Positions 1-64,000 of a stretch of 64,000 nucleotides of DNA are shown piece after piece. How positions within the stretch are numbered: the first letter of the stretch is position 1; each line of letters opens with the position of its first letter. The notes beneath the pieces are model-generated. The model did no database searches. It was given only the letters and a program-made list of their open reading frames with translations, and was not told where the DNA came from. Origin of the DNA: Flavobacterium sp. (lineage in GTDB: Bacteria; Bacteroidota; Bacteroidia; Flavobacteriales; Flavobacteriaceae); NCBI RefSeq assembly GCF_017744675.1, contig NZ_JAGIAV010000004.1, positions 933,033-997,032 of the forward strand. The letters run 5' to 3'. The translations under genes and the position numbers were made by a program.

Positions 1-446
1 CTGACAGTGCGGCTGTTCCATAAAAACCTTTTATAGGTAATACTTGAATTGTCGTTCAGCGTAACTAAAGAGCCATCACTCAATTCGATATTTTTTACCT
101 CTCCATTGGCTGTTTTAATAGTTATCCCGGTATTCGCATATAAGAAGGCGAACGTGCTTATTAAAATGAAAACTGCGGCAGCTGCTGTGGCGTAGATGTA
201 TTTTTTGTACAATTGAAATACATTTCCCTTTGTAGAGGATAAATGCGGAGCTATACGTTCCCAGGCATCGTTTGTTTCAAATAACTGAACAGAATCTAAC
301 TGCTGGCTTTCTGCAAAAAAAATCTTAAGCGAAATATATTCATCAGGATTATTTTTTATCCAATTCATTAATACAGCTTCTTGCTCAGGTTTAATTTCTC
401 CTGAAAAATGCTTTGCTAATAATACATTAATATCTTGGCTGTCCAT
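1..446 (-). CDS. FecR-type anti-sigma factor, partial (cut by window edge)
   Basis: The minus-strand reading frame is open from an ATG at 446 to the left edge, about 148 codons. The N-terminal part is a short acidic cytoplasmic domain. A single membrane helix follows at about residues 83-105 (Ala-rich, then VFILISTFAFLYA). The start of the periplasmic FecR domain comes next, with the typical ...ELSDGSLVTLNDNS... motif. The family holds an ECF sigma factor at the membrane and releases it on a signal from a TonB-dependent receptor. The start lies 2 bp after the stop of the upstream sigma gene, so the two are co-transcribed. The C-terminal half and any SusC/SusD target genes lie outside the window. 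Confidence 0.9.
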   Translation of the reverse strand, partial: MDSQDINVLLAKHFSGEIKPEQEAVLMNWIKNNPDEYISLKIFFAESQQLDSVQLFETNDAWERIAPHLSSTKGNVFQLYKKYIYATAAAAVFILISTFAFLYANTGITIKTANGEVKNIELSDGSLVTLNDNSSITYKRFLWNSRTV

Positions 447-448
447 GG

Positions 449-1030
449 CTATACCTCTTTTAAATAAAACACAAATTCTTTTAAAACCCCCATCATATAA
501 TGACTAAAATACCAATATTTAGACAAAAGAATTAAGTTGGGATGCTTTTTAACAAACTCCCGTATATGTCTGATGGCTTTGCCCATCTGATTCTCTACTG
601 TTTTGACGGATATTTCTAATTTTTCCGCAATCTGCTTATAGCTTAATTTTTCGATACGGCTTAGTTTAAAAATTTCAAGACATTTTGGAGGAATTCCATT
701 AAATGCATTTTCTACAAGCTGGTCCGGATTTATTAGCGGTTTGGTTTCAGGAATTTCTTCTGCAATATCGGCAGACATTTCATCAATGTCAAGCATATAT
801 ATTTTTTTTCTCAAAATGGATATGCACCGGTTCTTAACAGCTGTATACAGATAAAATTTAAGCCCCTTTTCATAAAGTAAATCCTGGCGGGTTTCCCATA
901 TTTTAATCATCAGTTCCTGCACTACATCTTCACTTTCATCACGATCCTGAAGGTACTTATGAGCATAATTGCATAATGGCTGATAAAGCTCATAGAATAA
1001 TTGTTTAAAATGCTTTAATTCATCATTCAT
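449..1030 (-). CDS. ECF sigma factor (FecI/RpoE type, Bacteroidetes family)
   Basis: This 193-residue protein has sigma-70 region 2 at about residues 10-75 (DESEDVVQELMIKIWE, core-binding and -10 recognition) and region 4 at about 110-160 (SYKQIAEKLEISVKTVENQM, helix-turn-helix). It directs RNA polymerase to a small regulon, usually an adjacent outer-membrane uptake operon. The FecR partner follows 2 bp downstream. The C-terminal tail after region 4 (about 30 residues, rich in Tyr, Phe and Lys) is somewhat longer than usual. The first methionine fits the start of region 2 and is accepted. The regulated operon is presumably to the left of the window. Confidence 0.93.
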   Translation of the reverse strand: MNDELKHFKQLFYELYQPLCNYAHKYLQDRDESEDVVQELMIKIWETRQDLLYEKGLKFYLYTAVKNRCISILRKKIYMLDIDEMSADIAEEIPETKPLINPDQLVENAFNGIPPKCLEIFKLSRIEKLSYKQIAEKLEISVKTVENQMGKAIRHIREFVKKHPNLILLSKYWYFSHYMMGVLKEFVFYLKEV

Positions 1031-1154
1031 ATCATAAAAAAATTATAATGAATTTTATTTTTTTTTAGCGTATAGGGGTATTTTAATTTTTATCGTCTTA
1101 ACAATAGGCAGTAAATAGTTTTTGCCGTTAATCTAAATAAAACAATTTAACACG

Positions 1155-1745
1155 ATGAAAAAATCAATTATTGTAAGTGCCGTTTTTTTAACATTCAGCA
1201 CACTTGCTGTAAAAGCACAAGAAAAGGGTAAACATGAAATAAACATAAGCTTTAGCGACGGTACAACGTTGGGCTATGGAGAAAGTTTTTCAAGTGGATT
1301 TTCTTCCGCAAGTCTGGGAGCAGATCTAAATACTAGGACAACATATTCTGGAAATTTAGGCTTTGGTTATAGAAATCAAATCAGTAAACGAATAAGAGTG
1401 GGCGCTGATATCGTTTTTCAAATAGAAGAAATCGATGTAAGAGATAAAAATTACAAATTTATTGCTAAGAGAACCGACAGCTACATGATGGTAATGCCAA
1501 CGATGTCCTTTAGTTACATAAAAACAGGCTGGCTGGATTTTTATGGTTCAGCTGCTGCAGGTATTATTGTGAAGGCTGGAGAACTACAAAAGCTTAACCA
1601 GCCATGCATTAAAGATGATGGGATTGGTTTTGCCTTCCAGGTTAATCCCGTGGGTATTCGTGCAGGTAAAAAACTTGGCGGATTTGCTGAAATAGGATAC
1701 GGATACAGGGGGTATTTAAGCATAGGATTAAACTATAAATTTTAA
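1155..1745 (+). CDS. Outer-membrane beta-barrel (porin-family) protein
   Basis: The 196-residue protein starts with a signal peptide (KKSIIVSAVFLTFSTLAVKAQ, cleavage near residue 21). Alternating hydrophobic/polar strands rich in Gly and Tyr follow, and it ends in ...IGLNYKF, the terminal Phe typical of Bacteroidota barrels. The size fits an 8-strand OmpA/OmpX-like barrel. It is transcribed away from the sigma/FecR pair, with 124 bp between the two starts. A substrate cannot be read from the sequence. A hairpin terminator lies 45 bp downstream. Confidence 0.8.
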   Translation: MKKSIIVSAVFLTFSTLAVKAQEKGKHEINISFSDGTTLGYGESFSSGFSSASLGADLNTRTTYSGNLGFGYRNQISKRIRVGADIVFQIEEIDVRDKNYKFIAKRTDSYMMVMPTMSFSYIKTGWLDFYGSAAAGIIVKAGELQKLNQPCIKDDGIGFAFQVNPVGIRAGKKLGGFAEIGYGYRGYLSIGLNYKF

Positions 1746-1790
1746 GTAATAATTATCAGGCTGAAAAAACAAATTGTTTTTAACATTCAT

Positions 1791-1823
1791 AAATGGCTAA
1801 ATAGTTTAAATATTTAGCCATTT
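1791..1823 (+). terminator. Rho-independent-type hairpin after the barrel gene
   Basis: A perfect 13-bp inverted repeat (1791-1803 and 1811-1823) with a 7-nt loop reads aaatggctaaata / tatttagccattt. It lies 45 bp after the stop at 1745. The stem is AT-rich and the following T-tract is short, so termination strength is uncertain. Confidence 0.6.
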
Positions 1824-2123
1824 AGTCTTTACATAAAAACGGATCTAGTTAAAATGTAATACTGCTCAAAAAAACATTTTTTGAGTTATAAATTTAAATT
1901 TCACATATTATTTTTTTTATTATTTATAGATTTATACTTACAAAAACTACATTTTATTTCATTGTCAAATATATTCATCTCATAACGTTATTATTCTACA
2001 AAAGCAACTTTGATGTTGTTTCTTTTATCTTTTTGTATTGGTTTTTGAAAACACTCTCTTAGTTTCTAACAAAATCATTCCTCTTTTTGCCAATGACTGC
2101 ACAATAATGAACTTAACATCATT

Positions 2124-2222
2124 TTATTTACCAATTACTGCACCTAAAGTAAAATCAATTACTGGAATGATACCTGCTCTGATTTTATTTGTCCCAATAT
2201 TATAACCGGTACCACATCACCG
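2124..2222 (-). pseudogene. Possible decayed C-terminal fragment in an AT-rich gap
   Basis: The gap 1746-2394 holds no intact gene. On the minus strand a short open stretch reads GTGYNIGTNKIRAG then IIPVIDFTLGAVIGK before a stop at 2124-2126, and an in-frame stop closes it upstream. A related sequence (AVIGKKRNDFVRN) follows directly downstream, as if the tail was locally duplicated. It resembles the last strands of a small envelope protein, but the family is not recognised. The rest of the gap is featureless AT-rich DNA. Confidence 0.3.
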
Positions 2223-2394
2223 AATTTCTGATGTAACGGACATTGATTTATCTGAAGTTAATTACTTATTCCATATTGCGTAAACTACACTGTAAATCTT
2301 AATTTACAAGAAGTAATCATTTGGATTACCAAAACTACTTTAAGACGCTATACAAAAAAATTGCAACTTGAAAATCAGTTTAAGTACACTAGAA

Positions 2395-5148
2395 TTATCT
2401 TAAATAAATTCCACCAGTAATCTCTTCCTGCCTAATTGCCGCTTGGGCTGCAGATAAACGTGCAATAGGCACTCTATAAGGCGAGCAGCTGACATAATGC
2501 AAGCCTGCCAAATGACAAAATTCAATAGTATAAGGTTCCCTGCCATGTTCGCTCCGGATACTAACTTTAAGATCAGGTCTTGCTCCCAATGGCTTTTTAA
2601 AAACTAATTTAATGAGCTCTCTTAGTGTATTTTGCTGCAATACCTGAAAAGGATTGTTTTTCATACTGCCGGTTTCCAAATATAGAGGAACGAATTTATC
2701 CGTATTGTCCTTTGAGAAACCAAAAACAATCTGTGTAAGATCATTTGTGTTAAAAGATGAAAATTTAACAAATTCTGCAATACAATCCGCCGCTAAAGCA
2801 CCTCTTGGAATCTCAACCATGATTCCAACCCGATAATCTATCCGGCTTCCATACCGTTTAAAAACCTCTTCCGCACTATCTGTGATGATGCTCTTCTGCA
2901 TTTCTATATCTTCTGCTGTTGTAAGGGGTATCAATATTTCAGGCAAAACCCCGACTCCCTTTTCTTTAAGGCCCAAAGCCGTTTCCAGAATTGCCCTTGT
3001 CTGCATCTCGGTAATTTCCGGATAGGTACTTCCCAAACCGCATCCTCGATGTCCCAGCATGGGAACGACCTCTGGTATTGAGATTGTTTTATCTTGTATA
3101 GAATCTACACTATCTTGGCTCTGCTTTATGCATTTCTCATTATTTGTCAATTCGCGTGATCCAAATTTATAAATAGGCAGATCAAGAAGCCTTATTGTGA
3201 CAGGCAGACCATTCATTGCTTTAAAGATTTCTTCAAAATCATTCCGTTGCATCTGAAGCAATTTATTTAATGCATCACGCCGTCCCTGAAGGTTTTTAGC
3301 TAGTACCATTTCCCGCATCGCTTCAATTTTACTATCCTCCAAAAACATACGCTCTGTACGGCATAGTCCAATCCCCTGTGCATTAAATTTACTGGCAGCA
3401 ACAGCCTCTTGTTGTGTATCAGCATTGGCCCTCACTTTGATAACCGCATACCGATCTGCTAAAATCATCAATTTATCGAAATCTTTACTTAAGACAGCTT
3501 TAGTAATTTGAATCTTCCCTTGGTACACTTTTCCTGTAGATCCATCAAGTGAAATCCAGTCTCCCTCTCTTAAAATTAAGTCTCCAGCAGCGACAGTACG
3601 TTCTTTGTAATCTATTTCAAGTAATACCGCACCGAACACGCAGCATTTTCCCACACCTCTGGCAACGACTGCGGCATGCGAATTCATATTCTCCCTGACG
3701 GTTAAAACTCCCTGCACTGCCGTCATAACTTTTAAATCCTCAGATGTGGTCTCCTCCCTCACAAGAATGACATCTTTACCTTTGTTTATCCACTGTTCTG
3801 CATCAAATGGGGAAAATACAATTTGTCCCGCAGCGGCACCAGGCGAAGCCGGTATACCTTTTGCCACTAATAGTGCCTGCTTAATGCCTCTTTGATCAAA
3901 TGCAGAATGCAGCAACTCATCTAATTTATAGGGATTAACCCTTAAAAGAGCCTGCTTCTCTGTAAGGAGTCCCTCTTTCTGCATGTCCATTGCAATTCTT
4001 ACCATAGCAGTACTTGTCCTTGCACCATTTTTGGTCCGAAGTATCCAGAGTCTGCCATCTTGAATTATGAATTTGATATCCTGCATATCTTTATAATGTT
4101 TTTCCAACTGATCAGCTATTGCAGACAATTCAGCGTAAATAAGCGGCATTGTTTCTTCCAAAGAAGAATAGTTTGATAAACGTAATTCTTCGGAGATCCC
4201 CGTCATTTTAGCCCATCTCTCCGAACAATATCTAGTAATTTGATGTGGTGTTTGAATTTTTTTAATCACATCTCCTTTATTTGTCTTGATTAGAAAATGT
4301 CCATTGAAAAGACGCATCCCTGTCGAAGCATCACGCGTAAAAGCAAGGCCCGCCGCAGACTTTTCACCCATATTTCCAAAGACCATTGCCTGCACTATTA
4401 CCGCCGTACTCCATTCTTCAAAAATGCAGTCGAGACGTTGGTAAGAAATAGCCCGCTTATTGATCCAGTTGTCAAAAACAGCGATAATTACTCCCCACAG
4501 CTGCTCCCAAGGATCTTGAGGAAACTCTAGTCCTGTTTTGTCTTTAAACGTTTTTTTTAAAAGAGAAACAAGTTTTTTTAGATCATCAACGCAAAACTCA
4601 TTATCTGGTGTAATCCCTTTTTCTCTTTTAATCTTCTCTGTTATTTCTTTAAATGGATCATAATTCTCTTGAGATAAAGTTTCTTTACCTAAGACTGTCT
4701 GACCATAGATATGAATAAATCGGCGATAAGAATCCCATACAAAGTATGCATCACCGGTTTTTTTAATAAGTGCATCGATGCAGCGATCATTAAGTCCCAG
4801 ATTTAACACCTTGCTTGTTAATCCTTTTGTTAATATATGTGAACTGGATTGAACTGATAATAGACAAGGGTTATCTATGCTTCCGAAGCAGCTTTCCATT
4901 TGTACTTCAATGCCTTGAATAGCATTTCTGACATCGTCTTTGATACGCTTTAGTACTGCTTTTCTTCCTTCAGTAAAATATAGTTTATAGATTTCTGCAG
5001 TAATTATGAATCCAGCAGGAACTGGTATTCCTAACAGATCCATTTCACATAATTTAGCTCCTTTACTACCGAGAAGATCTTGCATTAAGGCATTACCTTC
5101 TGCTTTATTATTGCCAAAAGTGTATACCGTTTGTTCTGTATTGGTCAT
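2395..5148 (-). CDS. Pyruvate phosphate dikinase paralogue with degraded active sites (probable pseudoenzyme)
   Basis: The 917-residue protein aligns end to end with the canonical PPDK at 24255-27053 (932 residues): ATP-grasp domain about 1-390, phosphohistidine swivel about 430-535, PEP/pyruvate TIM barrel about 545-900. The phospho-carrier His491 is kept (SHAAVVARG), but the loop before it is ENMN instead of GGMT. Key ATP-site positions are changed relative to the canonical copy: Arg100 to Gln, Glu359 to Lys, Gln371 to Arg, Arg373 to Lys. In the barrel the catalytic Cys866 is Arg865 here (IRSEH for ICGEH), RTEHMFF has become RTERMFL, and GTNDLTQ has become NTNDLTQ. The frame is intact over 2.7 kb, so the gene is probably maintained. 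It is unlikely to make PEP. A regulatory or subunit-like role is possible but is inference. It is a single gene with no operon partners. Confidence 0.85.
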   Translation of the reverse strand: MTNTEQTVYTFGNNKAEGNALMQDLLGSKGAKLCEMDLLGIPVPAGFIITAEIYKLYFTEGRKAVLKRIKDDVRNAIQGIEVQMESCFGSIDNPCLLSVQSSSHILTKGLTSKVLNLGLNDRCIDALIKKTGDAYFVWDSYRRFIHIYGQTVLGKETLSQENYDPFKEITEKIKREKGITPDNEFCVDDLKKLVSLLKKTFKDKTGLEFPQDPWEQLWGVIIAVFDNWINKRAISYQRLDCIFEEWSTAVIVQAMVFGNMGEKSAAGLAFTRDASTGMRLFNGHFLIKTNKGDVIKKIQTPHQITRYCSERWAKMTGISEELRLSNYSSLEETMPLIYAELSAIADQLEKHYKDMQDIKFIIQDGRLWILRTKNGARTSTAMVRIAMDMQKEGLLTEKQALLRVNPYKLDELLHSAFDQRGIKQALLVAKGIPASPGAAAGQIVFSPFDAEQWINKGKDVILVREETTSEDLKVMTAVQGVLTVRENMNSHAAVVARGVGKCCVFGAVLLEIDYKERTVAAGDLILREGDWISLDGSTGKVYQGKIQITKAVLSKDFDKLMILADRYAVIKVRANADTQQEAVAASKFNAQGIGLCRTERMFLEDSKIEAMREMVLAKNLQGRRDALNKLLQMQRNDFEEIFKAMNGLPVTIRLLDLPIYKFGSRELTNNEKCIKQSQDSVDSIQDKTISIPEVVPMLGHRGCGLGSTYPEITEMQTRAILETALGLKEKGVGVLPEILIPLTTAEDIEMQKSIITDSAEEVFKRYGSRIDYRVGIMVEIPRGALAADCIAEFVKFSSFNTNDLTQIVFGFSKDNTDKFVPLYLETGSMKNNPFQVLQQNTLRELIKLVFKKPLGARPDLKVSIRSEHGREPYTIEFCHLAGLHYVSCSPYRVPIARLSAAQAAIRQEEITGGIYLR

Positions 5149-5360
5149 GATTTAGGTTATTGGTTATTATAGGTTATTGGTTATTAATAGTTATATCTTT
5201 AAGTAATTATTAGAATCACATCATAAAATTGATTTAATTTTAGTAGAAAACGTTTTAAAATTTTGTATTTGATATTTCTTGATCATCAGCCAAATAATTC
5301 TTAGTAACTATAGTTTCTGAAATAATAATTGCAATAATTCAAAATGAAAAATAGCAGTTA

Positions 5361-5813
5361 CTAAAATTGTTTGTCCAATATATTATCAAGTCTACCCTGA
5401 AGTTTCCTATAAAACATTAAATAAAAGACCACCATCCAAAATCCCGACTTGATCTTAAATTCTAGGCATAATTCTATTTTGGTACAACCCGAATCTAATC
5501 TAAAAAAATTATAATGACAGAGCATTGCATCAAGAAATTCAAAGTGGCTGGAACTGAATTCATTCATATGAACTGAAAATGAAACGTCTTTATTAGTACT
5601 AAGAAAATAATAAATAGCTGTTGATCCATCATTGAAAAAAATAAGCTTCTCTTTTCCTATTTTTGCAGATTTCATTTTTAAAATAGTAAAATTTACTTCA
5701 GGAGTACCACAAATCCCCCCAAGAATTGCAGCTGGGTTAAGCATAAAGAATTTACGGTACATTTTTTGTACAGAATCACTAGTATATATAGTTGAATTAA
5801 TCACTTTTTTCAT
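5361..5813 (-). CDS. Hypothetical protein, 150 residues
   Basis: The protein has no signal peptide and is of unrecognised family. It contains a hydrophobic stretch near the C-terminus (FWMVVFYLMFY) and a basic tail. Hydrophobic and charged residues alternate in the middle (SFSVHMNEF, TKIELCLEFKI), which suggests beta strands of a small alpha/beta domain. It is isolated, 212 bp upstream of the degraded PPDK and on the same strand. The surroundings are AT-rich and full of decayed sequence, so it could be a relic, though the frame is clean. Function unknown. Confidence 0.5.
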   Translation of the reverse strand: MKKVINSTIYTSDSVQKMYRKFFMLNPAAILGGICGTPEVNFTILKMKSAKIGKEKLIFFNDGSTAIYYFLSTNKDVSFSVHMNEFSSSHFEFLDAMLCHYNFFRLDSGCTKIELCLEFKIKSGFWMVVFYLMFYRKLQGRLDNILDKQF

Positions 5814-6049
5814 TTACTGATAATAATTTAGATTAAGCTTTTTCCACAATTGTCACAACACTTACATTTATATTCTTAAATAAAAATTCTTTAATTTTTA
5901 AAAGCTTTAATATTTTCCATATAATTTAAAACATTATCCCTTCTTTATTTTTAATATCATGAATTTTGAAAATACTCTTCACTAATAGAAGAAGTAAGTA
6001 TACCGCGCTGTGAATAAAATAGTTTAATGTGTTATCATATATTTTTTTA

Positions 6050-6074
6050 AAAGAGCTGCTTTTGACAGCTCTTT
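6050..6074. repeat. Hairpin, copy 1 of a pair (AAAGAGCTG stem)
   Basis: A perfect 9-bp stem (6050-6058 with 6066-6074) has a 7-nt loop and flanking T-runs. A near-identical hairpin occurs at 6964-6988. The two bracket a stretch that contains a decayed gene tail. They may be terminators of lost genes or ends of a small repeat. Confidence 0.5.
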
Positions 6075-6566
6075 ATCAAGGTTTCCAAGTTAGTTATATA
6101 AAATTCGTACTAATTCAATTTAAAAATGAACCTTTTGAAAACCATTGCTCTGTATCTGTAAACAACAATTACGAAAATATTAATCGTCCAATCTGGTGCT
6201 TTTAATTTTTTAAAACTTCTCTTTGTACCATATGCTTCTAAGTGGTTAATACTTATTATAAGTGATTGAATGAATATTTTTTTCCATTCTAATCAAGTCA
6301 GCATATAAGAGAGCTAAACCTTTATTTATGATTATAAATTTTGAAAATCAAACATTTAAACTTTCTATTTTAACTACGCTCTTTTTAATTTTAAACTCTT
6401 CATTTTTGTCTTTTTTAGGCTTGCTCTATTTTTGCTATTGCTTAATTTTATTCCGAATCCTCTAACAAATACCCGCAACATTAAACTAGTACTTAAAAGA
6501 TTCTTCCATAATTTATCTTTGGAATATCAACTTCAATAAGTTGTTATAATCTTGATAGGTTGCGCA

Positions 6567-6958
6567 TTATTTTTTATCAATCATGGAGCCAAATGCTGAT
6601 TTAGTTTCCATCATTTTTATAAATGCATCCTCTAAGGCTGTTTGCTTAACTATAGGATTATCTTTCCAAAAGTTAGGGTTATATTTAATTGATCGGACTA
6701 TGGCCTTGTCCTGAACTTTTCTATTTATTCAGCAAATTTTTGTGTATTTAAATTTTCGTCCAACTTATACATCGTTAGCATTGAGTTGATTACTGAATTA
6801 ATAACCTTCCCTTTTACATTGAAATTCAAATTTAATTTTATATTGATGCTTTCTAAAACGGGGATATCTGTATTTGAACCATTGAAAGTAGCTATAGTAT
6901 TAGCTAATGGCGGTATTTGAGAACCGACATTAATTTTTAATGGTAAATTAAATATTCT
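6567..6958 (-). pseudogene. Frameshifted C-terminal remnant of a carboxypeptidase-regulatory-like domain protein
   Basis: On the minus strand, 6958 to about 6735 reads ...FNLPLKINVGSQIPPLANTI and continues to a stop. A second frame then continues ...SIKYNPNFWKDNPIVKQTAL and on to a stop at 6567-6569. The WKDNPIVK-T-LE ending is the familiar tail of flavobacterial proteins that carry an N-terminal CarboxypepD_reg-like domain. Here the N-terminal part is missing and at least one frameshift (about 6725-6735) separates the two pieces. The gap 5814-7111 otherwise contains only AT-rich DNA and two hairpins. Confidence 0.55.
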
Positions 6959-6963
6959 ATTAA

Positions 6964-6988
6964 AAGAGCTGTCTTTACAACAGCTCTT
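6964..6988. repeat. Hairpin, copy 2 of a pair (AAGAGCTGT stem)
   Basis: A perfect 9-bp stem (6964-6972 with 6980-6988) has a 7-nt loop, and the stem core is almost the same as at 6050-6074. It sits at the 5' edge of the decayed gene tail and about 120 bp downstream of the M16 peptidase stop, so it may also serve as that operon's terminator. Confidence 0.5.
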
Positions 6989-7111
6989 AAATTCCTTTCG
7001 AAAAATGAATTACTAATTCAAGTTTTAAAATAAAAGGCCGAAAAAGCGAAAATCTACACTTATAATTTTGTTGCTTTCTTTAAAATTTTATCAACTTTAA
7101 AAGATTCCAAT

Positions 7112-9886
7112 TTAATCCAAAGAACCCGCTTTGATGATAATCATTTTGTCGAGCTTAATGTATTTTTTAATCGCATCGTTTACTTGCTGCAAGGTTGCTT
7201 TCTCAATATCTTTTGGAAATTGTTCGATGTAACTCGGCTCTAAACCTCTATCCATAAAGTTCAAAATGGTTCCTGCCATTCCGTTTGTGGTCGCCATGCT
7301 TACTTTAAAACTTCCGATCAGGTTGGTTTTCTTGTTTTCCAGTTCCTCTGCCGTGATGCCGTCTTTTACCCATTTGCTGACCTGAACCATTGTAGCGTCC
7401 AGTCCTTGTTGAAATAAGGCTGGATTAAACGAAGCGTTTACAAACCAGTAACCTCCTGTTGTGATATTTCCGCCCAAGTCTGATGAAATATCATACGTTA
7501 ATCCGTCGTTGTCACGAACCGTCTGCATCAAACGTCCTGCAAAACCGGCGCCAAGAGCATAATTTCCAATGAAAAACGGAATATAATCCGCGTCTGCCCT
7601 TTTTAGACCTGTATATTGTCCGATAAACAATTCCGCGCTTGGTTTCTCTGGAATTGTAATTACCTGGGTTGTGGAAGCTGCTTTTTTCGCTTCTTCAAAC
7701 TTCATGTTTTCTACCACGCCGCCACTCCAGTTTTTGAATGATTTCTTTAAAGAATTATTCAAATTAGCGCCTTCTGTATCGCCTACAATCACTAAATGCA
7801 TCGAATCTGGTCCGAAATATTTTTTATGAAATGCTTTTACTTCTTCTAAAGTGGCATTTTTAATATTCGCCAAATCTTCCTCCACACTTAAACTGTAATT
7901 CGGATTTGCTTTTGGATAAATTGCCTGGGCCAGGGCAATGCTTCCTCTCTCTTTCGGATCGTTCAGGTTTTCTTGTACATTTCCGGTAAATTGCAGTTTT
8001 AAATTTTCGAATTCCTTCTGGTCAAAAAGCGGGTTTCTTACTTCTTCTGCCAATAAAACAATTACCTGATCCAGGTCTTTTTTCAAACATTTAAATCCAA
8101 TATTGATTTTGGTCGTTGAAGCATTAATATTGATATCTACACCCAGTTTCTGCAGTTTTTCAGAAAACTTAAATTTATTGTTTAAAGTGGTTCCTTTAGA
8201 CAGCATCGAAACTGTTAAGGAAGGAATCATCAAATTTTTCCCTTCATTGGCATAATTCCCAAGTGAAATACTCGCTGCAACGGTCACAAAATCTTTTGCT
8301 GAGGTTTTTACCGAAACGACATCAATTCCAGCAACCTTTTCTCTCCTATAAGCCGAAGTTCTTTTTTCAATTGTTATGGGATGTGAATCTGTTTCTTTTA
8401 CAGTTTTATTATCTGATTTGATAATATTTTCAGATACTTCTTCATTATCATGATTTTCATGATTTGGATGTCTGAAATAAAACGGTTCATTTTCCGGTTT
8501 AAAATTACTTGCTTTTGCCTGATCCCGATCATTTGATCCGGATTGTTCCGGAACAAAATATCCGGTTGTACTTTGATCTTCGACTAAATATTTTTGCGCT
8601 ACACGAAGTACATCTGCGGGTGTTACTTTCTTTAACCGGTCAACTCCCGTTACATAATCTGTCCAATCTCCTGATGCAATGGCTTCGTTTAAATCTGATG
8701 CAATTACGCCTGATCCGTCACGGCTCAAAATAGTCTGCGCACTAATTTTTGCCACTACGCGGTTTACTTCATCCTGTGTTACGCCGTCTTTCTGGATTTT
8801 CGCAATCACTTCGCTTATTTTCGCATCGATATCTTCGTGTTTTGAGGATGTCGGAAATCCAACGCCAATGGTAAAAAGTCCGACTTCTTTAAAATTGGTG
8901 GCATTTGCGTAAGCATAAATTCCCATTTGGGTATCCACGAAAGTTTTGCTTAAAACAGCCGAAGGGCCCGAACCGATAATTTCACCTAAAATATTCAAAG
9001 CTGGAAGATCTTCGTGCAATGCGCCTGGAATCTTAAAGGCTTTGTTTACAACGCCCAGTTCTCCTGGTTTTTTAACTACAATTATACGGGGTCCGTATTG
9101 TTGTGGTTCTTCGGTATAAGGCTGCGGCATTGGGTTTGGCGCTTTGGTGATTTTGCCGAAATACTGTTCGATTAATTCAAAAACATTTTCTTTTTTGAAA
9201 TCCCCGATGATCGTTAAAGTCGCATTGTCCGGCCAGTAATACGTATTGTAAAAATTATGCAATACCTCGATTGGGGCTTTTTCAATATCCGATTTCCACC
9301 CGATTGTCGAATGATGGTACGGATGCGCAATGTAGGCCGCCGCCCAGATTTCTTTATCCAGCAAACTGTTCGGATCGTTTTCCCCACGCTCAAATTCGTT
9401 GCGAACTACCGTCATTTCGGCTTCTTTATCTTCTTTCAACAATAAAGAATTGCGCATTCTGTCGGCTTCAATCTGCAAAGCCAGAGCAATTTTATCACTG
9501 GGTAAAGTTTCGTAATAATTGGTTCTGTCGTACCAGGTCGTGGCGTTTAATTCCGCACCAGTATTTTGTAAAACATCAGTAATCGTGCTTCCATTTTTTT
9601 TATTGAAAGTCGGTGTTCCTTTAAACATTAGATGTTCCAAAAGATGTGTGGATCCCGTATTTCCTAATACTTCATGTTTAGATCCTACACGATATACAAT
9701 CTGAACAGTTACAACAGGAGATACATTGTCCTGCAAAAGCAGCACATTCATGCCGTTAGGCTGATAAAAATATTCTTCAATTCCGCCTAACTCTTTTATT
9801 TTCTTAAAGTCAACTGCATTTCTCTGCGCAGATAATGCTGCACATATAGTAAATGAGCAAAGGCTCAAAATGATATTTTTTTTCAT
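7112..9886 (-). CDS. Secreted M16-family zinc metallopeptidase (fused two-half pitrilysin type)
   Basis: The 924-residue protein has a signal peptide (residues 1-20, ending LSAQ). Two M16 halves follow in one chain: an N-terminal catalytic half with the inverted zinc motif HLLEH (His81, Glu84, His85) and a third ligand near Glu164 (RNEFERGE), and a C-terminal half without HxxEH. A low-complexity acidic/His linker (about 455-500) joins them. The family cleaves peptides inside a closing clam-shell chamber, which favours short substrates. It is the last gene of the sigma-FecR-SusCD-thioredoxin locus, 203 bp after dsbD, so it may have its own promoter or be read through. In the periplasm it would trim imported peptides. 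That role is inferred from context. Confidence 0.92.
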   Translation of the reverse strand: MKKNIILSLCSFTICAALSAQRNAVDFKKIKELGGIEEYFYQPNGMNVLLLQDNVSPVVTVQIVYRVGSKHEVLGNTGSTHLLEHLMFKGTPTFNKKNGSTITDVLQNTGAELNATTWYDRTNYYETLPSDKIALALQIEADRMRNSLLLKEDKEAEMTVVRNEFERGENDPNSLLDKEIWAAAYIAHPYHHSTIGWKSDIEKAPIEVLHNFYNTYYWPDNATLTIIGDFKKENVFELIEQYFGKITKAPNPMPQPYTEEPQQYGPRIIVVKKPGELGVVNKAFKIPGALHEDLPALNILGEIIGSGPSAVLSKTFVDTQMGIYAYANATNFKEVGLFTIGVGFPTSSKHEDIDAKISEVIAKIQKDGVTQDEVNRVVAKISAQTILSRDGSGVIASDLNEAIASGDWTDYVTGVDRLKKVTPADVLRVAQKYLVEDQSTTGYFVPEQSGSNDRDQAKASNFKPENEPFYFRHPNHENHDNEEVSENIIKSDNKTVKETDSHPITIEKRTSAYRREKVAGIDVVSVKTSAKDFVTVAASISLGNYANEGKNLMIPSLTVSMLSKGTTLNNKFKFSEKLQKLGVDININASTTKINIGFKCLKKDLDQVIVLLAEEVRNPLFDQKEFENLKLQFTGNVQENLNDPKERGSIALAQAIYPKANPNYSLSVEEDLANIKNATLEEVKAFHKKYFGPDSMHLVIVGDTEGANLNNSLKKSFKNWSGGVVENMKFEEAKKAASTTQVITIPEKPSAELFIGQYTGLKRADADYIPFFIGNYALGAGFAGRLMQTVRDNDGLTYDISSDLGGNITTGGYWFVNASFNPALFQQGLDATMVQVSKWVKDGITAEELENKKTNLIGSFKVSMATTNGMAGTILNFMDRGLEPSYIEQFPKDIEKATLQQVNDAIKKYIKLDKMIIIKAGSLD

Positions 9887-10089
9887 TCTTTTATATTTTA
9901 AATTTCATTAAACATTCTTTATTTTATTTTTCTTCCCAGAGGCTTGATTATTAATTTCGATTTCTTCTTAATTATTTTTGCTATTTCCTGCTTCGTAACT
10001 TCGATAAAATCAAACTCATGCTTCCAATATTTCTTAAAGATTTGTAGCCGATACATAAAACAAAAAATAAGGTTTTCTAATTTCCTATA

Positions 10090-12012
10090 CTATTCAAAAT
10101 TTTTAATTCCTTCTTCCAGCCAGTTATTATAAAACTCGATATCTGGATTGTAAGCTGTTGGCTGATTTAATTTTTTTTCTTCATGATCAATCAAAACGTA
10201 ATATGGCTGTGCATTGGTTTTGTATTTGAGAATTTGAAATTCACTCCACCTCTGACCTGCATATTTCAATTTTTCCCCCGTAATTTCTGAGAAGAACTGT
10301 TCTGTTTCTGGAAGCGGACGTTTGTCATCTACGTACAGTGAAATTAAAACCACATCATTATTCAAATGCGATAAAATCCTGGGATCCGTCCAGACCCTTT
10401 CTTCCATTTTTCTGCAATTCACACAGGCAAATCCTGTAAAATCAAGAAGAACCGGTTTATTCACTTTTTTAGCATACGCCAATCCCGCTTCATAATCTCT
10501 AAAGACGGTAATTCCGTTTGGACCTTCTTCCGCTCCTTCAGGAAGGCTTGAAATAGTCTTGGTTTCTGCGGCTGCACTGCCCAATCCATAAGGAGATTCG
10601 CTGTATTGTTTTGGAGGAGAAAAACCGCTAATCCATTGCAGAGGAGCGCCCCATAAACCCGGAATCAAATAGATGGTGAAAGCCAATACTAGAATTCCGA
10701 AACCCAATCTTCCCACAGAAATATATTCTGAAGGAGAATCGTGCGCTAATTTTATTTTCCCGAAGAGATATAAAGTCAACGCAGCAAAAACGGCTATCCA
10801 AATAGAAAGAAATGTTTCTCTTTCCAGAAGATGTAATTGAAGTACCAAATCGGCATTACTCAAAAATTTAAATGCCAATGCCAACTCTAAAAACCCTAAT
10901 ACAACCTTAACCGAATTCAGCCATCCTCCCGATTTTGGAAGCGAATTTAACCAGCCCGGAAAAGCTGCAAAAAAAGCAAAAGGCAGCGCAATGGCCATCG
11001 AAAAGCCAAACATTCCGACAATGGGAGCCCAACCTCCCTGACCTGCCGCCTGAACCAGCAAAGTTCCGACAATTGGTCCTGTACAAGAAAAAGAAACTAA
11101 AGCTAAGGCCAATGCCATAAACAGAATTCCGATAATTCCGCTGGCTTGCGATTTTTCATCTATTTTGGTCAGCCATGAACTTGGAAGCACAATTTCAAAA
11201 GCACCTAAAAATGACAGGGCAAAAAAGATTAACAGTACGAAAAATATCAGATTGAAAGTGACATTGGTTGACAAAGCATTTAGGGAATCTGCTCCAAAAA
11301 TGGCAGTGACCAAAGTGCCCAAAGCCACATAAATAACAATTATTGCAATACCGTAAAGTAGTGCATTTTGAATACCAGTCGCTTTACTTTTACTCTGCTT
11401 GGTGAAAAAACTAACGGTCATCGGAATCATTGGAAAGACGCATGGCGTGAGTAAAGCAGCAAAACCGGATAAAAAAGAAATGATAAAAATGTTAAAAAGT
11501 CCTCTTTGATCTTCATTACCTTCTTTTTTTGAAACAACAGCAGCTTTTTTCTGAAACTTAACTGCTTTACTTAAATCAAAAACCAAGTCAAGATTCTGAA
11601 GTTCTGAAATAGCAGAAGAATTTCCTGCTGCAAAATCAACTGTTGCGTTGATTGTTTTTAACTCGTGCAAAAGGACAATTTTCTGTTTAAAAACAGCTTT
11701 ACTTTCAAAAAATTTCACTTTTGCTTTCAGAACAGGATCTTCTGCAATTTTTCCGTTTTCTTCTGTTGTATTTCCTACAAGAAAAAAACCGCCTTCGCTG
11801 TCATCAAATACAAAAGTTGTTGCCAAGTTGCTTTTAGCAGGAATATTCTGCGAATACAAATGCCAGCCGGCATCCATTTTTGCTTCTGCGGATAAAATGT
11901 ATTCTGTATCAGAGATTTTTTCTACGACCGTTTTCCATAAGAGAGGCGCTGTCTTTTGTCCGAAACTTAATGTCACGGTCAAAAGCGTCATTAAAAAAAA
12001 TATATTTTTCAT
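10090..12012 (-). CDS. dsbD: DsbD-type transmembrane thiol:disulfide reductase whose alpha domain lacks its cysteines
   Basis: The 640-residue protein has a signal peptide, an N-terminal DsbD-alpha-like domain (about 20-140), a hydrophobic core of about eight helices (about 165-470) and a C-terminal thioredoxin-like gamma domain. The membrane core keeps its two cysteines (LLTPCVFPMIP and SFSCTGPIVG), and the gamma domain keeps CVNC (Cys530, Cys533). The alpha domain has no cysteine pair: the expected position reads DFAAGNSSAI. The family moves electrons from cytoplasmic thioredoxin to periplasmic thioredoxin-fold proteins. The gene directly upstream (12 bp gap) is a stand-alone alpha domain that still has both cysteines, so the exit step has probably moved to that protein. 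Likely clients are the TlpA-like proteins in the same operon. Confidence 0.93.
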   Translation of the reverse strand: MKNIFFLMTLLTVTLSFGQKTAPLLWKTVVEKISDTEYILSAEAKMDAGWHLYSQNIPAKSNLATTFVFDDSEGGFFLVGNTTEENGKIAEDPVLKAKVKFFESKAVFKQKIVLLHELKTINATVDFAAGNSSAISELQNLDLVFDLSKAVKFQKKAAVVSKKEGNEDQRGLFNIFIISFLSGFAALLTPCVFPMIPMTVSFFTKQSKSKATGIQNALLYGIAIIVIYVALGTLVTAIFGADSLNALSTNVTFNLIFFVLLIFFALSFLGAFEIVLPSSWLTKIDEKSQASGIIGILFMALALALVSFSCTGPIVGTLLVQAAGQGGWAPIVGMFGFSMAIALPFAFFAAFPGWLNSLPKSGGWLNSVKVVLGFLELALAFKFLSNADLVLQLHLLERETFLSIWIAVFAALTLYLFGKIKLAHDSPSEYISVGRLGFGILVLAFTIYLIPGLWGAPLQWISGFSPPKQYSESPYGLGSAAAETKTISSLPEGAEEGPNGITVFRDYEAGLAYAKKVNKPVLLDFTGFACVNCRKMEERVWTDPRILSHLNNDVVLISLYVDDKRPLPETEQFFSEITGEKLKYAGQRWSEFQILKYKTNAQPYYVLIDHEEKKLNQPTAYNPDIEFYNNWLEEGIKNFE

Positions 12013-12024
12013 AAAATCCTTATA

Positions 12025-12471
12025 TTATCTAATTTTAAAAACCAGTTCTGTCTGTTTTGGCGGAAGACATTTTGTATCGTCGCAGGCCATAAACTCAACC
12101 ATTCCTTTGATTTGCTGCGGTATTTCATTTTTCGTTTTTATGCGCTGTTTAAAGATGGTTTTATTAACGAAATACTTAATTTTTACTCCATAAATCGGAT
12201 CATCAACAACATCTCCTTCTTCTTCTTTTGTGTTGCCTTTTTTTAAATATTCGCCTTTTCCATCAAAAGAAAATTTGGTACCTAGCGGCCCGTTTTTGGG
12301 AACTTCCTGCGAATACAAATGCCAGCCTTTTTCGATAGATGCTTTAATTATTAATTCATATTCTGATTCCGATATTTTTACCACACTTGTAGTCCATTTA
12401 ACCGGATTATATACCTGAGCGTTACCGCTTATTGCAAAACACAATAGTAGAAATGAAATTATTTTTGCCAT
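12025..12471 (-). CDS. Stand-alone DsbD alpha-domain protein, cysteines intact
   Basis: This 148-residue periplasmic protein has a signal peptide (about 1-18) and one immunoglobulin-like DsbD N-terminal domain. It parallels the N-domain of the next gene (both have GWHLYSQ, followed by P-G-TxFxFD blocks). The C-terminal end carries MACDDTKCLPP, matching the C-x5-C active pair of DsbD-alpha (shown for E. coli DsbD). It lies 12 bp before dsbD and so is surely co-translated. It probably accepts electrons from DsbD and passes them to TlpA-type proteins, replacing the cysteine-free fused domain. Assignment of the domain is firm; the relay is inference. Confidence 0.85.
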   Translation of the reverse strand: MAKIISFLLLCFAISGNAQVYNPVKWTTSVVKISESEYELIIKASIEKGWHLYSQEVPKNGPLGTKFSFDGKGEYLKKGNTKEEEGDVVDDPIYGVKIKYFVNKTIFKQRIKTKNEIPQQIKGMVEFMACDDTKCLPPKQTELVFKIR

Positions 12472-12537
12472 TTTTTTTATATTTTTATGTAAATTTTACC
12501 TGTCTTAAGCAATTATAAAACAGATAAATTTTGTTTT

Positions 12538-13746
12538 CTATTTTGAGAATATCACTTTAAGATCCCGATCCATTCTGGCGTCATCTTTTTCGCCGCCATC
12601 GTATCTTGCCACGATAATTCCATTAGGATCAACCAGAATTTTTGTAGGCAGTAAACTAATGTTATACCCTTCGCTGATATCCTGATCTAGATTTATTCTT
12701 TCATAGGTTCCTTCTTTGTACTGCACTCCTGCCAAAACATGACGCCAGACTCCGATACCGTCTTTTTCGACTGCTTTTTTCCATTTATCTTTATCATCAT
12801 CATCAGCAGCAACACCTAAAATTTCCAATCCTTTTGGTTTGTATTCTGCATAAACTTTTAATAAATGCGGATTTCCTTTTCTGCAAGGCACACACCACGA
12901 CGCCCAAAAATCAATCAAAAGGTATTTACCTCTAAAATCTTCTAATTTCAATGGATTTCCGTTGATGTCTTTTGTTTTAAAGGAGCCTGCCGGAGCGCCT
13001 GCAATGCCTTTTTTCATTTTTTCGATTTCCTTTAAAAGATTTTTTGCTGCCTCAGTATTTGCATATTGAGGATTTATATTCTTATAATAACCTTTAGCTT
13101 CATCATAAGTCATATCATTTAAATTAAATACCATTATGTTTAAGATTAGATACGATTTTGGATTCTCTTTGATAAACTTTAACGAAGCTTTAGTCATTTC
13201 TGCGTAGGCAGGCTCTAAGAATTCTTTCGCATCATTTATTTCATATTTGATGGCTTCTGTTGTTTTCTCGTCTTTTTTTGCAGCTGCAGCTTCCGTATAT
13301 TTTTTAGATAACTCATCGACTTTATCAAATTCTTTTTGATATTTTTTCTTAATCTGATCTAGTATTGCTTGATATTTGTAATTTTCATCCTGAGTTTTTG
13401 ACCCCGTTAATTTTGCTTTTCTAAAATCAGCGTAATCAACTTTAAGGATTTGTTTTCCAGGCTCTGCATAAAGAGATATAAAGCTTTTTTCATCCTCATA
13501 ATCTATTTCCGTATTTTTCGCTATTGCAAGATCGAGAACCGGTTCTGTCAAAGTGCTTTCTATTTTAAATTTACCGTTTTTCACTTCAATTGGCTGAGCT
13601 CCTTTGTCCAGATAAGCATATATTTTACCGTTTGATAATCCGGTAATTGTTCCATCAATATGGAACTTTTGCTGTGCCGCCGTTGTAAAAGCAACCAGCA
13701 GCATCATACTTAAAATGACGATTCTTTTTATACTTAAATGTTTCAT
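12538..13746 (-). CDS. TlpA-family thiol-disulfide oxidoreductase with DUF4369-like N-domain (copy 2)
   Basis: The 402-residue protein has a signal peptide (about 1-24), a DUF4369-like beta domain (about 28-120), a helical linker rich in Lys and Glu (about 125-245) and a TlpA/AhpC-type thioredoxin domain with WASWCVPC. The family reduces or isomerises disulfides in periplasmic or outer-membrane clients. The C-terminal domain is nearly identical to that of the upstream paralogue 13800-15017, while the N-terminal half has diverged. It sits 53 bp after that paralogue and 66 bp before the DsbD-alpha gene, in one operon with SusC/SusD. Confidence 0.92.
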   Translation of the reverse strand: MKHLSIKRIVILSMMLLVAFTTAAQQKFHIDGTITGLSNGKIYAYLDKGAQPIEVKNGKFKIESTLTEPVLDLAIAKNTEIDYEDEKSFISLYAEPGKQILKVDYADFRKAKLTGSKTQDENYKYQAILDQIKKKYQKEFDKVDELSKKYTEAAAAKKDEKTTEAIKYEINDAKEFLEPAYAEMTKASLKFIKENPKSYLILNIMVFNLNDMTYDEAKGYYKNINPQYANTEAAKNLLKEIEKMKKGIAGAPAGSFKTKDINGNPLKLEDFRGKYLLIDFWASWCVPCRKGNPHLLKVYAEYKPKGLEILGVAADDDDKDKWKKAVEKDGIGVWRHVLAGVQYKEGTYERINLDQDISEGYNISLLPTKILVDPNGIIVARYDGGEKDDARMDRDLKVIFSK

Positions 13747-13799
13747 AATTATTTTATTTTTTTTTCAGTACTTAAATTACTGATACTACTTTTAATGCT

Positions 13800-15017
13800 T
13801 TATTTCTTTGCAAAAATGGCTGCCAGATCCTGATCCATTTTTTTATCATCATCTTCTGCCCCATCATATCTTGCTACAATCATTCCCTTAGGATCTACCA
13901 GAATTTTTGTAGGCAGTGAACTAATGTTATACCCTTCGCTGATATCCTGATCCAGATTTATTCTTTCATAGGTTCCTTCTTTGTACTGCACTCCTGCCAA
14001 AACATGGCGCCAAACTCCGATACCGTCTTTTTCGACTGCTTTTTTCCATTTATCTTCATTTTCATCATCATGAGCAACACCTAAAATTTCCAATCCTTTT
14101 GGTTTGTATTCTTCATACAATTTTAATAAATGCGGATTTCCTTTTCTGCACGGTACGCACCAGGAAGCCCAAAAATCAATCAGAACATATTTCCCTTTAA
14201 AGTCTTCTAGTTTTAAAGGATTTCCGTTGATGTCTTTGGTCTTAAAAGGTCCTGCCGCAGCGCCTGGGATTCCCTTTTTCATTTTTTCTATATCGGCAGC
14301 TAAACTTTCGGATAATTCCCCTTTTTTATACAACGGATTGAAACTATCATAATAGGATTTTGCTTCTGCGTAAGTAAGTTTATCAGTATAAATACTCAAT
14401 AAATACATGCTGTAGTACGACTGCGGATTGTCTTTCATAAATTTAATATGTACTTCTTCAGTTTCCTTGTACATCGGCCATAACAGCGATCTTGCGTCGT
14501 TAGATTCGTATTTAATGGCTTCCAATACTTCTTCACTCTTTTTAGCGTTTACTGCATCATCATACTTTTTTTCTACCGCATCAAAATGATCCAGTTCCTT
14601 CTTATATTTTAGGCGAATTTTATCTGTAATAGCAGTACATTTAAAAACATCTTCCTGAGTTTTGGAGCCTTTCATTTTTGTAATCGAAAAATCAGCATAA
14701 TTTAGCTGTAAAGTCATCGGTGCGGCTTCCACAAAAAATGACACATAGGCTTTGTCGATCATCTCTCTTTCGTCTGAAGTTTTTGCCAATCCCATATATT
14801 CGACCGGAGCTTGCAATTCGCCAGAAATATGGAATTTACCTTTTGTGACCTGGACCGAATCAATTTTACTTTCGGTAAGCATATAAATTTTACCGTCGCT
14901 AAATCCTGTTATTGTACCATCTATTTTATATTTTCCCTGTGCTTCACATATTATAGGAAAACCTTGAAATAGCAGAAATAAAATCGCTGTTCTATTTATG
15001 ATGCTTAGATTTTTCAT
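13800..15017 (-). CDS. TlpA-family thiol-disulfide oxidoreductase with DUF4369-like N-domain (copy 1)
   Basis: I choose the ATG at 15017 (405 codons). It starts a normal signal peptide (MKNLSIINR..., Ala cleavage near FPIICEAQ) and avoids overlap with the upstream gene, which stops at 15034; an in-frame ATG at 15047 would overlap it. The domain order is the same as its neighbour: DUF4369-like beta domain, helical linker, thioredoxin domain with WASWCVPC. A block of about 45 residues around VEKDGIGVWRHVLAG is essentially identical to the neighbour, a sign of recent duplication or gene conversion. It is probably a client of the DsbD encoded downstream. Confidence 0.9.
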   Translation of the reverse strand: MKNLSIINRTAILFLLFQGFPIICEAQGKYKIDGTITGFSDGKIYMLTESKIDSVQVTKGKFHISGELQAPVEYMGLAKTSDEREMIDKAYVSFFVEAAPMTLQLNYADFSITKMKGSKTQEDVFKCTAITDKIRLKYKKELDHFDAVEKKYDDAVNAKKSEEVLEAIKYESNDARSLLWPMYKETEEVHIKFMKDNPQSYYSMYLLSIYTDKLTYAEAKSYYDSFNPLYKKGELSESLAADIEKMKKGIPGAAAGPFKTKDINGNPLKLEDFKGKYVLIDFWASWCVPCRKGNPHLLKLYEEYKPKGLEILGVAHDDENEDKWKKAVEKDGIGVWRHVLAGVQYKEGTYERINLDQDISEGYNISSLPTKILVDPKGMIVARYDGAEDDDKKMDQDLAAIFAKK

Positions 15018-15033
15018 TACAGTTTCTTTAAAA

Positions 15034-16242
15034 TTATAAACTCTCAATTTTAGATTTTAAATCCAGTATACCGACATCTGTATCTTCACCTTTATCCGAA
15101 ATTTTCTTAATGTACGTGTTTATATTTTCTAAACCTTTTGCTTTGTTTCGTGTTTTCAGATAAAGGCTCGCCAGACAATAATTTACAGAAAGTGCTTCTG
15201 GATAAGAATCTTTAGTATTTTCAATCATTGCAATCGCTCTTTCTTCAAGTCCAGCATTATTTAAATCAGGGTTAACAGCCACACTGTAAGCTGTATCGAT
15301 GTATGAATCCAATGCTTCTTTCTGATTTTTTGCAAATGCTTCGTCTGCTTGTTTTTTATTAAATTCAAACCATTTAATATATTGCTTTTGTGCTAAGTAG
15401 TATTGTCCATAATAATATGTTTTATATTCACTCTGCTGCGGTGAAACAAAATCTTTAGCTGTTTCTGCGATTGCATTGTCTAATTCCGGCAGTGTCTTTG
15501 TTGTGGCAACTTCTACTAAATAATTAGATATGGCTGTTTCAATTAAATTATTGTAGTTTTCTTTTCCGATATATGATTTGTCAATAAAAGCTTTTTTATT
15601 TTTGATCATGTAATTATAGATTTTACTTTTATACTCAATTCCGGCATGGGCAATAACAGTAAAACCATCTTCTGTTGTATACTGCTCTGGTTTCATTGTT
15701 GAAATAACCTCTCTGCCTACTTTTTCTACAGATTCCAAGTTGTAAGCTGTATATAATGCCTTTATATATTGAGCCACAAAAGGCAGATCACGTTTTCCCC
15801 ACTGGTATTGTCTCTCCAGATTGTTTAATTGTTTGGAAGGATCGAAAGCTATCTTTGCCTGCTCAATAAAATCCTCTGCTTTCTCTGCCCCTGTGGCCCT
15901 GTGGACTACTTTGCCATCAGCATCCATAAAAAGCAGTGTTGGATAAGCGCTTACACTGTATGTTTTTGTCAATTCGACTCCTTCGCCTTTTTCCATATCC
16001 ATCTTGATACTTACAAAATTGGCATTCATATAATCTCCAACATTCTGCTGTGGAAATATATCTCTGGCCATCATTTTACAAGGGCCGCACCAAGTGGTAA
16101 AACAATCCATAAAAACCAGTTTCTTTTCTGTTTTGGCCTTTGCCAGAACTTCCTTAAATGTGCTGTGCTCAAAGGAAATTCCCTGTGCGCTCAATTTTGG
16201 CAGCACCAATAACATTACTACTGTAATTGCAATTTTTTTCAT
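15034..16242 (-). CDS. Periplasmic thioredoxin-like protein with long helical C-terminal domain
   Basis: The 402-residue protein has a signal peptide (1-20) and a thioredoxin domain (about 22-140) with CFTTWCGPCKMM (Cys52, Cys55). The remaining 260 residues are mostly helical and look like TPR-type repeats (FVAQYIKALYTAYN..., ALSVNYCLASLYLKTRNKAKG). Thioredoxin plus helical repeats usually means a redox module attached to a binding scaffold. It lies 185 bp after susD, behind a stem-loop, and 16 bp before the first TlpA gene. The specific client is not known. Confidence 0.88.
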   Translation of the reverse strand: MKKIAITVVMLLVLPKLSAQGISFEHSTFKEVLAKAKTEKKLVFMDCFTTWCGPCKMMARDIFPQQNVGDYMNANFVSIKMDMEKGEGVELTKTYSVSAYPTLLFMDADGKVVHRATGAEKAEDFIEQAKIAFDPSKQLNNLERQYQWGKRDLPFVAQYIKALYTAYNLESVEKVGREVISTMKPEQYTTEDGFTVIAHAGIEYKSKIYNYMIKNKKAFIDKSYIGKENYNNLIETAISNYLVEVATTKTLPELDNAIAETAKDFVSPQQSEYKTYYYGQYYLAQKQYIKWFEFNKKQADEAFAKNQKEALDSYIDTAYSVAVNPDLNNAGLEERAIAMIENTKDSYPEALSVNYCLASLYLKTRNKAKGLENINTYIKKISDKGEDTDVGILDLKSKIESL

Positions 16243-16375
16243 TTTTTGTTGATTAAAGATTTGTTGTTATTATGATTTTTTTCAAAATGCCTTAATAAAA
16301 AGACATAATCTGGGCCGTTCACTTATTAAAAAACAAGTGATTTCTTACATTATAAAATTCAAAGTGAAATACAAA

Positions 16376-16413
16376 GTTAGAGAAGCATTATAGAGGAAAA
16401 GCACTTCTCTAAC
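16376..16413 (-). terminator. Stem-loop 14 bp after susD (attenuator or mRNA-stabilising hairpin)
   Basis: A perfect 10-bp inverted repeat (16376-16385 and 16404-16413, gttagagaag / cttctctaac) has an 18-nt loop and begins 14 bp past the susD stop. On the coding strand it is followed by ctttgtattt rather than a clean U-tract, so partial termination or 3' protection of the susCD message is more likely than a full stop. Confidence 0.5.
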
Positions 16414-16427
16414 CTGTAATTTAAAGT

Positions 16428-17924
16428 TTAATACGATGGATTTTGTTTAATAACACGATTTCCGGCATCTATAGATTCTGTTGGAATCGGCAAGATAAAT
16501 TTATCAGGATTTAGGGCTGATGCTTTTACATCTGAGACTTTAAAGCCTTTTCCAAATCCGTCGGCATAATCATATCGTATTAAGTCAAACCAAGACTCGC
16601 CTCCCTCGGCATACAATTCTGCTAATTTTTCATAACGGACTGCTGTTAAAAACTGTGCTAAAGTAATGGTACTTGGATAGGTTTCAAAACCATTGCCTCC
16701 TGTGGTAGTTGCACCGGCCCTGATTCTAATGGTATTTATTGCCTGAAGCGCTTGCGGCGTTACGGCATTATTGGCCCTTGCACTGGCTTCAGCTAGAATC
16801 AAATACACTTCTGCCATACGCATATGATAGAAGAACTCTTTTGTTCCCGGTGTAGATTCATTAGTGTATTTAGTGGTGTAAAAGCCTCCGTACGTAAAAT
16901 TTCTTACAAAAGCGGATGTTCTGGAAGCATCATAGGTAATGGTTTGTGATCCTACAGTCATACTTCCTGCGATAGCATTTTTATAAACTTGCGAAATAGT
17001 GGCATCATATCCGTCGTATCCCGCCCCCATTCCTACTTCTGCACCAGATTCTCCTGCTGTTCCAAATAAAACTTCTGAACTGGTAAAAATAGCATCAGAA
17101 TCATGTTCATCAAAAATGGCTCCGTAGGTTGGTTCTAATTTAAAATTTGAACCTCCCTTAGCAATAATGTCCTCACACAAAATTGCTGCATTGGCATAAT
17201 CTCCTTTATACAATAGCACTCTTGCTTTTAAACCTTTTGCAAATGTTTTATTGGTGTATTTTTTACTTCTTAAATCTGGAGCATTTGCAATTCCTTCATC
17301 CAAATCTTCGATTATCGCTGTGTAAGTTTCTGCAACCGTATTTCTTGGTGTTATTTTTGAATTTTTTACCGGTGCAGTACGAACTAAAATTCCGTATTCT
17401 GAATTAACATCGTAAAATTGTCCAAAAGTACGCAAGAGATAAAAATGTCCCAAAGCTCTCAAAATTTTAGCTTCGGCCAAAATCTCTGTTTTTCTTCCCG
17501 GATTAGTGAAAACCTTATTATCTAATTGAGATACTTTCTCTATAAGCCAATTGGTGCGATTGATTAAATCATACAAACCGCTGTAGATCAACTTTGTATA
17601 TCGAGATCCTGTTGCAATCGGATTATTAGTCGCCCAGCCAACATATTCGGATCCCGTACGGACTGAACCATTATTACTATATCCACTCATGATATCATGT
17701 ACTACGTAAAATGTTGGAAACGCTTGGGGGGAACTTTGCTGTCTAAAAGTAGAATAAGCCCCCGTCAGTGCTAATTCTGCGGACAATTGACTATTAATGG
17801 CCGTATCAACCTCTAATGCATAAGGCGGTTTGTAATTGTCTAAATCTTCCGTTAATTGGCACGAAACTGCAATAAGCATTGCTGCACTTACTAAACCTAT
17901 GTATATATATTTTAAATTCTTCAT
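16428..17924 (-). CDS. SusD/RagB-family outer-membrane lipoprotein
   Basis: The 498-residue protein has a lipoprotein signal with the cysteine at residue 22 (LIAVSCQLTED). TPR-like helices follow (ARVLLYKGDYANAAILCEDII), as does the usual C-terminal end YEKLAELYAEGGESWFDLIRY ... NPDKFILPIP, which is diagnostic for SusD. It caps the SusC barrel at the cell surface and binds the substrate. It lies 31 bp after susC. The sequence does not show which ligand is bound. The peptidase and thiol reductases downstream suggest a peptide or protein rather than a glycan, and no glycoside hydrolase is near. Confidence 0.93.
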   Translation of the reverse strand: MKNLKYIYIGLVSAAMLIAVSCQLTEDLDNYKPPYALEVDTAINSQLSAELALTGAYSTFRQQSSPQAFPTFYVVHDIMSGYSNNGSVRTGSEYVGWATNNPIATGSRYTKLIYSGLYDLINRTNWLIEKVSQLDNKVFTNPGRKTEILAEAKILRALGHFYLLRTFGQFYDVNSEYGILVRTAPVKNSKITPRNTVAETYTAIIEDLDEGIANAPDLRSKKYTNKTFAKGLKARVLLYKGDYANAAILCEDIIAKGGSNFKLEPTYGAIFDEHDSDAIFTSSEVLFGTAGESGAEVGMGAGYDGYDATISQVYKNAIAGSMTVGSQTITYDASRTSAFVRNFTYGGFYTTKYTNESTPGTKEFFYHMRMAEVYLILAEASARANNAVTPQALQAINTIRIRAGATTTGGNGFETYPSTITLAQFLTAVRYEKLAELYAEGGESWFDLIRYDYADGFGKGFKVSDVKASALNPDKFILPIPTESIDAGNRVIKQNPSY

Positions 17925-17955
17925 TTCTATCTTTTTTAGAATAATTTACTATTAA

Positions 17956-20900
17956 CTAGAAAGTAACATTTAATGAAAATGTAAAAGTTCTTATGTTTGG
18001 GTAAGAGGCTCCGTTGTCACTTGTAAAACCAGTTGATCTGTTTGCAAAAGAAGTCTTAACAACATCTTCTGGATCTAGTCCCGGATAATCTGAAATTGTG
18101 ATTAAATTATTTCCGCTCAAAATCAGCCTTACTTTAGTAATACCCGTATCTTTAAATAAGCTAGATGGTAAATTGTATCCAATAGAAGCAGAACGCAGTT
18201 TTATGTAAGAAGCATCTACAATCGACCTTGACGTAGCTTGTGTATCTCCGTGTGTTGGCGAACCATATCTCGCATAAGGTGCATTTGTATTTTCTGATGT
18301 CCAGGTATCAAAAAACTCACGAGTACGATTGTTGAACGTATCTAAGTCGTCCAGCCTAGAAATTTTATCATATTGTCTCCGCGCTCCTTGAGAAAAGTTC
18401 CAGTTCATAGAAAAATCCCAATTTTTATAAATTATCGAATTGTTCCATCCGCCAAAATAATCCGGATTAATATCTCCAATTGGTCCTCTGTCATCTGTTG
18501 TAATTTTTCCGTCGCCGTTAATATCTTTAAAAATATAATCTCCGGGCTGTGTCAGTGTATTTTGATATGTACCTCCGGCTGAAATATTCAAGGCATCAAT
18601 TTCTGCTTGTGTCTGCGCAATTTTAATTACATCATAACCAGTAATTAAACCAAGAGGCTTTCCTTCGATAAGTACTGTATCTTCTAGTCTGGCTCCATAA
18701 AGATGTTCTACATTGTTTTTTAAAGTTGCAATATTGAAAGAAGAATTCCATCTGAAGTTTTTGTCTCTAATGATATCCACTCCAATTAAAAACTCCCATC
18801 CTCTGTTTGAAACATCAGCAACATTGGTATTCCAGCTGATTGATCCCGTTTCGTAAGGAAGCGGTGTAAATAAGATAATTCCAGATGTGTTTTTTTGAAA
18901 ATACCCCAACTCTGCTGTTACACAATTATTAAACATACTTAAATCAATTCCTAAATCCAGCTGGTCTGTTTCCTCCCATTTAATTTTGGAATTTGGAACT
19001 CCTGTAACCGTTATACCATTTTGCCCGTCATACAAAGAATCTCCGTTTGCTAAGGATTTATAATACGCTAAATAGGTAAATGACGGAAGATTGTCTGATC
19101 CCGTTCTTCCCAGCGAAGCTCTTAATTTTAATTGATTAATAAAAGAAACTTCTTTTAAGAAATCTTCATTATGCATATTCCAGGCCAAAGCAACAGAAGG
19201 AAAGAAACCATAACGATTGTCTGGTCCAAACTTTGTTGATCCATCTCTTCTTGCCGTAAATGTGGCTAGATATTTTGATTTGTAACTGTAATTTACCCTT
19301 CCAAATATTGAATTAAGTCCTTGTTCTAAACTTTCACTTGAAACACCATCCGCAAAATTAGCAGAACCGATATTGATCAAAATATCATCATCCGGAAAAC
19401 CTCTGTATCGGTAGGCATTAGCATCATATCTTGTTCGGTTCCATGAAACTCCGGCAACAGCATCAATTCTATGATCTTCGTTTATGGTTTTATTGTAACT
19501 CAACATATTTTCAAAAGCAGTTGTCCAGCTTTCATTATACTGAATAGATAATCTTGCTCCTGGTCTGTTTTCCTTCTTTGCATAATATATATTTTCGAAA
19601 CTTTTTGAAGTATAAAATTGATTGGACTCATCTGAATTTACAGAAACATTTAATTGAGATTTAAATTTAAGCCCGTTTATAATTTGAACTTCTCCATAAA
19701 TAGAGCCTAACAGGTTTTTTGAAATCGCTTTTTTTCTATCCTGCATTCCATCCCCCAAAGCGGTATATTGCTCACCAAAAATCCCATTATAAGCGAAGTA
19801 AGAACCATCTTCATTATAAGCTGGAAGATCTGGTCTGAAACTTCCAATATCTAAAGATGAAAACCCTTTATTTTTATTGATAGAATAGTTATAATTTACA
19901 GATCCTCCAACTTTAAAATAATTGGTTACATTGACGTCTAAATTGGTACTGAATGTGTAACGTTTAAAATCATTTTCGATCATGACACCCTGCTGATCCT
20001 GTATTCCGGCAGACATCATATAATTTACATTATCTGTTCCTCCGTTTACATTAAAACTGTATTGTGTCCATAAGGCATTTTTATTGGTAATTAAATCTTG
20101 CCAGTTTGTATTTGCTTTTCCAAAATAAGTATCTGGATTATTCACTATTGCATAATGCTTTGGAAAATCAGGCCAAGACATTTTAGGATAAAGATTTAAA
20201 TATTGTTGAGCAATATTCACTGAAATCTTTTTGTAATCATCTGCAGATAAATAGTCATACATTTTTACCGGATTCTGAAAAGTACTCGATGCATTAAAAG
20301 AAAATCTCGGCGCCTGATTTCTCTTTCCTCTTTTTGTAGTGACGATAATTACCCCGTTTGCCGCTCGCGATCCGTAAATTGCTGCCGCAGATGCATCTTT
20401 TAAAACATCAATACGCTCCACATCGTCAGGATTAATAGCCAAAAGCGGATTTTCCCTTGAACCGTAATTTATTAATCCTAAACTTTCAGAGTTTGGTGTA
20501 ATCGTGATTGGCGTTCCGTCAATAACATACAAAGGCTGGTTATCCCCTCTTATCTGTGTTAAACCGCGAATGTTAACAGAAGAACCTGCTCCAGGAGCAC
20601 CACCTCTGCTTGAAACATTCACACCCGCAATTTTTCCGATCAAAGCGTTATCGATTGTCTGTGTTTTAATCTGCTGGATATCCTCTGAAGTAATAGAACC
20701 TACAGAACCTGTAAGATCCTTCTTTTTGGTTGTTCCATACCCTACAACCATTACTTCTTCAAGAGCACTTACTTCTTCTTTTAAAATAATAGCATAAATT
20801 GTTTTACTTATTGTTATTTCTTCAGTATAAAATTGAAATCCCATACCGCTTGCAACCAAATAATAACCCACTTCGGCCGTAATACTAAAGCTGCCATCAA

Positions 20901-21429
20901 AATCTGTTGTCGTTCCTCTGATTATAAAGTTTTTAACTATTTCTGTTCCAGTTGGTTTATAACTGGAAACATATACCGTAATTCCTGGAACCGGCTGTCC
21001 ATTTGTATCTGTAACTTTACCTTTTATTTCTATTGTTTGACCGTTTTTTTCTTTTTGAATGGAAACTTCTTTAATAATTATCGTATTATTTGACGCCATT
21101 TCGTATTTAAAATTTCCCTTTGAAAGACTCTTTTCTAAAAGTGTATTTACACTAATTGCTCCTTTTTCAAGTTTAATCTTAGGAAGATCATCAAACATAT
21201 CAGAACGATATACAAATCTGTACTTGGTTTGTTTTTTAATGATTTCGAAAACTTCGTCAACGGTTGCTTCTTGGTTGTTTTTTATGACAACTTTAACATT
21301 TTGAGATAATAGTTCTACTGGTGTGAAACTAAAAAGCCCCAGAGAAAGAAAAAGAATAATGGTTCGCATAATTAAAGTTGAAATGCTTTTTCTTTTAAAG
21401 AAAACAGCTTTAATAATTTTAATTTTCAT
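17956..21429 (-). CDS. SusC/RagA-family TonB-dependent importer with STN signalling domain
   Basis: The 1157-residue protein has, in order: a signal peptide (second possible start ATG at 21369, MRTIILFLSL); an STN domain (about 45-115, VDEVFEIIKKQTKYRFVYRS); a carboxypeptidase-regulatory-like beta domain (about 135-215); a plug (about 225-350, TonB box region EEVMVVGYGTTKKKDLTGSV and the typical VLKDASAAAIYGSRAANGVI); and a large beta barrel ending ...TFSLNVTF. The STN domain is the part that talks to FecR in trans-envelope signalling. That fits the FecR/sigma genes just upstream and suggests substrate-induced expression. It is the importer of the pair with SusD. Confidence 0.95.
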   Translation of the reverse strand: MKIKIIKAVFFKRKSISTLIMRTIILFLSLGLFSFTPVELLSQNVKVVIKNNQEATVDEVFEIIKKQTKYRFVYRSDMFDDLPKIKLEKGAISVNTLLEKSLSKGNFKYEMASNNTIIIKEVSIQKEKNGQTIEIKGKVTDTNGQPVPGITVYVSSYKPTGTEIVKNFIIRGTTTDFDGSFSITAEVGYYLVASGMGFQFYTEEITISKTIYAIILKEEVSALEEVMVVGYGTTKKKDLTGSVGSITSEDIQQIKTQTIDNALIGKIAGVNVSSRGGAPGAGSSVNIRGLTQIRGDNQPLYVIDGTPITITPNSESLGLINYGSRENPLLAINPDDVERIDVLKDASAAAIYGSRAANGVIIVTTKRGKRNQAPRFSFNASSTFQNPVKMYDYLSADDYKKISVNIAQQYLNLYPKMSWPDFPKHYAIVNNPDTYFGKANTNWQDLITNKNALWTQYSFNVNGGTDNVNYMMSAGIQDQQGVMIENDFKRYTFSTNLDVNVTNYFKVGGSVNYNYSINKNKGFSSLDIGSFRPDLPAYNEDGSYFAYNGIFGEQYTALGDGMQDRKKAISKNLLGSIYGEVQIINGLKFKSQLNVSVNSDESNQFYTSKSFENIYYAKKENRPGARLSIQYNESWTTAFENMLSYNKTINEDHRIDAVAGVSWNRTRYDANAYRYRGFPDDDILINIGSANFADGVSSESLEQGLNSIFGRVNYSYKSKYLATFTARRDGSTKFGPDNRYGFFPSVALAWNMHNEDFLKEVSFINQLKLRASLGRTGSDNLPSFTYLAYYKSLANGDSLYDGQNGITVTGVPNSKIKWEETDQLDLGIDLSMFNNCVTAELGYFQKNTSGIILFTPLPYETGSISWNTNVADVSNRGWEFLIGVDIIRDKNFRWNSSFNIATLKNNVEHLYGARLEDTVLIEGKPLGLITGYDVIKIAQTQAEIDALNISAGGTYQNTLTQPGDYIFKDINGDGKITTDDRGPIGDINPDYFGGWNNSIIYKNWDFSMNWNFSQGARRQYDKISRLDDLDTFNNRTREFFDTWTSENTNAPYARYGSPTHGDTQATSRSIVDASYIKLRSASIGYNLPSSLFKDTGITKVRLILSGNNLITISDYPGLDPEDVVKTSFANRSTGFTSDNGASYPNIRTFTFSLNVTF

Positions 21430-21482
21430 AATTTTGGTTTTGGTTTATCAGTTAATCTTGAATTAATTATAAGTCCTATCAC

Positions 21483-21525
21483 GGGAAAAGCTGGTTTGTA
21501 TTTAGACGTCCGAACCGCTTTTCCC
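21483..21525. terminator. Long hairpin between fecR and susC
   Basis: An inverted repeat gggaaaagc (21483-21491) and gcttttccc (21517-21525) is extended inward by tggtt/gaacc and lies in the 125-bp gap between the FecR stop and the susC start. The T-tract is on the plus-strand side, so it is not a classical terminator for the minus-strand operon. It could limit read-through from sigma/fecR into susC, so that susC relies on its own sigma-dependent promoter. Confidence 0.5.
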
Positions 21526-21554
21526 TTTTTTTATATCAACTTATAATCTCTTTC

Positions 21555-22712
21555 TTACTTAAAAATTACAGTTCTTTGGTTTATTTCATATGGTATATTG
21601 TTTGTGTTACTAATTATATTTAAAATTTCCTCTATTTTTTGGTTTTTGTCTAATATCCCGTTAAACGTAACATTTTCGGCAGCATGGTTTTTAAAAACAG
21701 TATTAATATCGTACCATCTTTCTAAAACTTTCATGATATCTTTTAATGGCATTTCCTGAAAACTAAAAATACCTTCCTTCCACGAAACCTCATTAAAAAC
21801 ATCTACGGCCGTCACACGAATTTTATGATCATCAACTATCGATTGTTTTCCGGGACTTAAAACAGTGGTATTAAAAGACCCCGATAAATTGACTTTACCT
21901 TCTACCAGAGTAGTATAAATCGCTGCCGATTCCAGATAGGCTTTTATATTAAATTCAGTCCCTAAAACTTCTATATTCTGATTGTGTGTCAAAACATTAA
22001 AATGTGAACCTTTATGAGCTGTACTTGGCGAAACATCAAAATAAGCTTCACCATAAACCAACTCTACCTCACGAGGTTTTCCGTCTGTAAAACTGACCGG
22101 GAATTTAAGTTTCGACTCCGAGTTTAACCAAACTCGGGTACCGTCTGCCAGTTTTAAAAAAAATTGACCTCCACGCGGTATTGTCAAGTAATTGTATGTT
22201 ATAGCTGCGTTGGCAGCTTCAATATTTTTATACGTGATATTAGTGCCGTTACTATGAACACCTTTCGAATTATATACAGTGCCTTTCCCTAAAACTACCT
22301 GCTCTCCGCTGGCAAGAACCAGAACTGCTTTATCTGTTCCCGGATTGATAAGTGCTTTTGCAACTACTTGTTTTTGAGGTTGATTTTCTTTTAAAATATC
22401 GCTTTTAAAGAAATAAAGTGTTGAAGCAAGCATTAAAACTGCAGCAGCAGCAGCGTATTTCCAAATATAAATTTTCTTTACAGAAACTTCAATTTTATCC
22501 TGAATTGCTGCCCAGCCTTCTTTTTTATCAATCTCGCTGACTAATGCCGCACGCTTCTGCACTAATTTTTTATCCGTAAGATGCTTCAATATGTATTCCT
22601 TATCCGAATCGCTAAAAAGATCGGACTCATGCAGTGCATCAGGTCTCTCAAGCTTTAGAATCGAGGAAGCTATACGATTACAAAGTTCAATTATATTTTT
22701 AAAAACAGACAT
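21555..22712 (-). CDS. FecR-family anti-sigma factor with DUF4974 C-domain
   Basis: The 385-residue protein has an N-terminal cytoplasmic sigma-binding region (about 1-80), one membrane helix (about 86-106, KYAAAAAVLMLASTLYFF), a periplasmic FecR domain (about 170-280, RGGQFFLKLADGTRVWLNS and GEAYFDVS) and a C-terminal DUF4974 domain (about 315-385, FQEMPLKDIMKVLERWYDI). It should bind the ECF sigma encoded 148 bp upstream and sense the STN domain of the SusC downstream. The three-gene order sigma, FecR, SusC is the standard cell-surface signalling layout. Confidence 0.95.
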   Translation of the reverse strand: MSVFKNIIELCNRIASSILKLERPDALHESDLFSDSDKEYILKHLTDKKLVQKRAALVSEIDKKEGWAAIQDKIEVSVKKIYIWKYAAAAAVLMLASTLYFFKSDILKENQPQKQVVAKALINPGTDKAVLVLASGEQVVLGKGTVYNSKGVHSNGTNITYKNIEAANAAITYNYLTIPRGGQFFLKLADGTRVWLNSESKLKFPVSFTDGKPREVELVYGEAYFDVSPSTAHKGSHFNVLTHNQNIEVLGTEFNIKAYLESAAIYTTLVEGKVNLSGSFNTTVLSPGKQSIVDDHKIRVTAVDVFNEVSWKEGIFSFQEMPLKDIMKVLERWYDINTVFKNHAAENVTFNGILDKNQKIEEILNIISNTNNIPYEINQRTVIFK

Positions 22713-22859
22713 CTTATAATGGTTTATTTATTACTAAGACGACAAAATGCAAAAGGAGGGTGAAAAAGAAGTGAAAAAAAATTATATTTTTTTTTTTAAG
22801 GCTATTACTTTACTTTGATTTTTGACAACATTATTAAAAAATAATTGCTTATAAAGAGA

Positions 22860-23408
22860 CTAATTCTGGATTTCAAATACAAATGCAATGATAAAAAAAG
22901 AATCTTTCAATAACGGTTTCAAACGCTTATAGGCTATTTTTTTTTGCGTCTTAATGGTATTTAAAGAAATCCCTAATTCTTCTGAAATTTCTGCATTGCT
23001 TAAACCCTTAATACTTAATTTTATAATCTGGGCACATTTTGCCGGTAACGTATTTACAGCTTTTTCTATTATAATGGAAGTTTCGGAAATTACAACCTCA
23101 CGCAAAAAAAACGGATCTGTTTCTAATTCTGCAATATCGGTTTTGCCAATAGACCCTATCGTTTGGTAGGGTTTACTTTTTAAATAATCCAGCGAGCGGT
23201 TTTTTACCGAAGTATAGAAATAAGATTTGATTGCAGCATTGTCATGAAAGGCTACTTTGTCTTCCCAAACTTTAATAAATACTTCCTGAACGATATCTTT
23301 TGAAATTTCTAAATCCTCAACATACTTATTAGAAAATAAGCACAACGAAGGATAGAGTGTATTAAAAAATCCCTTATATTCTTTTAATGTTAAAGGTTGC
23401 GCTTCCAT
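22860..23408 (-). CDS. ECF sigma factor (FecI-like) of the SusCD redox locus
   Basis: The 182-residue protein has region 2 at about 10-75 (LEISKDIVQEVFIKVWEDK) and region 4 at about 115-165 (LPAKCAQIIKLSIKGLSNAEI, then a helix-turn-helix). It is only moderately similar to the sigma at 449-1030, so the two should serve separate regulons. It is the first gene of the locus, and a 850-bp gap lies upstream. It probably drives the susC promoter and perhaps its own. Region 1.1 is absent, as expected for the class. Confidence 0.94.
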   Translation of the reverse strand: MEAQPLTLKEYKGFFNTLYPSLCLFSNKYVEDLEISKDIVQEVFIKVWEDKVAFHDNAAIKSYFYTSVKNRSLDYLKSKPYQTIGSIGKTDIAELETDPFFLREVVISETSIIIEKAVNTLPAKCAQIIKLSIKGLSNAEISEELGISLNTIKTQKKIAYKRLKPLLKDSFFIIAFVFEIQN

Positions 23409-24047
23409 AGTTTCCTTTTTAAAGGCTCCAAAAAAAAGTTTAAAACTTATTTACTTACAATAATTTAAAGAAATTTTTACAACAAAAATCACTTAAAACG
23501 TTATTAATATGCTAATATAGATAAATTGTTAATTTACTTGTAATCTACGCTCAATCAGAAAAATATCCTTACTTATGTCAGTTTCTTAAAGATTTAGAAT
23601 TAATATCCTGTAATAGGACTAAATAATACATTTTTTTTACGATTTAAGCATTTAATTCTGTGAAAAAGTATCTGGTTTTAAAAACAAAAACAAAAACAAA
23701 AAATTAACAAAAATAAAAATTTAACATATAAAGTAAGATTTTACAACATTTTTACTAATGTAATCCAACTTTAAAACATATAATTTAATAAAAATGCTAT
23801 TATAATAATAATTCATTTAAAAACCATGAATTAGGAAAATTTTCAATAGCTTATTTTGAAATTATTTTTAAATCTAAGCTAACAAATTACTTAATTACTA
23901 CAGTAATTTAATCCGTAGATTTAAAACATTGTGCATCCACAGGATAGTAAACAGGATTTCACTCAGATTTTTTGTCCATTTCGATTTTGCGGCAAAATAT
24001 TATCCGCTGCGTAGGGCCCAATTCCATCTCATAGTTTGCTTTAAAAT

Positions 24048-24167
24048 GGAATCTGTAGTCATTTCAGCAATGTCACAAATCTGGCTGGTAATGATCTTGA
24101 AGAACTGCTCGATGGAAAGCCGGCCACTTTAAAAGAATATCTGCATACTGATTATCTTAACAAGTAA
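24048..24167 (+). pseudogene. Possible C-terminal remnant of an NAD(P)H-binding (NmrA-like) oxidoreductase
   Basis: The gap 23409-24254 is AT-rich and has no intact gene. On the plus strand 40 codons end in NVTNLAGNDLEELLDGKPAT, then LKEYLHTDYLNK and a stop at 24165-24167. The D-LE-LL-G-PAT-L-E-L ending resembles the tail of atypical short-chain/NmrA proteins. No start or Rossmann motif is visible upstream. The family guess is weak, but the coding-like character of the end is clear. Confidence 0.35.
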
Positions 24168-24198
24168 TATACGTCTATTTGGAAAGTTTTACAGCATA

Positions 24199-24235
24199 AA
24201 AACAGTCATGATCAGGTAGTGGCCATGACTGTTTT
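24199..24235. terminator. Strong hairpin terminator between the relic and ppdK
   Basis: A perfect 12-bp stem (24199-24210 and 24224-24235, aaaacagtcatg / catgactgtttt) has a 13-nt loop. The A/T ends allow it to work in both directions. It lies 19 bp past the ppdK stop. Confidence 0.75.
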
Positions 24236-24254
24236 ACATAATCAATTATTTGCA

Positions 24255-27053
24255 TCAAATAATTAGCTTAGCAAGCATATCGACCTTTTCCTGCTTTATT
24301 TTTTCCTGCTTTTCATGTTTTGCCAAAGATTCTCTGACTGCTGCCTGTGCTGCAGCTAAGCGTGCTATTGGAACCCTAAAAGGAGAACAGCTCACATACT
24401 GAATTCCAGCATTATGGCAAAACTCTATAGAAGAAGGCTCTCCCGCATGTTCCCCGCAAATACCAATTTTAAGATCGGGACGCGAAGACAAACCTTTTTG
24501 AGCCGCCATAGTGATCAGCTGCCCCACTCCATTTTGATCTAGAACCTGAAAAGGATCATGTTTTAAAATCCCCTTTTTCAGATAAAACGGAAGAAATTTT
24601 CCCGCATCATCTCGGGAATAACCAAAAGTCATTTGTGTTAAATCATTAGTTCCAAAAGAGAAAAACTCTGCAGATTCAGCTATTTTATCTGCTATGAGTG
24701 CAGCACGTGGCACTTCAATCATAGTTCCCACCCTATATTCTATCCGATCGCTATATTGTGTGAAAATTTCTTCTGCGGTTTGGGTTATGATCTGTTTTTG
24801 CATTTCCATTTCTTCCACTGTTCCGGTAAGGGGAACCATAATTTCGGGAAGGCTTTTAATCCCTTCTTTTTTCAGATTCATAGCCGCTTCCATTATCGCT
24901 CTGGTCTGCATTTCTGTAATTTCCGGATAGGTATTCCCCAGACGGCATCCACGGTGTCCCAGCATTGGGTTAAACTCATACATGGATTCTATTTTTTCTT
25001 TTACGGCTTTGATTGTAATTCCCATCTCATCTGCCATACACTGCTGGCTTTGCTCCTGATGCGGGACAAATTCATGCAGAGGAGGATCAAGTAATCGGAT
25101 CGTAACAGGAAAACCATCCATTGCCCTGAAAATACATTCAAAATCTTCGCGCTGCATCGGGAGTAATTTTGCAAGCGCTTTTCTTCTTCCTGTTTCGTCT
25201 TCTGCTAAAATCATCTCGCGCATGGCTTTGATTTTATTGTCCTGAAAAAACATATGTTCGGTTCGGCAAAGTCCTATGCCTTTTGCGCCAAAATTGCGTG
25301 CCGTCTTTGCATCTTCGGCAGTATCTGCATTGGTACGAACCAGCATCCTGGAATATTTATCGGCCATTTGCATGAGCTGGTCAAAATCCTGGTCCAAAAC
25401 TGCTGCCTTGGTTTGGATATTTCCATTATATACTTTTCCTGTTGACCCGTTCAGCGAAATCCAATCACCTTCTGTAAGTACAATTCCCTCCAATTGAACG
25501 GTACGTTTTTTATAATCTATTTTGATGTTTTCAGCTCCTGAAACGCAGCATTTTCCCATTCCGCGCGCCACAACTGCTGCATGCGATGTCATTCCCCCCC
25601 TTGCAGTAAGAATTCCTTCTGCAACTGCCATTCCGTTTAAATCTTCGGGAGAAGTTTCTATTCGCACTAAAATAATTTTATGCCCATTTTTTGACCAGTC
25701 TTCCGCATCATCTGCAAAGAAAACAATTTTTCCTGTCGCAGCGCCCGGAGATGACGGTAATCCTTGTGCTATAACTTGCGCTTTTTTAAGGGAATCGGGA
25801 TCAAATACAGGATGCAGGAGTTCATCGAGTTTGTTTGGATCTACCCGCAATACTGCTGTTTTTTCATCCAAAAGTTTTTCATGATACATCTCAACAGCCA
25901 TTTTTACCATTGCAGTTCCGGTGCGCTTGCCGTTTCTGGTTTGCAGCATCCAGAGTTTGCCCTGTTGAATGGTAAATTCAATGTCCTGCATGTCTTTAAA
26001 ATGGTGCTCCAATTTTTTGGCAATTGTGGTAAGCTGATCAAAAATCTCAGGCATTGTTTCTTCTAATGAAGGAAAATTTTCAAAGCGGTCTCTTTCAGAG
26101 ATATTGGACAAAGCGGCCCACCGCCTTGAGCCTTCAAGGGTAATCTGCTGCGGCGTACGGATACCTGCTACAACATCTTCCCCCTGCGCATTGACCAGAT
26201 ATTCTCCATTAAAAAGATTTTCTCCCGTACCGGCATCTCTGGTAAAAGCAACTCCTGTAGCCGATTTATCTCCCATATTACCAAAAACCATGGCTTGTAT
26301 GTTTACAGCAGTTCCCCATTCTTCGGGAATATTATTTAGCTGGCGGTAAAACACCGCTCTTTTATTGCTCCAGCTGTCAAAAACGGCAATTATGGCGCCC
26401 CAAAGCTGTTCCCAGGGATCATTTGGAAAATCTTTTCCGGTTACCACTTTTACTGCTTTCTGAAAACGGGCTGACATTTCTTTTAAGTCTTCAGCAGTAA
26501 ACTCGCTATCCTGCTTTACCCTTTTTTCTTTTTTAAGCTGCTCTATAATTTCTTCAAACGGATCCTGATCTTCTTTGGATTCCGGTTTCATTCCCATCAC
26601 CACTTCACCGTACATCTGAATAAACCTGCGATAGGAATCCCATACGAATCTTGGGTTACTAGTTTTCTTGATTAAACCCTGAACGGATCGTTCATTTAGA
26701 CCGAGATTTAAAATAGTATCCATCATTCCAGGCATTGAAGCTCTTGATCCGGAACGAACTGAAACCAAACAGGGATTTGCATGATCGCCAAATTTGCTTC
26801 CCATTTGTATTTCGATAAATTTTACAGCATCCTCTACTTCATTTTTAATAATATCCAAAACTGCATACCGTCCTTTTTCAATATACAGCCGGCACATTTC
26901 CGTTGTAATGGTAAATCCCGGCGGAACCGGCATGCCTATAAGATTCATTTCGCATAAATTGGAGCCTTTCCCACCGAGCAGGTCTTTCATTGCGGCATTT
27001 CCTTCTGCATTTTTATTGCCGAAAGTAAAAACCTTTTTTTTTGAATTAAACAT
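24255..27053 (-). CDS. ppdK: Pyruvate, phosphate dikinase
   Basis: This 932-residue enzyme interconverts pyruvate + ATP + Pi with PEP + AMP + PPi. The ATP-grasp domain (about 1-390) keeps GGKG, the RSG motif (Arg100), Asp357/Glu359 and the LQTRNGKR segment (Gln371, Arg373). The swivel domain has GGMTSHAAVVARG with phosphohistidine His491. The PEP/pyruvate barrel has RTEHMFF, RLLDPPLHEF, IEVPRA, GTNDLTQ and ICGEHAGEP (Cys866). All catalytic residues known from the clostridial enzyme appear present. The tail after about 905 (Lys/Glu-rich) is longer than in the degraded paralogue. It lies 126 bp after trxB on the same strand. Likely role: gluconeogenesis or PPi-linked glycolysis. Confidence 0.97.
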   Translation of the reverse strand: MFNSKKKVFTFGNKNAEGNAAMKDLLGGKGSNLCEMNLIGMPVPPGFTITTEMCRLYIEKGRYAVLDIIKNEVEDAVKFIEIQMGSKFGDHANPCLVSVRSGSRASMPGMMDTILNLGLNERSVQGLIKKTSNPRFVWDSYRRFIQMYGEVVMGMKPESKEDQDPFEEIIEQLKKEKRVKQDSEFTAEDLKEMSARFQKAVKVVTGKDFPNDPWEQLWGAIIAVFDSWSNKRAVFYRQLNNIPEEWGTAVNIQAMVFGNMGDKSATGVAFTRDAGTGENLFNGEYLVNAQGEDVVAGIRTPQQITLEGSRRWAALSNISERDRFENFPSLEETMPEIFDQLTTIAKKLEHHFKDMQDIEFTIQQGKLWMLQTRNGKRTGTAMVKMAVEMYHEKLLDEKTAVLRVDPNKLDELLHPVFDPDSLKKAQVIAQGLPSSPGAATGKIVFFADDAEDWSKNGHKIILVRIETSPEDLNGMAVAEGILTARGGMTSHAAVVARGMGKCCVSGAENIKIDYKKRTVQLEGIVLTEGDWISLNGSTGKVYNGNIQTKAAVLDQDFDQLMQMADKYSRMLVRTNADTAEDAKTARNFGAKGIGLCRTEHMFFQDNKIKAMREMILAEDETGRRKALAKLLPMQREDFECIFRAMDGFPVTIRLLDPPLHEFVPHQEQSQQCMADEMGITIKAVKEKIESMYEFNPMLGHRGCRLGNTYPEITEMQTRAIMEAAMNLKKEGIKSLPEIMVPLTGTVEEMEMQKQIITQTAEEIFTQYSDRIEYRVGTMIEVPRAALIADKIAESAEFFSFGTNDLTQMTFGYSRDDAGKFLPFYLKKGILKHDPFQVLDQNGVGQLITMAAQKGLSSRPDLKIGICGEHAGEPSSIEFCHNAGIQYVSCSPFRVPIARLAAAQAAVRESLAKHEKQEKIKQEKVDMLAKLII

Positions 27054-27179
27054 AATTTTCAGTTGTTAATTTAGTAGTTTTATTGTGATTTTTATTTTAC
27101 GAAATCGATATAGTTAAATAAATAAAAAAAATTTAGAAAATATAACACTTCCAAAAATTTATTTTTTTTTCACTTTAGA

Positions 27180-28127
27180 TTATTGCTTTGAAGCTAAATA
27201 TCTTTCAGCATCCAATGCCGCCATACATCCTGTACCTGCAGCAGTAATTGCCTGACGGTATACATGATCTGCAGCATCTCCGGCTACAAAAACTCCTGGA
27301 ACATTTGTATTAGATGTTCCAGGAGTATTTACAATATATCCTATTTCATCAAGTGTAATATAGTCTTTGAAGATATCGGTGTTTGGTTTATGACCAATGG
27401 CTACGAAAAATCCTGCTGCTGGAATCTCAATTACTTCACCATTCTGCTTATTTAATGCTTTAATCCCGTGAACGACCTGATTGTCTCCTACAACTTCTAC
27501 CGTATCATGGTGCATTAAAATTTCGATATTTTCTGTTTTGCGAACACGCTGTTCCATAATTTTAGAAGCTCTGAATTTTTCGCTTCTTACTAACATCGTT
27601 ACTTTTTTACAAAGTTTAGATAAGTAATGTGCTTCTTCACAAGCAGAATCTCCTGCTCCAACGATTACAACTTCCTGATCACGGTAGAAAAACCCGTCGC
27701 AGACTGCGCAGGCAGAAACCCCGCCGCCCATCTGCAGATAATGCTGTTCTGATGGCAAACCTAAATATTTTGCCGATGCACCTGTTGAAATAATAACAGT
27801 TTCACAGTGTAATTCGATTGAATCGTTAATCCAGACTATATGAATATCTCCGGAAAAATCTACTTTGGTTGCCCAGCCGTCACGGATATCGGCACCAAAA
27901 CGTTTTGCCTGTTCCTGTAACTGTATCATCATTTCCGGTCCTGTAACACCGTCAACATAACCTGGGAAATTTTCTACTTCATTAGTTGTAGTCAACTGTC
28001 CGCCCGGCTGCATTCCCTGATATAAAACCGGATTCATGTTTGCTCTGGCAGCATAAATTGCTGCCGTATAACCTGCAGGGCCAGAACCTATAATAAGGCA
28101 TTTAATTATTTCGATTGTATCTGACAT
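27180..28127 (-). CDS. trxB: Thioredoxin reductase (NADPH, FAD)
   Basis: The 315-residue protein has an N-terminal FAD Rossmann motif (GSGPAGYTAAIYAARA), a redox-active CAVC (Cys140, Cys143) inside the NADPH domain, a second nucleotide motif (GAGDSACEEA) and the C-terminal FAD signature (GVFVAGDAADHVYRQA). Length and order match bacterial low-molecular-weight TrxB. It supplies electrons to thioredoxin and thus, indirectly, to DsbD-type membrane reductases such as the one in this window. It follows the class V PLP enzyme by 38 bp and is probably in the same transcript. Confidence 0.96.
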   Translation of the reverse strand: MSDTIEIIKCLIIGSGPAGYTAAIYAARANMNPVLYQGMQPGGQLTTTNEVENFPGYVDGVTGPEMMIQLQEQAKRFGADIRDGWATKVDFSGDIHIVWINDSIELHCETVIISTGASAKYLGLPSEQHYLQMGGGVSACAVCDGFFYRDQEVVIVGAGDSACEEAHYLSKLCKKVTMLVRSEKFRASKIMEQRVRKTENIEILMHHDTVEVVGDNQVVHGIKALNKQNGEVIEIPAAGFFVAIGHKPNTDIFKDYITLDEIGYIVNTPGTSNTNVPGVFVAGDAADHVYRQAITAAGTGCMAALDAERYLASKQ

Positions 28128-28165
28128 TAAATTTTTGTTTTTGAGTTAGTATCTTTTTTATCTCA

Positions 28166-29665
28166 TTAATGAAGAGAGAACCATTGCTTTACATCCTCCC
28201 CAATTGATTCTTCTTTGATAAGACTTTCAAATTCATTAGTACATGGGTTATATTGGTAAAGAGCTTTCCATTCTTCGGCGTAAAGCGCCACTTTTTTTAC
28301 GGCACCGCAGACAAACAAAAGTTCCTGATCACTCATTGTTGGATGCAGTGATAAACGGACCCATCCCGGCTTGCTTGTTAAATCTTTTTCTAAAATGCCT
28401 TTCGCTATGGCGGCAGATCCAAGCTGATCAATATTAAATAAAGAGTGTGCATAAGTACTGGCACAGGACCAGCCCCCGCGGACCTGAATTCCAAAACGGT
28501 CATTTAAAAGCCTTACGATTAAATTATAATGGATATCTGTAATGGTAAAAGAAACGCAGCCGATTCTTTCGGCTTCTCTGCTTCCCAAAACTGTTAATCC
28601 AGGTATTGTATCAAATTCCGCATAACAAATAGATAATAATTCTGCTTCCCTCTTTTTCATGTTCTCTATTCCCATCTGTTCTTTAAGTTCAAAACACAGG
28701 GCTGTTCTCATAACCTGCAAAAATCCGGGCGTACCTCCGTCTTCTTTGGCTTCTATCTCATCATTATAGCAATAGCCTCCCCATGGTGTTGTGTACCTGA
28801 CATTTCCTCCGCCTGGATTATCCGGAAATTCTGACTTGTATAATTTTCCATTAAAAACCAAAATGCCGCAAGTTCCGGGTCCGCCCAAAAATTTGTGAGG
28901 CGAAAAGAAAATTGCATCCAGGCTTTGCTCGGGATCCTCAGGATGCATATTGATTTCTACATAAGGCGCCGAAGCGGCAAAATCCACAAAACAATAACCG
29001 CCGTTGCTGTGCATTATTTTGGCCAGTTCATAAAAGGGCGTAATTATTCCCGTAACGTTTGAACAAGCGGTAAAAGAACCAATTTTTAAAGCTCTGCTTT
29101 GATATTTTTTAAGTTCTTCTGAAAGTGTTCTCGGGTCAACCAAATTATTTTCATCGCAAGGCAAAACAACCACATCTGCAATGGTTTCATACCACGGAAC
29201 CTGATTGGAATGATGCTCCATATGTGTAATAAAAACCACGGGCCTTTGATCATCAAAATTCAATTTTGCATTGTAAATATTATCCTTAGAACGCAATCCC
29301 ATAATACGCTGCAGTTTATTGAGTGCTGCTGTCATTCCAGTTCCGGTGGCTACCAATATGTCCCCTTGATCAGCATTGACCTTTTTTTTGATGATCTCAC
29401 GAGCATATTTATATGCATAAGTAGAGGTCTTACCAGTCTCACTTGAAAAAGAATGCGTATTGGCAATCATTGGCCCAATTTTATTTTTCATAATTTCCTC
29501 AATCGGCCCGTACAACCTGCCGCTGGCTATCCAATCAGCATAAATCATTTTTTGGGTCCCATATATAGATTCAAAATGATGGTCGAATCCAATTGTATTT
29601 TCTCTAAACTTTGAGAAATATTCTTCTAAAATGCCTATATTATTCTCAATATTATCTGTATTCAT
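28166..29665 (-). CDS. Class V-fold PLP-dependent enzyme (cysteine-desulfurase-like)
   Basis: The 499-residue fold-type I enzyme has conserved features of the SufS/NifS branch: a histidine-containing motif (THMEHHSNQVPW), FVDFAASAP with the PLP-binding Asp, and the Schiff-base lysine in FFSPHKFLGGPG. Late in the chain is GIQVRGGWSCAS, with a cysteine placed near the active-site loop of desulfurases. Length exceeds typical SufS (about 405) by roughly 90 residues, mainly at the N-terminus and in insertions. The gene lies 38 bp upstream of trxB. Sulfur mobilisation or a cysteine/selenocysteine lyase activity is plausible, but the substrate is not shown. Confidence 0.85.
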   Translation of the reverse strand: MNTDNIENNIGILEEYFSKFRENTIGFDHHFESIYGTQKMIYADWIASGRLYGPIEEIMKNKIGPMIANTHSFSSETGKTSTYAYKYAREIIKKKVNADQGDILVATGTGMTAALNKLQRIMGLRSKDNIYNAKLNFDDQRPVVFITHMEHHSNQVPWYETIADVVVLPCDENNLVDPRTLSEELKKYQSRALKIGSFTACSNVTGIITPFYELAKIMHSNGGYCFVDFAASAPYVEINMHPEDPEQSLDAIFFSPHKFLGGPGTCGILVFNGKLYKSEFPDNPGGGNVRYTTPWGGYCYNDEIEAKEDGGTPGFLQVMRTALCFELKEQMGIENMKKREAELLSICYAEFDTIPGLTVLGSREAERIGCVSFTITDIHYNLIVRLLNDRFGIQVRGGWSCASTYAHSLFNIDQLGSAAIAKGILEKDLTSKPGWVRLSLHPTMSDQELLFVCGAVKKVALYAEEWKALYQYNPCTNEFESLIKEESIGEDVKQWFSLH

Positions 29666-29694
29666 TTCTTTTCAATTATTTATTTATTTTTTTT

Positions 29695-29967
29695 TTATTT
29701 GTACTGGGGCAGTAATGCTCTGTCTGTAAAAAAATGGTTTACCCAGCGATTTGCCGCTAAAATCAGGTACATATAAGTTTGAGAATAATTCTCAAGTCCA
29801 GTCCCAGATTTAAGCGAGGCTAAAAGTAATGCCGCAAGATCAAATTTTGTGTACCTTTTGTCACAGTAGTGGTAAATATTTAAACTCCTCACTTCTAAAA
29901 CTTTAGTAATCAAAAAAAATACAGCATTACAGGCTCGTTTTTTACAGCATCTCAGAACATCTCTCAA
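29695..29967 (-). CDS. Short ORF, hypothetical or relic, 90 residues
   Basis: A 90-codon frame begins with a cysteine-rich, basic stretch (MRDVLRCCKKRACN) and ends in a helical region (DLAALLLASLKSGTGLENYS...). No family is recognised and there is no signal peptide. It ends 29 bp from the start of the class V enzyme gene, on the same strand, so it could be a small leader gene of that operon or an accidental frame. Low confidence. Confidence 0.3.
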   Translation of the reverse strand: MRDVLRCCKKRACNAVFFLITKVLEVRSLNIYHYCDKRYTKFDLAALLLASLKSGTGLENYSQTYMYLILAANRWVNHFFTDRALLPQYK

Positions 29968-30615
29968 GATCTGAAATAATAGGGGAAACTGGAGCAGAAA
30001 AGAAACCGGAAGATAAAACTGCCCTAAGAGAGATAAAAGAATAAAAAATAAAACCCAGATGATATTATAAAGAGTTTTTTGAATCGGTTACAAACTAAAT
30101 TGCTAGATTTGATTTTAAACTTTTAGTATGCCAAAATATCCTATTCCATCCCTTTTTCAAAAGAACTAATCCAATATCATAAACCGAAAGGCATAGTATC
30201 TTAACAGATTTGTTTAATCGGCCGTGAAATTAAATTAGTCTATTTGTAACTTTTCTTAAAACTTTCATAATCCCAATAACACTTGTAGCTTTTATTTTAG
30301 CTGGTTTGGAATGAAATATTGGGCAGCTAAGATAAGGAGCTGTTAAGATTCGAATGTACAGCTGGATAATTAATTTCTCAGACCTCAAATACCCATAATT
30401 TTCTGCTATAACAATAAAAATAGGTAAAAAATTAAAGACATAAAAAATGCTGTTTCTCCACCGCAGACCAAAACATTTCCGCCCGACAAAGTCCAGATAC
30501 TATACCCCAGCAAAATGACTGGGATTTCGGCAGGACTACCTGCTCAAAAACGTATCAGAAAACAAATCCAGCTAAAAGGCCTTAACGGCATATTTTTATT
30601 TTATTTAATTTTATT
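29968..30615. other. Gene-free upstream region of the TonB receptor
   Basis: About 650 bp without a supported gene. A GC-richer patch at about 30460-30590 differs from the AT-rich surroundings and may be eroded coding DNA, but no frame extends far and no family could be recognised. Confidence 0.4.
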
Positions 30616-30634
30616 TTTATTTAATCTAAATAAA
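30616..30634. promoter_or_regulatory. Perfect palindrome, candidate iron-repressor operator
   Basis: TTTATTTA (30616-30623) and TAAATAAA (30627-30634) are perfect arms around a 3-bp spacer. The palindrome lies 36 bp before the start of the siderophore-receptor gene and directly before a TAATTTTG -7 element, so a bound protein would cover the -33 region. Which regulator (Fur or DtxR type) is unknown. Confidence 0.4.
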
Positions 30635-30637
30635 AAC

Positions 30638-30645
30638 TAATTTTG
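30638..30645 (+). promoter_or_regulatory. TAnnTTTG-type -7 promoter element of the TonB receptor
   Basis: TAATTTTG matches the Bacteroidota -7 consensus and lies 25 bp before the ATG at 30670. No clear TTG is seen at -33; that place is taken by the palindrome at 30616-30634. Confidence 0.5.
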
Positions 30646-30669
30646 TCCCTTAAATTTTAAATAACTATC

Positions 30670-33114
30670 ATGAAGTCAATCTACTTACTGCTTTTTTGTG
30701 CTGCCTTCAATATCAGCATGGCACAAAATGCCAAAATCATTGGAAAACTTATTTCCGAATCTAATGAAGCTGTTTCTTATGCTTCAATCACCATTAAAAG
30801 TCTTAAAAAAAATACGGTTTCCGATGATAAAGGAAATTTTGAAATTATAAACCTAGTACCTGGAACCTATACTGTTCATTTTTCAGCTATAGGTTTTTCT
30901 GGACAAGAAAAAACTGTTGAGCTGCATGAAAACGAGAATTTTGAACTTTTAATTATCTTACAGGAAAACATCAATACACTTCAGACTGTAGAAATTACTG
31001 GAAGAAAAGAAAAGTCATACCGCAATACAAAATCTTTTATTGGAGCAAAAACAGAAATTGCTTTAAAAGATCTTCCGCAGGCTGTTTCGTATGCTACCAA
31101 AGAACTTATAGCAGATCAAGGAGCTATTCGTGTTGGTGAAGTGGTAAAAAACTTCAGCGGTGTGAGCCAGTTTACTTTTTATGATGATATATCAATTAGA
31201 GGTTTTAGAGTGAACGGAGGAAGCAATACCCAGCTGCTTAACGGTATGCGCACCTCAACAGGATTCTGGAAACAGCCTCTTGCCAACTATTTAGAGCGTG
31301 TTGAAGTTTTAAAAGGTCCATCATCAGCTTTATTTGGAAACGCGTCTCCAGGTGGGGTCTTAAACCGTGTGACTAAAAAACCACTGGATCAGGCTGCAAA
31401 CAGTGTCAGTTTTTCCACAGGAAGTTTTAACACTCTTAGAGCATTAACAGACTTCACAGGTCCTCTAACTGAAGACAAATCACTTTTGTACCGTTTGAAC
31501 CTGGGTTATGAAAATGCCAATTCATTTAGAGATTTACAATATGATAAGAATATTGTTGTAGCTCCTTCACTTTCCTTTCTTCCAAATGATAAGACAAGTG
31601 TAAATTTTGATTTGATTTACAGCAGTTCAAATGGAAACTTGGACAGAGGACAGTCTACTTATAAAGACAATCTGTATTCTACAAAAACTTCCAATTCATT
31701 AAATTCTACAAACGATTATTTAAAAGAGGAAACTTATGTTGTAACCACCTCATTAAATCATCAGTTTTCTGATCATTTATCATTTTCAGGATCCTATATT
31801 AGAACAGGATATAATGAAGATCTTTTAGAGCATCGCGGTGCAAATAAATATGCATCTGCGGGCGACGGAAGCGCCATTCCGACCGCAATCGAAATGCAGG
31901 TTTTTATGCGTAAACGTAAACGTTACATTGACAATCTTTCCACTTTCTTTAAGTATGAAGCCAAAACAGGCGCGTTAATTCATAATTTAATTGCAGGTTT
32001 TGATTACGCCCAAGAACAGGTTCCTTCAGGTGGTTCACAATTGACTGCTAGTGGTTACAGAAATGCGGCAAACAATGGTTTTATTGCTGTTTACAATCCT
32101 GCAAACAAAGCCAATTATTTACTGGACAGCAAAGGAAATCCAGTTCCAAACGCGGCTCATTTTGATTTGAGTAATCCTTTTGCATCACAGCAGTTAAAGG
32201 ATATGAGCAAATACTTTTATGCGGCCCGCCAGATTGATCCAACATACTATTCATTATATGGAATTTACCTTCAGGACCATATTAAATTTGGTGCTTTTCA
32301 AGCTTTAATTGGTATTCGTTACGATGAATATTCGGATAAAGTAAACTTTAAAAAAGCAACAGAAACCAAAGTGAAACAGCATTCGTTTTTACCCCGCTTC
32401 GGCCTTACTTACACGCTTAATCCTAACATCAACTTATACGGAACTTATGTGCAGGGTTACAATCCTCAAACAGCTTCCACTTTAGCCAATCCAAATACAG
32501 GAGGTCCGTTTAATCCGTTGGAGAGCAACATGATCGAGTTTGGAGGAAAATCATCCTGGTTTAAAGAAAAGCTTTTTGTGACAGTGGCTCTATTCAGAAT
32601 CCAGCAGAAAAACACTTTATATCCAGCAAACGATCCTATAAATCCCGACTTAATGAGATCTGTTGGTGAAGAAGAATCAAAAGGTATCGAAATTGATTTG
32701 AACGGTAATATTACACGCAATTGGAGTATTTCTGCTGCGTATACTTATAACGAAGCTTTCATTACAGAAAGTCCGATTGAAGTTGAAATTGGAAGACAAA
32801 AAGCAAATACTCCAAGACAGCAGGGTAATATCTGGACCCGATATAATTTTACCGATGGAGTTTTAAAAGATTTTGGAATTGCAATGGGATCGAACTTTGC
32901 AACAACACGTACTATGAGCCAGACCACTACAGAAACGCTTCCTGGATACACTTTGTTTAATGCTGCTTTTTACTACAACATCAACAAATTTAAAATTCAG
33001 CTGAATGCTAATAATATTCTTAACAGGACTTATTGGGTTGGAGGATATGATTATATCCGCTTATTTCCTGGAGCTCCTTCAAACTGGCTGTTAACATTGG
33101 GCTATTCGTTCTAA
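30670..33114 (+). CDS. TonB-dependent siderophore receptor (FhuE/ferrichrome type)
   Basis: The 814-residue protein has a signal peptide (1-18, ending SMAQ), a carboxypeptidase-regulatory-like beta domain (about 20-100, VPGTYTVHFSAIGFSG), a plug (about 120-250, SIRGFRVNG, NYLERVEVLKGPSSALFG and GGVLNRVTKKP) and a 22-strand barrel ending LLTLGYSF. The VLKGPSS...GNASPGG plug signature is that of hydroxamate-type siderophore receptors. It should import ferric siderophore, possibly a xenosiderophore since no biosynthesis genes are near. A PepSY-family membrane protein normally follows such genes; here only a broken copy remains. Confidence 0.93.
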   Translation: MKSIYLLLFCAAFNISMAQNAKIIGKLISESNEAVSYASITIKSLKKNTVSDDKGNFEIINLVPGTYTVHFSAIGFSGQEKTVELHENENFELLIILQENINTLQTVEITGRKEKSYRNTKSFIGAKTEIALKDLPQAVSYATKELIADQGAIRVGEVVKNFSGVSQFTFYDDISIRGFRVNGGSNTQLLNGMRTSTGFWKQPLANYLERVEVLKGPSSALFGNASPGGVLNRVTKKPLDQAANSVSFSTGSFNTLRALTDFTGPLTEDKSLLYRLNLGYENANSFRDLQYDKNIVVAPSLSFLPNDKTSVNFDLIYSSSNGNLDRGQSTYKDNLYSTKTSNSLNSTNDYLKEETYVVTTSLNHQFSDHLSFSGSYIRTGYNEDLLEHRGANKYASAGDGSAIPTAIEMQVFMRKRKRYIDNLSTFFKYEAKTGALIHNLIAGFDYAQEQVPSGGSQLTASGYRNAANNGFIAVYNPANKANYLLDSKGNPVPNAAHFDLSNPFASQQLKDMSKYFYAARQIDPTYYSLYGIYLQDHIKFGAFQALIGIRYDEYSDKVNFKKATETKVKQHSFLPRFGLTYTLNPNINLYGTYVQGYNPQTASTLANPNTGGPFNPLESNMIEFGGKSSWFKEKLFVTVALFRIQQKNTLYPANDPINPDLMRSVGEEESKGIEIDLNGNITRNWSISAAYTYNEAFITESPIEVEIGRQKANTPRQQGNIWTRYNFTDGVLKDFGIAMGSNFATTRTMSQTTTETLPGYTLFNAAFYYNINKFKIQLNANNILNRTYWVGGYDYIRLFPGAPSNWLLTLGYSF

Positions 33115-33140
33115 AAAGCATTCTTTGATATTTGAAAAAA

Positions 33141-33300
33141 ATGCTGAAAAAATAAAAGGAATAAAACTTAAAAAAACAATAGTTTATTACACCTTTGGCT
33201 CGGACTTACCTCCGGGCTGATTGTGCTTATAATAGTAGCCCTTACAGGAAGTGTTTTGGTATTTGAAGAGGAACTTCGACATTTTTTTTATATCTCTTAA
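33141..33300 (+). pseudogene. Truncated, frameshifted PepSY-associated membrane protein
   Basis: An ATG at 33141 opens MLKKIKGIKLKKTI. The frame then shifts near 33180-33190 and continues as LHLWLGLTSGLIVLIIVALT, then GSVLVFEEELRHFF, with a stop at 33298-33300. This is the first transmembrane helix of PepSY-TM (PiuB-like) proteins, which are usually 370-500 residues long and follow siderophore receptors. Everything after the first helix is gone. Downstream sequence switches to conjugative-element DNA, so this marks an insertion or deletion breakpoint. Confidence 0.75.
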
Positions 33301-33320
33301 AAAACAATTTATCTATCTAA

Positions 33321-33602
33321 AAAAGTGATGGAAATCCCAGCGGCTTAGCAGATAAAAAAGGCAGGGAATATAATGGATATATCACCTATAACAAGGAGAC
33401 TGATAAAATCAAAGAACAGATCAAACCCTCTGAGGCTCATAAAACTCAGACAGCCGTCAATTCCGATGGGAAAACTAATGAAGCAACAAAGAATATAAAA
33501 GAGCCTTTAAAATCCGGACAGACAAATCCCGATGATACAAAACAGATGGAGCAGCAAGAACAAGCAAACACGCCTATTAAATCAAAAGTGCATAAAATGT
33601 AA
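33321..33602 (+). pseudogene. C-terminal fragment of a DUF3945/DUF4099-type conjugative-element protein
   Basis: The 93 codons up to the stop at 33600-33602 read ...GREYNGYITYNKETDK..., then HKTQTAVNSDGKTNEATKNI and a Gln-rich basic tail. The AVNSxGKTNEATK ending is, from memory of the family, the tail of the large DUF3945-type protein found just before topB in Bacteroidetes conjugative transposons. An in-frame stop at 33318 precedes it and no start is present. Its position 6 bp before a topB start supports the assignment. Confidence 0.65.
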
Positions 33603-33608
33603 TAAAAT

Positions 33609-34344
33609 ATGATAACAATTATTGCAAAAAAGCCAAGTGTAGCAAGGGAAATAGCCGTTATAATCGGAGCCATAGAAAAAAAGAGAGCTATCTGACAGGT
33701 AACGGCTATTTTGTTACATGGGCACTAGGCCACCTTGTAGGATTGGGTATGCCTGAGGATTATAGGATCACAGGATTTGACAAGGCATCGCTGCCGATAA
33801 TCCCGGACCCATTTTTACTAACTGTCAGAAAGGTAAAAAAAGTTAAGGGCTGCTCAGCCGATATAGGAGCTTTAAAACAGCTGAAAATCATTGAAGAGCT
33901 TTTTAAAAGCAACGATAGCATTATAGCCGCAACAGATGCGGGACGAGAGGGCGAACTTATTTTCAGGTACATATATATATAAGTACCTGAAAATACAGCA
34001 AACCCTTCAAACGTCTATGGATAAGTTCCCTTACCTGAAAAGCCATAAAACAAGGTTTTAATAATCTGAGAGAAGCAGAAGAATTTGACGCATTATATCT
34101 GGCAGCCCAAGCCAGAAGCCGTGCTGACTGGCTGGTAGGGATCAACGCTACTCAAGCGCTCTCAATAATAGCTGACAATGGGATTTGTTCACTTGGAAGG
34201 GTGCAGACACCAACTCTGGCCTTGAGGGATTTTTATATCCTGATGAAAAAAAACGCCCAGCAGACCGCTGTGGAAAAAATCGAAGAAACACCTTTTGAAG
34301 AAATCCCAGACCAGGCTCCTTCCCCATACCAGACGGCTGTTTAA
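33609..34344 (+). pseudogene. Decayed type IA DNA topoisomerase (TopB-like) with a foreign tail
   Basis: ATG at 33609 gives MITIIAKKPSVAREIAVIIG, the TOPRIM start of plasmid/transposon TopB. The frame breaks near 33690, resumes as YLTGNGYFVTWALGHLVGLG through AATDAGREGELIFRYIY, breaks again near 33975, and resumes near 34045 as [20 protein letters not shown] through [12 protein letters not shown]. About 220 residues of an enzyme normally near 700 are present. After TLAL the frame runs on into an unrelated 40-residue tail (...[15 protein letters not shown]...) to a stop at 34344, so an internal deletion has joined it to the end of another element gene. Not functional. Confidence 0.8.
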
Positions 34345-34368
34345 AATTATCCATAAAGAGCCTGACTG

Positions 34369-34409
34369 AAAAAGACAGCCCTTTGCAATTGCTGCAGGGC
34401 TGTCTTTTT
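34369..34409. terminator. Strong GC-rich hairpin terminator after the element fragments
   Basis: A perfect 14-bp stem (34369-34382 and 34396-34409, core GACAGCCCT / AGGGCTGTC) has a 13-nt loop and runs into a T-tract. It lies 25 bp after the stop of the fused fragment, which suggests that the tail joined to topB brought its own terminator. Confidence 0.8.
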
Positions 34410-34410
34410 T

Positions 34411-35002
34411 ATATCCGGTTTACCGCCCCGAGAACAGCATTTAAATCTATACAAGACTGATATCAAGGCTTAAAAAGAATAATACTACCCGAAGGGATGG
34501 AGATTTTAAAGCGAGACCTTAAAGGCCCGGCCCAGCTTCTGCCAAAGAACACGGAACTGCCTTTGCTCGTGGAATAAGACAAAAGCATACCGGCTTTTTA
34601 ATCAAAAAGATAAAGGGAAGAAATTGGTATGATGTGGATAAGGAGAATAAGTAAGAAAGTATTCCGCTCCGCGGGTGAATTCTCTTAAAGGCAGCACTGG
34701 ACTTAGCAGATACTGAAACAAAAAAACTTTAAAAGGCTTCAGAAAGTCAGCTGTTTTTCAATTTTGCTAAGACAGAACAAAACAATTAAAACTTATTTGC
34801 AGCTATTCATACATCAGTGAAAAAAAATAAGTATTTTATTACTATAATTCGCTTAAAAAAAATACTGATTGCACAAAGCCAGCTAAGAAAAATGCATTTG
34901 CGCCATTTTTGACTTGTATAAATTTACTTATTCGATATACTAAAACACTTAGAAAACCATTCAAAAACTTTAAAGGAGTTAGTTAGCAAATTTGATACTC
35001 AG
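34411..35002 (+). other. Eroded mobile-element DNA without an intact gene
   Basis: GC content is higher than in the neighbourhood up to about 34700. Short coding-like pieces are seen on the plus strand: a piece with LPEGMEILKRDLKGPAQLLP near 34490-34575 and one ending IKGRNWYDVDKENK with a stop at 34652-34654. The families are not recognised. The rest to 35002 is AT-rich and featureless. Confidence 0.4.
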
Positions 35003-35005
35003 TAG

Positions 35006-35284
35006 TTTTTAGGCCACATTTCAGGGCTTATAATCAATATCCTTTCCGGATTGGCCCAATCAGAAATCGGAGCATTATCATCTCCTCAAAGACAGCTGTA
35101 TTATTTGGGAGGTCTGCTGGCAACTTCAAGCGATGACAATATTGAGATACATGCAATAGATGCAGACAATGAAAGTATATGGGATGAAATCCTTAATGCA
35201 AGCGCGGACAAAAATAATGGCATTAAGGCATTTTTTCTGTACCTTTTGTCACACTCAAATAATAAAAACAAATTATTGTTATAA
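35006..35284 (+). pseudogene. Coding-like fragment, unrecognised family
   Basis: A plus-strand frame open from about 35006 reads GHISGLIINILSGLAQ..., continues through SPQRQLYYLGGLLAT and an acidic stretch (IDADNESIWDEILN), and ends at 35284. There is no ATG at its beginning (only a TTG at 35051), so it looks like the middle or end of a longer lost protein. The composition is clearly protein-like, but I cannot name the family. It lies in the relic zone between the conjugative element and the MliC-like gene. Confidence 0.4.
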
Positions 35285-35561
35285 AATCCAATAAAATAAT
35301 TTAGACTTCTACTAAACTGATAGTTACGGTGACAAATATCACACTCTAATTACGACAAATATTGTAACGTTGCAAAAAGGATAAAGGAAGTATAAGAAAC
35401 CCTGTTGCTGAAGAACTGGTGAGTAATTATTTAAAAGACAAACAAATGATGTCCCACAAAATTTATGGAAAGCCAATAATAATCATCCGGAAAAATAGTT
35501 ATTTCTATATTTATCATAATCAACATTTCTCATTATTTTATACTTTAACATTTAATATAAT

Positions 35562-35921
35562 ATGAAAACATTTTTTTTAAGAGTAACACTGGCAGCTGTT
35601 ATATTAAGCGTCAGCTCTTGCCAGAATGGAAACAAGAAAACAAAAACTGAAAAACATGCTACAGAAGGAGCAGTTGTTAATGCTGACAGCCATGAAATTG
35701 TCACAAATTCCCTAACAGATGATAAGGGAAATACACTGGATATGGAGTTTGATAACACTGCGGGAACTGCAACTTTTGTTTTTAATATGGACACTATTCA
35801 TTTAAAACAGGATACAACGGCTTCGGGCGTTCAATGCAGTAACAAGAAATATAAATTTATAGAACATCACGGCGAAGTGACTTTAACTAAAGATGGCAAT
35901 ATTATTTTTGCGAAGAAATAA
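35562..35921 (+). CDS. MliC-like lipoprotein (putative C-type lysozyme inhibitor fold)
   Basis: The 119-residue protein has a lipoprotein signal with the cysteine at residue 20 (LSVSSCQNG). A short charged linker and a compact beta domain follow: GNTLDMEFDNTAGTATFVF, then a strand, TTASGVQCSNKKYKFIEHHG, EVTLTKDGNIIF. The pattern DN...A.V...I.L....SG..Y/C....Y.......V.L..DG resembles MliC/PliC inhibitors of c-type lysozyme. A role in resisting host or predator lysozyme is inferred. The gene is alone, is intact among relics, and has a possible upstream signal only in AT-rich DNA. Confidence 0.6.
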   Translation: MKTFFLRVTLAAVILSVSSCQNGNKKTKTEKHATEGAVVNADSHEIVTNSLTDDKGNTLDMEFDNTAGTATFVFNMDTIHLKQDTTASGVQCSNKKYKFIEHHGEVTLTKDGNIIFAKK

Positions 35922-36331
35922 GTAAAAACTCTAATTAAAAGCGCACAGGTTCACAAACTGCCTGAGGCTTTTTATTCCTGTCATTGAACCACAGATTGAA
36001 AATCTTGAAGAGTGGGACTTTAAAAACAAAAATAAAACCTAAGAAAATTCAGCAATATTTTGTCATGTTGCTGTCAAAACGCCAAATGGCGCCAATTTAA
36101 GACAATTAGCGCCATTTTCTTATTTAAACTATTGGGTAAGGTAACTTTGAATTATTTTTGTTTTTATTTTCTTGAATTTTACTAAACTTGTCTTCTACTT
36201 CTAATAATTCGATCTGATTTATAAATTGGCATATGATCACATCACCATTATATTTTTCGATTATAATTCTTGCAAAACATAGACAAAAAATTAGTGGAAG
36301 TGATACCTTTTTTGCTACAAAAAGCTAGACT
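35922..36331. other. Gene-free stretch with a GCGCCATT inverted repeat
   Basis: No supported gene. A 9-bp inverted repeat, aaatggcgc (36084-36092) and gcgccattt (36109-36117), with a third GCC-rich half next to it, stands out from the AT-rich surroundings. It may be a terminator or a binding site. Confidence 0.4.
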
Positions 36332-36562
36332 ATGTAAGGCAATAATGAAAATGAAAAATGGAAAATTACTCCTGAGAAAGCACTTAAAATGTTAGCCGAT
36401 GAGGGCATGAATGTTACACTGGATAAGGCAACGGAAATACTATCTATTTTAAGACTTATGGCAGAAATTACAGTGAAGAAATTTCTAAAAGATCCAAAAA
36501 GAACTGAAATTGCAGAAGAGGATGTACTAGCTGAAAAAAATGAAACTCCAACTAAAAGTTAG
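36332..36562 (+). pseudogene. Small helical mobile-element protein with a stop at codon 2
   Basis: The frame ATG-TAA-GGC-AAT... at 36332 continues in the same phase as NENEKWKITPEKALKMLADE, then GMNVTLDKATEILSILRLMA, to a stop at 36560-36562. The two-helix TPEKALKML...VTLDKATEIL pattern resembles short proteins carried by Bacteroidetes integrative elements (from memory, function unknown). The stop directly after ATG means the full protein is not made from this start; an in-frame ATG at 36389 would give a 57-residue product. I treat it as a recently inactivated gene. Confidence 0.5.
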
Positions 36563-37015
36563 CAGAAACAAAATGTCTCTACCGAAGGAAAAATTTATTG
36601 CAGTACTTATAATTTTTTAAATAATAATTTTTAAGCAAAGATTCTACATTCAGCATTAATGAATAAAAATATCATATTAGTTAAATAAAGCATCAAAATT
36701 TATGGCAGAATCCTGGCACATTTATTTTTGGAGTTGGTACTTTTTACAGCAAAAAGCTAAGGGATTTTCAAAAGACTTGACATTTGGGAAGTATTAAAAA
36801 TTAAAATTATTAATAATAAAAAAATATTCATATCATTTACAATGAAATTACACAGAACAATATAACTGAATATTAACTAGTTAAACATCAAAAAAGCAGC
36901 AATCAAAATTCCGGTGCAGAATCGGTGCACTAAGGTTTAAGACATTTTAAAATCCTAGCATATAAGCGGGTTGAGCGATTAAGTTCGATCCTGCTCTCCT
37001 CTTGCGGGCTATTAT
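36563..37015. other. Element edge: AT-rich DNA with a tRNA-tail-like stretch
   Basis: No gene supported. The part 36960-37010 has higher GC and contains gttcgatcctgctctcct, which looks like the T-loop and acceptor end of a tRNA, but no D-arm or anticodon arm can be folded upstream. Together with the repeated ggtgca at 36914-36932 this may be an old attachment site of the adjacent integrase module. Confidence 0.3.
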
Positions 37016-37354
37016 CTATCGATTCTTATGATTATACTTCAATGCTTCTGATTCGATTTCTAGTATTGTTTTCTTTTTCCCTTTAGAAATCCATTCTAAA
37101 AGTTCTTCTTCAAAAAAATAGAGTTTTTTACCATATTTATAACAAGGAATTTTTCTCTGTCTTACAAGAGCGTAAATCGTGGGCTTTGCTTTGCCTACCA
37201 GCCGGCTTGCTTCTTCAATGCCGATGGGATTGCTTTTTGCTTTAGATTCAAATACCTGCACATTCTGAATCAAAAGTTTAATCTCTGCAATTTCTTTCGC
37301 TAAGTATGATACTGCTTTAGGCAGGTCTTCAAAAGAGATATTATTGATGTCCAT
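37016..37354 (-). CDS. Excisionase-like helix-turn-helix DNA-binding protein
   Basis: The 112-residue protein has an N-terminal coiled-coil-like segment (about 1-40) and a MerR-type/HTH_17 domain (about 45-95): IGIEEASRLVGKAKPTIYAL, then RQRKIPCYKYGKKLYFFEEE. This is the usual small DNA-binding partner (excision or control factor) of Bacteroidetes tyrosine recombinases. It is transcribed in the same direction as the integrase, 108 bp beyond the membrane-protein gene. A ggtacaaat motif at 37377-37385, upstream of its start, is also found in tandem at 40088-40109. Confidence 0.8.
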   Translation of the reverse strand: MDINNISFEDLPKAVSYLAKEIAEIKLLIQNVQVFESKAKSNPIGIEEASRLVGKAKPTIYALVRQRKIPCYKYGKKLYFFEEELLEWISKGKKKTILEIESEALKYNHKNR

Positions 37355-37462
37355 AACTATCGTTTTTAATCGTTATGGTACAAATGAAAAAAGTGTTTTT
37401 GCTGTGTCCTGATATACAACAAAAACACTTAAAAAACACTGTGGTTTTGTAACTATTTCATT

Positions 37463-38212
37463 TTAAAAATGATTAAAATCTTCTCTTATCTTAATAAGCC
37501 CTTTCTGTTCCTCGTCTTTGAGATGCGTTTTAATGCTGTTCTCCTCCACATCTTTTAAAGCGTCAGCAAAAGTCAGTTTTAAAAATTGCGCGGCTCTGTC
37601 CTGTCTGCTTACTTTAAAATAATTCCAGATATTCCAGCCAAAATGATACAAATCTAAATTGGACAGATCTTTCACTTTTAAAGGTTTAATCTTTTCAAAA
37701 TTTATTTCTTCAGCATATATGATTATATTATTACTCAATTGTTTTAAATCATCATCCGACGCATACATTGCAAACTCTTGCTGTGCATAACGGATCACTG
37801 TATCAATTCTGGCTTGTTTCTGATCTTTGAATGCATTTTGCCTCTCTTTCCTTATCTGTTCAATATCGATGGCTGAATTTTTATCTTCAGACCAACCTGT
37901 TTTAGTTAAAGTATTCTGTTTTTGCTCTTCAATTTTTTCAAGTTTTTCATTTGGAATCCAGTTTTCAGGCGATTCATTTTTTTTTGCCTTTTTAAAACGT
38001 TTTAGTGCTCTTTCAGCCAAATCATTTATAAATAAACTTAGAATTGCAAACATTAAAACTCCAAATCCTGTGCTGATCCAAAAGAAAACACCCGCCGTAT
38101 ATTCATCCGCACCTTTTTCCAACAGCACCATTCTTCCAATTATGCCGACTAAGAAACAGACTAAAAACACAGACAGGTAAACTACAATATATTCGAAGTA
38201 CTTTATTTTCAT
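37463..38212 (-). CDS. Hypothetical two-helix membrane protein of the integrase module
   Basis: The 249-residue protein has two membrane helices at the N-terminus (about 7-28 and 42-64), then a basic, coiled-coil cytoplasmic part (KRFKKAKKNES..., IRKERQNAFKDQKQARIDTV). No enzymatic motif is recognised. Its ATG overlaps the integrase stop by one base (TAATG on the minus strand), so translation is coupled. Membrane proteins of this shape occur as cargo of small integrative elements, but no function can be assigned. Phage defence or surface exclusion would be speculation. Confidence 0.7.
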   Translation of the reverse strand: MKIKYFEYIVVYLSVFLVCFLVGIIGRMVLLEKGADEYTAGVFFWISTGFGVLMFAILSLFINDLAERALKRFKKAKKNESPENWIPNEKLEKIEEQKQNTLTKTGWSEDKNSAIDIEQIRKERQNAFKDQKQARIDTVIRYAQQEFAMYASDDDLKQLSNNIIIYAEEINFEKIKPLKVKDLSNLDLYHFGWNIWNYFKVSRQDRAAQFLKLTFADALKDVEENSIKTHLKDEEQKGLIKIREDFNHF

Positions 38213-39468
38213 TACTCTTTTTTCTTTAAAGATACCAATTGTATTGCTTCTGATGCTTTGTTTTTCTTTTCGTCTATTACTTTTGCATAGATTTGAGTAG
38301 TTTTTATGTTGGTATGCCCCAGCATTTTACTGACCGTATAAATATCTGTCCCGCTCGATAGCTGTAGTGTTGCAAATGTATGGCGGAAGCAATGGAAGGT
38401 GATATTTTTTTTAATGCCTGCAGATTCAACCCATTTTTTCAGCGGACGTGAAATCCATGACGGGTCCATCAGATCCTCAAAAATAAGTTGCCCTGGAAGC
38501 CTCGGTTCTCCGCAGAGTTGAAAAGCCTGCTCGGAAATAGGCATGTATTCCACACCTCTTGTCTTTTTCTGCGTGAAATGCAGTTTCACTTTACCATCTT
38601 CCAGACTAATCTCTTTCCAGCGGAGCTTCTGAATGTCGGAATGCCTAAGTCCTGTAAGCGCTGAGAAAAGCGCTGCTCTTTTAAGGACGTCTTTTTCACA
38701 AGTTGTTGATACCAGTACATTCAATTCTCCAAATGTAAGATATTCACGTCTTGATTCCTGCTCCGGGATGCCTTTTATTTTTGAAGATAAATCAACAGTT
38801 AGATATCCGTCGATAAACGCCTGTTTCAAAGCCGCCTTAAATATGGAGAAATACGTTCTCGCAGTGTTGCGGGAAATGGTTCCTTTTTTAGTTCCGCCAC
38901 ATGGAGCTGATAATAAAAATATTTTAAAATCTTCAGCCATTCTGGTGCCAATCTGGGAAAAAATCAGGCTGCCTGCCGAATAGCTCTTTAAAAATTCTCC
39001 AGTCCGCTCCCAATGAATCTGAATGGATTTTGAACTTTGGGCGTGTCTTTTAGATGCCACAGTAGATACATACTTAATAAAATCCTCTTTTCCTTTCTCT
39101 TTCTGTTCAGCCATTCGGCTCTCAACATCACTGTACAGATCTGTATTATCGTATTCTTTCTGCCGAATTTTTCGCACTCCGTCAGCATACAGCATTGTCT
39201 CTCGGTCGCTTTCGCTTCTACAGAATATTATTCCGTTATCGCTTCGTTTAGGTTTGTAAGATTTTCGCCCCTCTTCATCTGTGCGGGAAATTCTTTTTTT
39301 GTCCCATTCCACTGTTGTTACAATTCTGTTCAAATATTCACGGACTCTCCGGGGAGTTTTCTTTCCGAAAACCTCTACAGGATAGCTTTCTATGTAAACA
39401 TACCATTCTTTTCTGTGTTCTGCTTTTCTAAGACGAACAGTCACTTTGGTTTTTGCTAATTGTTTCAT
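38212..39468 (-). CDS. Tyrosine recombinase / integrase
   Basis: The 418-residue protein has an N-terminal arm-type binding region (about 1-110), a SAM-like core-binding domain (about 115-215) and a C-terminal catalytic domain. The catalytic residues are all present: Arg275 (TGLRHSDIQKLRW), Lys near 301 (TQKKT), His359 and Arg362 (HCFRH), His385 (LGHTNIKTT), and nucleophile Tyr394 (TQIYAKV). It should integrate or excise the element that carries it. It overlaps both neighbours (4 bp with the upstream zinc-ribbon protein, 1 bp with the downstream membrane protein), forming a tight operon with them. Confidence 0.95.
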   Translation of the reverse strand: MKQLAKTKVTVRLRKAEHRKEWYVYIESYPVEVFGKKTPRRVREYLNRIVTTVEWDKKRISRTDEEGRKSYKPKRSDNGIIFCRSESDRETMLYADGVRKIRQKEYDNTDLYSDVESRMAEQKEKGKEDFIKYVSTVASKRHAQSSKSIQIHWERTGEFLKSYSAGSLIFSQIGTRMAEDFKIFLLSAPCGGTKKGTISRNTARTYFSIFKAALKQAFIDGYLTVDLSSKIKGIPEQESRREYLTFGELNVLVSTTCEKDVLKRAALFSALTGLRHSDIQKLRWKEISLEDGKVKLHFTQKKTRGVEYMPISEQAFQLCGEPRLPGQLIFEDLMDPSWISRPLKKWVESAGIKKNITFHCFRHTFATLQLSSGTDIYTVSKMLGHTNIKTTQIYAKVIDEKKNKASEAIQLVSLKKKE

Positions 39469-40019
39469 ATAAAATCATTTCCGTTATACAAGTTATCAAT
39501 TTCGCTTTTTGGAGCATATACATGTTTTCCAATCTGTCTGGTCGGGATTGAATATTTTCTAATATGGCTGTAAACAGAACCTTCAGATACTTGAAATCTC
39601 TCAGCTATTTCTCCGATAGAATAACAGTCCTCTTTTTCAAGGCTATATAATTTTTTCCTCGATCCGCTTTCAGTCTGCGGCAGGCTTCGTGCAGAGCCGA
39701 ACATCCCTTCCATAACTCTGCGGTCAATTCTTATAAGGCGGGTTCCCAGATTAGCTGACGGAATTTTTCCTTGATCGATTAGCCGGTAAAGGGATTTATT
39801 GGTAATGCCAAAAAGCATGCCAGCTTCAGGAACAGAAATAAATGCCCTGTTCTCGGGTATTTTATCCGTAAGCGCTTTGAGCTCCTCTTCAATTTTAAGC
39901 TGTTTCATCTTCTGTTTGTAGGCTTTTTTACTACATACATGCGAGCAGTAGACAGAAGTCACGGTTTTAGGCAGAAATTCCCCCCCGCAGTTAAGACATT
40001 GTTTTTTAGTTCTTTTCAT
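39465..40019 (-). CDS. Zinc-ribbon and double helix-turn-helix protein (element control/excision)
   Basis: I choose the ATG at 40019 (MKRTKKQCLNC, 185 residues), because an in-frame ATG at 40094 would put 25 poorly conserved residues over promoter-like repeats. A Cys4 zinc ribbon (CLNCGG...YCSHVCSKKA, about 8-35) is followed by two HTH_17/excisionase-like domains: SVPEAGMLFGITNKSLYRLI (about 63-105) and YSIGEIAERFQVSEGSVYSH (about 133-180). Two tandem excisionase-like domains in one chain are unusual. It is the first gene of the integrase operon and overlaps the integrase start by 4 bp. Likely role: directionality factor or transcriptional control. Confidence 0.82.
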   Translation of the reverse strand: MKRTKKQCLNCGGEFLPKTVTSVYCSHVCSKKAYKQKMKQLKIEEELKALTDKIPENRAFISVPEAGMLFGITNKSLYRLIDQGKIPSANLGTRLIRIDRRVMEGMFGSARSLPQTESGSRKKLYSLEKEDCYSIGEIAERFQVSEGSVYSHIRKYSIPTRQIGKHVYAPKSEIDNLYNGNDFI

Positions 40020-40087
40020 CGTCTTTGTCTCCTCATTAAGGTACCATAAGGGTACATAAGTTCCACTTTGTCTCCTTTTAAGTGACA

Positions 40088-40109
40088 GGTACAAATATGG
40101 TACAAATAT
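40088..40109. repeat. Tandem 11-bp repeat GGTACAAATAT before the integrase operon
   Basis: Two perfect copies (40088-40098, 40099-40109) lie 69 bp upstream of the chosen start at 40019. More GGTAC-containing words occur at 40040-40056, and a ggtacaaat at 37377-37385 precedes the other HTH gene. On the minus strand the second copy includes TATATTTG (40110-40103), a fit to the -7 element, so the repeats may be an operator over the operon promoter. Confidence 0.5.
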
Positions 40110-40160
40110 ATGATAAAAAACGATTAAAAAACAGCACCATTAAAAAAGACCCCAAAAGAA

Positions 40161-40193
40161 AAAGCGCTGTAAACATTAAGTTTACAGCGCTTT
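40161..40193 (-). terminator. dnaK terminator
   Basis: A perfect 14-bp stem (40161-40174 and 40180-40193, aaagcgctgtaaac / gtttacagcgcttt) with a 5-nt loop lies 33 bp past the dnaK stop. It marks the boundary between core chromosome and the integrase module. Confidence 0.85.
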
Positions 40194-40225
40194 AGCACTT
40201 ATTATTAACTGATGTTAATCAGTAC

Positions 40226-42109
40226 TTACTTGACTTCTTCGAATTCAACGTCTTCAACATTGTCTCCAGAAGACTGCTCTTGTTGTGGAGCAGCTTGTTG
40301 TCCTTCACCTCCTTGAGCGTACATTGCTTCTGTAGCTGTTTTCCAAGCTGCATTTACATTGTCTAATCCTTTTTGGATTGCGTCAAGATCTTGAGATTGG
40401 TGAGCCATTCTCAATTCAGTTAAAGCATATTCGATAGCTGTTTTTTGCTCGTCTGTCAATTTATCTCCTAACTCTTTCAATTGAGATTCAGTTTGGAAAA
40501 TAGTACTGTCAGCTTCGTTTAATTTCTCAGCTCTTTCTTTTGCGATTCTGTCAGCATCAGCGTTAGCTTCGGCATCTTTTTTCATTTTTTCGATTTCTTC
40601 AGCTGTTAATCCAGAAGAAGCTTCGATACGGATATCGTGAGATTTTCCTGTTCCTTTGTCAGTTGCAGAAACTTTGATGATACCATTAGCATCGATATCG
40701 AAAGTTACTTCGATTTGAGGAACTCCTCTTGGTGCTGGTGGAATACCGTCTAAGTGGAAACGACCGATAGTTTTGTTATCTACAGCCATTGCTCTTTCTC
40801 CTTGCAATACGTGGATTTCAACAGATGGTTGAGAATCTGCAGCAGTAGAGAATACTTGAGATTTTTTAGTTGGGATAGTTGTGTTAGCCTCAATTAATTT
40901 AGTTAATACACCACCCATAGTTTCGATACCTAAAGAAAGAGGAGTTACGTCAAGTAACAATACATCTTTTACATCTCCAGATAAAACTCCACCTTGAATA
41001 GCAGCTCCAATAGCCACAACCTCATCAGGGTTAACTCCTTTAGAAGCTTTTTTACCGAAGAATTTCTCTACCTCGTCAGCGATTCTTGGCATACGAGTAG
41101 AACCTCCTACAAGGATTACTTCGTCGATATCAGATGTAGATAAACCTGCATCTTTTAATGCTTTAGCAACTGGCTCCATAGAACGTTTTACTAAAGAATC
41201 AGATAATTGCTCAAATTTAGCTCTAGTTAATTTTTTAACTAAGTGTTTTGGTCCAGAAGCAGTAGCAGTTACGTATGGTAAGTTGATTTCTGTTTCAGCA
41301 GAAGATGATAATTCAATCTTAGCTTTCTCAGCAGCTTCTTTCAAACGCTGTAATGACATTGGATCTAAACGTAAATCAATTCCTTCTTCAGATTTGAATT
41401 CGTCAGCTAACCAGTCAATAATAACTTGGTCAAAATCATCACCACCTAAGTGAGTATCACCGTTTGTAGATAATACTTCAAATACACCGTCTCCTAATTC
41501 AAGAACAGAGATATCAAAAGTACCTCCACCTAAATCGTAAACAGCAATTTTTTGATCATTTCCTTTTTTATCTAATCCGTAAGCAAGTGCAGCAGCAGTT
41601 GGCTCGTTGATGATACGCATAACTTTAAGACCAGCAATCTCTCCAGCTTCTTTTGTAGCTTGACGTTGAGCATCGTTAAAGTATGCAGGAACTGTAATAA
41701 CTGCCTCAGTTACTGTTTGACCTAAATAGTCTTCAGCAGTTTTTTTCATTTTTTGAAGTGTCATTGCAGACAATTCTTGAGCAGTGTATAAACGACCGTC
41801 AATATCCACACGTGGAGTATTGTTGTCACCTTTTACCACTTTGTAAGGAACTCTTTTTGCTTCTCCTTCAGTTTCAGCAAAAGTGTGTCCCATAAAACGT
41901 TTAATAGAAGCAATCGTTTTTGTAGGATTCGTTACTGCTTGTCTTTTTGCAGGATCACCTACTTTAATTTCTCCACCTTCAACAAAAGCGATGATAGATG
42001 GTGTAGTTCTTTTTCCTTCTGCGTTAGGGATAACAACTGCTTCGTTACCTTCCATTACAGAAACACAAGAGTTCGTCGTACCTAAGTCAATTCCGATTAT
42101 TTTACCCAT
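40226..42109 (-). CDS. dnaK: Molecular chaperone DnaK (Hsp70)
   Basis: The 627-residue protein has a nucleotide-binding domain (about 1-380: [49 protein letters not shown]), the linker [13 protein letters not shown], a substrate-binding beta domain and a C-terminal helical lid. The tail [10 protein letters not shown] is the typical EEVK-like end. It folds and protects proteins with DnaJ and GrpE, which are not in the window. It is a single gene with its own terminator. Codon use is markedly optimised (few rare codons, many TCT/GCT/CGT), as expected for a highly expressed gene. Confidence 0.98.
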
Positions 42110-42186
42110 TTTTTATATATTTAATTTTTGATTTAATTTTAATAACTCAGGTGGCATAAGTCAATCTTTGTGCCAATATAAAAAAC

Positions 42187-42290
42187 CAAATAAAATTGTC
42201 AGTTTTAGCGTCAATGCCCTAAAATTCATCTGACAACATGACATTTTTATAACCTGACATTGATGGCATAACCAATTTTATATGTCATTA
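42187..42290 (-). promoter_or_regulatory. Repeated TGACA/TGTCA boxes upstream of dnaK
   Basis: Several TGACA words and their complements (near 42196, 42229, 42237, 42254, 42282) are clustered in the AT-rich gap upstream of dnaK. They could be binding sites for a stress regulator of dnaK. The assignment rests only on repetition and position. Confidence 0.3.
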
Positions 42291-42366
42291 AAACACTAAA
42301 TTATCATTTGATAAAATAAATGTAACTTTACTAATTCGACTGATCTTCAATCAAAAACTAAAAAAA

Positions 42367-42828
42367 ATGACTTCAGATATCCTTACCACAACACCAGATT
42401 CAGAAATTGTAACCACACGAATTTTGAATTTCCCGCAAGAACTTGTTTTTAAAGCATGGAGCACGCCCGAACATTTAAAAAATTGGTGGGGACCGAAAGG
42501 TTTTACGAATACTTTTCATGAGTTTAATTTTTGCGAAGGCGGAAAATGGAGCTTTATCATGCATGGTCCAGAAGTTGGAAATTATGCCAACGAATGTGAA
42601 TTCATCAAAATAGAAAAACCGAATCTTATTGCATGGAAACGCCATTCGAAACCCCTCTTTCAAATCTTAACCACTTTTGAAACGGTTGCCGAAAACCAGA
42701 CCAAAGTAGTTTTTAAAATGCTTTTTGAAACAGAAGAAGAATGCCAGAAACTAAAGCCGTATGTTGTAGATAAAAACGAAGAAAACTTTGATAAATTGGA
42801 AGTTGAATTAGCGAAAATGGCATTGTAA
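42367..42828 (+). CDS. SRPBCC / AHSA1-family protein
   Basis: The 153-residue protein has the Activator-of-Hsp90-ATPase-like START fold: ILNFPQELVFKAWSTPEHLK, NWWGPKGF, GGKWSFIMHGPEVGNYANEC and a closing amphipathic helix. Members of this bacterial branch bind small hydrophobic ligands, and few have known functions. There is no signal peptide, so it is cytoplasmic. It is divergent from dnaK and followed, 76 bp later, by the DUF1203 gene on the same strand. Confidence 0.85.
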   Translation: MTSDILTTTPDSEIVTTRILNFPQELVFKAWSTPEHLKNWWGPKGFTNTFHEFNFCEGGKWSFIMHGPEVGNYANECEFIKIEKPNLIAWKRHSKPLFQILTTFETVAENQTKVVFKMLFETEEECQKLKPYVVDKNEENFDKLEVELAKMAL

Positions 42829-42904
42829 AAAATCGGCAAAAGAAACATAGCAAGATTTGGATTTTCTAGCATCCTAAAACTTATGATTTTTGCTTAAAAA
42901 AATT

Positions 42905-43378
42905 ATGAAAGCAAACTTTAAAATCCTGCCTTTAAATCATATGGAATTTTCAGGCATTTTCGAATTAAGTGATTTAGAACTAGAAAAAATTGGCGCCATT
43001 AAAATGACCGTTGATAAATTTCCTGGATTTCCTTGCAGGATAAGTCTAGAAGATGCAGAAATAGGTGAAGAAGTTATTCTTTTGCCATACAAACATCATA
43101 AAACAGACTCGCCTTATCAAGCAAGCGGAGCAATTTTTATTCGAAAAAGAACCAATACACCAATATTCAAAAACAACGAAATACCAAAAATGCTCAATCA
43201 TCGATTGCTTTCGCTACGCGGTTATGATGAAAACGGCATAATGAAGGAAACGGCTGTTATAGAAGGAAATCTACTTAAAGAACAGATTTTCAAATTTTTT
43301 GAAAACGAAAAAATAGAATACATCCACATTCATAACGCAAGACCTGGCTGCTATAACTGTTTAGTCGAAAGAGCTTAA
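42905..43378 (+). CDS. DUF1203-family protein
   Basis: I choose the ATG at 42905 (MKANFKILPL); an upstream in-frame TTG at 42890 lacks support. The product is about 157 residues. It carries the family features PCRISLEDAEIGEEVILLPY, SPYQASGAIFIR and the C-terminal IEYIHIHNARPGCYNCLVER, all characteristic of DUF1203. The conserved His and Cys near the end suggest a metal or catalytic site, but no function is established. Cytoplasmic. Confidence 0.85.
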   Translation: MKANFKILPLNHMEFSGIFELSDLELEKIGAIKMTVDKFPGFPCRISLEDAEIGEEVILLPYKHHKTDSPYQASGAIFIRKRTNTPIFKNNEIPKMLNHRLLSLRGYDENGIMKETAVIEGNLLKEQIFKFFENEKIEYIHIHNARPGCYNCLVERA

Positions 43379-43504
43379 TTCTTTTCTGTAAAATGAAATC
43401 CTGAAAATTGGAAAACAGTAAAAAAATATGCACGCATAGTAATTTTATACTATTCGTGTATTTTTTATTCGTAATTTCGGATTTTCAATAAATACAATAT
43501 TAAA

Positions 43505-43942
43505 ATGGCTTCATTTACAAAAGAAATATCTTTTCGCTGGTCAGATCTTGACCCTAATTTTCACGTTCGTCATAGCGCTTATTACGATTTTGGCGCACAG
43601 CATCGTATCGAAATTCTAGAAGAATTGGGTTTAACTTTAAAAGTAATGCAAACACAGGGTTTTGGTCCTGTTTTATTTAGAGAGGAATGCGTTTTTAGAA
43701 AAGAATTAAAACTTTCTGACAAAATATTCATTCATACTAAAACTTCAAAAATGAAAGCCGATGCTTCTCGCTGGTCAATCGTACATGAATTTAGAAGAGA
43801 AGACGATACGCTTTGCGCAACAATTACAGTTGACGGAGCATGGATGGACACAAAATTGAGAAAACTTGCTTCTCCAACGCCAGAAATTGCAATTCAAGCT
43901 TTGAGCATTTTCCCTAAAAGTGATGATTTTGTCGGATTATAA
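43505..43942 (+). CDS. Acyl-CoA thioesterase-like hotdog protein
   Basis: The 145-residue protein has the 4HBT/hotdog pattern: RWSDLDPNFHVRHSAYYDFG (catalytic Asp region and His), then the long central helix (AQHRIEILEELGL) and the strands VFRKELKLSDKIFIHTKTSK. The length is typical. It should hydrolyse an acyl-CoA or acyl-ACP thioester. The substrate is not evident. It converges with the next gene across a strong terminator. Confidence 0.87.
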   Translation: MASFTKEISFRWSDLDPNFHVRHSAYYDFGAQHRIEILEELGLTLKVMQTQGFGPVLFREECVFRKELKLSDKIFIHTKTSKMKADASRWSIVHEFRREDDTLCATITVDGAWMDTKLRKLASPTPEIAIQALSIFPKSDDFVGL

Positions 43943-43958
43943 AACGACACTACTTTAC

Positions 43959-44002
43959 AAAAAATCCCAAAAATATTTTAAATCTTGTTTTTGGGATTTT
44001 TT
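43959..44002. terminator. Bidirectional terminator between convergent genes
   Basis: A perfect 15-bp stem (43959-43973 and 43988-44002, aaaaaatcccaaaaa / tttttgggatttttt) has A and T ends and lies between the stops at 43942 (+) and 44025 (-). Confidence 0.85.
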
Positions 44003-44024
44003 CTCTCAACCAAAACTTATTTTG

Positions 44025-44717
44025 TTATTCAAACTTTAACCCAAAGTTTACTTTTTCAAAAGTAGTACTGCAGGAAACTGCAAATCTTCCTATATTTAAA
44101 GTTCCAAAGATACCTCCTACCGAATGTCCCGAATAAAATCCGCCAGCTGAAAATCGGCGAACCTGATATTTTAAAGCTATATCATTTACTCTAGAACTCA
44201 ACTGTCCAAATGCAATCACACGTGGGATAATTTCATAACTTCCAAAGATTTTGGGAACCAGTTTTTTGTAGTAATCAAAACTTTCATCGGTCTCATAATC
44301 AATTATTGAGGAATGCAGGTTTTCTAAGTTTCCGCCGATATACGTATTCTCAGAAAAATGCCATGAGATACTAAAACCTGTAAAAGTTCCCTCATATCCG
44401 CTTCTAGAATCTACATAACCTATACCTATCGTAGCTCTAAATTTATCGCAAATTTTTCCGATGTAAGCTACATAAGTGCGGTCAATTTCAGATTTGTCAA
44501 TTCCAGCACCAAAAATGATATCATCTTCACACATCGTAAGAGCATACTGAAAATAAGCTGAATATTGATCTTGATTTGCCGCAACAACGCTCCGGCCTTT
44601 ATCAAGATCTATATTTGGAGAAATTAAAGTCGAGTTTATAACGGCGAAATCAAAAGTATTGAGTTCTTGGGCAAATGTGGGGACTGTGAGCAGGAGCAAA
44701 AGTATCGTTGTTTTCAT
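44025..44717 (-). CDS. Predicted outer-membrane beta-barrel protein, 230 residues
   Basis: The protein has a signal peptide (KTTILLLLLTVPTFAQ, cleavage near residue 16) followed by many short amphipathic strands with Gly and aromatic residues (FRATIGIGYVDSRSGYEGTF, FTGFSISWHF, YIGGNLENL) and a C-terminal ...VNFGLKFE. A barrel of about 10 strands is likely. It is a single gene with no informative partners. The final residue is Glu rather than an aromatic, with the usual Phe one position earlier. No substrate can be named. Confidence 0.65.
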   Translation of the reverse strand: MKTTILLLLLTVPTFAQELNTFDFAVINSTLISPNIDLDKGRSVVAANQDQYSAYFQYALTMCEDDIIFGAGIDKSEIDRTYVAYIGKICDKFRATIGIGYVDSRSGYEGTFTGFSISWHFSENTYIGGNLENLHSSIIDYETDESFDYYKKLVPKIFGSYEIIPRVIAFGQLSSRVNDIALKYQVRRFSAGGFYSGHSVGGIFGTLNIGRFAVSCSTTFEKVNFGLKFE

Positions 44718-44941
44718 AATACTATTATTTAAGGCTTACAACATTTCTAGTACTAATTTACATCTATTTTTCCTACTAATAACAGAAGTTCTTTGAAGTG
44801 CCATATTACTCGTTAAAACACATTATTTTCATAATCAGCACCATTTAATCGATAAAAACTCAAAAAATGATCGATTATTAACACTAAAAACTGCGAAACC
44901 TTTTTGAAAGCTTTTTTTCTGATAACTTTAAGATTTTAAGC

Positions 44942-44972
44942 TTTGTTTTAAAAATGGTTCGGTTTAACTTTA
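44942..44972 (+). promoter_or_regulatory. Candidate promoter of the alpha/beta hydrolase gene
   Basis: TTTG (44942-44945) and TAACTTTA (44965-44972) are separated by 19 bp, close to the Bacteroidota -33 TTTG / -7 TAnnTTTG arrangement with one mismatch. The -7 element lies 27 bp before the ATG at 45000. Confidence 0.45.
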
Positions 44973-44999
44973 TAAATCATAAAAATAAAAGCCTCCAAA

Positions 45000-45989
45000 A
45001 TGAAAATCTTGAAACTATTATTTATACTAATTCCTTTATTAAGTATTGGCCAGCAAGGAAATATGAAAGCACTAGATATTAATTTAAGTAATTACGAATA
45101 TCCCTTTCCTGTTCATTTTATCGAACTAAGCAACCAGCGCCAAAACCTAAAAATGAGTTATATGGATATTATTCCTGAAAACTACAATCAGAAAAATATT
45201 GTTTTACTGCACGGAAAAAATTTCAATGGCGCGTATTGGGAAACAACCATTAAAGCTTTGGTAAAAGAAGGCTATCGTGTAATTGTTCCAGATCAAATTG
45301 GATTCGGAAAATCGACAAAGCCAGACAACTTTCAATACACTTTTCAGCAATTAGCCCAAAACACCAAAAAACTTTTAGATCATTTAGGCATTCAAAAAAC
45401 TACTGTTTTAGGGCATTCTATGGGCGGAATGCTTGCAACTCGCTTTGCATTGATGTATCCAGAAACAACAGAAAAATTAGTTTTAGAAAATCCGATTGGT
45501 TTGGAAGATTGGAAATTAGTCGTTCCCTACAAACCTGTTGACTGGTGGTACGAATCGGAATTGAAACAGAATTACGAAAGTATCAAGCAATACCAAATGT
45601 CCAATTATTATGACGGAAAATGGAATGCCGATTATCAAAAATGGGCCGAACTTGGCGCAGGCTGGACAACCGCACCAGATTATGACCGAGTTGCCTGGAA
45701 TTCTGCTCTCTTGTACGATATGATTTTTACACAACCTGTTTTGTATGAATTTAAAAATATCAAATGCCCAACTTTATTGATTATCGGAACAAGAGATAGA
45801 ACGGCTTTAGGAAAACCATTGGTTTCGGAAGAAGTGAGAAAAACAATGGGAAATTACGCTGAGTTGGGCAAGAAAACACAAAAAGCAATTCCGAATGCAA
45901 AACTGGTAGAAATTCCCAACACTGGACATTTGCCACATATCGAATCTTTTGATTCGTTTATAAAATCATTAATCGTATTTTTGAAATGA
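45000..45989 (+). CDS. Secreted alpha/beta hydrolase
   Basis: The 329-residue protein has a signal peptide (1-17, ending LLSIGQQ). The fold markers are complete: the oxyanion region VLLHGKNFNGAYWE, the nucleophile elbow GHSMGGM, an acid in IIGTRDRTALG, and the catalytic His in PNTGHLPHIE. It is probably a periplasmic esterase, lipase or haloperoxidase-like hydrolase. The exact substrate is unknown. It is a single gene followed by a repeat-rich intergenic region. Confidence 0.88.
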   Translation: MKILKLLFILIPLLSIGQQGNMKALDINLSNYEYPFPVHFIELSNQRQNLKMSYMDIIPENYNQKNIVLLHGKNFNGAYWETTIKALVKEGYRVIVPDQIGFGKSTKPDNFQYTFQQLAQNTKKLLDHLGIQKTTVLGHSMGGMLATRFALMYPETTEKLVLENPIGLEDWKLVVPYKPVDWWYESELKQNYESIKQYQMSNYYDGKWNADYQKWAELGAGWTTAPDYDRVAWNSALLYDMIFTQPVLYEFKNIKCPTLLIIGTRDRTALGKPLVSEEVRKTMGNYAELGKKTQKAIPNAKLVEIPNTGHLPHIESFDSFIKSLIVFLK

Positions 45990-46134
45990 TATTTTTTTTC
46001 GCCACGACTCGTGCGATAGCAAACAGGCGAAGCAATTCACAAATTTTTATTCCTATATGGATTAAAAAATAATTCTTGGCTCGAGCGAAAGCGAAGCAAT
46101 TCACGAATTATTTTTAAGGTGATTTTTTTAATAA

Positions 46135-46152
46135 AAATTCGTGAATTCGTGG
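46135..46152. repeat. Dispersed intergenic repeat (AAATTCGTGAATTCGTGG)
   Basis: The same 18-mer occurs at 52629-52646. Here it is part of a longer set of related words (aattcacgaattattt, aaaattcgtgaattcg) at 46080-46160 that can fold back on each other. Typical flavobacterial intergenic repeat; the gap 45990-46185 holds nothing else. Confidence 0.6.
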
Positions 46153-46185
46153 TGAAAATTTTTTAACAATCTAAAAACTAAAATT

Positions 46186-46575
46186 ATGTTTACAATAGAA
46201 CAAATAAAAGAAGCTCATGCAAAAGTAAAATCAGGTGCTGATTTTCCAAATTATATTCAAGATCTTATCATTTTAGGCGTAAAAGGCTACGACACTTTTG
46301 TACATGACGGAAGCACAGTTTACTACGGCTTAAACAATTACACTGCCGCGGCTGAAGAAAAATATCCAGAAATTAAAGTGGCTGATTTTCCAAATAAAGA
46401 ACTTTTTATCGAAAACTTGGTAAAACATCAGCATGGAGAAACCGATTATATGACATTCTGCAATCATTGCGCACAAGCCGGAATTGCAAAATGGCGTGTT
46501 GATATTGTTGAAATGACTTGCACTTATTTTGATAAATCGGAACACGAAATTTTAATCGAAAAAATTCCTGTTTAA
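46186..46575 (+). CDS. DUF1398-family protein
   Basis: The 129-residue cytoplasmic protein begins MFTIEQIKEAHAKVKSGADF, followed by the typical ILGVKGYDTFVHDGSTVYYG segment and a C-terminal CNHCAQAGIAKWRVDIVEMT. The family (sometimes labelled phage envelope protein by old annotation) has no proven function. It lies 14 bp before the ThuA gene and is probably co-transcribed with it, the rhodanese and the ATPase that follow. Confidence 0.85.
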   Translation: MFTIEQIKEAHAKVKSGADFPNYIQDLIILGVKGYDTFVHDGSTVYYGLNNYTAAAEEKYPEIKVADFPNKELFIENLVKHQHGETDYMTFCNHCAQAGIAKWRVDIVEMTCTYFDKSEHEILIEKIPV

Positions 46576-46589
46576 TCACTTTAAAATTT

Positions 46590-47444
46590 ATGACTATTTT
46601 CAACCAAAACGACCAAACCATTTTAAAAAGAAGCCTTTTAGTTTTCCTTTTAGTTTTTTCTTTCTCTGGCTTTTCACAGAAAAAAGAAAATCCAAAATTT
46701 AAAGTCATTGCTTTTTATACCGCCAAAAACGATCAGGCGCATATCAGTTTTGTGCATGAAGCGAATAAATACTTTCCAAAACTGGCAGAAAAGAATCATT
46801 TTCAGTACGATTCAACCAGCAATTGGGATAATTTAAACGCTAAGTTTTTGGCAAAATATCAGATTGTTTTGTTTTTAGACACACGACCTGAGAAAAAAGA
46901 ACAGCGCGAAGCTTTCCAGAAATACATGGAAAACGGTGGAGGTTTTATCGGCTTTCATTTCTCGGCATTTGCCTTAAACAATTCAACTTATCCGCAAGAT
47001 TGGAACTGGTACCATAATACATTCTTAGGTTCTGGCGAATACGGAAGCAATACTTGGCGCCCAACTTCGGCAGTTTTACGAGTTGAAAATTCGCATCCTG
47101 TAACCAAAAATTTACCCAAAACCTTTTCTTCTGCTCCAAACGAATGGTACAGATGGTCGAACGATTTAACCAAAAATCCAGACATTGAAATTTTACTGGC
47201 TATTGACGAATCTAGCTTTCCTTTAGGAACTGGTCCAAAAGCGCACGAAATCTGGCATAGCGGTTATTATCCTGTCGTTTGGACCAATAAAAAATACAAA
47301 ATGCTATACGTAAACATGGGACACAATGATATCGACTATGAAGGCGGCACAAACAAAACCCTATCATACACTTTTGAAAACAAAACACAAAGTCAGTTAA
47401 TATTAAACACCTTGCTTTGGCTTGGAAACTCAAAGAAAAAATAA
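46590..47444 (+). CDS. ThuA-domain (trehalose-utilisation-like) secreted protein
   Basis: The 284-residue protein has a non-standard N-terminus (a charged stretch, then hydrophobic LLVFLLVFSFSGFS about 15-28) that acts as a signal peptide. The class I glutamine-amidotransferase-like ThuA fold follows: KVIAFYTAKNDQAHISFVHE, QIVLFLDTRPEKKEQREAFQ, KYMENGGGFIGFHF, and late NPDIEILLAIDES and MLYVNMGHNDIDYEG. ThuA proteins are linked to sugar metabolism, with the reaction unresolved. The gene sits in a tight cluster with the DUF1398 gene (14 bp) and the sulfurtransferase (2 bp). Confidence 0.88.
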   Translation: MTIFNQNDQTILKRSLLVFLLVFSFSGFSQKKENPKFKVIAFYTAKNDQAHISFVHEANKYFPKLAEKNHFQYDSTSNWDNLNAKFLAKYQIVLFLDTRPEKKEQREAFQKYMENGGGFIGFHFSAFALNNSTYPQDWNWYHNTFLGSGEYGSNTWRPTSAVLRVENSHPVTKNLPKTFSSAPNEWYRWSNDLTKNPDIEILLAIDESSFPLGTGPKAHEIWHSGYYPVVWTNKKYKMLYVNMGHNDIDYEGGTNKTLSYTFENKTQSQLILNTLLWLGNSKKK

Positions 47445-47446
47445 AA

Positions 47447-48295
47447 ATGGCTACAATTTCTCCACTAATCACTGCGCAAGAATTGCTTGAATTAAGCGCT
47501 TCAAAAATCATTTTAGTCGATGCCCGAGCTGGCGCAAATACTTTTGAAAACTATCAAAAAGAACATTTAAAAGGTGCTCGGTTTGTTGATTTAAATCGTG
47601 ATTTGGCCAATATTCCCGAAAACCCTGCAAATGGAGGAAGACATCCTTTGCCTTCTCCTGAAGAATTTGCAGAAACACTTTCTGTTTTAGGAATTTCACC
47701 TGCAGATCATGTTGTGGTTTATGATGATAAAAATGGCTCCAACTTTGCAGCCAGATTCTGGTGGATGATGCGCGCCATTGGACATGAAAAAATTCAGGTT
47801 TTAAACGGCGGTTATCAAGCGGCTATTCAAGCTAGTTTTCCAACAAATTCTGGAATTGAGACTTTTGAAAAAACAGTGTACCCTTTGCAAGAATGGAAAT
47901 TAGCTTTAGCAGATATAGAAGAAGTCGAAAAAGCTCGTAAAAACGACCAGAATATCGTAATCGATGTTCGTGATAAAAATCGCTATGATGGGTTAACAGA
48001 ACCTCTGGATTTAATTGCCGGACATATTCCTGGCGCTGTCAATGTTCCGCTAACTGAAAATTTAGACAAAAACGGATTGTTTAAATCAACCGATGAATTG
48101 GCAGCTAAATACAAAGCCGTAATTGGAGACAAAAAATCAGAAAATACAATTGTACATTGCGGTTCGGGTGTTACAGCTTGCCACACCTTGCTAGCAATGG
48201 ACTACGCCGGACTTCCAATTCCGAAATTATATGTCGGATCTTGGAGCGAATGGTCTAGAAACGACCGCGAAATGGCGTTAAAAGAGAATCAATAA
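47447..48295 (+). CDS. Sulfurtransferase, two rhodanese domains (SseA type)
   Basis: I choose the ATG at 47447 (MATISPLITAQELL, about 282 residues); an upstream in-frame TTG overlaps thuA. There are two rhodanese domains, an inactive N-terminal one (about 5-130, no Cys in the loop) and a catalytic C-terminal one with CGSGVTA (active Cys in VHCGSGVTACH). The CGSGVT-A/G loop is that of 3-mercaptopyruvate sulfurtransferases, whereas thiosulfate sulfurtransferases have CRxGx[R/T]. It transfers sulfane sulfur to cyanide or thiols. It begins 2 bp after the thuA stop. Confidence 0.92.
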   Translation: MATISPLITAQELLELSASKIILVDARAGANTFENYQKEHLKGARFVDLNRDLANIPENPANGGRHPLPSPEEFAETLSVLGISPADHVVVYDDKNGSNFAARFWWMMRAIGHEKIQVLNGGYQAAIQASFPTNSGIETFEKTVYPLQEWKLALADIEEVEKARKNDQNIVIDVRDKNRYDGLTEPLDLIAGHIPGAVNVPLTENLDKNGLFKSTDELAAKYKAVIGDKKSENTIVHCGSGVTACHTLLAMDYAGLPIPKLYVGSWSEWSRNDREMALKENQ

Positions 48296-48311
48296 TATTT
48301 AAAATAACACA

Positions 48312-49553
48312 ATGCAACACTGGGATATACTTTTGTCAAATCAAGTAAATAAAAAAGCTTTTATAGACGCTTTACTTGCAGGCGAAGCAAAAGGAGATTT
48401 AGCCGTTTTTAATAACCAAAAAGGAATTCTTTTCTCTGACATTGCGATCGAGAAATTCATCGAAAAAGAGTTTCAATACGATAGCGTTGAAGCTTCAACA
48501 ACTTCAAATAGACAATTGCGAACTTTTTCTTCTGGCGAACGCAAAAAAGAGTTCTTGCGTTACTGCATTGACCAAAAACCCGATTTTATCATTTTTGATA
48601 ATCCGTTCGATCATTTAGATCAAGCTTCTCGAGTTGTTTTGGCCGAATCTTTACAGAAATTAACCGATTCTATTGCAATTATTCAGTTATTGAATCGAAC
48701 TGTCGATATCTTAGATTTCGTTCCAAATAAAGCCTTAATAAAAGACAATACGTTCGAATTGCATCCTTTTGTAAAAACCGAAAATCATTTTAAAACGCTA
48801 AATACTGCAACAATTCCGAAAGCTACAGAAACACATTCTTTTGAAAATAATGAACTAATAAAACTCGACGAAGTTTCTGTAAGCTATGAAGAACGCAAAA
48901 TCCTAAACAAGATTTCGTGGACAGTAAAACAAGGCGAATTCTGGCAATTAATTGGTCCGAATGGTTCTGGAAAAAGCACCATTTTATCCTTAATTACAGG
49001 AGACAATCCAAAAGGTTTTGGACAAAATTTATTTTTATTTGGAAGGAAAAAAGGAACAGGAGAAAGTGTTTGGGAAATCAAAAAACAAATCGGGATCTTC
49101 ACCACTTCTATGACCGATTTATTTCAAAAAGGTCACACGCTAGAACAAATGATTTTATCAGGATTCTTTGATTCTATCGGATTGTATACAGAACCAACAA
49201 CGCATCAAAAGCAAATTGTAAATCAGTGGTTGGAAGTGATTGAAATGACGCATTTAAGAAAAAAGCGTTTCATTGATCTTTCCATCGGACAGCAGCGTGT
49301 GGCCTTAATTGTTCGTGCTGTTTTAAAACATCCACCATTATTAATTCTAGACGAACCCGTTGAAGGTTTAGACGATGAAAATGTAGATTTAGTGATTCAA
49401 TTAATCAATACCATCAAACAAGAAACAAACGTAAGCATTATTTACGTTTCACATCGAATTGAACAAGGCCTTGCTCCTACTTCTGTTTTCGAACTTTTGC
49501 CATCAGAAACAGGATCAATCGGAAAAATAAAATATCATTCAGAGTTGAATTAG
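48312..49553 (+). CDS. ModF-like ABC ATPase with degenerate first half
   Basis: The 413-residue cytoplasmic protein has two ABC halves and no membrane segment. The N-terminal half (about 1-160) keeps a signature-like loop (TFSSGERKKEFLRYC) and a Walker B-like stretch (PDFIIFDNPFDHLD) but no Walker A. The C-terminal half (about 180-410) is complete: Walker A GPNGSGKST, signature LSIGQQRVALI, Walker B LLILDEPVEGLD and an H-loop (VSHR). The layout matches ModF/PhrA-type proteins, often called molybdate ATPase or photorepair protein, with unclear function. It follows the sulfurtransferase by 16 bp. Confidence 0.85.
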   Translation: MQHWDILLSNQVNKKAFIDALLAGEAKGDLAVFNNQKGILFSDIAIEKFIEKEFQYDSVEASTTSNRQLRTFSSGERKKEFLRYCIDQKPDFIIFDNPFDHLDQASRVVLAESLQKLTDSIAIIQLLNRTVDILDFVPNKALIKDNTFELHPFVKTENHFKTLNTATIPKATETHSFENNELIKLDEVSVSYEERKILNKISWTVKQGEFWQLIGPNGSGKSTILSLITGDNPKGFGQNLFLFGRKKGTGESVWEIKKQIGIFTTSMTDLFQKGHTLEQMILSGFFDSIGLYTEPTTHQKQIVNQWLEVIEMTHLRKKRFIDLSIGQQRVALIVRAVLKHPPLLILDEPVEGLDDENVDLVIQLINTIKQETNVSIIYVSHRIEQGLAPTSVFELLPSETGSIGKIKYHSELN

Positions 49554-49598
49554 AAAATTTGGCAATTTGGCAATTAGAAAATTAGATAATTGCCAATC

Positions 49599-49658
49599 AT
49601 AACACAAAGCATATCTGTAGAGGCGCACTGCAGTTCGTCTTCGCAACGAATATCCGCA
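49599..49658 (+). repeat. 60-bp direct repeat, copy A (half of a palindromic element)
   Basis: It is identical at 55 of 60 positions to 50353-50412. It contains the start of the palindrome seen at copy B (ctgtagaggcgcactgcagt) but not the return arm. It fills the gap between the ATPase and the DUF1080-like lipoprotein gene. Confidence 0.7.
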
Positions 49659-49704
49659 CAGGGGTTCAACAATAAAATTAAAATATCATTCGGAATTAAA
49701 TTAA

Positions 49705-50322
49705 ATGAAAACAAAATTTGCCATATTTCTTATTCTACAATTAATAATGATTTCGTGTTCTAGCACGATTTCAACAACAAAAAAAGAATATACCTTAAGC
49801 CATTCAAAAGAACTAAAATCAGATTGGACAATCAATTCTAAAGAATGGATTCTAAAAAATGATACTCTTACCGGAAATGGTTCTCTTTCGCCTTGGGGCG
49901 TTTTAGTTTCTAAAAAACAGCTTCCAGAGAATTATGAAATCGATTTGAAAGTCAACATGACCAAAGAATCTTTATTTGAAATCATGCTCAATCTGGATAA
50001 GGGAAAATACATTAGAACTTACTTATATCAAATTGATAAAAACATAGTAATTGGTGACGGCGTTTATGATAAAAAAGACGATTCGTACGGCAAACGAGGC
50101 GGAAAAACCTTGTTTAAAAAACCAATGGAATTAGAAAACAACAAATGGTATGCGGTAAAAATTAAAGTTTTAAACAGTCAATTGTACTTTTCTGTAGACA
50201 ACAAAACAACTTTAGAATGCTCCCTTGAAAAAAGCAATCTAAACCAAAAGGGAAAATTAGGATTCATAACTAACGGAGAAGTCAAAATAACCGAACTAAA
50301 AATTAAATCTGTTTCAAATTAG
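49705..50322 (+). CDS. Lipoprotein with jelly-roll (DUF1080/LamG-like) domain
   Basis: The 205-residue protein has a lipoprotein signal with the cysteine at residue 18 (IMISCSST). A single beta-sandwich follows: SDWTINSKEWILKNDTLTGN, PWGVLVSKKQLPENYEIDLK, MELENNKWYAVKIKVLNSQL, and a final KLGFITNGEVKITELKIK strand. This pattern is shared by 3-keto-disaccharide hydrolase (DUF1080) and concanavalin-like domains, which bind or cut sugars. No catalytic residues can be assigned. It is flanked on both sides by copies of a palindromic repeat. Confidence 0.65.
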   Translation: MKTKFAIFLILQLIMISCSSTISTTKKEYTLSHSKELKSDWTINSKEWILKNDTLTGNGSLSPWGVLVSKKQLPENYEIDLKVNMTKESLFEIMLNLDKGKYIRTYLYQIDKNIVIGDGVYDKKDDSYGKRGGKTLFKKPMELENNKWYAVKIKVLNSQLYFSVDNKTTLECSLEKSNLNQKGKLGFITNGEVKITELKIKSVSN

Positions 50323-50368
50323 TTAATTTGAGAATGTGTCAATTAGAAAATTATAACACAACGTATAT

Positions 50369-50445
50369 CTGTAGAGGCGCACTGCAGTGCGTCTCCGCAA
50401 CGAATATCCACAATACGTTAGACGCACTGCAGTGCGCCTCTACAG
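50369..50445. repeat. Palindromic REP-like element (25-bp perfect inverted repeat)
   Basis: The arm at 50369-50393 is the exact reverse complement of 50421-50445, with a 27-nt loop. Each arm itself holds the 14-bp palindrome CGCACTGCAGTGCG, so several foldings are possible. GC content is far above the surroundings. A partner copy lies at 49599-49658. It resembles REP/BIME-type elements; no RAYT transposase is present in the window. Confidence 0.85.
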
Positions 50446-50474
50446 AATATCGGATCGAATAAATTAAGGTAAAT

Positions 50475-50503
50475 AAAAAAAGCTCCATTTTGGAGCTTTT
50501 TTT
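50475..50503. terminator. Bidirectional terminator between lipoprotein and rluD genes
   Basis: A perfect 13-bp stem (50475-50487 and 50491-50503, core agctcca / tggagct) has a 3-nt loop and A/T tracts on both sides. Confidence 0.85.
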
Positions 50504-50557
50504 ATTTTTATGTAAAGAAAGGAAATTATCTAATTGACAAATTCCCTAATTATCTAA

Positions 50558-51601
50558 TTACAACTCGTCTTCAACATTATGCGACTTCACATAATTCTGC
50601 CATTTCTCGATACAATCCTTAAAATCTTGAGGAAGTTCGGTATCAAAACGCATCATTTCGCCAGTAGTTGGATGAACAAATCCAAGCGTTTTAGCATGCA
50701 GCGCCTGACGTGGCAAAGCTTTAAAACAATTTTCTATAAACTGTTTGTATTTGGTAAAAGTCGTTCCTTTCAAAATCAAATGTCCGCCGTAACGCTCGTC
50801 ATTAAATAACGGATGTCCGATGTGTTTCATATGCGCACGAATCTGGTGTGTTCTTCCCGTTTCCAGTTTACAAGAAACCAAAGTTACATAACCAAAACGC
50901 TCCAAAACTTTATAGTGTGTAATGGCAGGTTTCCCAATTTCTGGATCATCAAAAACAGCCATTTGCATACGATCTTTCAAATGTCTGGCAAGATTTCCTT
51001 CAATTGTACCGCTGTCTGCCACAACATTTCCCCAAACTAGAGCAATATACTCACGTTCCGTTGTTTTAGCTTCAAATTGTTTGGCCAAATGCGTCATTGC
51101 AGCTTCTGTTTTAGCCACAACCAAAAGTCCAGAAGTATCTTTATCAATTCGGTGAACCAAACCTGGGCGTTCACTGCTATTCATTGGCAGATTTTCAAAA
51201 TGAAACGCCAAAGCATTTACCAAAGTCCCAGTATAATTGCCATGGCCTGGGTGTACTACCAATCCCGGCGGTTTATTGATAAGCAAAAGTGCATCATCTT
51301 CATAAACGATATCCAACGGAATATCTTCAGGATCTACCCTATTTTCAAATGGAGGATGCGACAACATAACCGTTATCACATCAAAAGGTTTTACTTTGTA
51401 ATTTGATTTTACTGGAATATCATTCACGAAAATGTTTCCGTTCGTAGCCGCATTCTGAATTTTATTTCTCGTGGCATTCGGAATCAAATACATTAAATAT
51501 TTGTCAATACGCAAAAACGCTTGACCTTTTGGGACTTCAAATCTGTAGTGCTCAAATAATTCGTCTTCCAGATCTAAATTTTCTTCAATATTATTGTTCA
51601 T
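50558..51601 (-). CDS. rluD: Ribosomal large-subunit pseudouridine synthase, RluD family
   Basis: I choose the ATG at 51601 (MNNNIEENLDLED, about 347 residues) rather than an in-frame ATG at 51652 that lies inside the upstream gene. An S4 RNA-binding domain (about 25-85: LRIDKYLMYLIPNATRNKIQ) is followed by the catalytic domain with HRIDKDTSGLLVVAKT and TGRTHQIRAHMKHIGHPLFN. It isomerises uridines in 23S rRNA. The start overlaps the PASTA gene end by 11 bp, a coupled arrangement also followed by ddl on the other strand. Confidence 0.93.
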   Translation of the reverse strand: MNNNIEENLDLEDELFEHYRFEVPKGQAFLRIDKYLMYLIPNATRNKIQNAATNGNIFVNDIPVKSNYKVKPFDVITVMLSHPPFENRVDPEDIPLDIVYEDDALLLINKPPGLVVHPGHGNYTGTLVNALAFHFENLPMNSSERPGLVHRIDKDTSGLLVVAKTEAAMTHLAKQFEAKTTEREYIALVWGNVVADSGTIEGNLARHLKDRMQMAVFDDPEIGKPAITHYKVLERFGYVTLVSCKLETGRTHQIRAHMKHIGHPLFNDERYGGHLILKGTTFTKYKQFIENCFKALPRQALHAKTLGFVHPTTGEMMRFDTELPQDFKDCIEKWQNYVKSHNVEDEL

Positions 51602-52211
51602 CAGCTGGGGTTTCTGCAGGCACCGCAGTACTATCTGTTGCCTGACTTTCATCTACATAACTTGCTTTTCCGTCTCCTAAAACCAAATCAATTTTAGAAG
51701 CTTTAAGCACTCTGTCTCCTACTTTTAAGTTTCTTCCTTTGTAACGCATTTCCAAAACCATATCTTTTCCAAGGTTCGGAATATACGTAATCGTTCCTGG
51801 CTCAAGACCTAATGCCTTCAACGTTGGCACAGCTTCACGATACGTTTTCTCGATTAAATCTGGAATTTTCACAGAAGAAAAACCAGAGGCATTAATCTTG
51901 ATATAAATTTTTCTACCCACTTTTACCATCGTTCCCGGCAGCGGATCTTGCTCAACAACACTATATTTTGGGTATTCACTTCTGTAATCAACACTGTCCA
52001 AAAGAACGTAATCTAAATCTAGTTCGTCCAATTTTTGTTCTACTTGCTCTTCAGTCAATTTAGACAAATTCGGAACCGCAATTTCGTGTCCATGATCTGT
52101 TGTAAAAGTTAACCAATGCATAAATAAATAACCAATAACCGCGATAATGGCAGCGGCCGCAAGCAATTGCAAGAAAAAAACTCGGCTTGTTAAATACTGA
52201 CGTAAACTCAT
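51591..52211 (-). CDS. Membrane-anchored PASTA-domain protein
   Basis: The 206-residue protein has one transmembrane helix (about 11-30, FFLQLLAAAAIIAVIGYLFM) and two to three PASTA repeats in the periplasm: VPNLSKLTEEQVEQKLDELD, YSVVEQDPLPGTMVKVGRKI, IPDLIEKTYREAVPTLKALG. PASTA repeats are known to bind peptidoglycan fragments or beta-lactams in Ser/Thr kinases and PBPs, but no kinase domain is present here. It is the first gene of a pair with rluD. The adjacent ddl gene (cell-wall synthesis) fits a peptidoglycan theme. Confidence 0.9.
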   Translation of the reverse strand: MSLRQYLTSRVFFLQLLAAAAIIAVIGYLFMHWLTFTTDHGHEIAVPNLSKLTEEQVEQKLDELDLDYVLLDSVDYRSEYPKYSVVEQDPLPGTMVKVGRKIYIKINASGFSSVKIPDLIEKTYREAVPTLKALGLEPGTITYIPNLGKDMVLEMRYKGRNLKVGDRVLKASKIDLVLGDGKASYVDESQATDSTAVPAETPADEQ

Positions 52212-52699
52212 AAATTTATTTTTAATAGCGACAAAGATAAAGTATTTCGTTTCAAAAAAAATGATAATTTTGTTTAAAACAAAGAACTCTTGGAATTTGG
52301 AATTTCAAAATCTGATTTTTTATTTTTCAGGAGCTGTTTCCTGCTGTCCGCTGTATCTTTTCCCTGCTAAAGAAGCAGAAAAAAGGATGCCGCTCACATC
52401 AGGGCTAGGGCACTCGGTTTCATAACAACGTTATTTAATAGAAATTAGTGCAATTTTATTCTCGAGAAGATTATAACCATATAGTTTGTCTTCCTGAGCG
52501 AAGTCGAAGGATTTGCATTTAAATAAGACAATCTTTGTAGAGCTACTTGCGAAGATTTCTCCTTCGTCGAAATGACAATATTGAGAGAAAATCTTTTTAA
52601 TCTGTGCAATCAGTGGCAAAAGATAAAGAAATTCGTGAATTCGTGGCAGAAAAACTTGAAACATTAAACTTGAAACAATTTAAAAAATAAAAATATACA
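52212..52699. other. Repeat-rich intergenic region between PASTA and ddl genes
   Basis: No gene. The 234-bp minus-strand frame at 52431-52664 is built from flavobacterial intergenic repeat words (cgaagtcgaagg, ttcgtcgaaatgac, aaattcgtgaattcgtgg, aacttgaaac) and is not regarded as coding. The 18-mer at 52629-52646 equals that at 46135-46152. Confidence 0.6.
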
Positions 52700-53671
52700 A
52701 TGAAAAACATTGCCATTATCATGGGCGGCTATTCTAGCGAATACAAGATTTCTTTAATCAGCGGAAATGTCGTTTATCAATATCTTGACAAAACAAAATA
52801 CAACGGATTCCGCATTCACATTTTCAAAGAAAAATGGGTTTATGTTGACCAAAACGACGCCGAATTCCCAATCGATAGAAATGATTTTTCAGTAACGGTA
52901 AATGGCGAAAAAATCACATTTGACTGTGTTTTCAACGCTATTCACGGAACTCCAGGAGAAGACGGATTAATGCAAGCTTATTTTGAATTAATCGGTCTAC
53001 CGCAATCTTCTTGCGATTATTACCAAGCCGCTCTAACATTCAACAAAAGAGATTTACTGTCTGTTTTAAAACCATACGGAATCAAAACAGCAGTTTCATA
53101 TTATTTAAACAAAGGAGACGAAATCAATACAGCCGAAATCGTTAAAAAAGTCGGACTTCCTTGTTTCGTAAAACCAAACAAAGCAGGTTCAAGTTTCGGA
53201 ATCTCAAAAGTAAAAACAGAAGCCGAACTTCCAATTGCGATTGAAGTAGCTTACAAAGAAGACAACGAAATCATTATTGAAAGTTTCCTTGACGGAACCG
53301 AAGTTTCTGTTGGGGTAATTAACTACAAAGGCGAAATCAAAGTGTTGCCAATTACAGAAATTGTATCAGACAATGATTTCTTCGATTACGAAGCAAAATA
53401 TGAAGGAAAATCGCAAGAAATAACGCCAGCAAGAATCTCTGACGAAATGACCAGAAAAGTGGGCGAAACAGCAAAACGCGCTTACGAAGTTTTAAAAATG
53501 AAAGGTTTCTCAAGAAGCGAATTCATCATTGTAAACGACGAACCACACATGTTGGAAATGAACACCATTCCAGGTTTAACAACAGAGAGTTTGATTCCGC
53601 AACAAGCAAAAGCAGCCGGAATTTCTCTAGAAGATTTATTTACAAATGCAATTGAACTAGCTTTAAGATAG
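52700..53671 (+). CDS. ddl: D-alanine--D-alanine ligase
   Basis: The 323-residue ATP-grasp enzyme ligates two D-Ala for peptidoglycan. Motifs: MGGYSSEYKISLISG (N-domain substrate loop), NAIHGTPGEDGLMQAYFEL, FVKPNKAGSSFGISKV, the ATP loop with IIESFLDGTEVSVG, and MLEMNTIPGLTTESLIPQQA (metal and D-Ala site). Length is slightly over the usual 305-320. It is followed by a terminator and then coaD. Divergent from the PASTA/rluD pair. Confidence 0.96.
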   Translation: MKNIAIIMGGYSSEYKISLISGNVVYQYLDKTKYNGFRIHIFKEKWVYVDQNDAEFPIDRNDFSVTVNGEKITFDCVFNAIHGTPGEDGLMQAYFELIGLPQSSCDYYQAALTFNKRDLLSVLKPYGIKTAVSYYLNKGDEINTAEIVKKVGLPCFVKPNKAGSSFGISKVKTEAELPIAIEVAYKEDNEIIIESFLDGTEVSVGVINYKGEIKVLPITEIVSDNDFFDYEAKYEGKSQEITPARISDEMTRKVGETAKRAYEVLKMKGFSRSEFIIVNDEPHMLEMNTIPGLTTESLIPQQAKAAGISLEDLFTNAIELALR

Positions 53672-53684
53672 ATGCTAAGATACT

Positions 53685-53715
53685 GAGGTGCTAAGACTCT
53701 AAGTTTTAGCACCTC
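53685..53715 (+). terminator. ddl terminator
   Basis: A perfect 10-bp stem (53685-53694 and 53706-53715, gaggtgctaa / ttagcacctc) is followed by a run of T, 14 bp after the ddl stop. Confidence 0.8.
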
Positions 53716-53801
53716 ATTTTTTTCAAGCTAAGCGAAGTCGAAGCCCAGTCTTCTAAAAACTTAGCCCCTTAGAATCTCAGAACCTTAGAACCTAAAAAAA
53801 A

Positions 53802-54260
53802 ATGCGAAAAGCCATATTCCCTGGATCATTTGACCCAATCACACTTGGACACGAAGATATTATCAAAAGAGGAATTCCTTTATTTGACGAAATTGTAATT
53901 GCCATTGGTGTCAATGCCGAAAAAAAATACATGTTTTCATTAGAAGAAAGAAAACGCTTTATCGAAGAAACTTTCAAAGACGAACCAAAAGTCACGGTCA
54001 TCACTTATGAAGGATTAACTATCGATTTGGCAAAAAAAGAAAAAGCCAATTTCATTTTAAGAGGTTTACGCAATCCAGCCGATTTCGAATTCGAAAAAGC
54101 CATTGCACATACCAATAGAAAACTTTCCAAAATAGAAACCGTTTTCTTGCTGACAGCTGCAAGTACTTCTTTTATCAGTTCGAGCATTGTACGTGACGTA
54201 TTGCGTCATGGAGGTGAATACGAAATGCTGGTTCCTGATGCTGTTAGAGTTAAGAAATAA
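53802..54260 (+). CDS. coaD: Pantetheine-phosphate adenylyltransferase
   Basis: The 152-residue enzyme carries the nucleotidyltransferase motif PGSFDPITLGHEDIIKRG (TxGH), the pantetheine-binding segment RGLRNPADFEFEKAIAHTNR, and the C-terminal ISSSIVRD motif. It forms dephospho-CoA from phosphopantetheine and ATP, the fourth step of CoA synthesis. Length is standard for the hexameric bacterial enzyme. It is separated from ddl by a terminator. Confidence 0.97.
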   Translation: MRKAIFPGSFDPITLGHEDIIKRGIPLFDEIVIAIGVNAEKKYMFSLEERKRFIEETFKDEPKVTVITYEGLTIDLAKKEKANFILRGLRNPADFEFEKAIAHTNRKLSKIETVFLLTAASTSFISSSIVRDVLRHGGEYEMLVPDAVRVKK

Positions 54261-54292
54261 AGAACTAACCAAAATCTAAATCTCACAAATTA

Positions 54293-54865
54293 ATGACATT
54301 ACCTAAAACAATCATCTTTTTTTTTCTACTAACTTTCTGTAACACTTCTTTCAGTCAAAAATATTTTGGTCAAATAGTAACAACGAAAAACGACACTTTG
54401 AGTGTTGAAATAAAACTTGATGCTTCATCTTTCAATGTTAACCGATTAATTTATTTACAAGATAAAATTTCAGTTATAGAAGATGGAGTCACTAAAACTT
54501 ATTTACCAAAAGATTTAAAAAGTTTTAAAATTAGACTAGAAAAAGAAGTAGTTCCTTTTGAAAGTGTTGATGAATCATTGTTTGCTCAAATTCTCTATTC
54601 AAACAAAATAAAACTTTATAAGATATTAGACAAAATATCTCATAGCCACATTATTAGATTATACATCATAAAAAAAGTAAACGATAAAAATTACTACAAA
54701 ATGCCTGCAATGGGTCTTAGCAGACTAATTACAAAAGATGCCATGTTACCAGCAATTGAAGATTGTAAAGTCTCTTATGAAAAAATTAAAAATGACGAGA
54801 TCAAAATTAAAGATGAAAAAATACTTGTAGAATTTATCAAAGATTATGAACGCGATTGTTTTTAA
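54293..54865 (+). CDS. Hypothetical secreted protein, 190 residues
   Basis: A signal peptide (IIFFFLLTFCNTSFSQ, cleavage near residue 22) precedes a Lys-rich beta-type domain (KYFGQIVTTKNDTLSVEIKL, DKISVIEDGVTKTYLPKDLK). The pattern G-I-T-KNDTL-V-I resembles flavobacterial secreted proteins that begin with the same motif, but no function is known to me. It starts 32 bp after coaD and may ride on its transcript. The low GC content is noticeable beside coaD. Confidence 0.7.
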   Translation: MTLPKTIIFFFLLTFCNTSFSQKYFGQIVTTKNDTLSVEIKLDASSFNVNRLIYLQDKISVIEDGVTKTYLPKDLKSFKIRLEKEVVPFESVDESLFAQILYSNKIKLYKILDKISHSHIIRLYIIKKVNDKNYYKMPAMGLSRLITKDAMLPAIEDCKVSYEKIKNDEIKIKDEKILVEFIKDYERDCF

Positions 54866-54961
54866 AAACTACTTAGCAATTAAGATAAGGACAAAACATA
54901 AAATTTGCAATGCTTATCAATTATAAGTAATTTCGCATTTTAAAAAAACAAACAATAAATA

Positions 54962-55540
54962 ATGAGCATCGAGAGAGAATTAAGCAAACGTAGCGGATCT
55001 AAATGCGAACTTTGCGGAAATGAAGAAAATTTAAAAGTTTATCAAGTCCTTCCAACTAGAAAAGGCGGTCTTGACGAAGCTGTATTTGCCTGCAATACTT
55101 GTGTAGACCAAATTGAAAATCCTGATAATATAGATTTAAATCACTGGAGATGCCTTAACGACAGTATGTGGAACGAAAATATTCCAGTACAAGTTGTCGC
55201 TTGGAGAATGTTAAGCCGTTTGCGCGCCGCAGGATGGCCACAAGAATTATTAGATATGATGTATCTTGATGACGATACGCTAGAATGGGCAAAAGCAACA
55301 GGAGAAGGCGAAGATGACGAAAACAAATTAGTTCACCGCGACAGTAACGGTGTAGTGCTACAACACGGAGATTCTGTAGTTTTAATCAAAGATCTTAAAG
55401 TAAAAGGATCAAGCATGGTTGCCAAACAAGGAACAGCCGTGAGAAACATCCGTTTAGACCACGAAAACGCTGAATATATTGAAGGAAAAGTCGATGGACA
55501 GCAGATTGTAATTATCACGCAGTATGTGAAGAAAATATAA
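54962..55540 (+). CDS. PhnA-family zinc-ribbon protein
   Basis: The 192-residue protein has an N-terminal zinc ribbon (CELCGNEENLKVYQV, then CNTCVDQ, about 15-50), a helical middle (LNHWRCLNDSMWNENIPVQV) and the typical C-terminal PhnA domain VLQHGDSVVLIKDLKVKGSS, then VKQGTAVRNIRL-like strands. The family (YjdM/PhnA) was first linked with phosphonate utilisation, but it is not required for C-P bond cleavage and its role is open. The C-terminal domain is a beta barrel. Single gene. Confidence 0.9.
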   Translation: MSIERELSKRSGSKCELCGNEENLKVYQVLPTRKGGLDEAVFACNTCVDQIENPDNIDLNHWRCLNDSMWNENIPVQVVAWRMLSRLRAAGWPQELLDMMYLDDDTLEWAKATGEGEDDENKLVHRDSNGVVLQHGDSVVLIKDLKVKGSSMVAKQGTAVRNIRLDHENAEYIEGKVDGQQIVIITQYVKKI

Positions 55541-55752
55541 TTTTTGAGGTTCAAAGGAACAAAGGGACAAAGGTTTCTTAGAATACTTTTTAATTCAAAC
55601 TCAAAAGTTCGCAAAGTTTTATTGATAAAGCTTTGCGAACTTTGCGCTTTTAAAAGCTTCATAAATAAAAAAATCAACTCCCGATAACTATCAGATCCCG
55701 CCTAAACTATACACAAAGTATATCAAACTTGAAACCTGAAACTTGAAACAAA
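55541..55752. repeat. Intergenic repeat region after the PhnA gene
   Basis: Contains the words ttcgcaaag and ctttgcgaa in inverted order (about 55604-55650) and the repeated word cttgaaac (55723-55750), both also found near 58000 and 63320. No coding sequence. Confidence 0.55.
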
Positions 55753-55779
55753 AAAAGCCGTTCGATTAGAACGGCTTTT
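55753..55779. terminator. Hairpin terminator between convergent genes
   Basis: A perfect 11-bp stem (55753-55763 and 55769-55779, aaaagccgttc / gaacggctttt) has a 5-nt loop. Confidence 0.8.
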
Positions 55780-55865
55780 CTTGATATATTAGAGACAAAG
55801 GTTAAAACTTTGTCCCTTTGTCACTTTGTCCCTTTGTTACTTTGTTCCTTTGAACCTTAAAGAAA

Positions 55866-56309
55866 CTATTTTTGAAACAATTTACTGATTTGATCTTTTA
55901 CGAAAGGCTCAGAAACATTGTTTGTTGCTGCGTCTCTTTCTTTACCAGAAACCATAAATTGTACTGTAGCTTTGTCTGGAACAACATTTCCTGTGTAGTG
56001 CAACCAAATGTAGTTGTTAGGTAACTCTAATTTGATATCGTACAACGGAGAAGCTGTAAATCCGCCCATGATAATGTTGTATAAAGAATTATAAGCATTA
56101 TCAATGTTTTTGAACGAGAATTTTCTCAAAGTCGAATCATCATCACTTTGAACGATAGTGTAATACACAGTGTATTCGTCACCAATTTTCTGAATGTAAT
56201 TGTTATTTACTTTTCCTAATTTTTCTACAGGAACCGTTTCTAGAACCTTAACCTGTGCAAACGAAATAAAAGTAAAAAACAATGCGGCAAGAGTAATAAT
56301 CTTTTTCAT
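55866..56309 (-). CDS. Hypothetical secreted protein, 147 residues
   Basis: A clear signal peptide (KKIITLAALFFTFISFAQ, cleavage after residue 18) is followed by a small domain with strands KVLETVPVEKLGKV and GDEYTVYYTIVQSDDDSTLR and an alanine/threonine-rich end. No motif known to me. It may be a periplasmic or surface-associated protein of a lineage-specific family. Single gene, with repeats on both sides. Confidence 0.75.
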   Translation of the reverse strand: MKKIITLAALFFTFISFAQVKVLETVPVEKLGKVNNNYIQKIGDEYTVYYTIVQSDDDSTLRKFSFKNIDNAYNSLYNIIMGGFTASPLYDIKLELPNNYIWLHYTGNVVPDKATVQFMVSGKERDAATNNVSEPFVKDQISKLFQK

Positions 56310-56556
56310 ATAGTATTTGGGGTTACAATTTTACGAACACAAAAAAACATAGAAATATTGAAAAAACACCTATCAATTCGTTATTTTTTTAACATAAAAT
56401 TGTAAAACTTAGTGATACAATTTTAAAGCACTGAAATACAAATAAATAAACGCCAAAAAAATTAAAATTCCAAACTCGTGAAATTCCAAATTCCAAAAAA
56501 GAGCGCAGCGATTTTTATAAATCTAAAATCAGAAATCTAAAATCTAAAATCACCAA

Positions 56557-57918
56557 TCAATACTTCCCTCTCTTCTCGTCTTCTTCTTTCTTGATGACAT
56601 TGCGGGCAACTTCTATTTTAAACTTCTTACCCTTCATTTTCTCATCTTTAATGTTTTTCAGCAAATCTTTTACTTTATTGTATTTTACTGCTGCAAACGA
56701 AACAAAATCTTTTACTTCGATTAATCCTAAATCGTCTTTTTCTAGCTTTCCTTTTTGAGAAAAGAAACCGACAATATCAAATTTATTGAGTTTTGTCTTT
56801 TTTCCGCCACTGATGTATATGGTTTGAAATTTTGGCGGTTGCGGAAGCGAAACTTTTCCTTCCACATCTAAAATGTCCATTTCATAATCTATATAATCCA
56901 ATTCTTTTTCACTTTCGTGAATGATTACATACGCCGTTCCTGTTGCTTGCATACGCGCTGTACGTCCATTTCTATGCGTGAATTCGTCTTCTTTTAAAGG
57001 CAAATGATAATGAATAACATGTTTCATTTCTGGAATATCCAAACCTCTAGCAGCCAAATCTGTCGTAACCAAATACGTAACGCTTCCGTTTCTAAACTGA
57101 ATTAAAGCACGTTCGCGCTCTTCCTGATCCATTCCGCCGTGATAATATACCGAATAGATTCCTTTTTCTTTTAAAGTGTCGCTAATACGTTCTGCAGCAT
57201 CGCGATGATTACAGAAAATAATCGCCGATTCTGATTTTAAAGAGCAAATCAAATTGAATAAACTCTGTAATTTATCTTTCGCTGGCGAAATCACCATTTT
57301 CATCGAAAGATTCGTCTTCTCTTCTTCTTCTGGAATAAAATCCAAAACAACTGGATTTACAACTCGCGTATATTTCGGAATTTCAATATCTGAAGTGGCA
57401 GAAACCAAAACGCGTTTGTTTACTCTTGATAATCTTCCAATGATAAAAGACATTTGTTCATGAAAACCTAATTGAAGCGATTTGTCAAACTCGTCTAAAA
57501 CTAAAGTCTGAATTTTATCGGTTCTAAAAGTTTCTCTTTCGATATGATCGGCAATTCTTCCAGGCGTTCCAATTAACACCGCTGGCGGATTGCTTAAATT
57601 TTTGATTTCTGTTTCAATTGAATGTCCGCCATAACAAATATTGACTTTGTATTGCGTTCCCATTTTTTTCCAAACCTGTTCAATTTGAAGACCAAGTTCG
57701 CGTGACGGAACCAAAATCAAACACTGAACAGACAATACTTCAGGCTGCAACAATTCCAATATCGGAAGCAGGAAAGCCAATGTTTTTCCAGATCCTGTTG
57801 GAGAAAGTAGTAAAGTATTGTTTTCGTTTAAAATAGCATCATGTGCCATTTCCTGCATTTCGTTCAGGCTCTTAATTCCTAAATTCGAAAGTATATCGTT
57901 GGAATGGTGTTTTTTCAT
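56557..57918 (-). CDS. DEAD-box RNA helicase, DbpA-like
   Basis: The 453-residue protein has RecA-like domain 1 with the Q-motif (LGIKSLNEMQEMAHDAIL), Walker A SPTGSGKT, PSRELGLQIE, GTPGRIADHI, the Walker B LVLDEFD and SAT (VSATSD). RecA-like domain 2 follows with HRNGRTARM. The C-terminal domain (about 370-445, VGFFSQKGKLEKDDLGLIEV) is the DbpA-type RNA-binding domain that targets 23S rRNA hairpin 92. The Walker B box reads DEFD rather than DEAD, a tolerated variant. Likely role: large-subunit ribosome assembly. Single gene. Confidence 0.92.
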   Translation of the reverse strand: MKKHHSNDILSNLGIKSLNEMQEMAHDAILNENNTLLLSPTGSGKTLAFLLPILELLQPEVLSVQCLILVPSRELGLQIEQVWKKMGTQYKVNICYGGHSIETEIKNLSNPPAVLIGTPGRIADHIERETFRTDKIQTLVLDEFDKSLQLGFHEQMSFIIGRLSRVNKRVLVSATSDIEIPKYTRVVNPVVLDFIPEEEEKTNLSMKMVISPAKDKLQSLFNLICSLKSESAIIFCNHRDAAERISDTLKEKGIYSVYYHGGMDQEERERALIQFRNGSVTYLVTTDLAARGLDIPEMKHVIHYHLPLKEDEFTHRNGRTARMQATGTAYVIIHESEKELDYIDYEMDILDVEGKVSLPQPPKFQTIYISGGKKTKLNKFDIVGFFSQKGKLEKDDLGLIEVKDFVSFAAVKYNKVKDLLKNIKDEKMKGKKFKIEVARNVIKKEEDEKRGKY

Positions 57919-57990
57919 GCTGCAAAAGTAGGGAAAATTTGTTTCAGGTTTTTCTTGTTTCAGGTTTCAAGTTATCATGCTTGTGATTTA

Positions 57991-58137
57991 ACCGCAAAGC
58001 ACGCAAAGTTTTTTTTGCTTTTGTTTGAGTTGAGCAAACGCAAAGAACGCAAAGCTTTGTATATAAAACTTTGCGTAACCTTAGCGCCATTGCAAAAAAA
58101 CCTTGCGAACTTTGCGAAACCTTAGTGTCTTTGCGGT
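57991..58137. repeat. MITE-like imperfect palindrome, about 147 bp
   Basis: Terminal inverted repeats accgcaaag (57991-57999) and ctttgcggt (58129-58137) bracket several internal copies of gcaaag/ctttgcg that pair with each other (for example near 58040 and 58070). A repeat of cttgaaac/catgaaac words follows at 58160-58190. No coding sequence in the gap 57919-58225. Confidence 0.6.
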
Positions 58138-58225
58138 AAAAAACTACACGCAAAGCATATCAAACATGAAACATGAAACATGAAACAAAAAAAACTATAT
58201 TTGGTTCTTAGTTAAAACCAGAACC

Positions 58226-59953
58226 ATGAAACTTTTCACCATTCTCATTTCACTTTTCACAATCTCTATTTCTGCTCAAAACAATAAAAAATACGATACC
58301 TTTTTTGAAAAAGGAAACGGAAATCAATCCGCATCTTATCAGGAAACTATTGCTTATTTTAAAATGCTCGCTGCTGATTTTCCGACTATCCAAATAAAAG
58401 AAATGGGACTGACCGATTCTGGCGAACCCCTACACATGATTACGTTTAATCCCGACAAAGAATTTGATTTTGATAAAATCCAGAAGACCAAAGCCGTCTT
58501 GTTTGTCAATAACGGAATACACGCTGGAGAACCTGACGGAATCGATGCGACCATGCAATTCTACAGAGATTTGGCAACAGGGAAAATGAAAGCGCCAAAA
58601 AATACTGTTTTGGTGGCAATTCCAGTTTATAATATCGGCGGAGCTTTAAACCGAAATTCGACAACTCGCGCCAATCAAGACGGACCAGAAGTTTACGGTT
58701 TTAGAGGAAACGCCAGAAACTACGATTTGAATCGTGATTTAATGAAATCCGATACTCGAAATACAAAAAGTTTTGTAGAGATTTTTCAGAAAATAAACGC
58801 TGATGTTTTTATCGACAATCATGTGAGTAACGGTTCTGATTACCAATACAAACTGACGTATATCATGACGCAGCACAACAAACTCGGAATGGTTTTAGGC
58901 AATTTTATGAATGATGAAATGATGCCCGCTTTGGTAAAAGATCTTCAGAAAAAGAAAATCGAAACAACGCCTTATGTAGATTCGTTTAAAGACACTCCAG
59001 ACAAAGGTTTCGGACAGTTTGTTGATAGTCCGCGATATACAACTGGTTATACTTCTTTGTTTAATACGATTGGTTTTGTGGTTGAAACGCACATGCTGAA
59101 AAAATACGCAGAACGTGTAAAAATGACCTACGAATACATGAAAACAACTATGGATTTCACCGATGCCAATTATCAGAAAATCAAAGAACTTCGTGTAAAG
59201 AATTTAGAGCAATATCAGCCTAAAAAATCCTATACTTTAAAATGGGAAATGGACAGTACGAAAGCAACCAAATTTACCTTTTTAGGTTATGAAGCAGGTT
59301 ACAAAAAAAGCGAAGCCACAACAGGAGATCGTTTATATTACGACCGAAGCAAACCGTACAAAAAAGATATTCCGTATATCAAAGAATTCAAATCGGCTAA
59401 AGAAATTGTGATTCCGACAGCTTATATTGTTCCAAGAGGTTATTGGAATATTATTGACCTTTTGAAAAACAATAACATATCTTTCAGACAATTTAAAAAC
59501 GATACCGTTGTTGAGGTGGAAAGTTATAAAATTGCCGAGTTTAAAACGTCTTCGTTTGCGTATGAAGGTCATTACCCGCACCGAAACACAACCGTAACTT
59601 CTACAAAAGTTAAAATGAATTTTGCTAAAGGAGATTATTACGTTCCAACAAACCAAAAAGGTGTAAAATATCTTCTAGAAGCTTTTGAACCAGAAGGAGT
59701 TGATTCGTTTTTTAATTGGAATTTCTTCGACGCTATTTTACAGCAAAAAGAACATTACTCTCAATATATTTTTGAAGATACTGCCGCTCAGCTTTTAAAA
59801 GACAATCCAACTCTAAAAGCAGAACTAGAAACCAAAAAACAAAATGACCGCGAATTCGCAAAAAGCGCCGAAGCCCAATTGGACTGGATTTACAAGCATT
59901 CTGTTTATTATGAAAAAGCACATATGCAGTATCCTGTTTATCGTGTTTTGTAG
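58226..59953 (+). CDS. Secreted M14-family zinc carboxypeptidase
   Basis: The 575-residue protein has a signal peptide (1-18, ending ISISAQ) and an M14 catalytic domain (about 35-310). The zinc ligands are His99 and Glu102 (HAGEPDG) and His199 (IDNHVSNGS). Substrate-binding NYDLNRD and a conserved GFVVETHML stretch follow. A C-terminal beta-rich extension of about 200 residues completes the chain. It removes C-terminal residues or cleaves peptidoglycan-like amide bonds. The distinct C-terminal half suggests a subfamily typical of Bacteroidota. Single gene. Confidence 0.9.
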   Translation: MKLFTILISLFTISISAQNNKKYDTFFEKGNGNQSASYQETIAYFKMLAADFPTIQIKEMGLTDSGEPLHMITFNPDKEFDFDKIQKTKAVLFVNNGIHAGEPDGIDATMQFYRDLATGKMKAPKNTVLVAIPVYNIGGALNRNSTTRANQDGPEVYGFRGNARNYDLNRDLMKSDTRNTKSFVEIFQKINADVFIDNHVSNGSDYQYKLTYIMTQHNKLGMVLGNFMNDEMMPALVKDLQKKKIETTPYVDSFKDTPDKGFGQFVDSPRYTTGYTSLFNTIGFVVETHMLKKYAERVKMTYEYMKTTMDFTDANYQKIKELRVKNLEQYQPKKSYTLKWEMDSTKATKFTFLGYEAGYKKSEATTGDRLYYDRSKPYKKDIPYIKEFKSAKEIVIPTAYIVPRGYWNIIDLLKNNNISFRQFKNDTVVEVESYKIAEFKTSSFAYEGHYPHRNTTVTSTKVKMNFAKGDYYVPTNQKGVKYLLEAFEPEGVDSFFNWNFFDAILQQKEHYSQYIFEDTAAQLLKDNPTLKAELETKKQNDREFAKSAEAQLDWIYKHSVYYEKAHMQYPVYRVL

Positions 59954-59971
59954 ATTTTTTTTATAACGCAA

Positions 59972-60087
59972 TCCCGATAGCTATCGGGAGCTAAGTTTTT
60001 TTGCTTTTGATTGTGTTTAGCAAAACGCTGAGATCGCAAAGCTGTACGTTTAGAACTTTGTCAAAGTTTCAAACTTTGACAAAGTTA
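59972..60087. repeat. Intergenic repeats after the M14 peptidase
   Basis: An 18-bp perfect palindrome around cccgatagctatcggg (59972-59989) is followed by aactttgtcaaagtt / aactttgacaaagtt inverted units at about 60055-60087. No coding sequence. Confidence 0.6.
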
Positions 60088-60125
60088 GCGCAACGATAGC
60101 GCAGATTTGCAATCTCATTCAAGAT

Positions 60126-60170
60126 GACATAAAACAAAAGCCGTATAAAATTACACGGCTTCATATTTTA
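60126..60170 (-). terminator. Terminator inside a duplicated 45-bp segment (copy 1)
   Basis: The stem aagccgt (60138-60144) and acggctt (60155-60161) has a 10-nt loop. The whole 45 bp is identical to 61229-61273. It ends the small-protein array on the minus strand. Confidence 0.75.
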
Positions 60171-60200
60171 TATCATTTTATCGCAGTCTTATTTTTAAAA

Positions 60201-60599
60201 TTATTCAATTTCAAAACTCGATTTTACTTGTAAATAACTTTTTTTACCATTTTCAGTTTTGACTAAAAAAATGACGTAATCTTTAAGGTATTCCCAAAGT
60301 CTATAATCATCTAATTTAAGCCTTCTGTTTTCATCGTAAAATTTAGAACTCCTTATATATTCTTTAAGATTAATTTCTTTTGATTTAATATTACAAACTT
60401 TTAGTTTTTTAATTTCAGTAAAGTAAAAACCACCAATATGAATACCACTCCCATCTTTTATATAGTAATAATTTGGAGTTTCAGGATCTACAGTAATATA
60501 ATTACGATCATAATAAAAAAAAAGTGTGTCTTTTACTTTTTCCTGAGCTTCTGCAAACCTAGGAAACAATGACAAAATAACAAGTATAGCAATTTTCAT
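60201..60599 (-). CDS. Small secreted protein of the duplicated family (copy 3)
   Basis: The 132-residue protein has a signal peptide (1-18, FPRFAEAQ) and a compact domain: KVKDTLFFYYDRNYITVDPE, YIKDGSGIHIGGFYFTEIKK, SSKFYDENRRLKLDDYRLWE. It is strongly similar along its length to the 132-residue protein at 61304-61702 (about 70 percent by eye) and more distantly to the protein at 60624-61046. The family is not recognised. It is the last gene in a minus-strand series that begins with a lipoprotein metalloprotein; an immunity or inhibitor role is inferred from order and duplication. Confidence 0.75.
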   Translation of the reverse strand: MKIAILVILSLFPRFAEAQEKVKDTLFFYYDRNYITVDPETPNYYYIKDGSGIHIGGFYFTEIKKLKVCNIKSKEINLKEYIRSSKFYDENRRLKLDDYRLWEYLKDYVIFLVKTENGKKSYLQVKSSFEIE

Positions 60600-60623
60600 A
60601 TCCTAATTTATTATTCGGTTGTT

Positions 60624-61046
60624 TCAATCAATACTTCTCAATAAAATATTAACACTAATAAAATCAGTTGTTTTTTCACATTCTCTCACCAAAAAAATCT
60701 CATACTCATGCAAAAAATTTGTTAAGCTATAATTGGACAATTCATTCTTACCATAACGATTATAAAATTTTGAATTCCTTATAAAATATTTTAAATCCAA
60801 AACCTGCATAGGTTTCAAGTTGTGTATAACTGTAGTTTCTTCAAAGCAAATTTCTTCATCTCTGTTGCTATCCTTAATTAGAAATGTTTTAGAATTGTTT
60901 TTATCTTCAAAAAGATATAAATTATCTACCTTAAAAAAAAGTGTATCTTTTGCTTTTTTTTGAGCTTGAAGATTTATTGAAATTATAGCCACCAAAAAAA
61001 GACTAATCTTTGTTTTTAAAATAATATTTTTAAACTTCCTTTTCAT
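60624..61046 (-). CDS. Small secreted protein of the duplicated family (copy 2, divergent)
   Basis: I choose the ATG at 61046 (MKRKFKNIILKTK, signal peptide ending INLQAQ, 140 residues). An in-frame ATG at 61193 would add 49 residues that are the decayed tail of another gene. The domain matches its neighbours: KAKDTLFFKVDNLYLFEDKN, FIRNSKFYNRYGKNELSNYS, EYEIFLVRE. It shares the motif KxKDTLFF and IRxSKFY with copies 1 and 3 and is the most divergent member. It ends 24 bp before copy 3. Confidence 0.72.
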   Translation of the reverse strand: MKRKFKNIILKTKISLFLVAIISINLQAQKKAKDTLFFKVDNLYLFEDKNNSKTFLIKDSNRDEEICFEETTVIHNLKPMQVLDLKYFIRNSKFYNRYGKNELSNYSLTNFLHEYEIFLVRECEKTTDFISVNILLRSID

Positions 61047-61215
61047 ACTTACATTTTTTAATAGCAATAAATTATTATAAAAGTTGTTTTTTATTGACAA
61101 GTCACGGTTTTTAGACAATTGACAAACTATATTATTAAATATTGAATTTATAGACGCTTTTTTTCTGGAGTTAATTGTTCCAATCCACGACATCCTGCTA
61201 CTAATGTGAGTGCAA
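61047..61215 (-). pseudogene. Decayed C-terminal tail of a second copy of the lipoprotein metalloprotein
   Basis: Upstream of copy 2, on the minus strand, RKKASINSIFNNIVCQLSKN matches the end of the metalloprotein at 61721-63124 (EKKASIEALASRVEQFSKTN). The nucleotide alignment continues upstream (ttggaa-aatta-ct--gaaaaaaagc) through a one-base frame change near 61160. Only the last 50 or so residues remain. This shows that the array arose by repeated duplication of a metalloprotein plus small-protein unit. Confidence 0.65.
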
Positions 61216-61228
61216 TCTCAATCAAGAC

Positions 61229-61273
61229 GACATAAAACAAAAGCCGTATAAAATTACACGGCTTCATATTTTA
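61229..61273 (-). terminator. Terminator inside a duplicated 45-bp segment (copy 2)
   Basis: Identical over 45 bp to 60126-60170; stem 61241-61247 with 61258-61264. Placed after the small protein at 61304-61702, just as copy 1 follows the related gene at 60201-60599. Confidence 0.75.
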
Positions 61274-61303
61274 GAGCATTTTATTGCAGTCTTGTTTTTA
61301 AAA

Positions 61304-61702
61304 TTATTCAATTTCAAAACTTGCTTCAACTTGTATATAACTTTTTTTGCCATCTTCAGTTTTGACTAAAAAAATAACATAATTTTCAAGGTAATCCGAA
61401 AGTTCATAATCTCTTAATTTTAATCTTCTGTTTTCGTTATAGAATTTAGATGACCTAATAAATTCTTTAAGACCAATTTCTCTTTTTTTAGTCTTATAAT
61501 TCTTTATTTTTTGAACTTCAGTAAAGTAAAAACTTCCAATATTAATGTCGTGTCCATCTTCTATATAGTAGTGATTTGGAATTTTATTGAAAGTAGTAAT
61601 ATAATTACTATCATAAGAAAAGAATAGTGTGTCTTTTACTTTTTCTTGAGCTTTTATAAACCTTGGAAATAAAGACAAAATAACAAGTATAACAATTTTC
61701 AT
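61304..61702 (-). CDS. Small secreted protein of the duplicated family (copy 1)
   Basis: The 132-residue protein has a signal peptide (1-18, FPRFIKAQ) and the same domain as copies 2 and 3 (KVKDTLFFSYDSNYITTFNK, DGHDINIGSFYFTEVQKIKN, FYNENRRLKLRDYELSDYLE). It starts 18 bp after the stop of the metalloprotein gene, so the two are surely co-transcribed. The place directly downstream of a large surface protein is that of immunity proteins in toxin operons; the family itself is not known to me. Confidence 0.78.
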   Translation of the reverse strand: MKIVILVILSLFPRFIKAQEKVKDTLFFSYDSNYITTFNKIPNHYYIEDGHDINIGSFYFTEVQKIKNYKTKKREIGLKEFIRSSKFYNENRRLKLRDYELSDYLENYVIFLVKTEDGKKSYIQVEASFEIE

Positions 61703-61720
61703 ATCGTTTATTTTTCATTA

Positions 61721-63124
61721 TTAATTATTGCAAGGGTTTGTTTTGGAGAATTGCTCCACTCTGCTAGCAAGAGCCTCTATAGATGCTTTTTTTTCAGCTG
61801 ATAATTCATTCCAAGCTTTTACATTACTATCTCTCAATCCTCCCCATGCAAGAGCCTCGTAAAACGCATCACTTGGTGCTTCATTATAATAATCAGTATA
61901 AGCTTTAATATCACCAGGAAAAAGCTGATGAAATTGTTTCAAAGATTCCTTGATACTGTCAACATACAATTTAGCCATTACACTGTGATGTTCTCCTTCG
62001 TACTTTTCGAATGTTTCTTTAAAATCTAAATTCTCTACATTCGTCGCAAGTACTGTGCCAAGTTTTCTATAAATATCGGCGTGTATATATTCGTGCAAAA
62101 TAATTCTCGCAACTTCAATTGGAGCTCTTGCATTTACTCTAGAGGTGCTAATTTCTATTTCTATCAATTTACCTTTTGGCTTTAACGTCTTTCCATTAAT
62201 TTCACTTTCCACACCATTTTTTGTACCCATAACAACATCTTTAGACGAAATTGAAATATCAAATTTTGACGTTCCTTCAAACTTTGAAAATAGATTTTTA
62301 ACAAAATCATTCCCATTTTGAGTTAATAAATCATTAAGACATTTTGCTTTTCCTGTCAACAGATTAGTTATTTTATCTACAAAAACACACTCGCCAAGTT
62401 TATACCTGTATCCTGCAGGACAACTAGGAGTATTAGAACTCGATGTTCCTCCACCATAACCTGGCCCTGGATTTTCGCCGCCGCCGCTAGGCACTCCATT
62501 TCCTCCACCGCCTCCATAGCATCCTACTTCATAAATAGGAGTAAAACTCCCGTCTGAACCCCACCAGCCATAATACACACAAGCATATTCTTGCATTTTT
62601 CCAGTATTTGAATGCTCGATTTTTTCACCGTCTTTAAATTTAATTTTACTTCCAATATTAGTGGCTAATTCTTGAACGTAAATATTACCATCAAAATTAT
62701 CTTTGATATTATAGTAATTGTAATTTTTATCTTGAACATTATAATCTTCATCATTTGCAAATATCTGAACATAAAAAAGTTTATACCCGTTTTGTTCATC
62801 TTTCACAAACATTAGTCGATGGTGGTCATTATACTGGTTAGCTTCTTTAGTGCTGGCACTTAAACTCTCTGTAAGGGTAAATGGCACTTCTACAACCTCT
62901 CCTATTTCTCCAGTCGAAACGATTGCATTTTGCCATTGCAAATCTTCAATATAATTTAAAACCGTTGCGCTGTAATCCTTTTGGTGATTATCAAACCAAA
63001 CTTTAGTCTCCAATGGAGAACCAGTAGCATTTTTCTGTACGATTTCTTCTGTAGCGCAGCCAGCCATTAATAATAGATAGCCTACCAAAAATAAGCCTTC
63101 AAATATTTTTGCACATTTAACCAT
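61721..63124 (-). CDS. Surface lipoprotein with C-terminal HExxH metalloprotein domain
   Basis: The 467-residue protein has a lipoprotein signal with Cys23 (LLLMAGCATEE), an N-terminal beta-rich domain (about 30-200) and a Gly/Pro-rich linker (about 205-235, CYGGGGGNGVPSGGG). A Cys-containing CPAGYRYKLGECVFVDK segment and a C-terminal domain (about 255-467) with HEYIH (344-348) follow. EGEHHSVMAKLYVDSIKESL may supply a third zinc ligand (His379/380). A conserved-looking end FYEALAWGGLRD...WNELSAEKKASI completes it. The layout (anchor, glycine linker, variable enzymatic tip) is that of Bacteroidota surface effectors. Whether it is a toxin or a housekeeping peptidase is not shown. Confidence 0.8.
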   Translation of the reverse strand: MVKCAKIFEGLFLVGYLLLMAGCATEEIVQKNATGSPLETKVWFDNHQKDYSATVLNYIEDLQWQNAIVSTGEIGEVVEVPFTLTESLSASTKEANQYNDHHRLMFVKDEQNGYKLFYVQIFANDEDYNVQDKNYNYYNIKDNFDGNIYVQELATNIGSKIKFKDGEKIEHSNTGKMQEYACVYYGWWGSDGSFTPIYEVGCYGGGGGNGVPSGGGENPGPGYGGGTSSSNTPSCPAGYRYKLGECVFVDKITNLLTGKAKCLNDLLTQNGNDFVKNLFSKFEGTSKFDISISSKDVVMGTKNGVESEINGKTLKPKGKLIEIEISTSRVNARAPIEVARIILHEYIHADIYRKLGTVLATNVENLDFKETFEKYEGEHHSVMAKLYVDSIKESLKQFHQLFPGDIKAYTDYYNEAPSDAFYEALAWGGLRDSNVKAWNELSAEKKASIEALASRVEQFSKTNPCNN

Positions 63125-63511
63125 ATCATTATAGTTTATTTTTCGTACAAAAATATACTAATATGATTAAAAACAAAGAAAAAACTTATAAAAAATAAAA
63201 TTATGAGTGCCTTAAATTAAAAAGCCCAACAAAACCTCACGCTAGCGCGAGCATCACGCTCGTGAACGTAATCTAAATCAAACTAAAAGGGCACTAGCGT
63301 GACGCTCATGCCAGCAAAAAACTTGAAACTTGAAACAACTAACCGCAAAGTGTAGCTCGCGTGAGAGATAGAAGTAATCTGCCATCTTGGAGGCGAAAGC
63401 CCGACGGATTATTAAAGAAAAAGCAATCATAATTTCGAAAACGAAACAATTAAAATCTATATTTGATTCAGTTTTACAATTTGATTTTTTTTAAACACCT
63501 ATTAACATAAA
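63125..63511. repeat. Intergenic region with palindromic repeats
   Basis: The pairs cacgctag (63238-63245) / ctagcgtg (63294-63301) and cgagc (63248-63252) / gctcg (63258-63262) form nested hairpins. The words cttgaaac and accgcaaag, common in other gaps of this window, follow at 63320-63350. No gene. Confidence 0.55.
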
Positions 63512-64000
63512 ATGGATGCTAATTTCTATCTGGAAAATTTTCAAAAAATTGCAAATCAGCTCAATAAAAATATTTTTAGTGAACGAAATATTGAAATTTC
63601 AGTTGGAATTTACGTAGATTCTGTTTTTCTAAAATTGTATAAAAAATCATGGTCGAGCAATCCTGAAGCTGCTTTAACAGCAAATTCACGAATCTTTTTT
63701 TCTATTTGGGTGAATGATGCAACTTTGAAAAAACAGCAAATTATGTACAATATTCATGCGCTGAAACTGAGAAACTTAAAAGGATATTCGATTCAAAGCA
63801 GAAAATTTGCTGAAAGTTTCAGACATAGCTTCAAAGAATTTGAGCACAATTGGCCAAATGTGAGCACAAATCACGGTCCGCTAACGCTAATGGAAGGTTT
63901 TTTAAAAATGGATTCAACCAATTTTCAGGATGAAATTCTAAAAATTGCCAATAACTTTCTGGAAATCGAACATTTGATTGATGAAACTTTAAATCAATTT
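63512..64000 (+). CDS. Hypothetical protein, partial (cut by window edge)
   Basis: ATG at 63512 opens a frame that runs to the window end (163 codons so far): MDANFYLENFQKIANQLNKN, ...SVGIYVDSVFLKLYKKSWSS..., then ...FRHSFKEFEHNWPNVSTNHG. There is no signal peptide, so it is probably cytoplasmic. Mixed alpha/beta character with many Asn and Lys. I do not recognise the family. Transcribed away from the metalloprotein operon. Confidence 0.7.
   Translation, partial: MDANFYLENFQKIANQLNKNIFSERNIEISVGIYVDSVFLKLYKKSWSSNPEAALTANSRIFFSIWVNDATLKKQQIMYNIHALKLRNLKGYSIQSRKFAESFRHSFKEFEHNWPNVSTNHGPLTLMEGFLKMDSTNFQDEILKIANNFLEIEHLIDETLNQF

Follow-up and report, generated by a model that had tools for sequence, protein, structure and literature searches.

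Loci that pair a SusC-type transporter with a SusD lipoprotein are mostly interpreted as glycan machines, and Sus-like polysaccharide utilisation loci have in common with the locus described here a SusC–SusD head accompanied by sigma factor and FecR genes. Two SusCD-type systems, the peptide importer RagAB and the BfUbb-binding ButCD, are peptide- or protein-bound according to the titles of their PDB entries (6sln and 8ypt), and the SusD and SusC of the present locus align with theirs. In the Fus-type systems of Proteobacteria (FusA/FusC and YddB/PqqL), as portrayed in parts of PMC6793856 and PMC6071955, a TonB-dependent transporter gene adjoins the gene of a periplasmic peptidase of the M16 family whose presumed role is to process the imported protein; neither "thioredoxin" nor "disulfide" appears anywhere in the main text of the Fus review (PMC6793856). 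A literature search, with most subscription journals outside its reach, found no paper on SusCD combined with TlpA, DsbD and M16 proteins; in the portions consulted, PMC10434189 concerns an iron stimulon and PMC5705921 contains nothing on disulfides.

Gene content of the locus

The window is the whole stretch analysed, 64,000 nucleotides of a Flavobacterium sp. contig, and positions refer to it. Between 7112 and 23408, the list of open reading frames and family profiles reveal ten genes in series on the minus strand, from an ECF sigma factor to an M16 peptidase. A preliminary description had named these ten reading frames, and all were found at the positions and on the strand it gave, with Pfam and NCBIfam matches for the domain contents it had assigned, the STN domain apart. 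The genes are spaced 12–203 bp apart, and a sequence scan detected no terminator-like site on the minus strand between them, including between the redox genes and susCD. Matches to the promoter motif TTTG-N17-22-TANNTTTG number nine in the window against 5.6 expected, sigma-70-type sites are not above shuffles, and no promoter claim is drawn from either.

The series opens with an ECF sigma factor of the TIGR02985 family (22860–23408, minus strand like all genes below; 133.3 bits, cut-off 126.4) and a FecR-type anti-sigma regulator (21555–22712; FecR and FecR_C). They are followed by a SusC/RagA-type TonB-dependent transporter (17956–21429; TIGR04056, 829.5 bits, cut-off 368.25) and a SusD/RagB lipoprotein (16428–17924; SusD-like_3 and SusD_RagB, the latter at 83 bits against 23.1), an adjacent pair that marks a SusCD uptake locus. 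The assignment of the transporter to SusC stands, whereas the STN domain claimed for it scores below the Pfam cut-off (E = 0.0049; 17.1 bits against 28.4), yet a match at E ≤ 1 occurs in 26 of 33 SusC N-termini in the comparison set. No CAZyme and no sulfatase was detected by profile scan among the ten proteins, in keeping with the absence of glycoside hydrolases, lyases and sulfatases noted earlier, nor did the unassigned genes scanned in the runs of related loci include any of these three classes (the CAZyme scan did not cover two reading frames of 98–99 aa). The locus is thus not a polysaccharide utilisation locus by content.

Downstream of SusD lie five redox genes. The first (15034..16242) encodes an exported thioredoxin with the motif WCGPC followed by a helical domain of about residues 135–402; its AlphaFold2 model (pLDDT 88, pTM 0.61) shows a thioredoxin fold to about residue 133 and then helices to residue 402, bearing out the helical scaffold proposed before. 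Two TlpA/DUF4369 reductases follow (13800–15017 and 12538–13746; DUF4369 and AhpC-TSA, WCVPC in each), with nearly identical reductase halves; for the first, the ATG at 15017 is preferred over the TTG at 15047 with which the listed reading frame begins. The remaining two are a free DsbD-alpha domain of 148 aa with the motif CDDTKC (12025–12471; DsbD_N) and DsbD itself (10090–12012; DsbD_TM and Thioredoxin_7), which has the membrane cysteines C191 and C310 and a gamma-domain CVNC at residues 530–533.

The fused alpha domain of this DsbD has no cysteine before C191, a feature new relative to the preliminary description, and the alpha cysteine pair is found instead in the separate 148-aa protein. 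Retention of CxxxxC by the free domain and its loss from the fused one were also observed at L027, L028/L046 and L047, in a survey of DsbDs of at least 550 aa within the fetched stretch, which leaves aside those of L108, L110, L114, L115 and L117, for example. Outside the signal peptide or lipobox, SusC, SusD and the M16 peptidase contain one cysteine each, which makes it improbable that the reductases act on disulfides within any of them.

The last gene encodes a two-half M16 peptidase of 924 aa (7112–9886; two Peptidase_M16 and two M16_C domains) with HLLEH at residue 81. Among solved structures, it is most closely related to active and inactive M16B subunits (5euf, 4.4e-54; 3amj, 4.1e-53), and its matches to FusC (2.7e-15) and PqqL (1e-13) place it outside the FusC/PqqL branch.

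Two genes upstream of the original coordinates, on the same strand, were absent from the preliminary description. One is a second copy of thioredoxin reductase (27180–28127; TIGR01292, 368 bits, cut-off 343.45; CAVC), the likely electron source of the redox line. Two trxB copies are present in four of the 11 Flavobacterium genomes examined (this one, G446, G478 and G485), with one copy near the locus in all four. A 116–117-aa reading frame beside trxB in G446, G478 and G485 was suspected to be a thioredoxin and was dropped, the G446 copy being DUF6122. The other upstream gene encodes a SufS-related, cysteine-desulfurase-like class V aminotransferase (28166–29665), which at 144.8 bits against the TIGR01979 cut-off of 475.1 is not a SufS-type desulfurase by that model. 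In several related loci a homolog is found next to DsbD and M16 or between them, and the aminotransferase may be part of the same system. As the fused alpha domain has lost its cysteines, the free domain has kept the pair and a second trxB lies upstream, the redox line looks dedicated to the locus.

Recurrence of the gene set with different receptors

The preliminary description had tied its reading to conservation of the gene order, and the gene set does recur in other Bacteroidota. Of the 28 loci whose SusD is related, 27 have a TlpA/DUF4369-type or thioredoxin-type gene in the same-strand run after SusD, the remaining one being cut by a contig end, and within the fetched stretches DsbD is present in 12 and M16 in 14 of the 28. 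This set omits L046 and L053, which share genomes with L028 and L031, and L057–L059, in which SusD is 22–25% identical. Some related loci carry S9 or aspartyl-protease-like genes, and six of the 28 contain a second DsbD-alpha-like gene and a 496–506-aa protein that are both missing from the window run. Neither Pfam nor NCBIfam has a family that matches the scanned copies of that protein at E ≤ 0.01; one weak match at 0.013 is probably unrelated, and a ThuA-like fold is a guess from sequence.

Searching with the peptidase gave a different set of neighbours. In the 14 Flavobacterium loci found by M16 (L108–L121), SusCD and two TlpA genes are present in all and DsbD in 13; their M16s are 82–86% identical to that of the window, whereas SusC and SusD are very different. 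One genome holds both receptor types, and its two M16s are 90% identical while its two SusDs are 23% identical. In phylogenetic trees, the window-type SusDs form one clade, whereas the window-type M16s do not (AU test, p = 1.8e-8; the first M16 tree included the long branch L054 and the second was rebuilt without it). The 14 loci exclude L122 (G213), which lies at a contig end, and L123/L139 (G072), which have no SusCD in 28 kb. M16 residues 361–924 are encoded in L122 and residues 1–145 at the start of another contig in L028, and these edge pieces are probably one gene split by assembly.

The association is thus found in numerous genomes and beside SusCD pairs that differ greatly, which argues that the genes for reduction and proteolysis belong together with SusCD, as had been supposed. 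Because the same M16, TlpA and DsbD occur with such different receptors, even within one genome, reduction and proteolysis form a module that has been retained or transferred as the receptors vary. Within the window's own genome, none of the 16 windows holding all 18 other SusD matches contains a TlpA/Trx, DsbD or M16 gene, so the grouping is more than chance. Contig C11 of the genome holds a divergent second locus built on the same plan, with TlpA/Trx, DsbD and M16 genes, and its M16 is of the PqqL/FusC branch, as is that of L054; the M16s of this design therefore come from two branches.

Proposed function and alternative readings

The explanation that we favour, with moderate confidence, is regulated uptake of polypeptides that contain disulfide bonds. 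The preliminary description had likewise proposed import of a cysteine-rich or disulfide-linked polypeptide, its reduction in the periplasm and its digestion, with induction by the substrate, a reading that the present results support in part. Through SusCD, a polypeptide or a peptide fragment would enter the periplasm. According to established DsbD biochemistry, electrons pass outward through DsbD; here NADPH would supply them to TrxB, which would hand them to thioredoxin in the cytosol; the membrane and gamma domains of DsbD would receive them next, followed by the free alpha domain, a substitute for the cysteine-less fused one. The free domain could then pass them to both TlpA-like reductases and to the thioredoxin with the helical domain, these three would open the disulfides of the substrate, and the chambered M16 peptidase would cut up the unfolded chain. 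STN, FecR and sigma would tie expression to the substrate, and the reducing and digesting genes would serve as a module shared among several very different SusCD receptors.

Several observations count against the uptake reading. Within the fetched stretch, many SusD relatives have TlpA/Trx genes and neither DsbD nor M16 (L034–L037, L039–L041, L049, L052 and L056, for example), and L139 (G072) combines genes for M16, free alpha, DsbD, TlpA and the aminotransferase in 28 kb that lack SusCD. The loci most closely related to this one, in G240 and G213, lie in genomes whose single trxB is far away, and the same holds for two genomes that have the other type of receptor. A more ambitious form of the proposal, to which we give a low probability, is a reductive import machine and counterpart of the Fus type, in which a transferable relay of TrxB, DsbD, free alpha and TlpA, together with M16, is plugged into unrelated SusCDs; whole small disulfide-bonded proteins would be imported, reduction would unfold the cargo, and M16 would trap and digest it.

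Alternatively, the relay of DsbD, TlpA and free alpha could serve the cell's own envelope by reducing or shuffling disulfides of secreted or surface proteins, such as type IX-secreted repeat proteins, with SusCD merely a frequent neighbour. L042 encodes, after DsbD, a protein of 2242 aa with 89 cysteines and 17 HYR-like domains of four cysteines each, L123 encodes a 4236-aa SprB-repeat protein with 100 cysteines upstream of M16, alpha and DsbD and without SusCD, and, according to a 2025 report (PMC12635249), gliding and type IX secretion involve outer membrane proteins that are attached by disulfides. However, giant cysteine proteins occur only at these two of the loci examined and not in the window run, a third DsbD sits elsewhere in the genome, and SusCD accompanies every one of the 14 M16-found loci, which makes this reading unlikely. 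Less probable still is Fus-like metal piracy, in which SusCD imports an iron or other metalloprotein and reduction and M16 digestion free the metal. The M16s of C11 and L054 would fit it, and Grinter et al. propose that cytochrome c peroxidases of some Fus-like clusters reduce the imported protein and free its iron cofactor (PMC6793856); the window M16, however, is on another branch (5euf 4e-54, FusC 3e-15), the receptor is of the SusC type, and the run contains no iron-uptake gene.

Uptake of a glycan or glycopeptide, with the thiol genes incidental, appears highly improbable. The SusD pocket comparison called for in the preliminary description used an AlphaFold2 model (pLDDT 84, pTM 0.88) and two PDB comparisons, and glycan, peptide and protein importers all resemble the model: its structural neighbours are 3kez (Z 39.0), 3mcx (38.9), ButD (37.0), a laminarin binder (36.1) and RagB (32.4), with levan binders also near. 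For SusC, the levan transporter BT1763 is among the relatives of known structure, and these separate peptide from glycan no better, so the two comparisons favour neither, which also counts against the uptake reading. The lack of glycan-degrading genes among the proteins scanned and the nearly constant TlpA/Trx association speak against a glycan. We give equally little credence to sulfur scavenging from small thiols or short cysteine peptides (glutathione, cystine peptides) feeding a cytosolic desulfurase-like enzyme. The aminotransferase upstream in the window, with homologs in the runs of L029, L030, L031, L038 and L055, would fit it, but this protein falls far under the SufS cut-off, and a 924-aa chambered M16 with a SusCD pair exceeds the needs of a tripeptide.

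If polypeptide uptake is correct, the locus would exemplify a recurring SusCD class in which cytosolic electrons are relayed to the periplasm beside a chambered peptidase, and in which bacteria feed on polypeptides closed by disulfides and bear the cost of opening them. It would offer a concrete test system for protein and peptide uptake in Bacteroidota and a way of interpreting SusCD loci without CAZymes.

Comparison with known systems

Compared with polysaccharide utilisation loci, the window locus has reductases and a peptidase in place of CAZymes and sulfatases. Its SusD is nearer to 3mcx and 3kez and is not close to RagB or ButD. The likeness to Fus-type systems extends to the peptidase branch at the C11 locus, whereas the window locus differs in having SusC/SusD rather than FusA, an apparently dedicated thiol relay and an M16 of another branch. 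With the classic reductant conductor DsbD it shares the membrane cysteines, the gamma CxxC and the alpha-domain fold; unlike there, the fused alpha domain lacks cysteines, and the locus would be a natural case in which DsbD works through an alpha domain on a chain of its own.

Content of the locus and its recurrence through SusD

The locus lies in a 5.5 Mb genome, in the window at C13:933033–997032, and its ten genes follow one another on the minus strand from 23408 down to 7112 in the order sigma factor, FecR, SusC, SusD, thioredoxin-helical protein, two TlpA/DUF4369 proteins, free DsbD-alpha protein, DsbD, and M16 peptidase, which bears out the content and order given in the preliminary description. 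Intergenic spacing is 12–203 bp, and terminator-like sites on this strand fall within genes, with none between genes of the locus. A protein family scan of the window proteins agrees with the earlier claim that no glycoside hydrolase, lyase, or sulfatase is present; no CAZyme or sulfatase was found among the scanned unassigned run genes of relatives either, two 98–99-aa ORFs lying outside that scan.

The closest named relatives of the SusD are from Flavobacterium phragmitis, F. chungbukense, and F. panacis (81–82% identity), and the genus is taken to be Flavobacterium. At E ≤ 1e-60, SusD relatives occur in 10 of 199 genomes in a sample spanning the family and in 8 of 299 genus genomes, the own genome included in both counts. 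Fifteen named loci were taken from the genome collection. The comparison set comprises 28 non-redundant loci with SusD at least 32% identical, which are not independent of one another because of common SusD ancestry. A TlpA/DUF4369-type or thioredoxin-helical gene follows SusD in the same-strand run in 27 of the 28, the remaining locus (L033) being truncated by a contig end. Within the fetched stretches, the thioredoxin-helical type is found in 11 of the 28 loci, DsbD in 12, a free alpha in 9, the class V aminotransferase described below in 5, and M16 in 14, of which one is upstream of sigma (L051) and one beyond a 584-bp gap (L045). The TlpA-type match of L051 consists of DUF4369 and NHL repeats without a thioredoxin domain, and that of L050 resembles it by appearance, the domain scan covering L051. 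A conserved, exported protein of roughly 500 aa, belonging to no known family, is encoded at L046:15942–17444, at L029:8740–10230, and in relatives; a second DsbD-alpha-like gene precedes it in all six loci that have it.

Eighteen other SusD matches in the own genome, all covered by 16 windows of 18–20 kb, served as a control. Full-length TlpA/Trx, DsbD, and M16 are absent from all 16 by the same blastp test; one place has a weak TlpA-like match of 238 aa, under the length cut. Outside this 18-match list, contig C11 carries another locus built alike (L071/L072, C11 ~478–496 kb), ordered sigma, FecR, SusC, SusD, DUF4843, PKD, Trx, retropepsin-like, TlpA, M16, DsbD. Nine of the 14 M16s in the comparison set are nearest the window M16 and five nearest that of C11. 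The M16s of C11 and L054 belong to the PqqL/FusC branch, so that such loci contain M16s of two branches.

The M16 module and its receptors

Recurrence of the gene set in other genomes, which the preliminary description had proposed to look for, was found through M16 as well as SusD. The window M16 has relatives in 16 of 121 genus genomes (E ≤ 1e-200) and in 2 of 120 family-wide genomes (E ≤ 1e-150), again including the own genome. Sixteen M16 neighbourhoods were fetched, of which 14 (L108–L121) were counted and L122 and L123 set apart. The order sigma-FecR-SusC-SusD-TlpA-TlpA-M16 is present in 14/14, with DsbD directly after M16 in 13; the exception, L121, stops at a contig end. Their M16s are 82–86% identical to that of the window, and their SusCs and SusDs share 25–33% and at most 31% local identity, respectively, with either receptor pair of the own genome. 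Both types of receptor occur in one genome, G240, whose M16s share 90% identity with each other and 83% with the window M16, and the paired SusD, SusC, and FecR are 23%, 26%, and 32% identical.

The SusD tree places the two receptor types apart with 99–100% support. In the M16 tree, for which the grouping was fixed by receptor type before tree building, the window type (the window sequence, L027, L045, and L048) is not one clade; forcing its monophyly lowers the log-likelihood by 81.9 units (AU p = 1.8e-8), and constraining the window sequence, L027, and L045 alone gives p = 9e-6. As the M16 tree contradicts the receptor grouping, the M16 gene has moved, or has been homogenised, among loci with differing receptors. 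That the module is receptor-independent and outlives its receptor is among the firmest of the new statements.

The separate alpha domain and the probable reductant supply

The window DsbD retains membrane Cys191 and Cys310 and the gamma CVNC motif, its fused alpha domain has no cysteine at all, and the free alpha protein carries CDDTKC. The same layout is seen in L028/L046 and L047; in L027, the fused alpha has a single stray cysteine and the pair is missing. The pair is kept in the fused alpha of the remaining DsbDs examined (at least 550 aa) and of L139. The own genome has three DsbDs, those of the window and C11 loci and one more on C13; in the third the pair is spaced CxxxC, and no SusD or M16 gene lies within the 18 kb fetched. 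Both L055 and L139 have a cysteine pair in the fused alpha and also in a free alpha, and L045 and L048 have a free alpha without DsbD in the fetched locus. We infer a series from alpha duplication through loss in the fused copy to loss of the whole DsbD. The separate alpha domain is likewise among the firmest new statements.

The two window TlpA genes share a near-identical reductase-half stretch (third codon positions 92–96% identical, alignment columns 300–375) and have diverged N-terminal halves (36–56%). This pattern looks like gene conversion limited to the catalytic half; as a guess, each N-terminal half may have a binding partner of its own.

In established biochemistry, electrons pass from NADPH through TrxB and thioredoxin to DsbD, a path that would apply here as well. 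Upstream of the locus lie the thioredoxin reductase gene trxB (27180–28127, minus strand) and a class V aminotransferase (28166–29665, minus strand), with a pyruvate phosphate dikinase (PPDK, 24255–27053) between trxB and sigma. The genome has another trxB on contig C14, to which this second copy is 94% identical. Of ten further genomes chosen by hand, three carry trxB twice and the other seven once. One copy is immediately upstream of sigma in G478 and G446 and one gene off in G485; thus, one trxB is near the locus in 4/4 two-copy genomes. The single copy is away from the locus in G240, G213, G127, and G311, about 24 kb from it in G049, and close to it in G036 and a Mariniflexile genome. G240 and G213, which carry the nearest relatives of the window locus, lack a linked trxB, and the linked extra trxB is a less firm statement than the module and the separate alpha.

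A second PPDK (2395–5148, minus strand), 57% identical to the first, lies on the other side of the locus, and these are the only two copies in the own genome. In it, SVRSGSRAS and GICGEHAGE, which the first copy retains and which we take to be active-site motifs, read SVQSSSHIL and SIRSEHGRE, and it is probably a pseudoenzyme. The gap between trxB and sigma also holds a pyruvate-using enzyme in G485, pyruvate carboxylase (L137:10209–13646); speculatively, the presence of such an enzyme there in both genomes may reflect gluconeogenesis on amino acids. The AT-rich gene-free region between M16 and the degenerate PPDK (5814–7111) contains two similar hairpins, at ~6050–6076 and ~6963–6990 (AAGAGCTG...CAGCTCTT), and a Flavo-1 RNA (Rfam RF01705; 67.3 bits, gathering score 42) is located at 52333–52410 on the minus strand.

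Cargo and known systems

The proposal that the locus imports, reduces, and digests a disulfide-bonded polypeptide is plausible and has been strengthened, short of proof. Further peptidase-like genes occur in such loci (S9 in L050 and L051, aspartyl-protease-like on C11), and among M16 enzymes one degrades nodule-specific cysteine-rich peptides and one cleaves insulin, as reported in a review (PMC12731061). Gene content and these precedents fit such a cargo, again short of proof; the SusD and SusC comparisons are neutral on it. At two loci, giant cysteine-containing repeat proteins adjoin DsbD or M16, which favours a relay acting on the cell's own proteins there: one with 89 cysteines and HYR-like four-cysteine domains (L042:1–6726, G142) and one with 100 cysteines and SprB repeats (L123:189–12899, G072). 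A relay serving the disulfides of the window SusC, SusD, or M16 themselves is unlikely, since each has one cysteine outside the signal peptide or lipobox.

No description of the SusCD-TlpA-DsbD-M16 set was found in the literature searched, the coverage of which leaves out many journals. The nearest printed concept found is Fus-type protease-associated import in Proteobacteria (PMC6793856, PMC6071955). Cytochrome c peroxidases in some Fus-like clusters have been suggested to reduce the imported protein (PMC6793856), so that cargo reduction as an idea is not new; the Fus-type systems differ from the window locus in using a receptor type other than SusCD.
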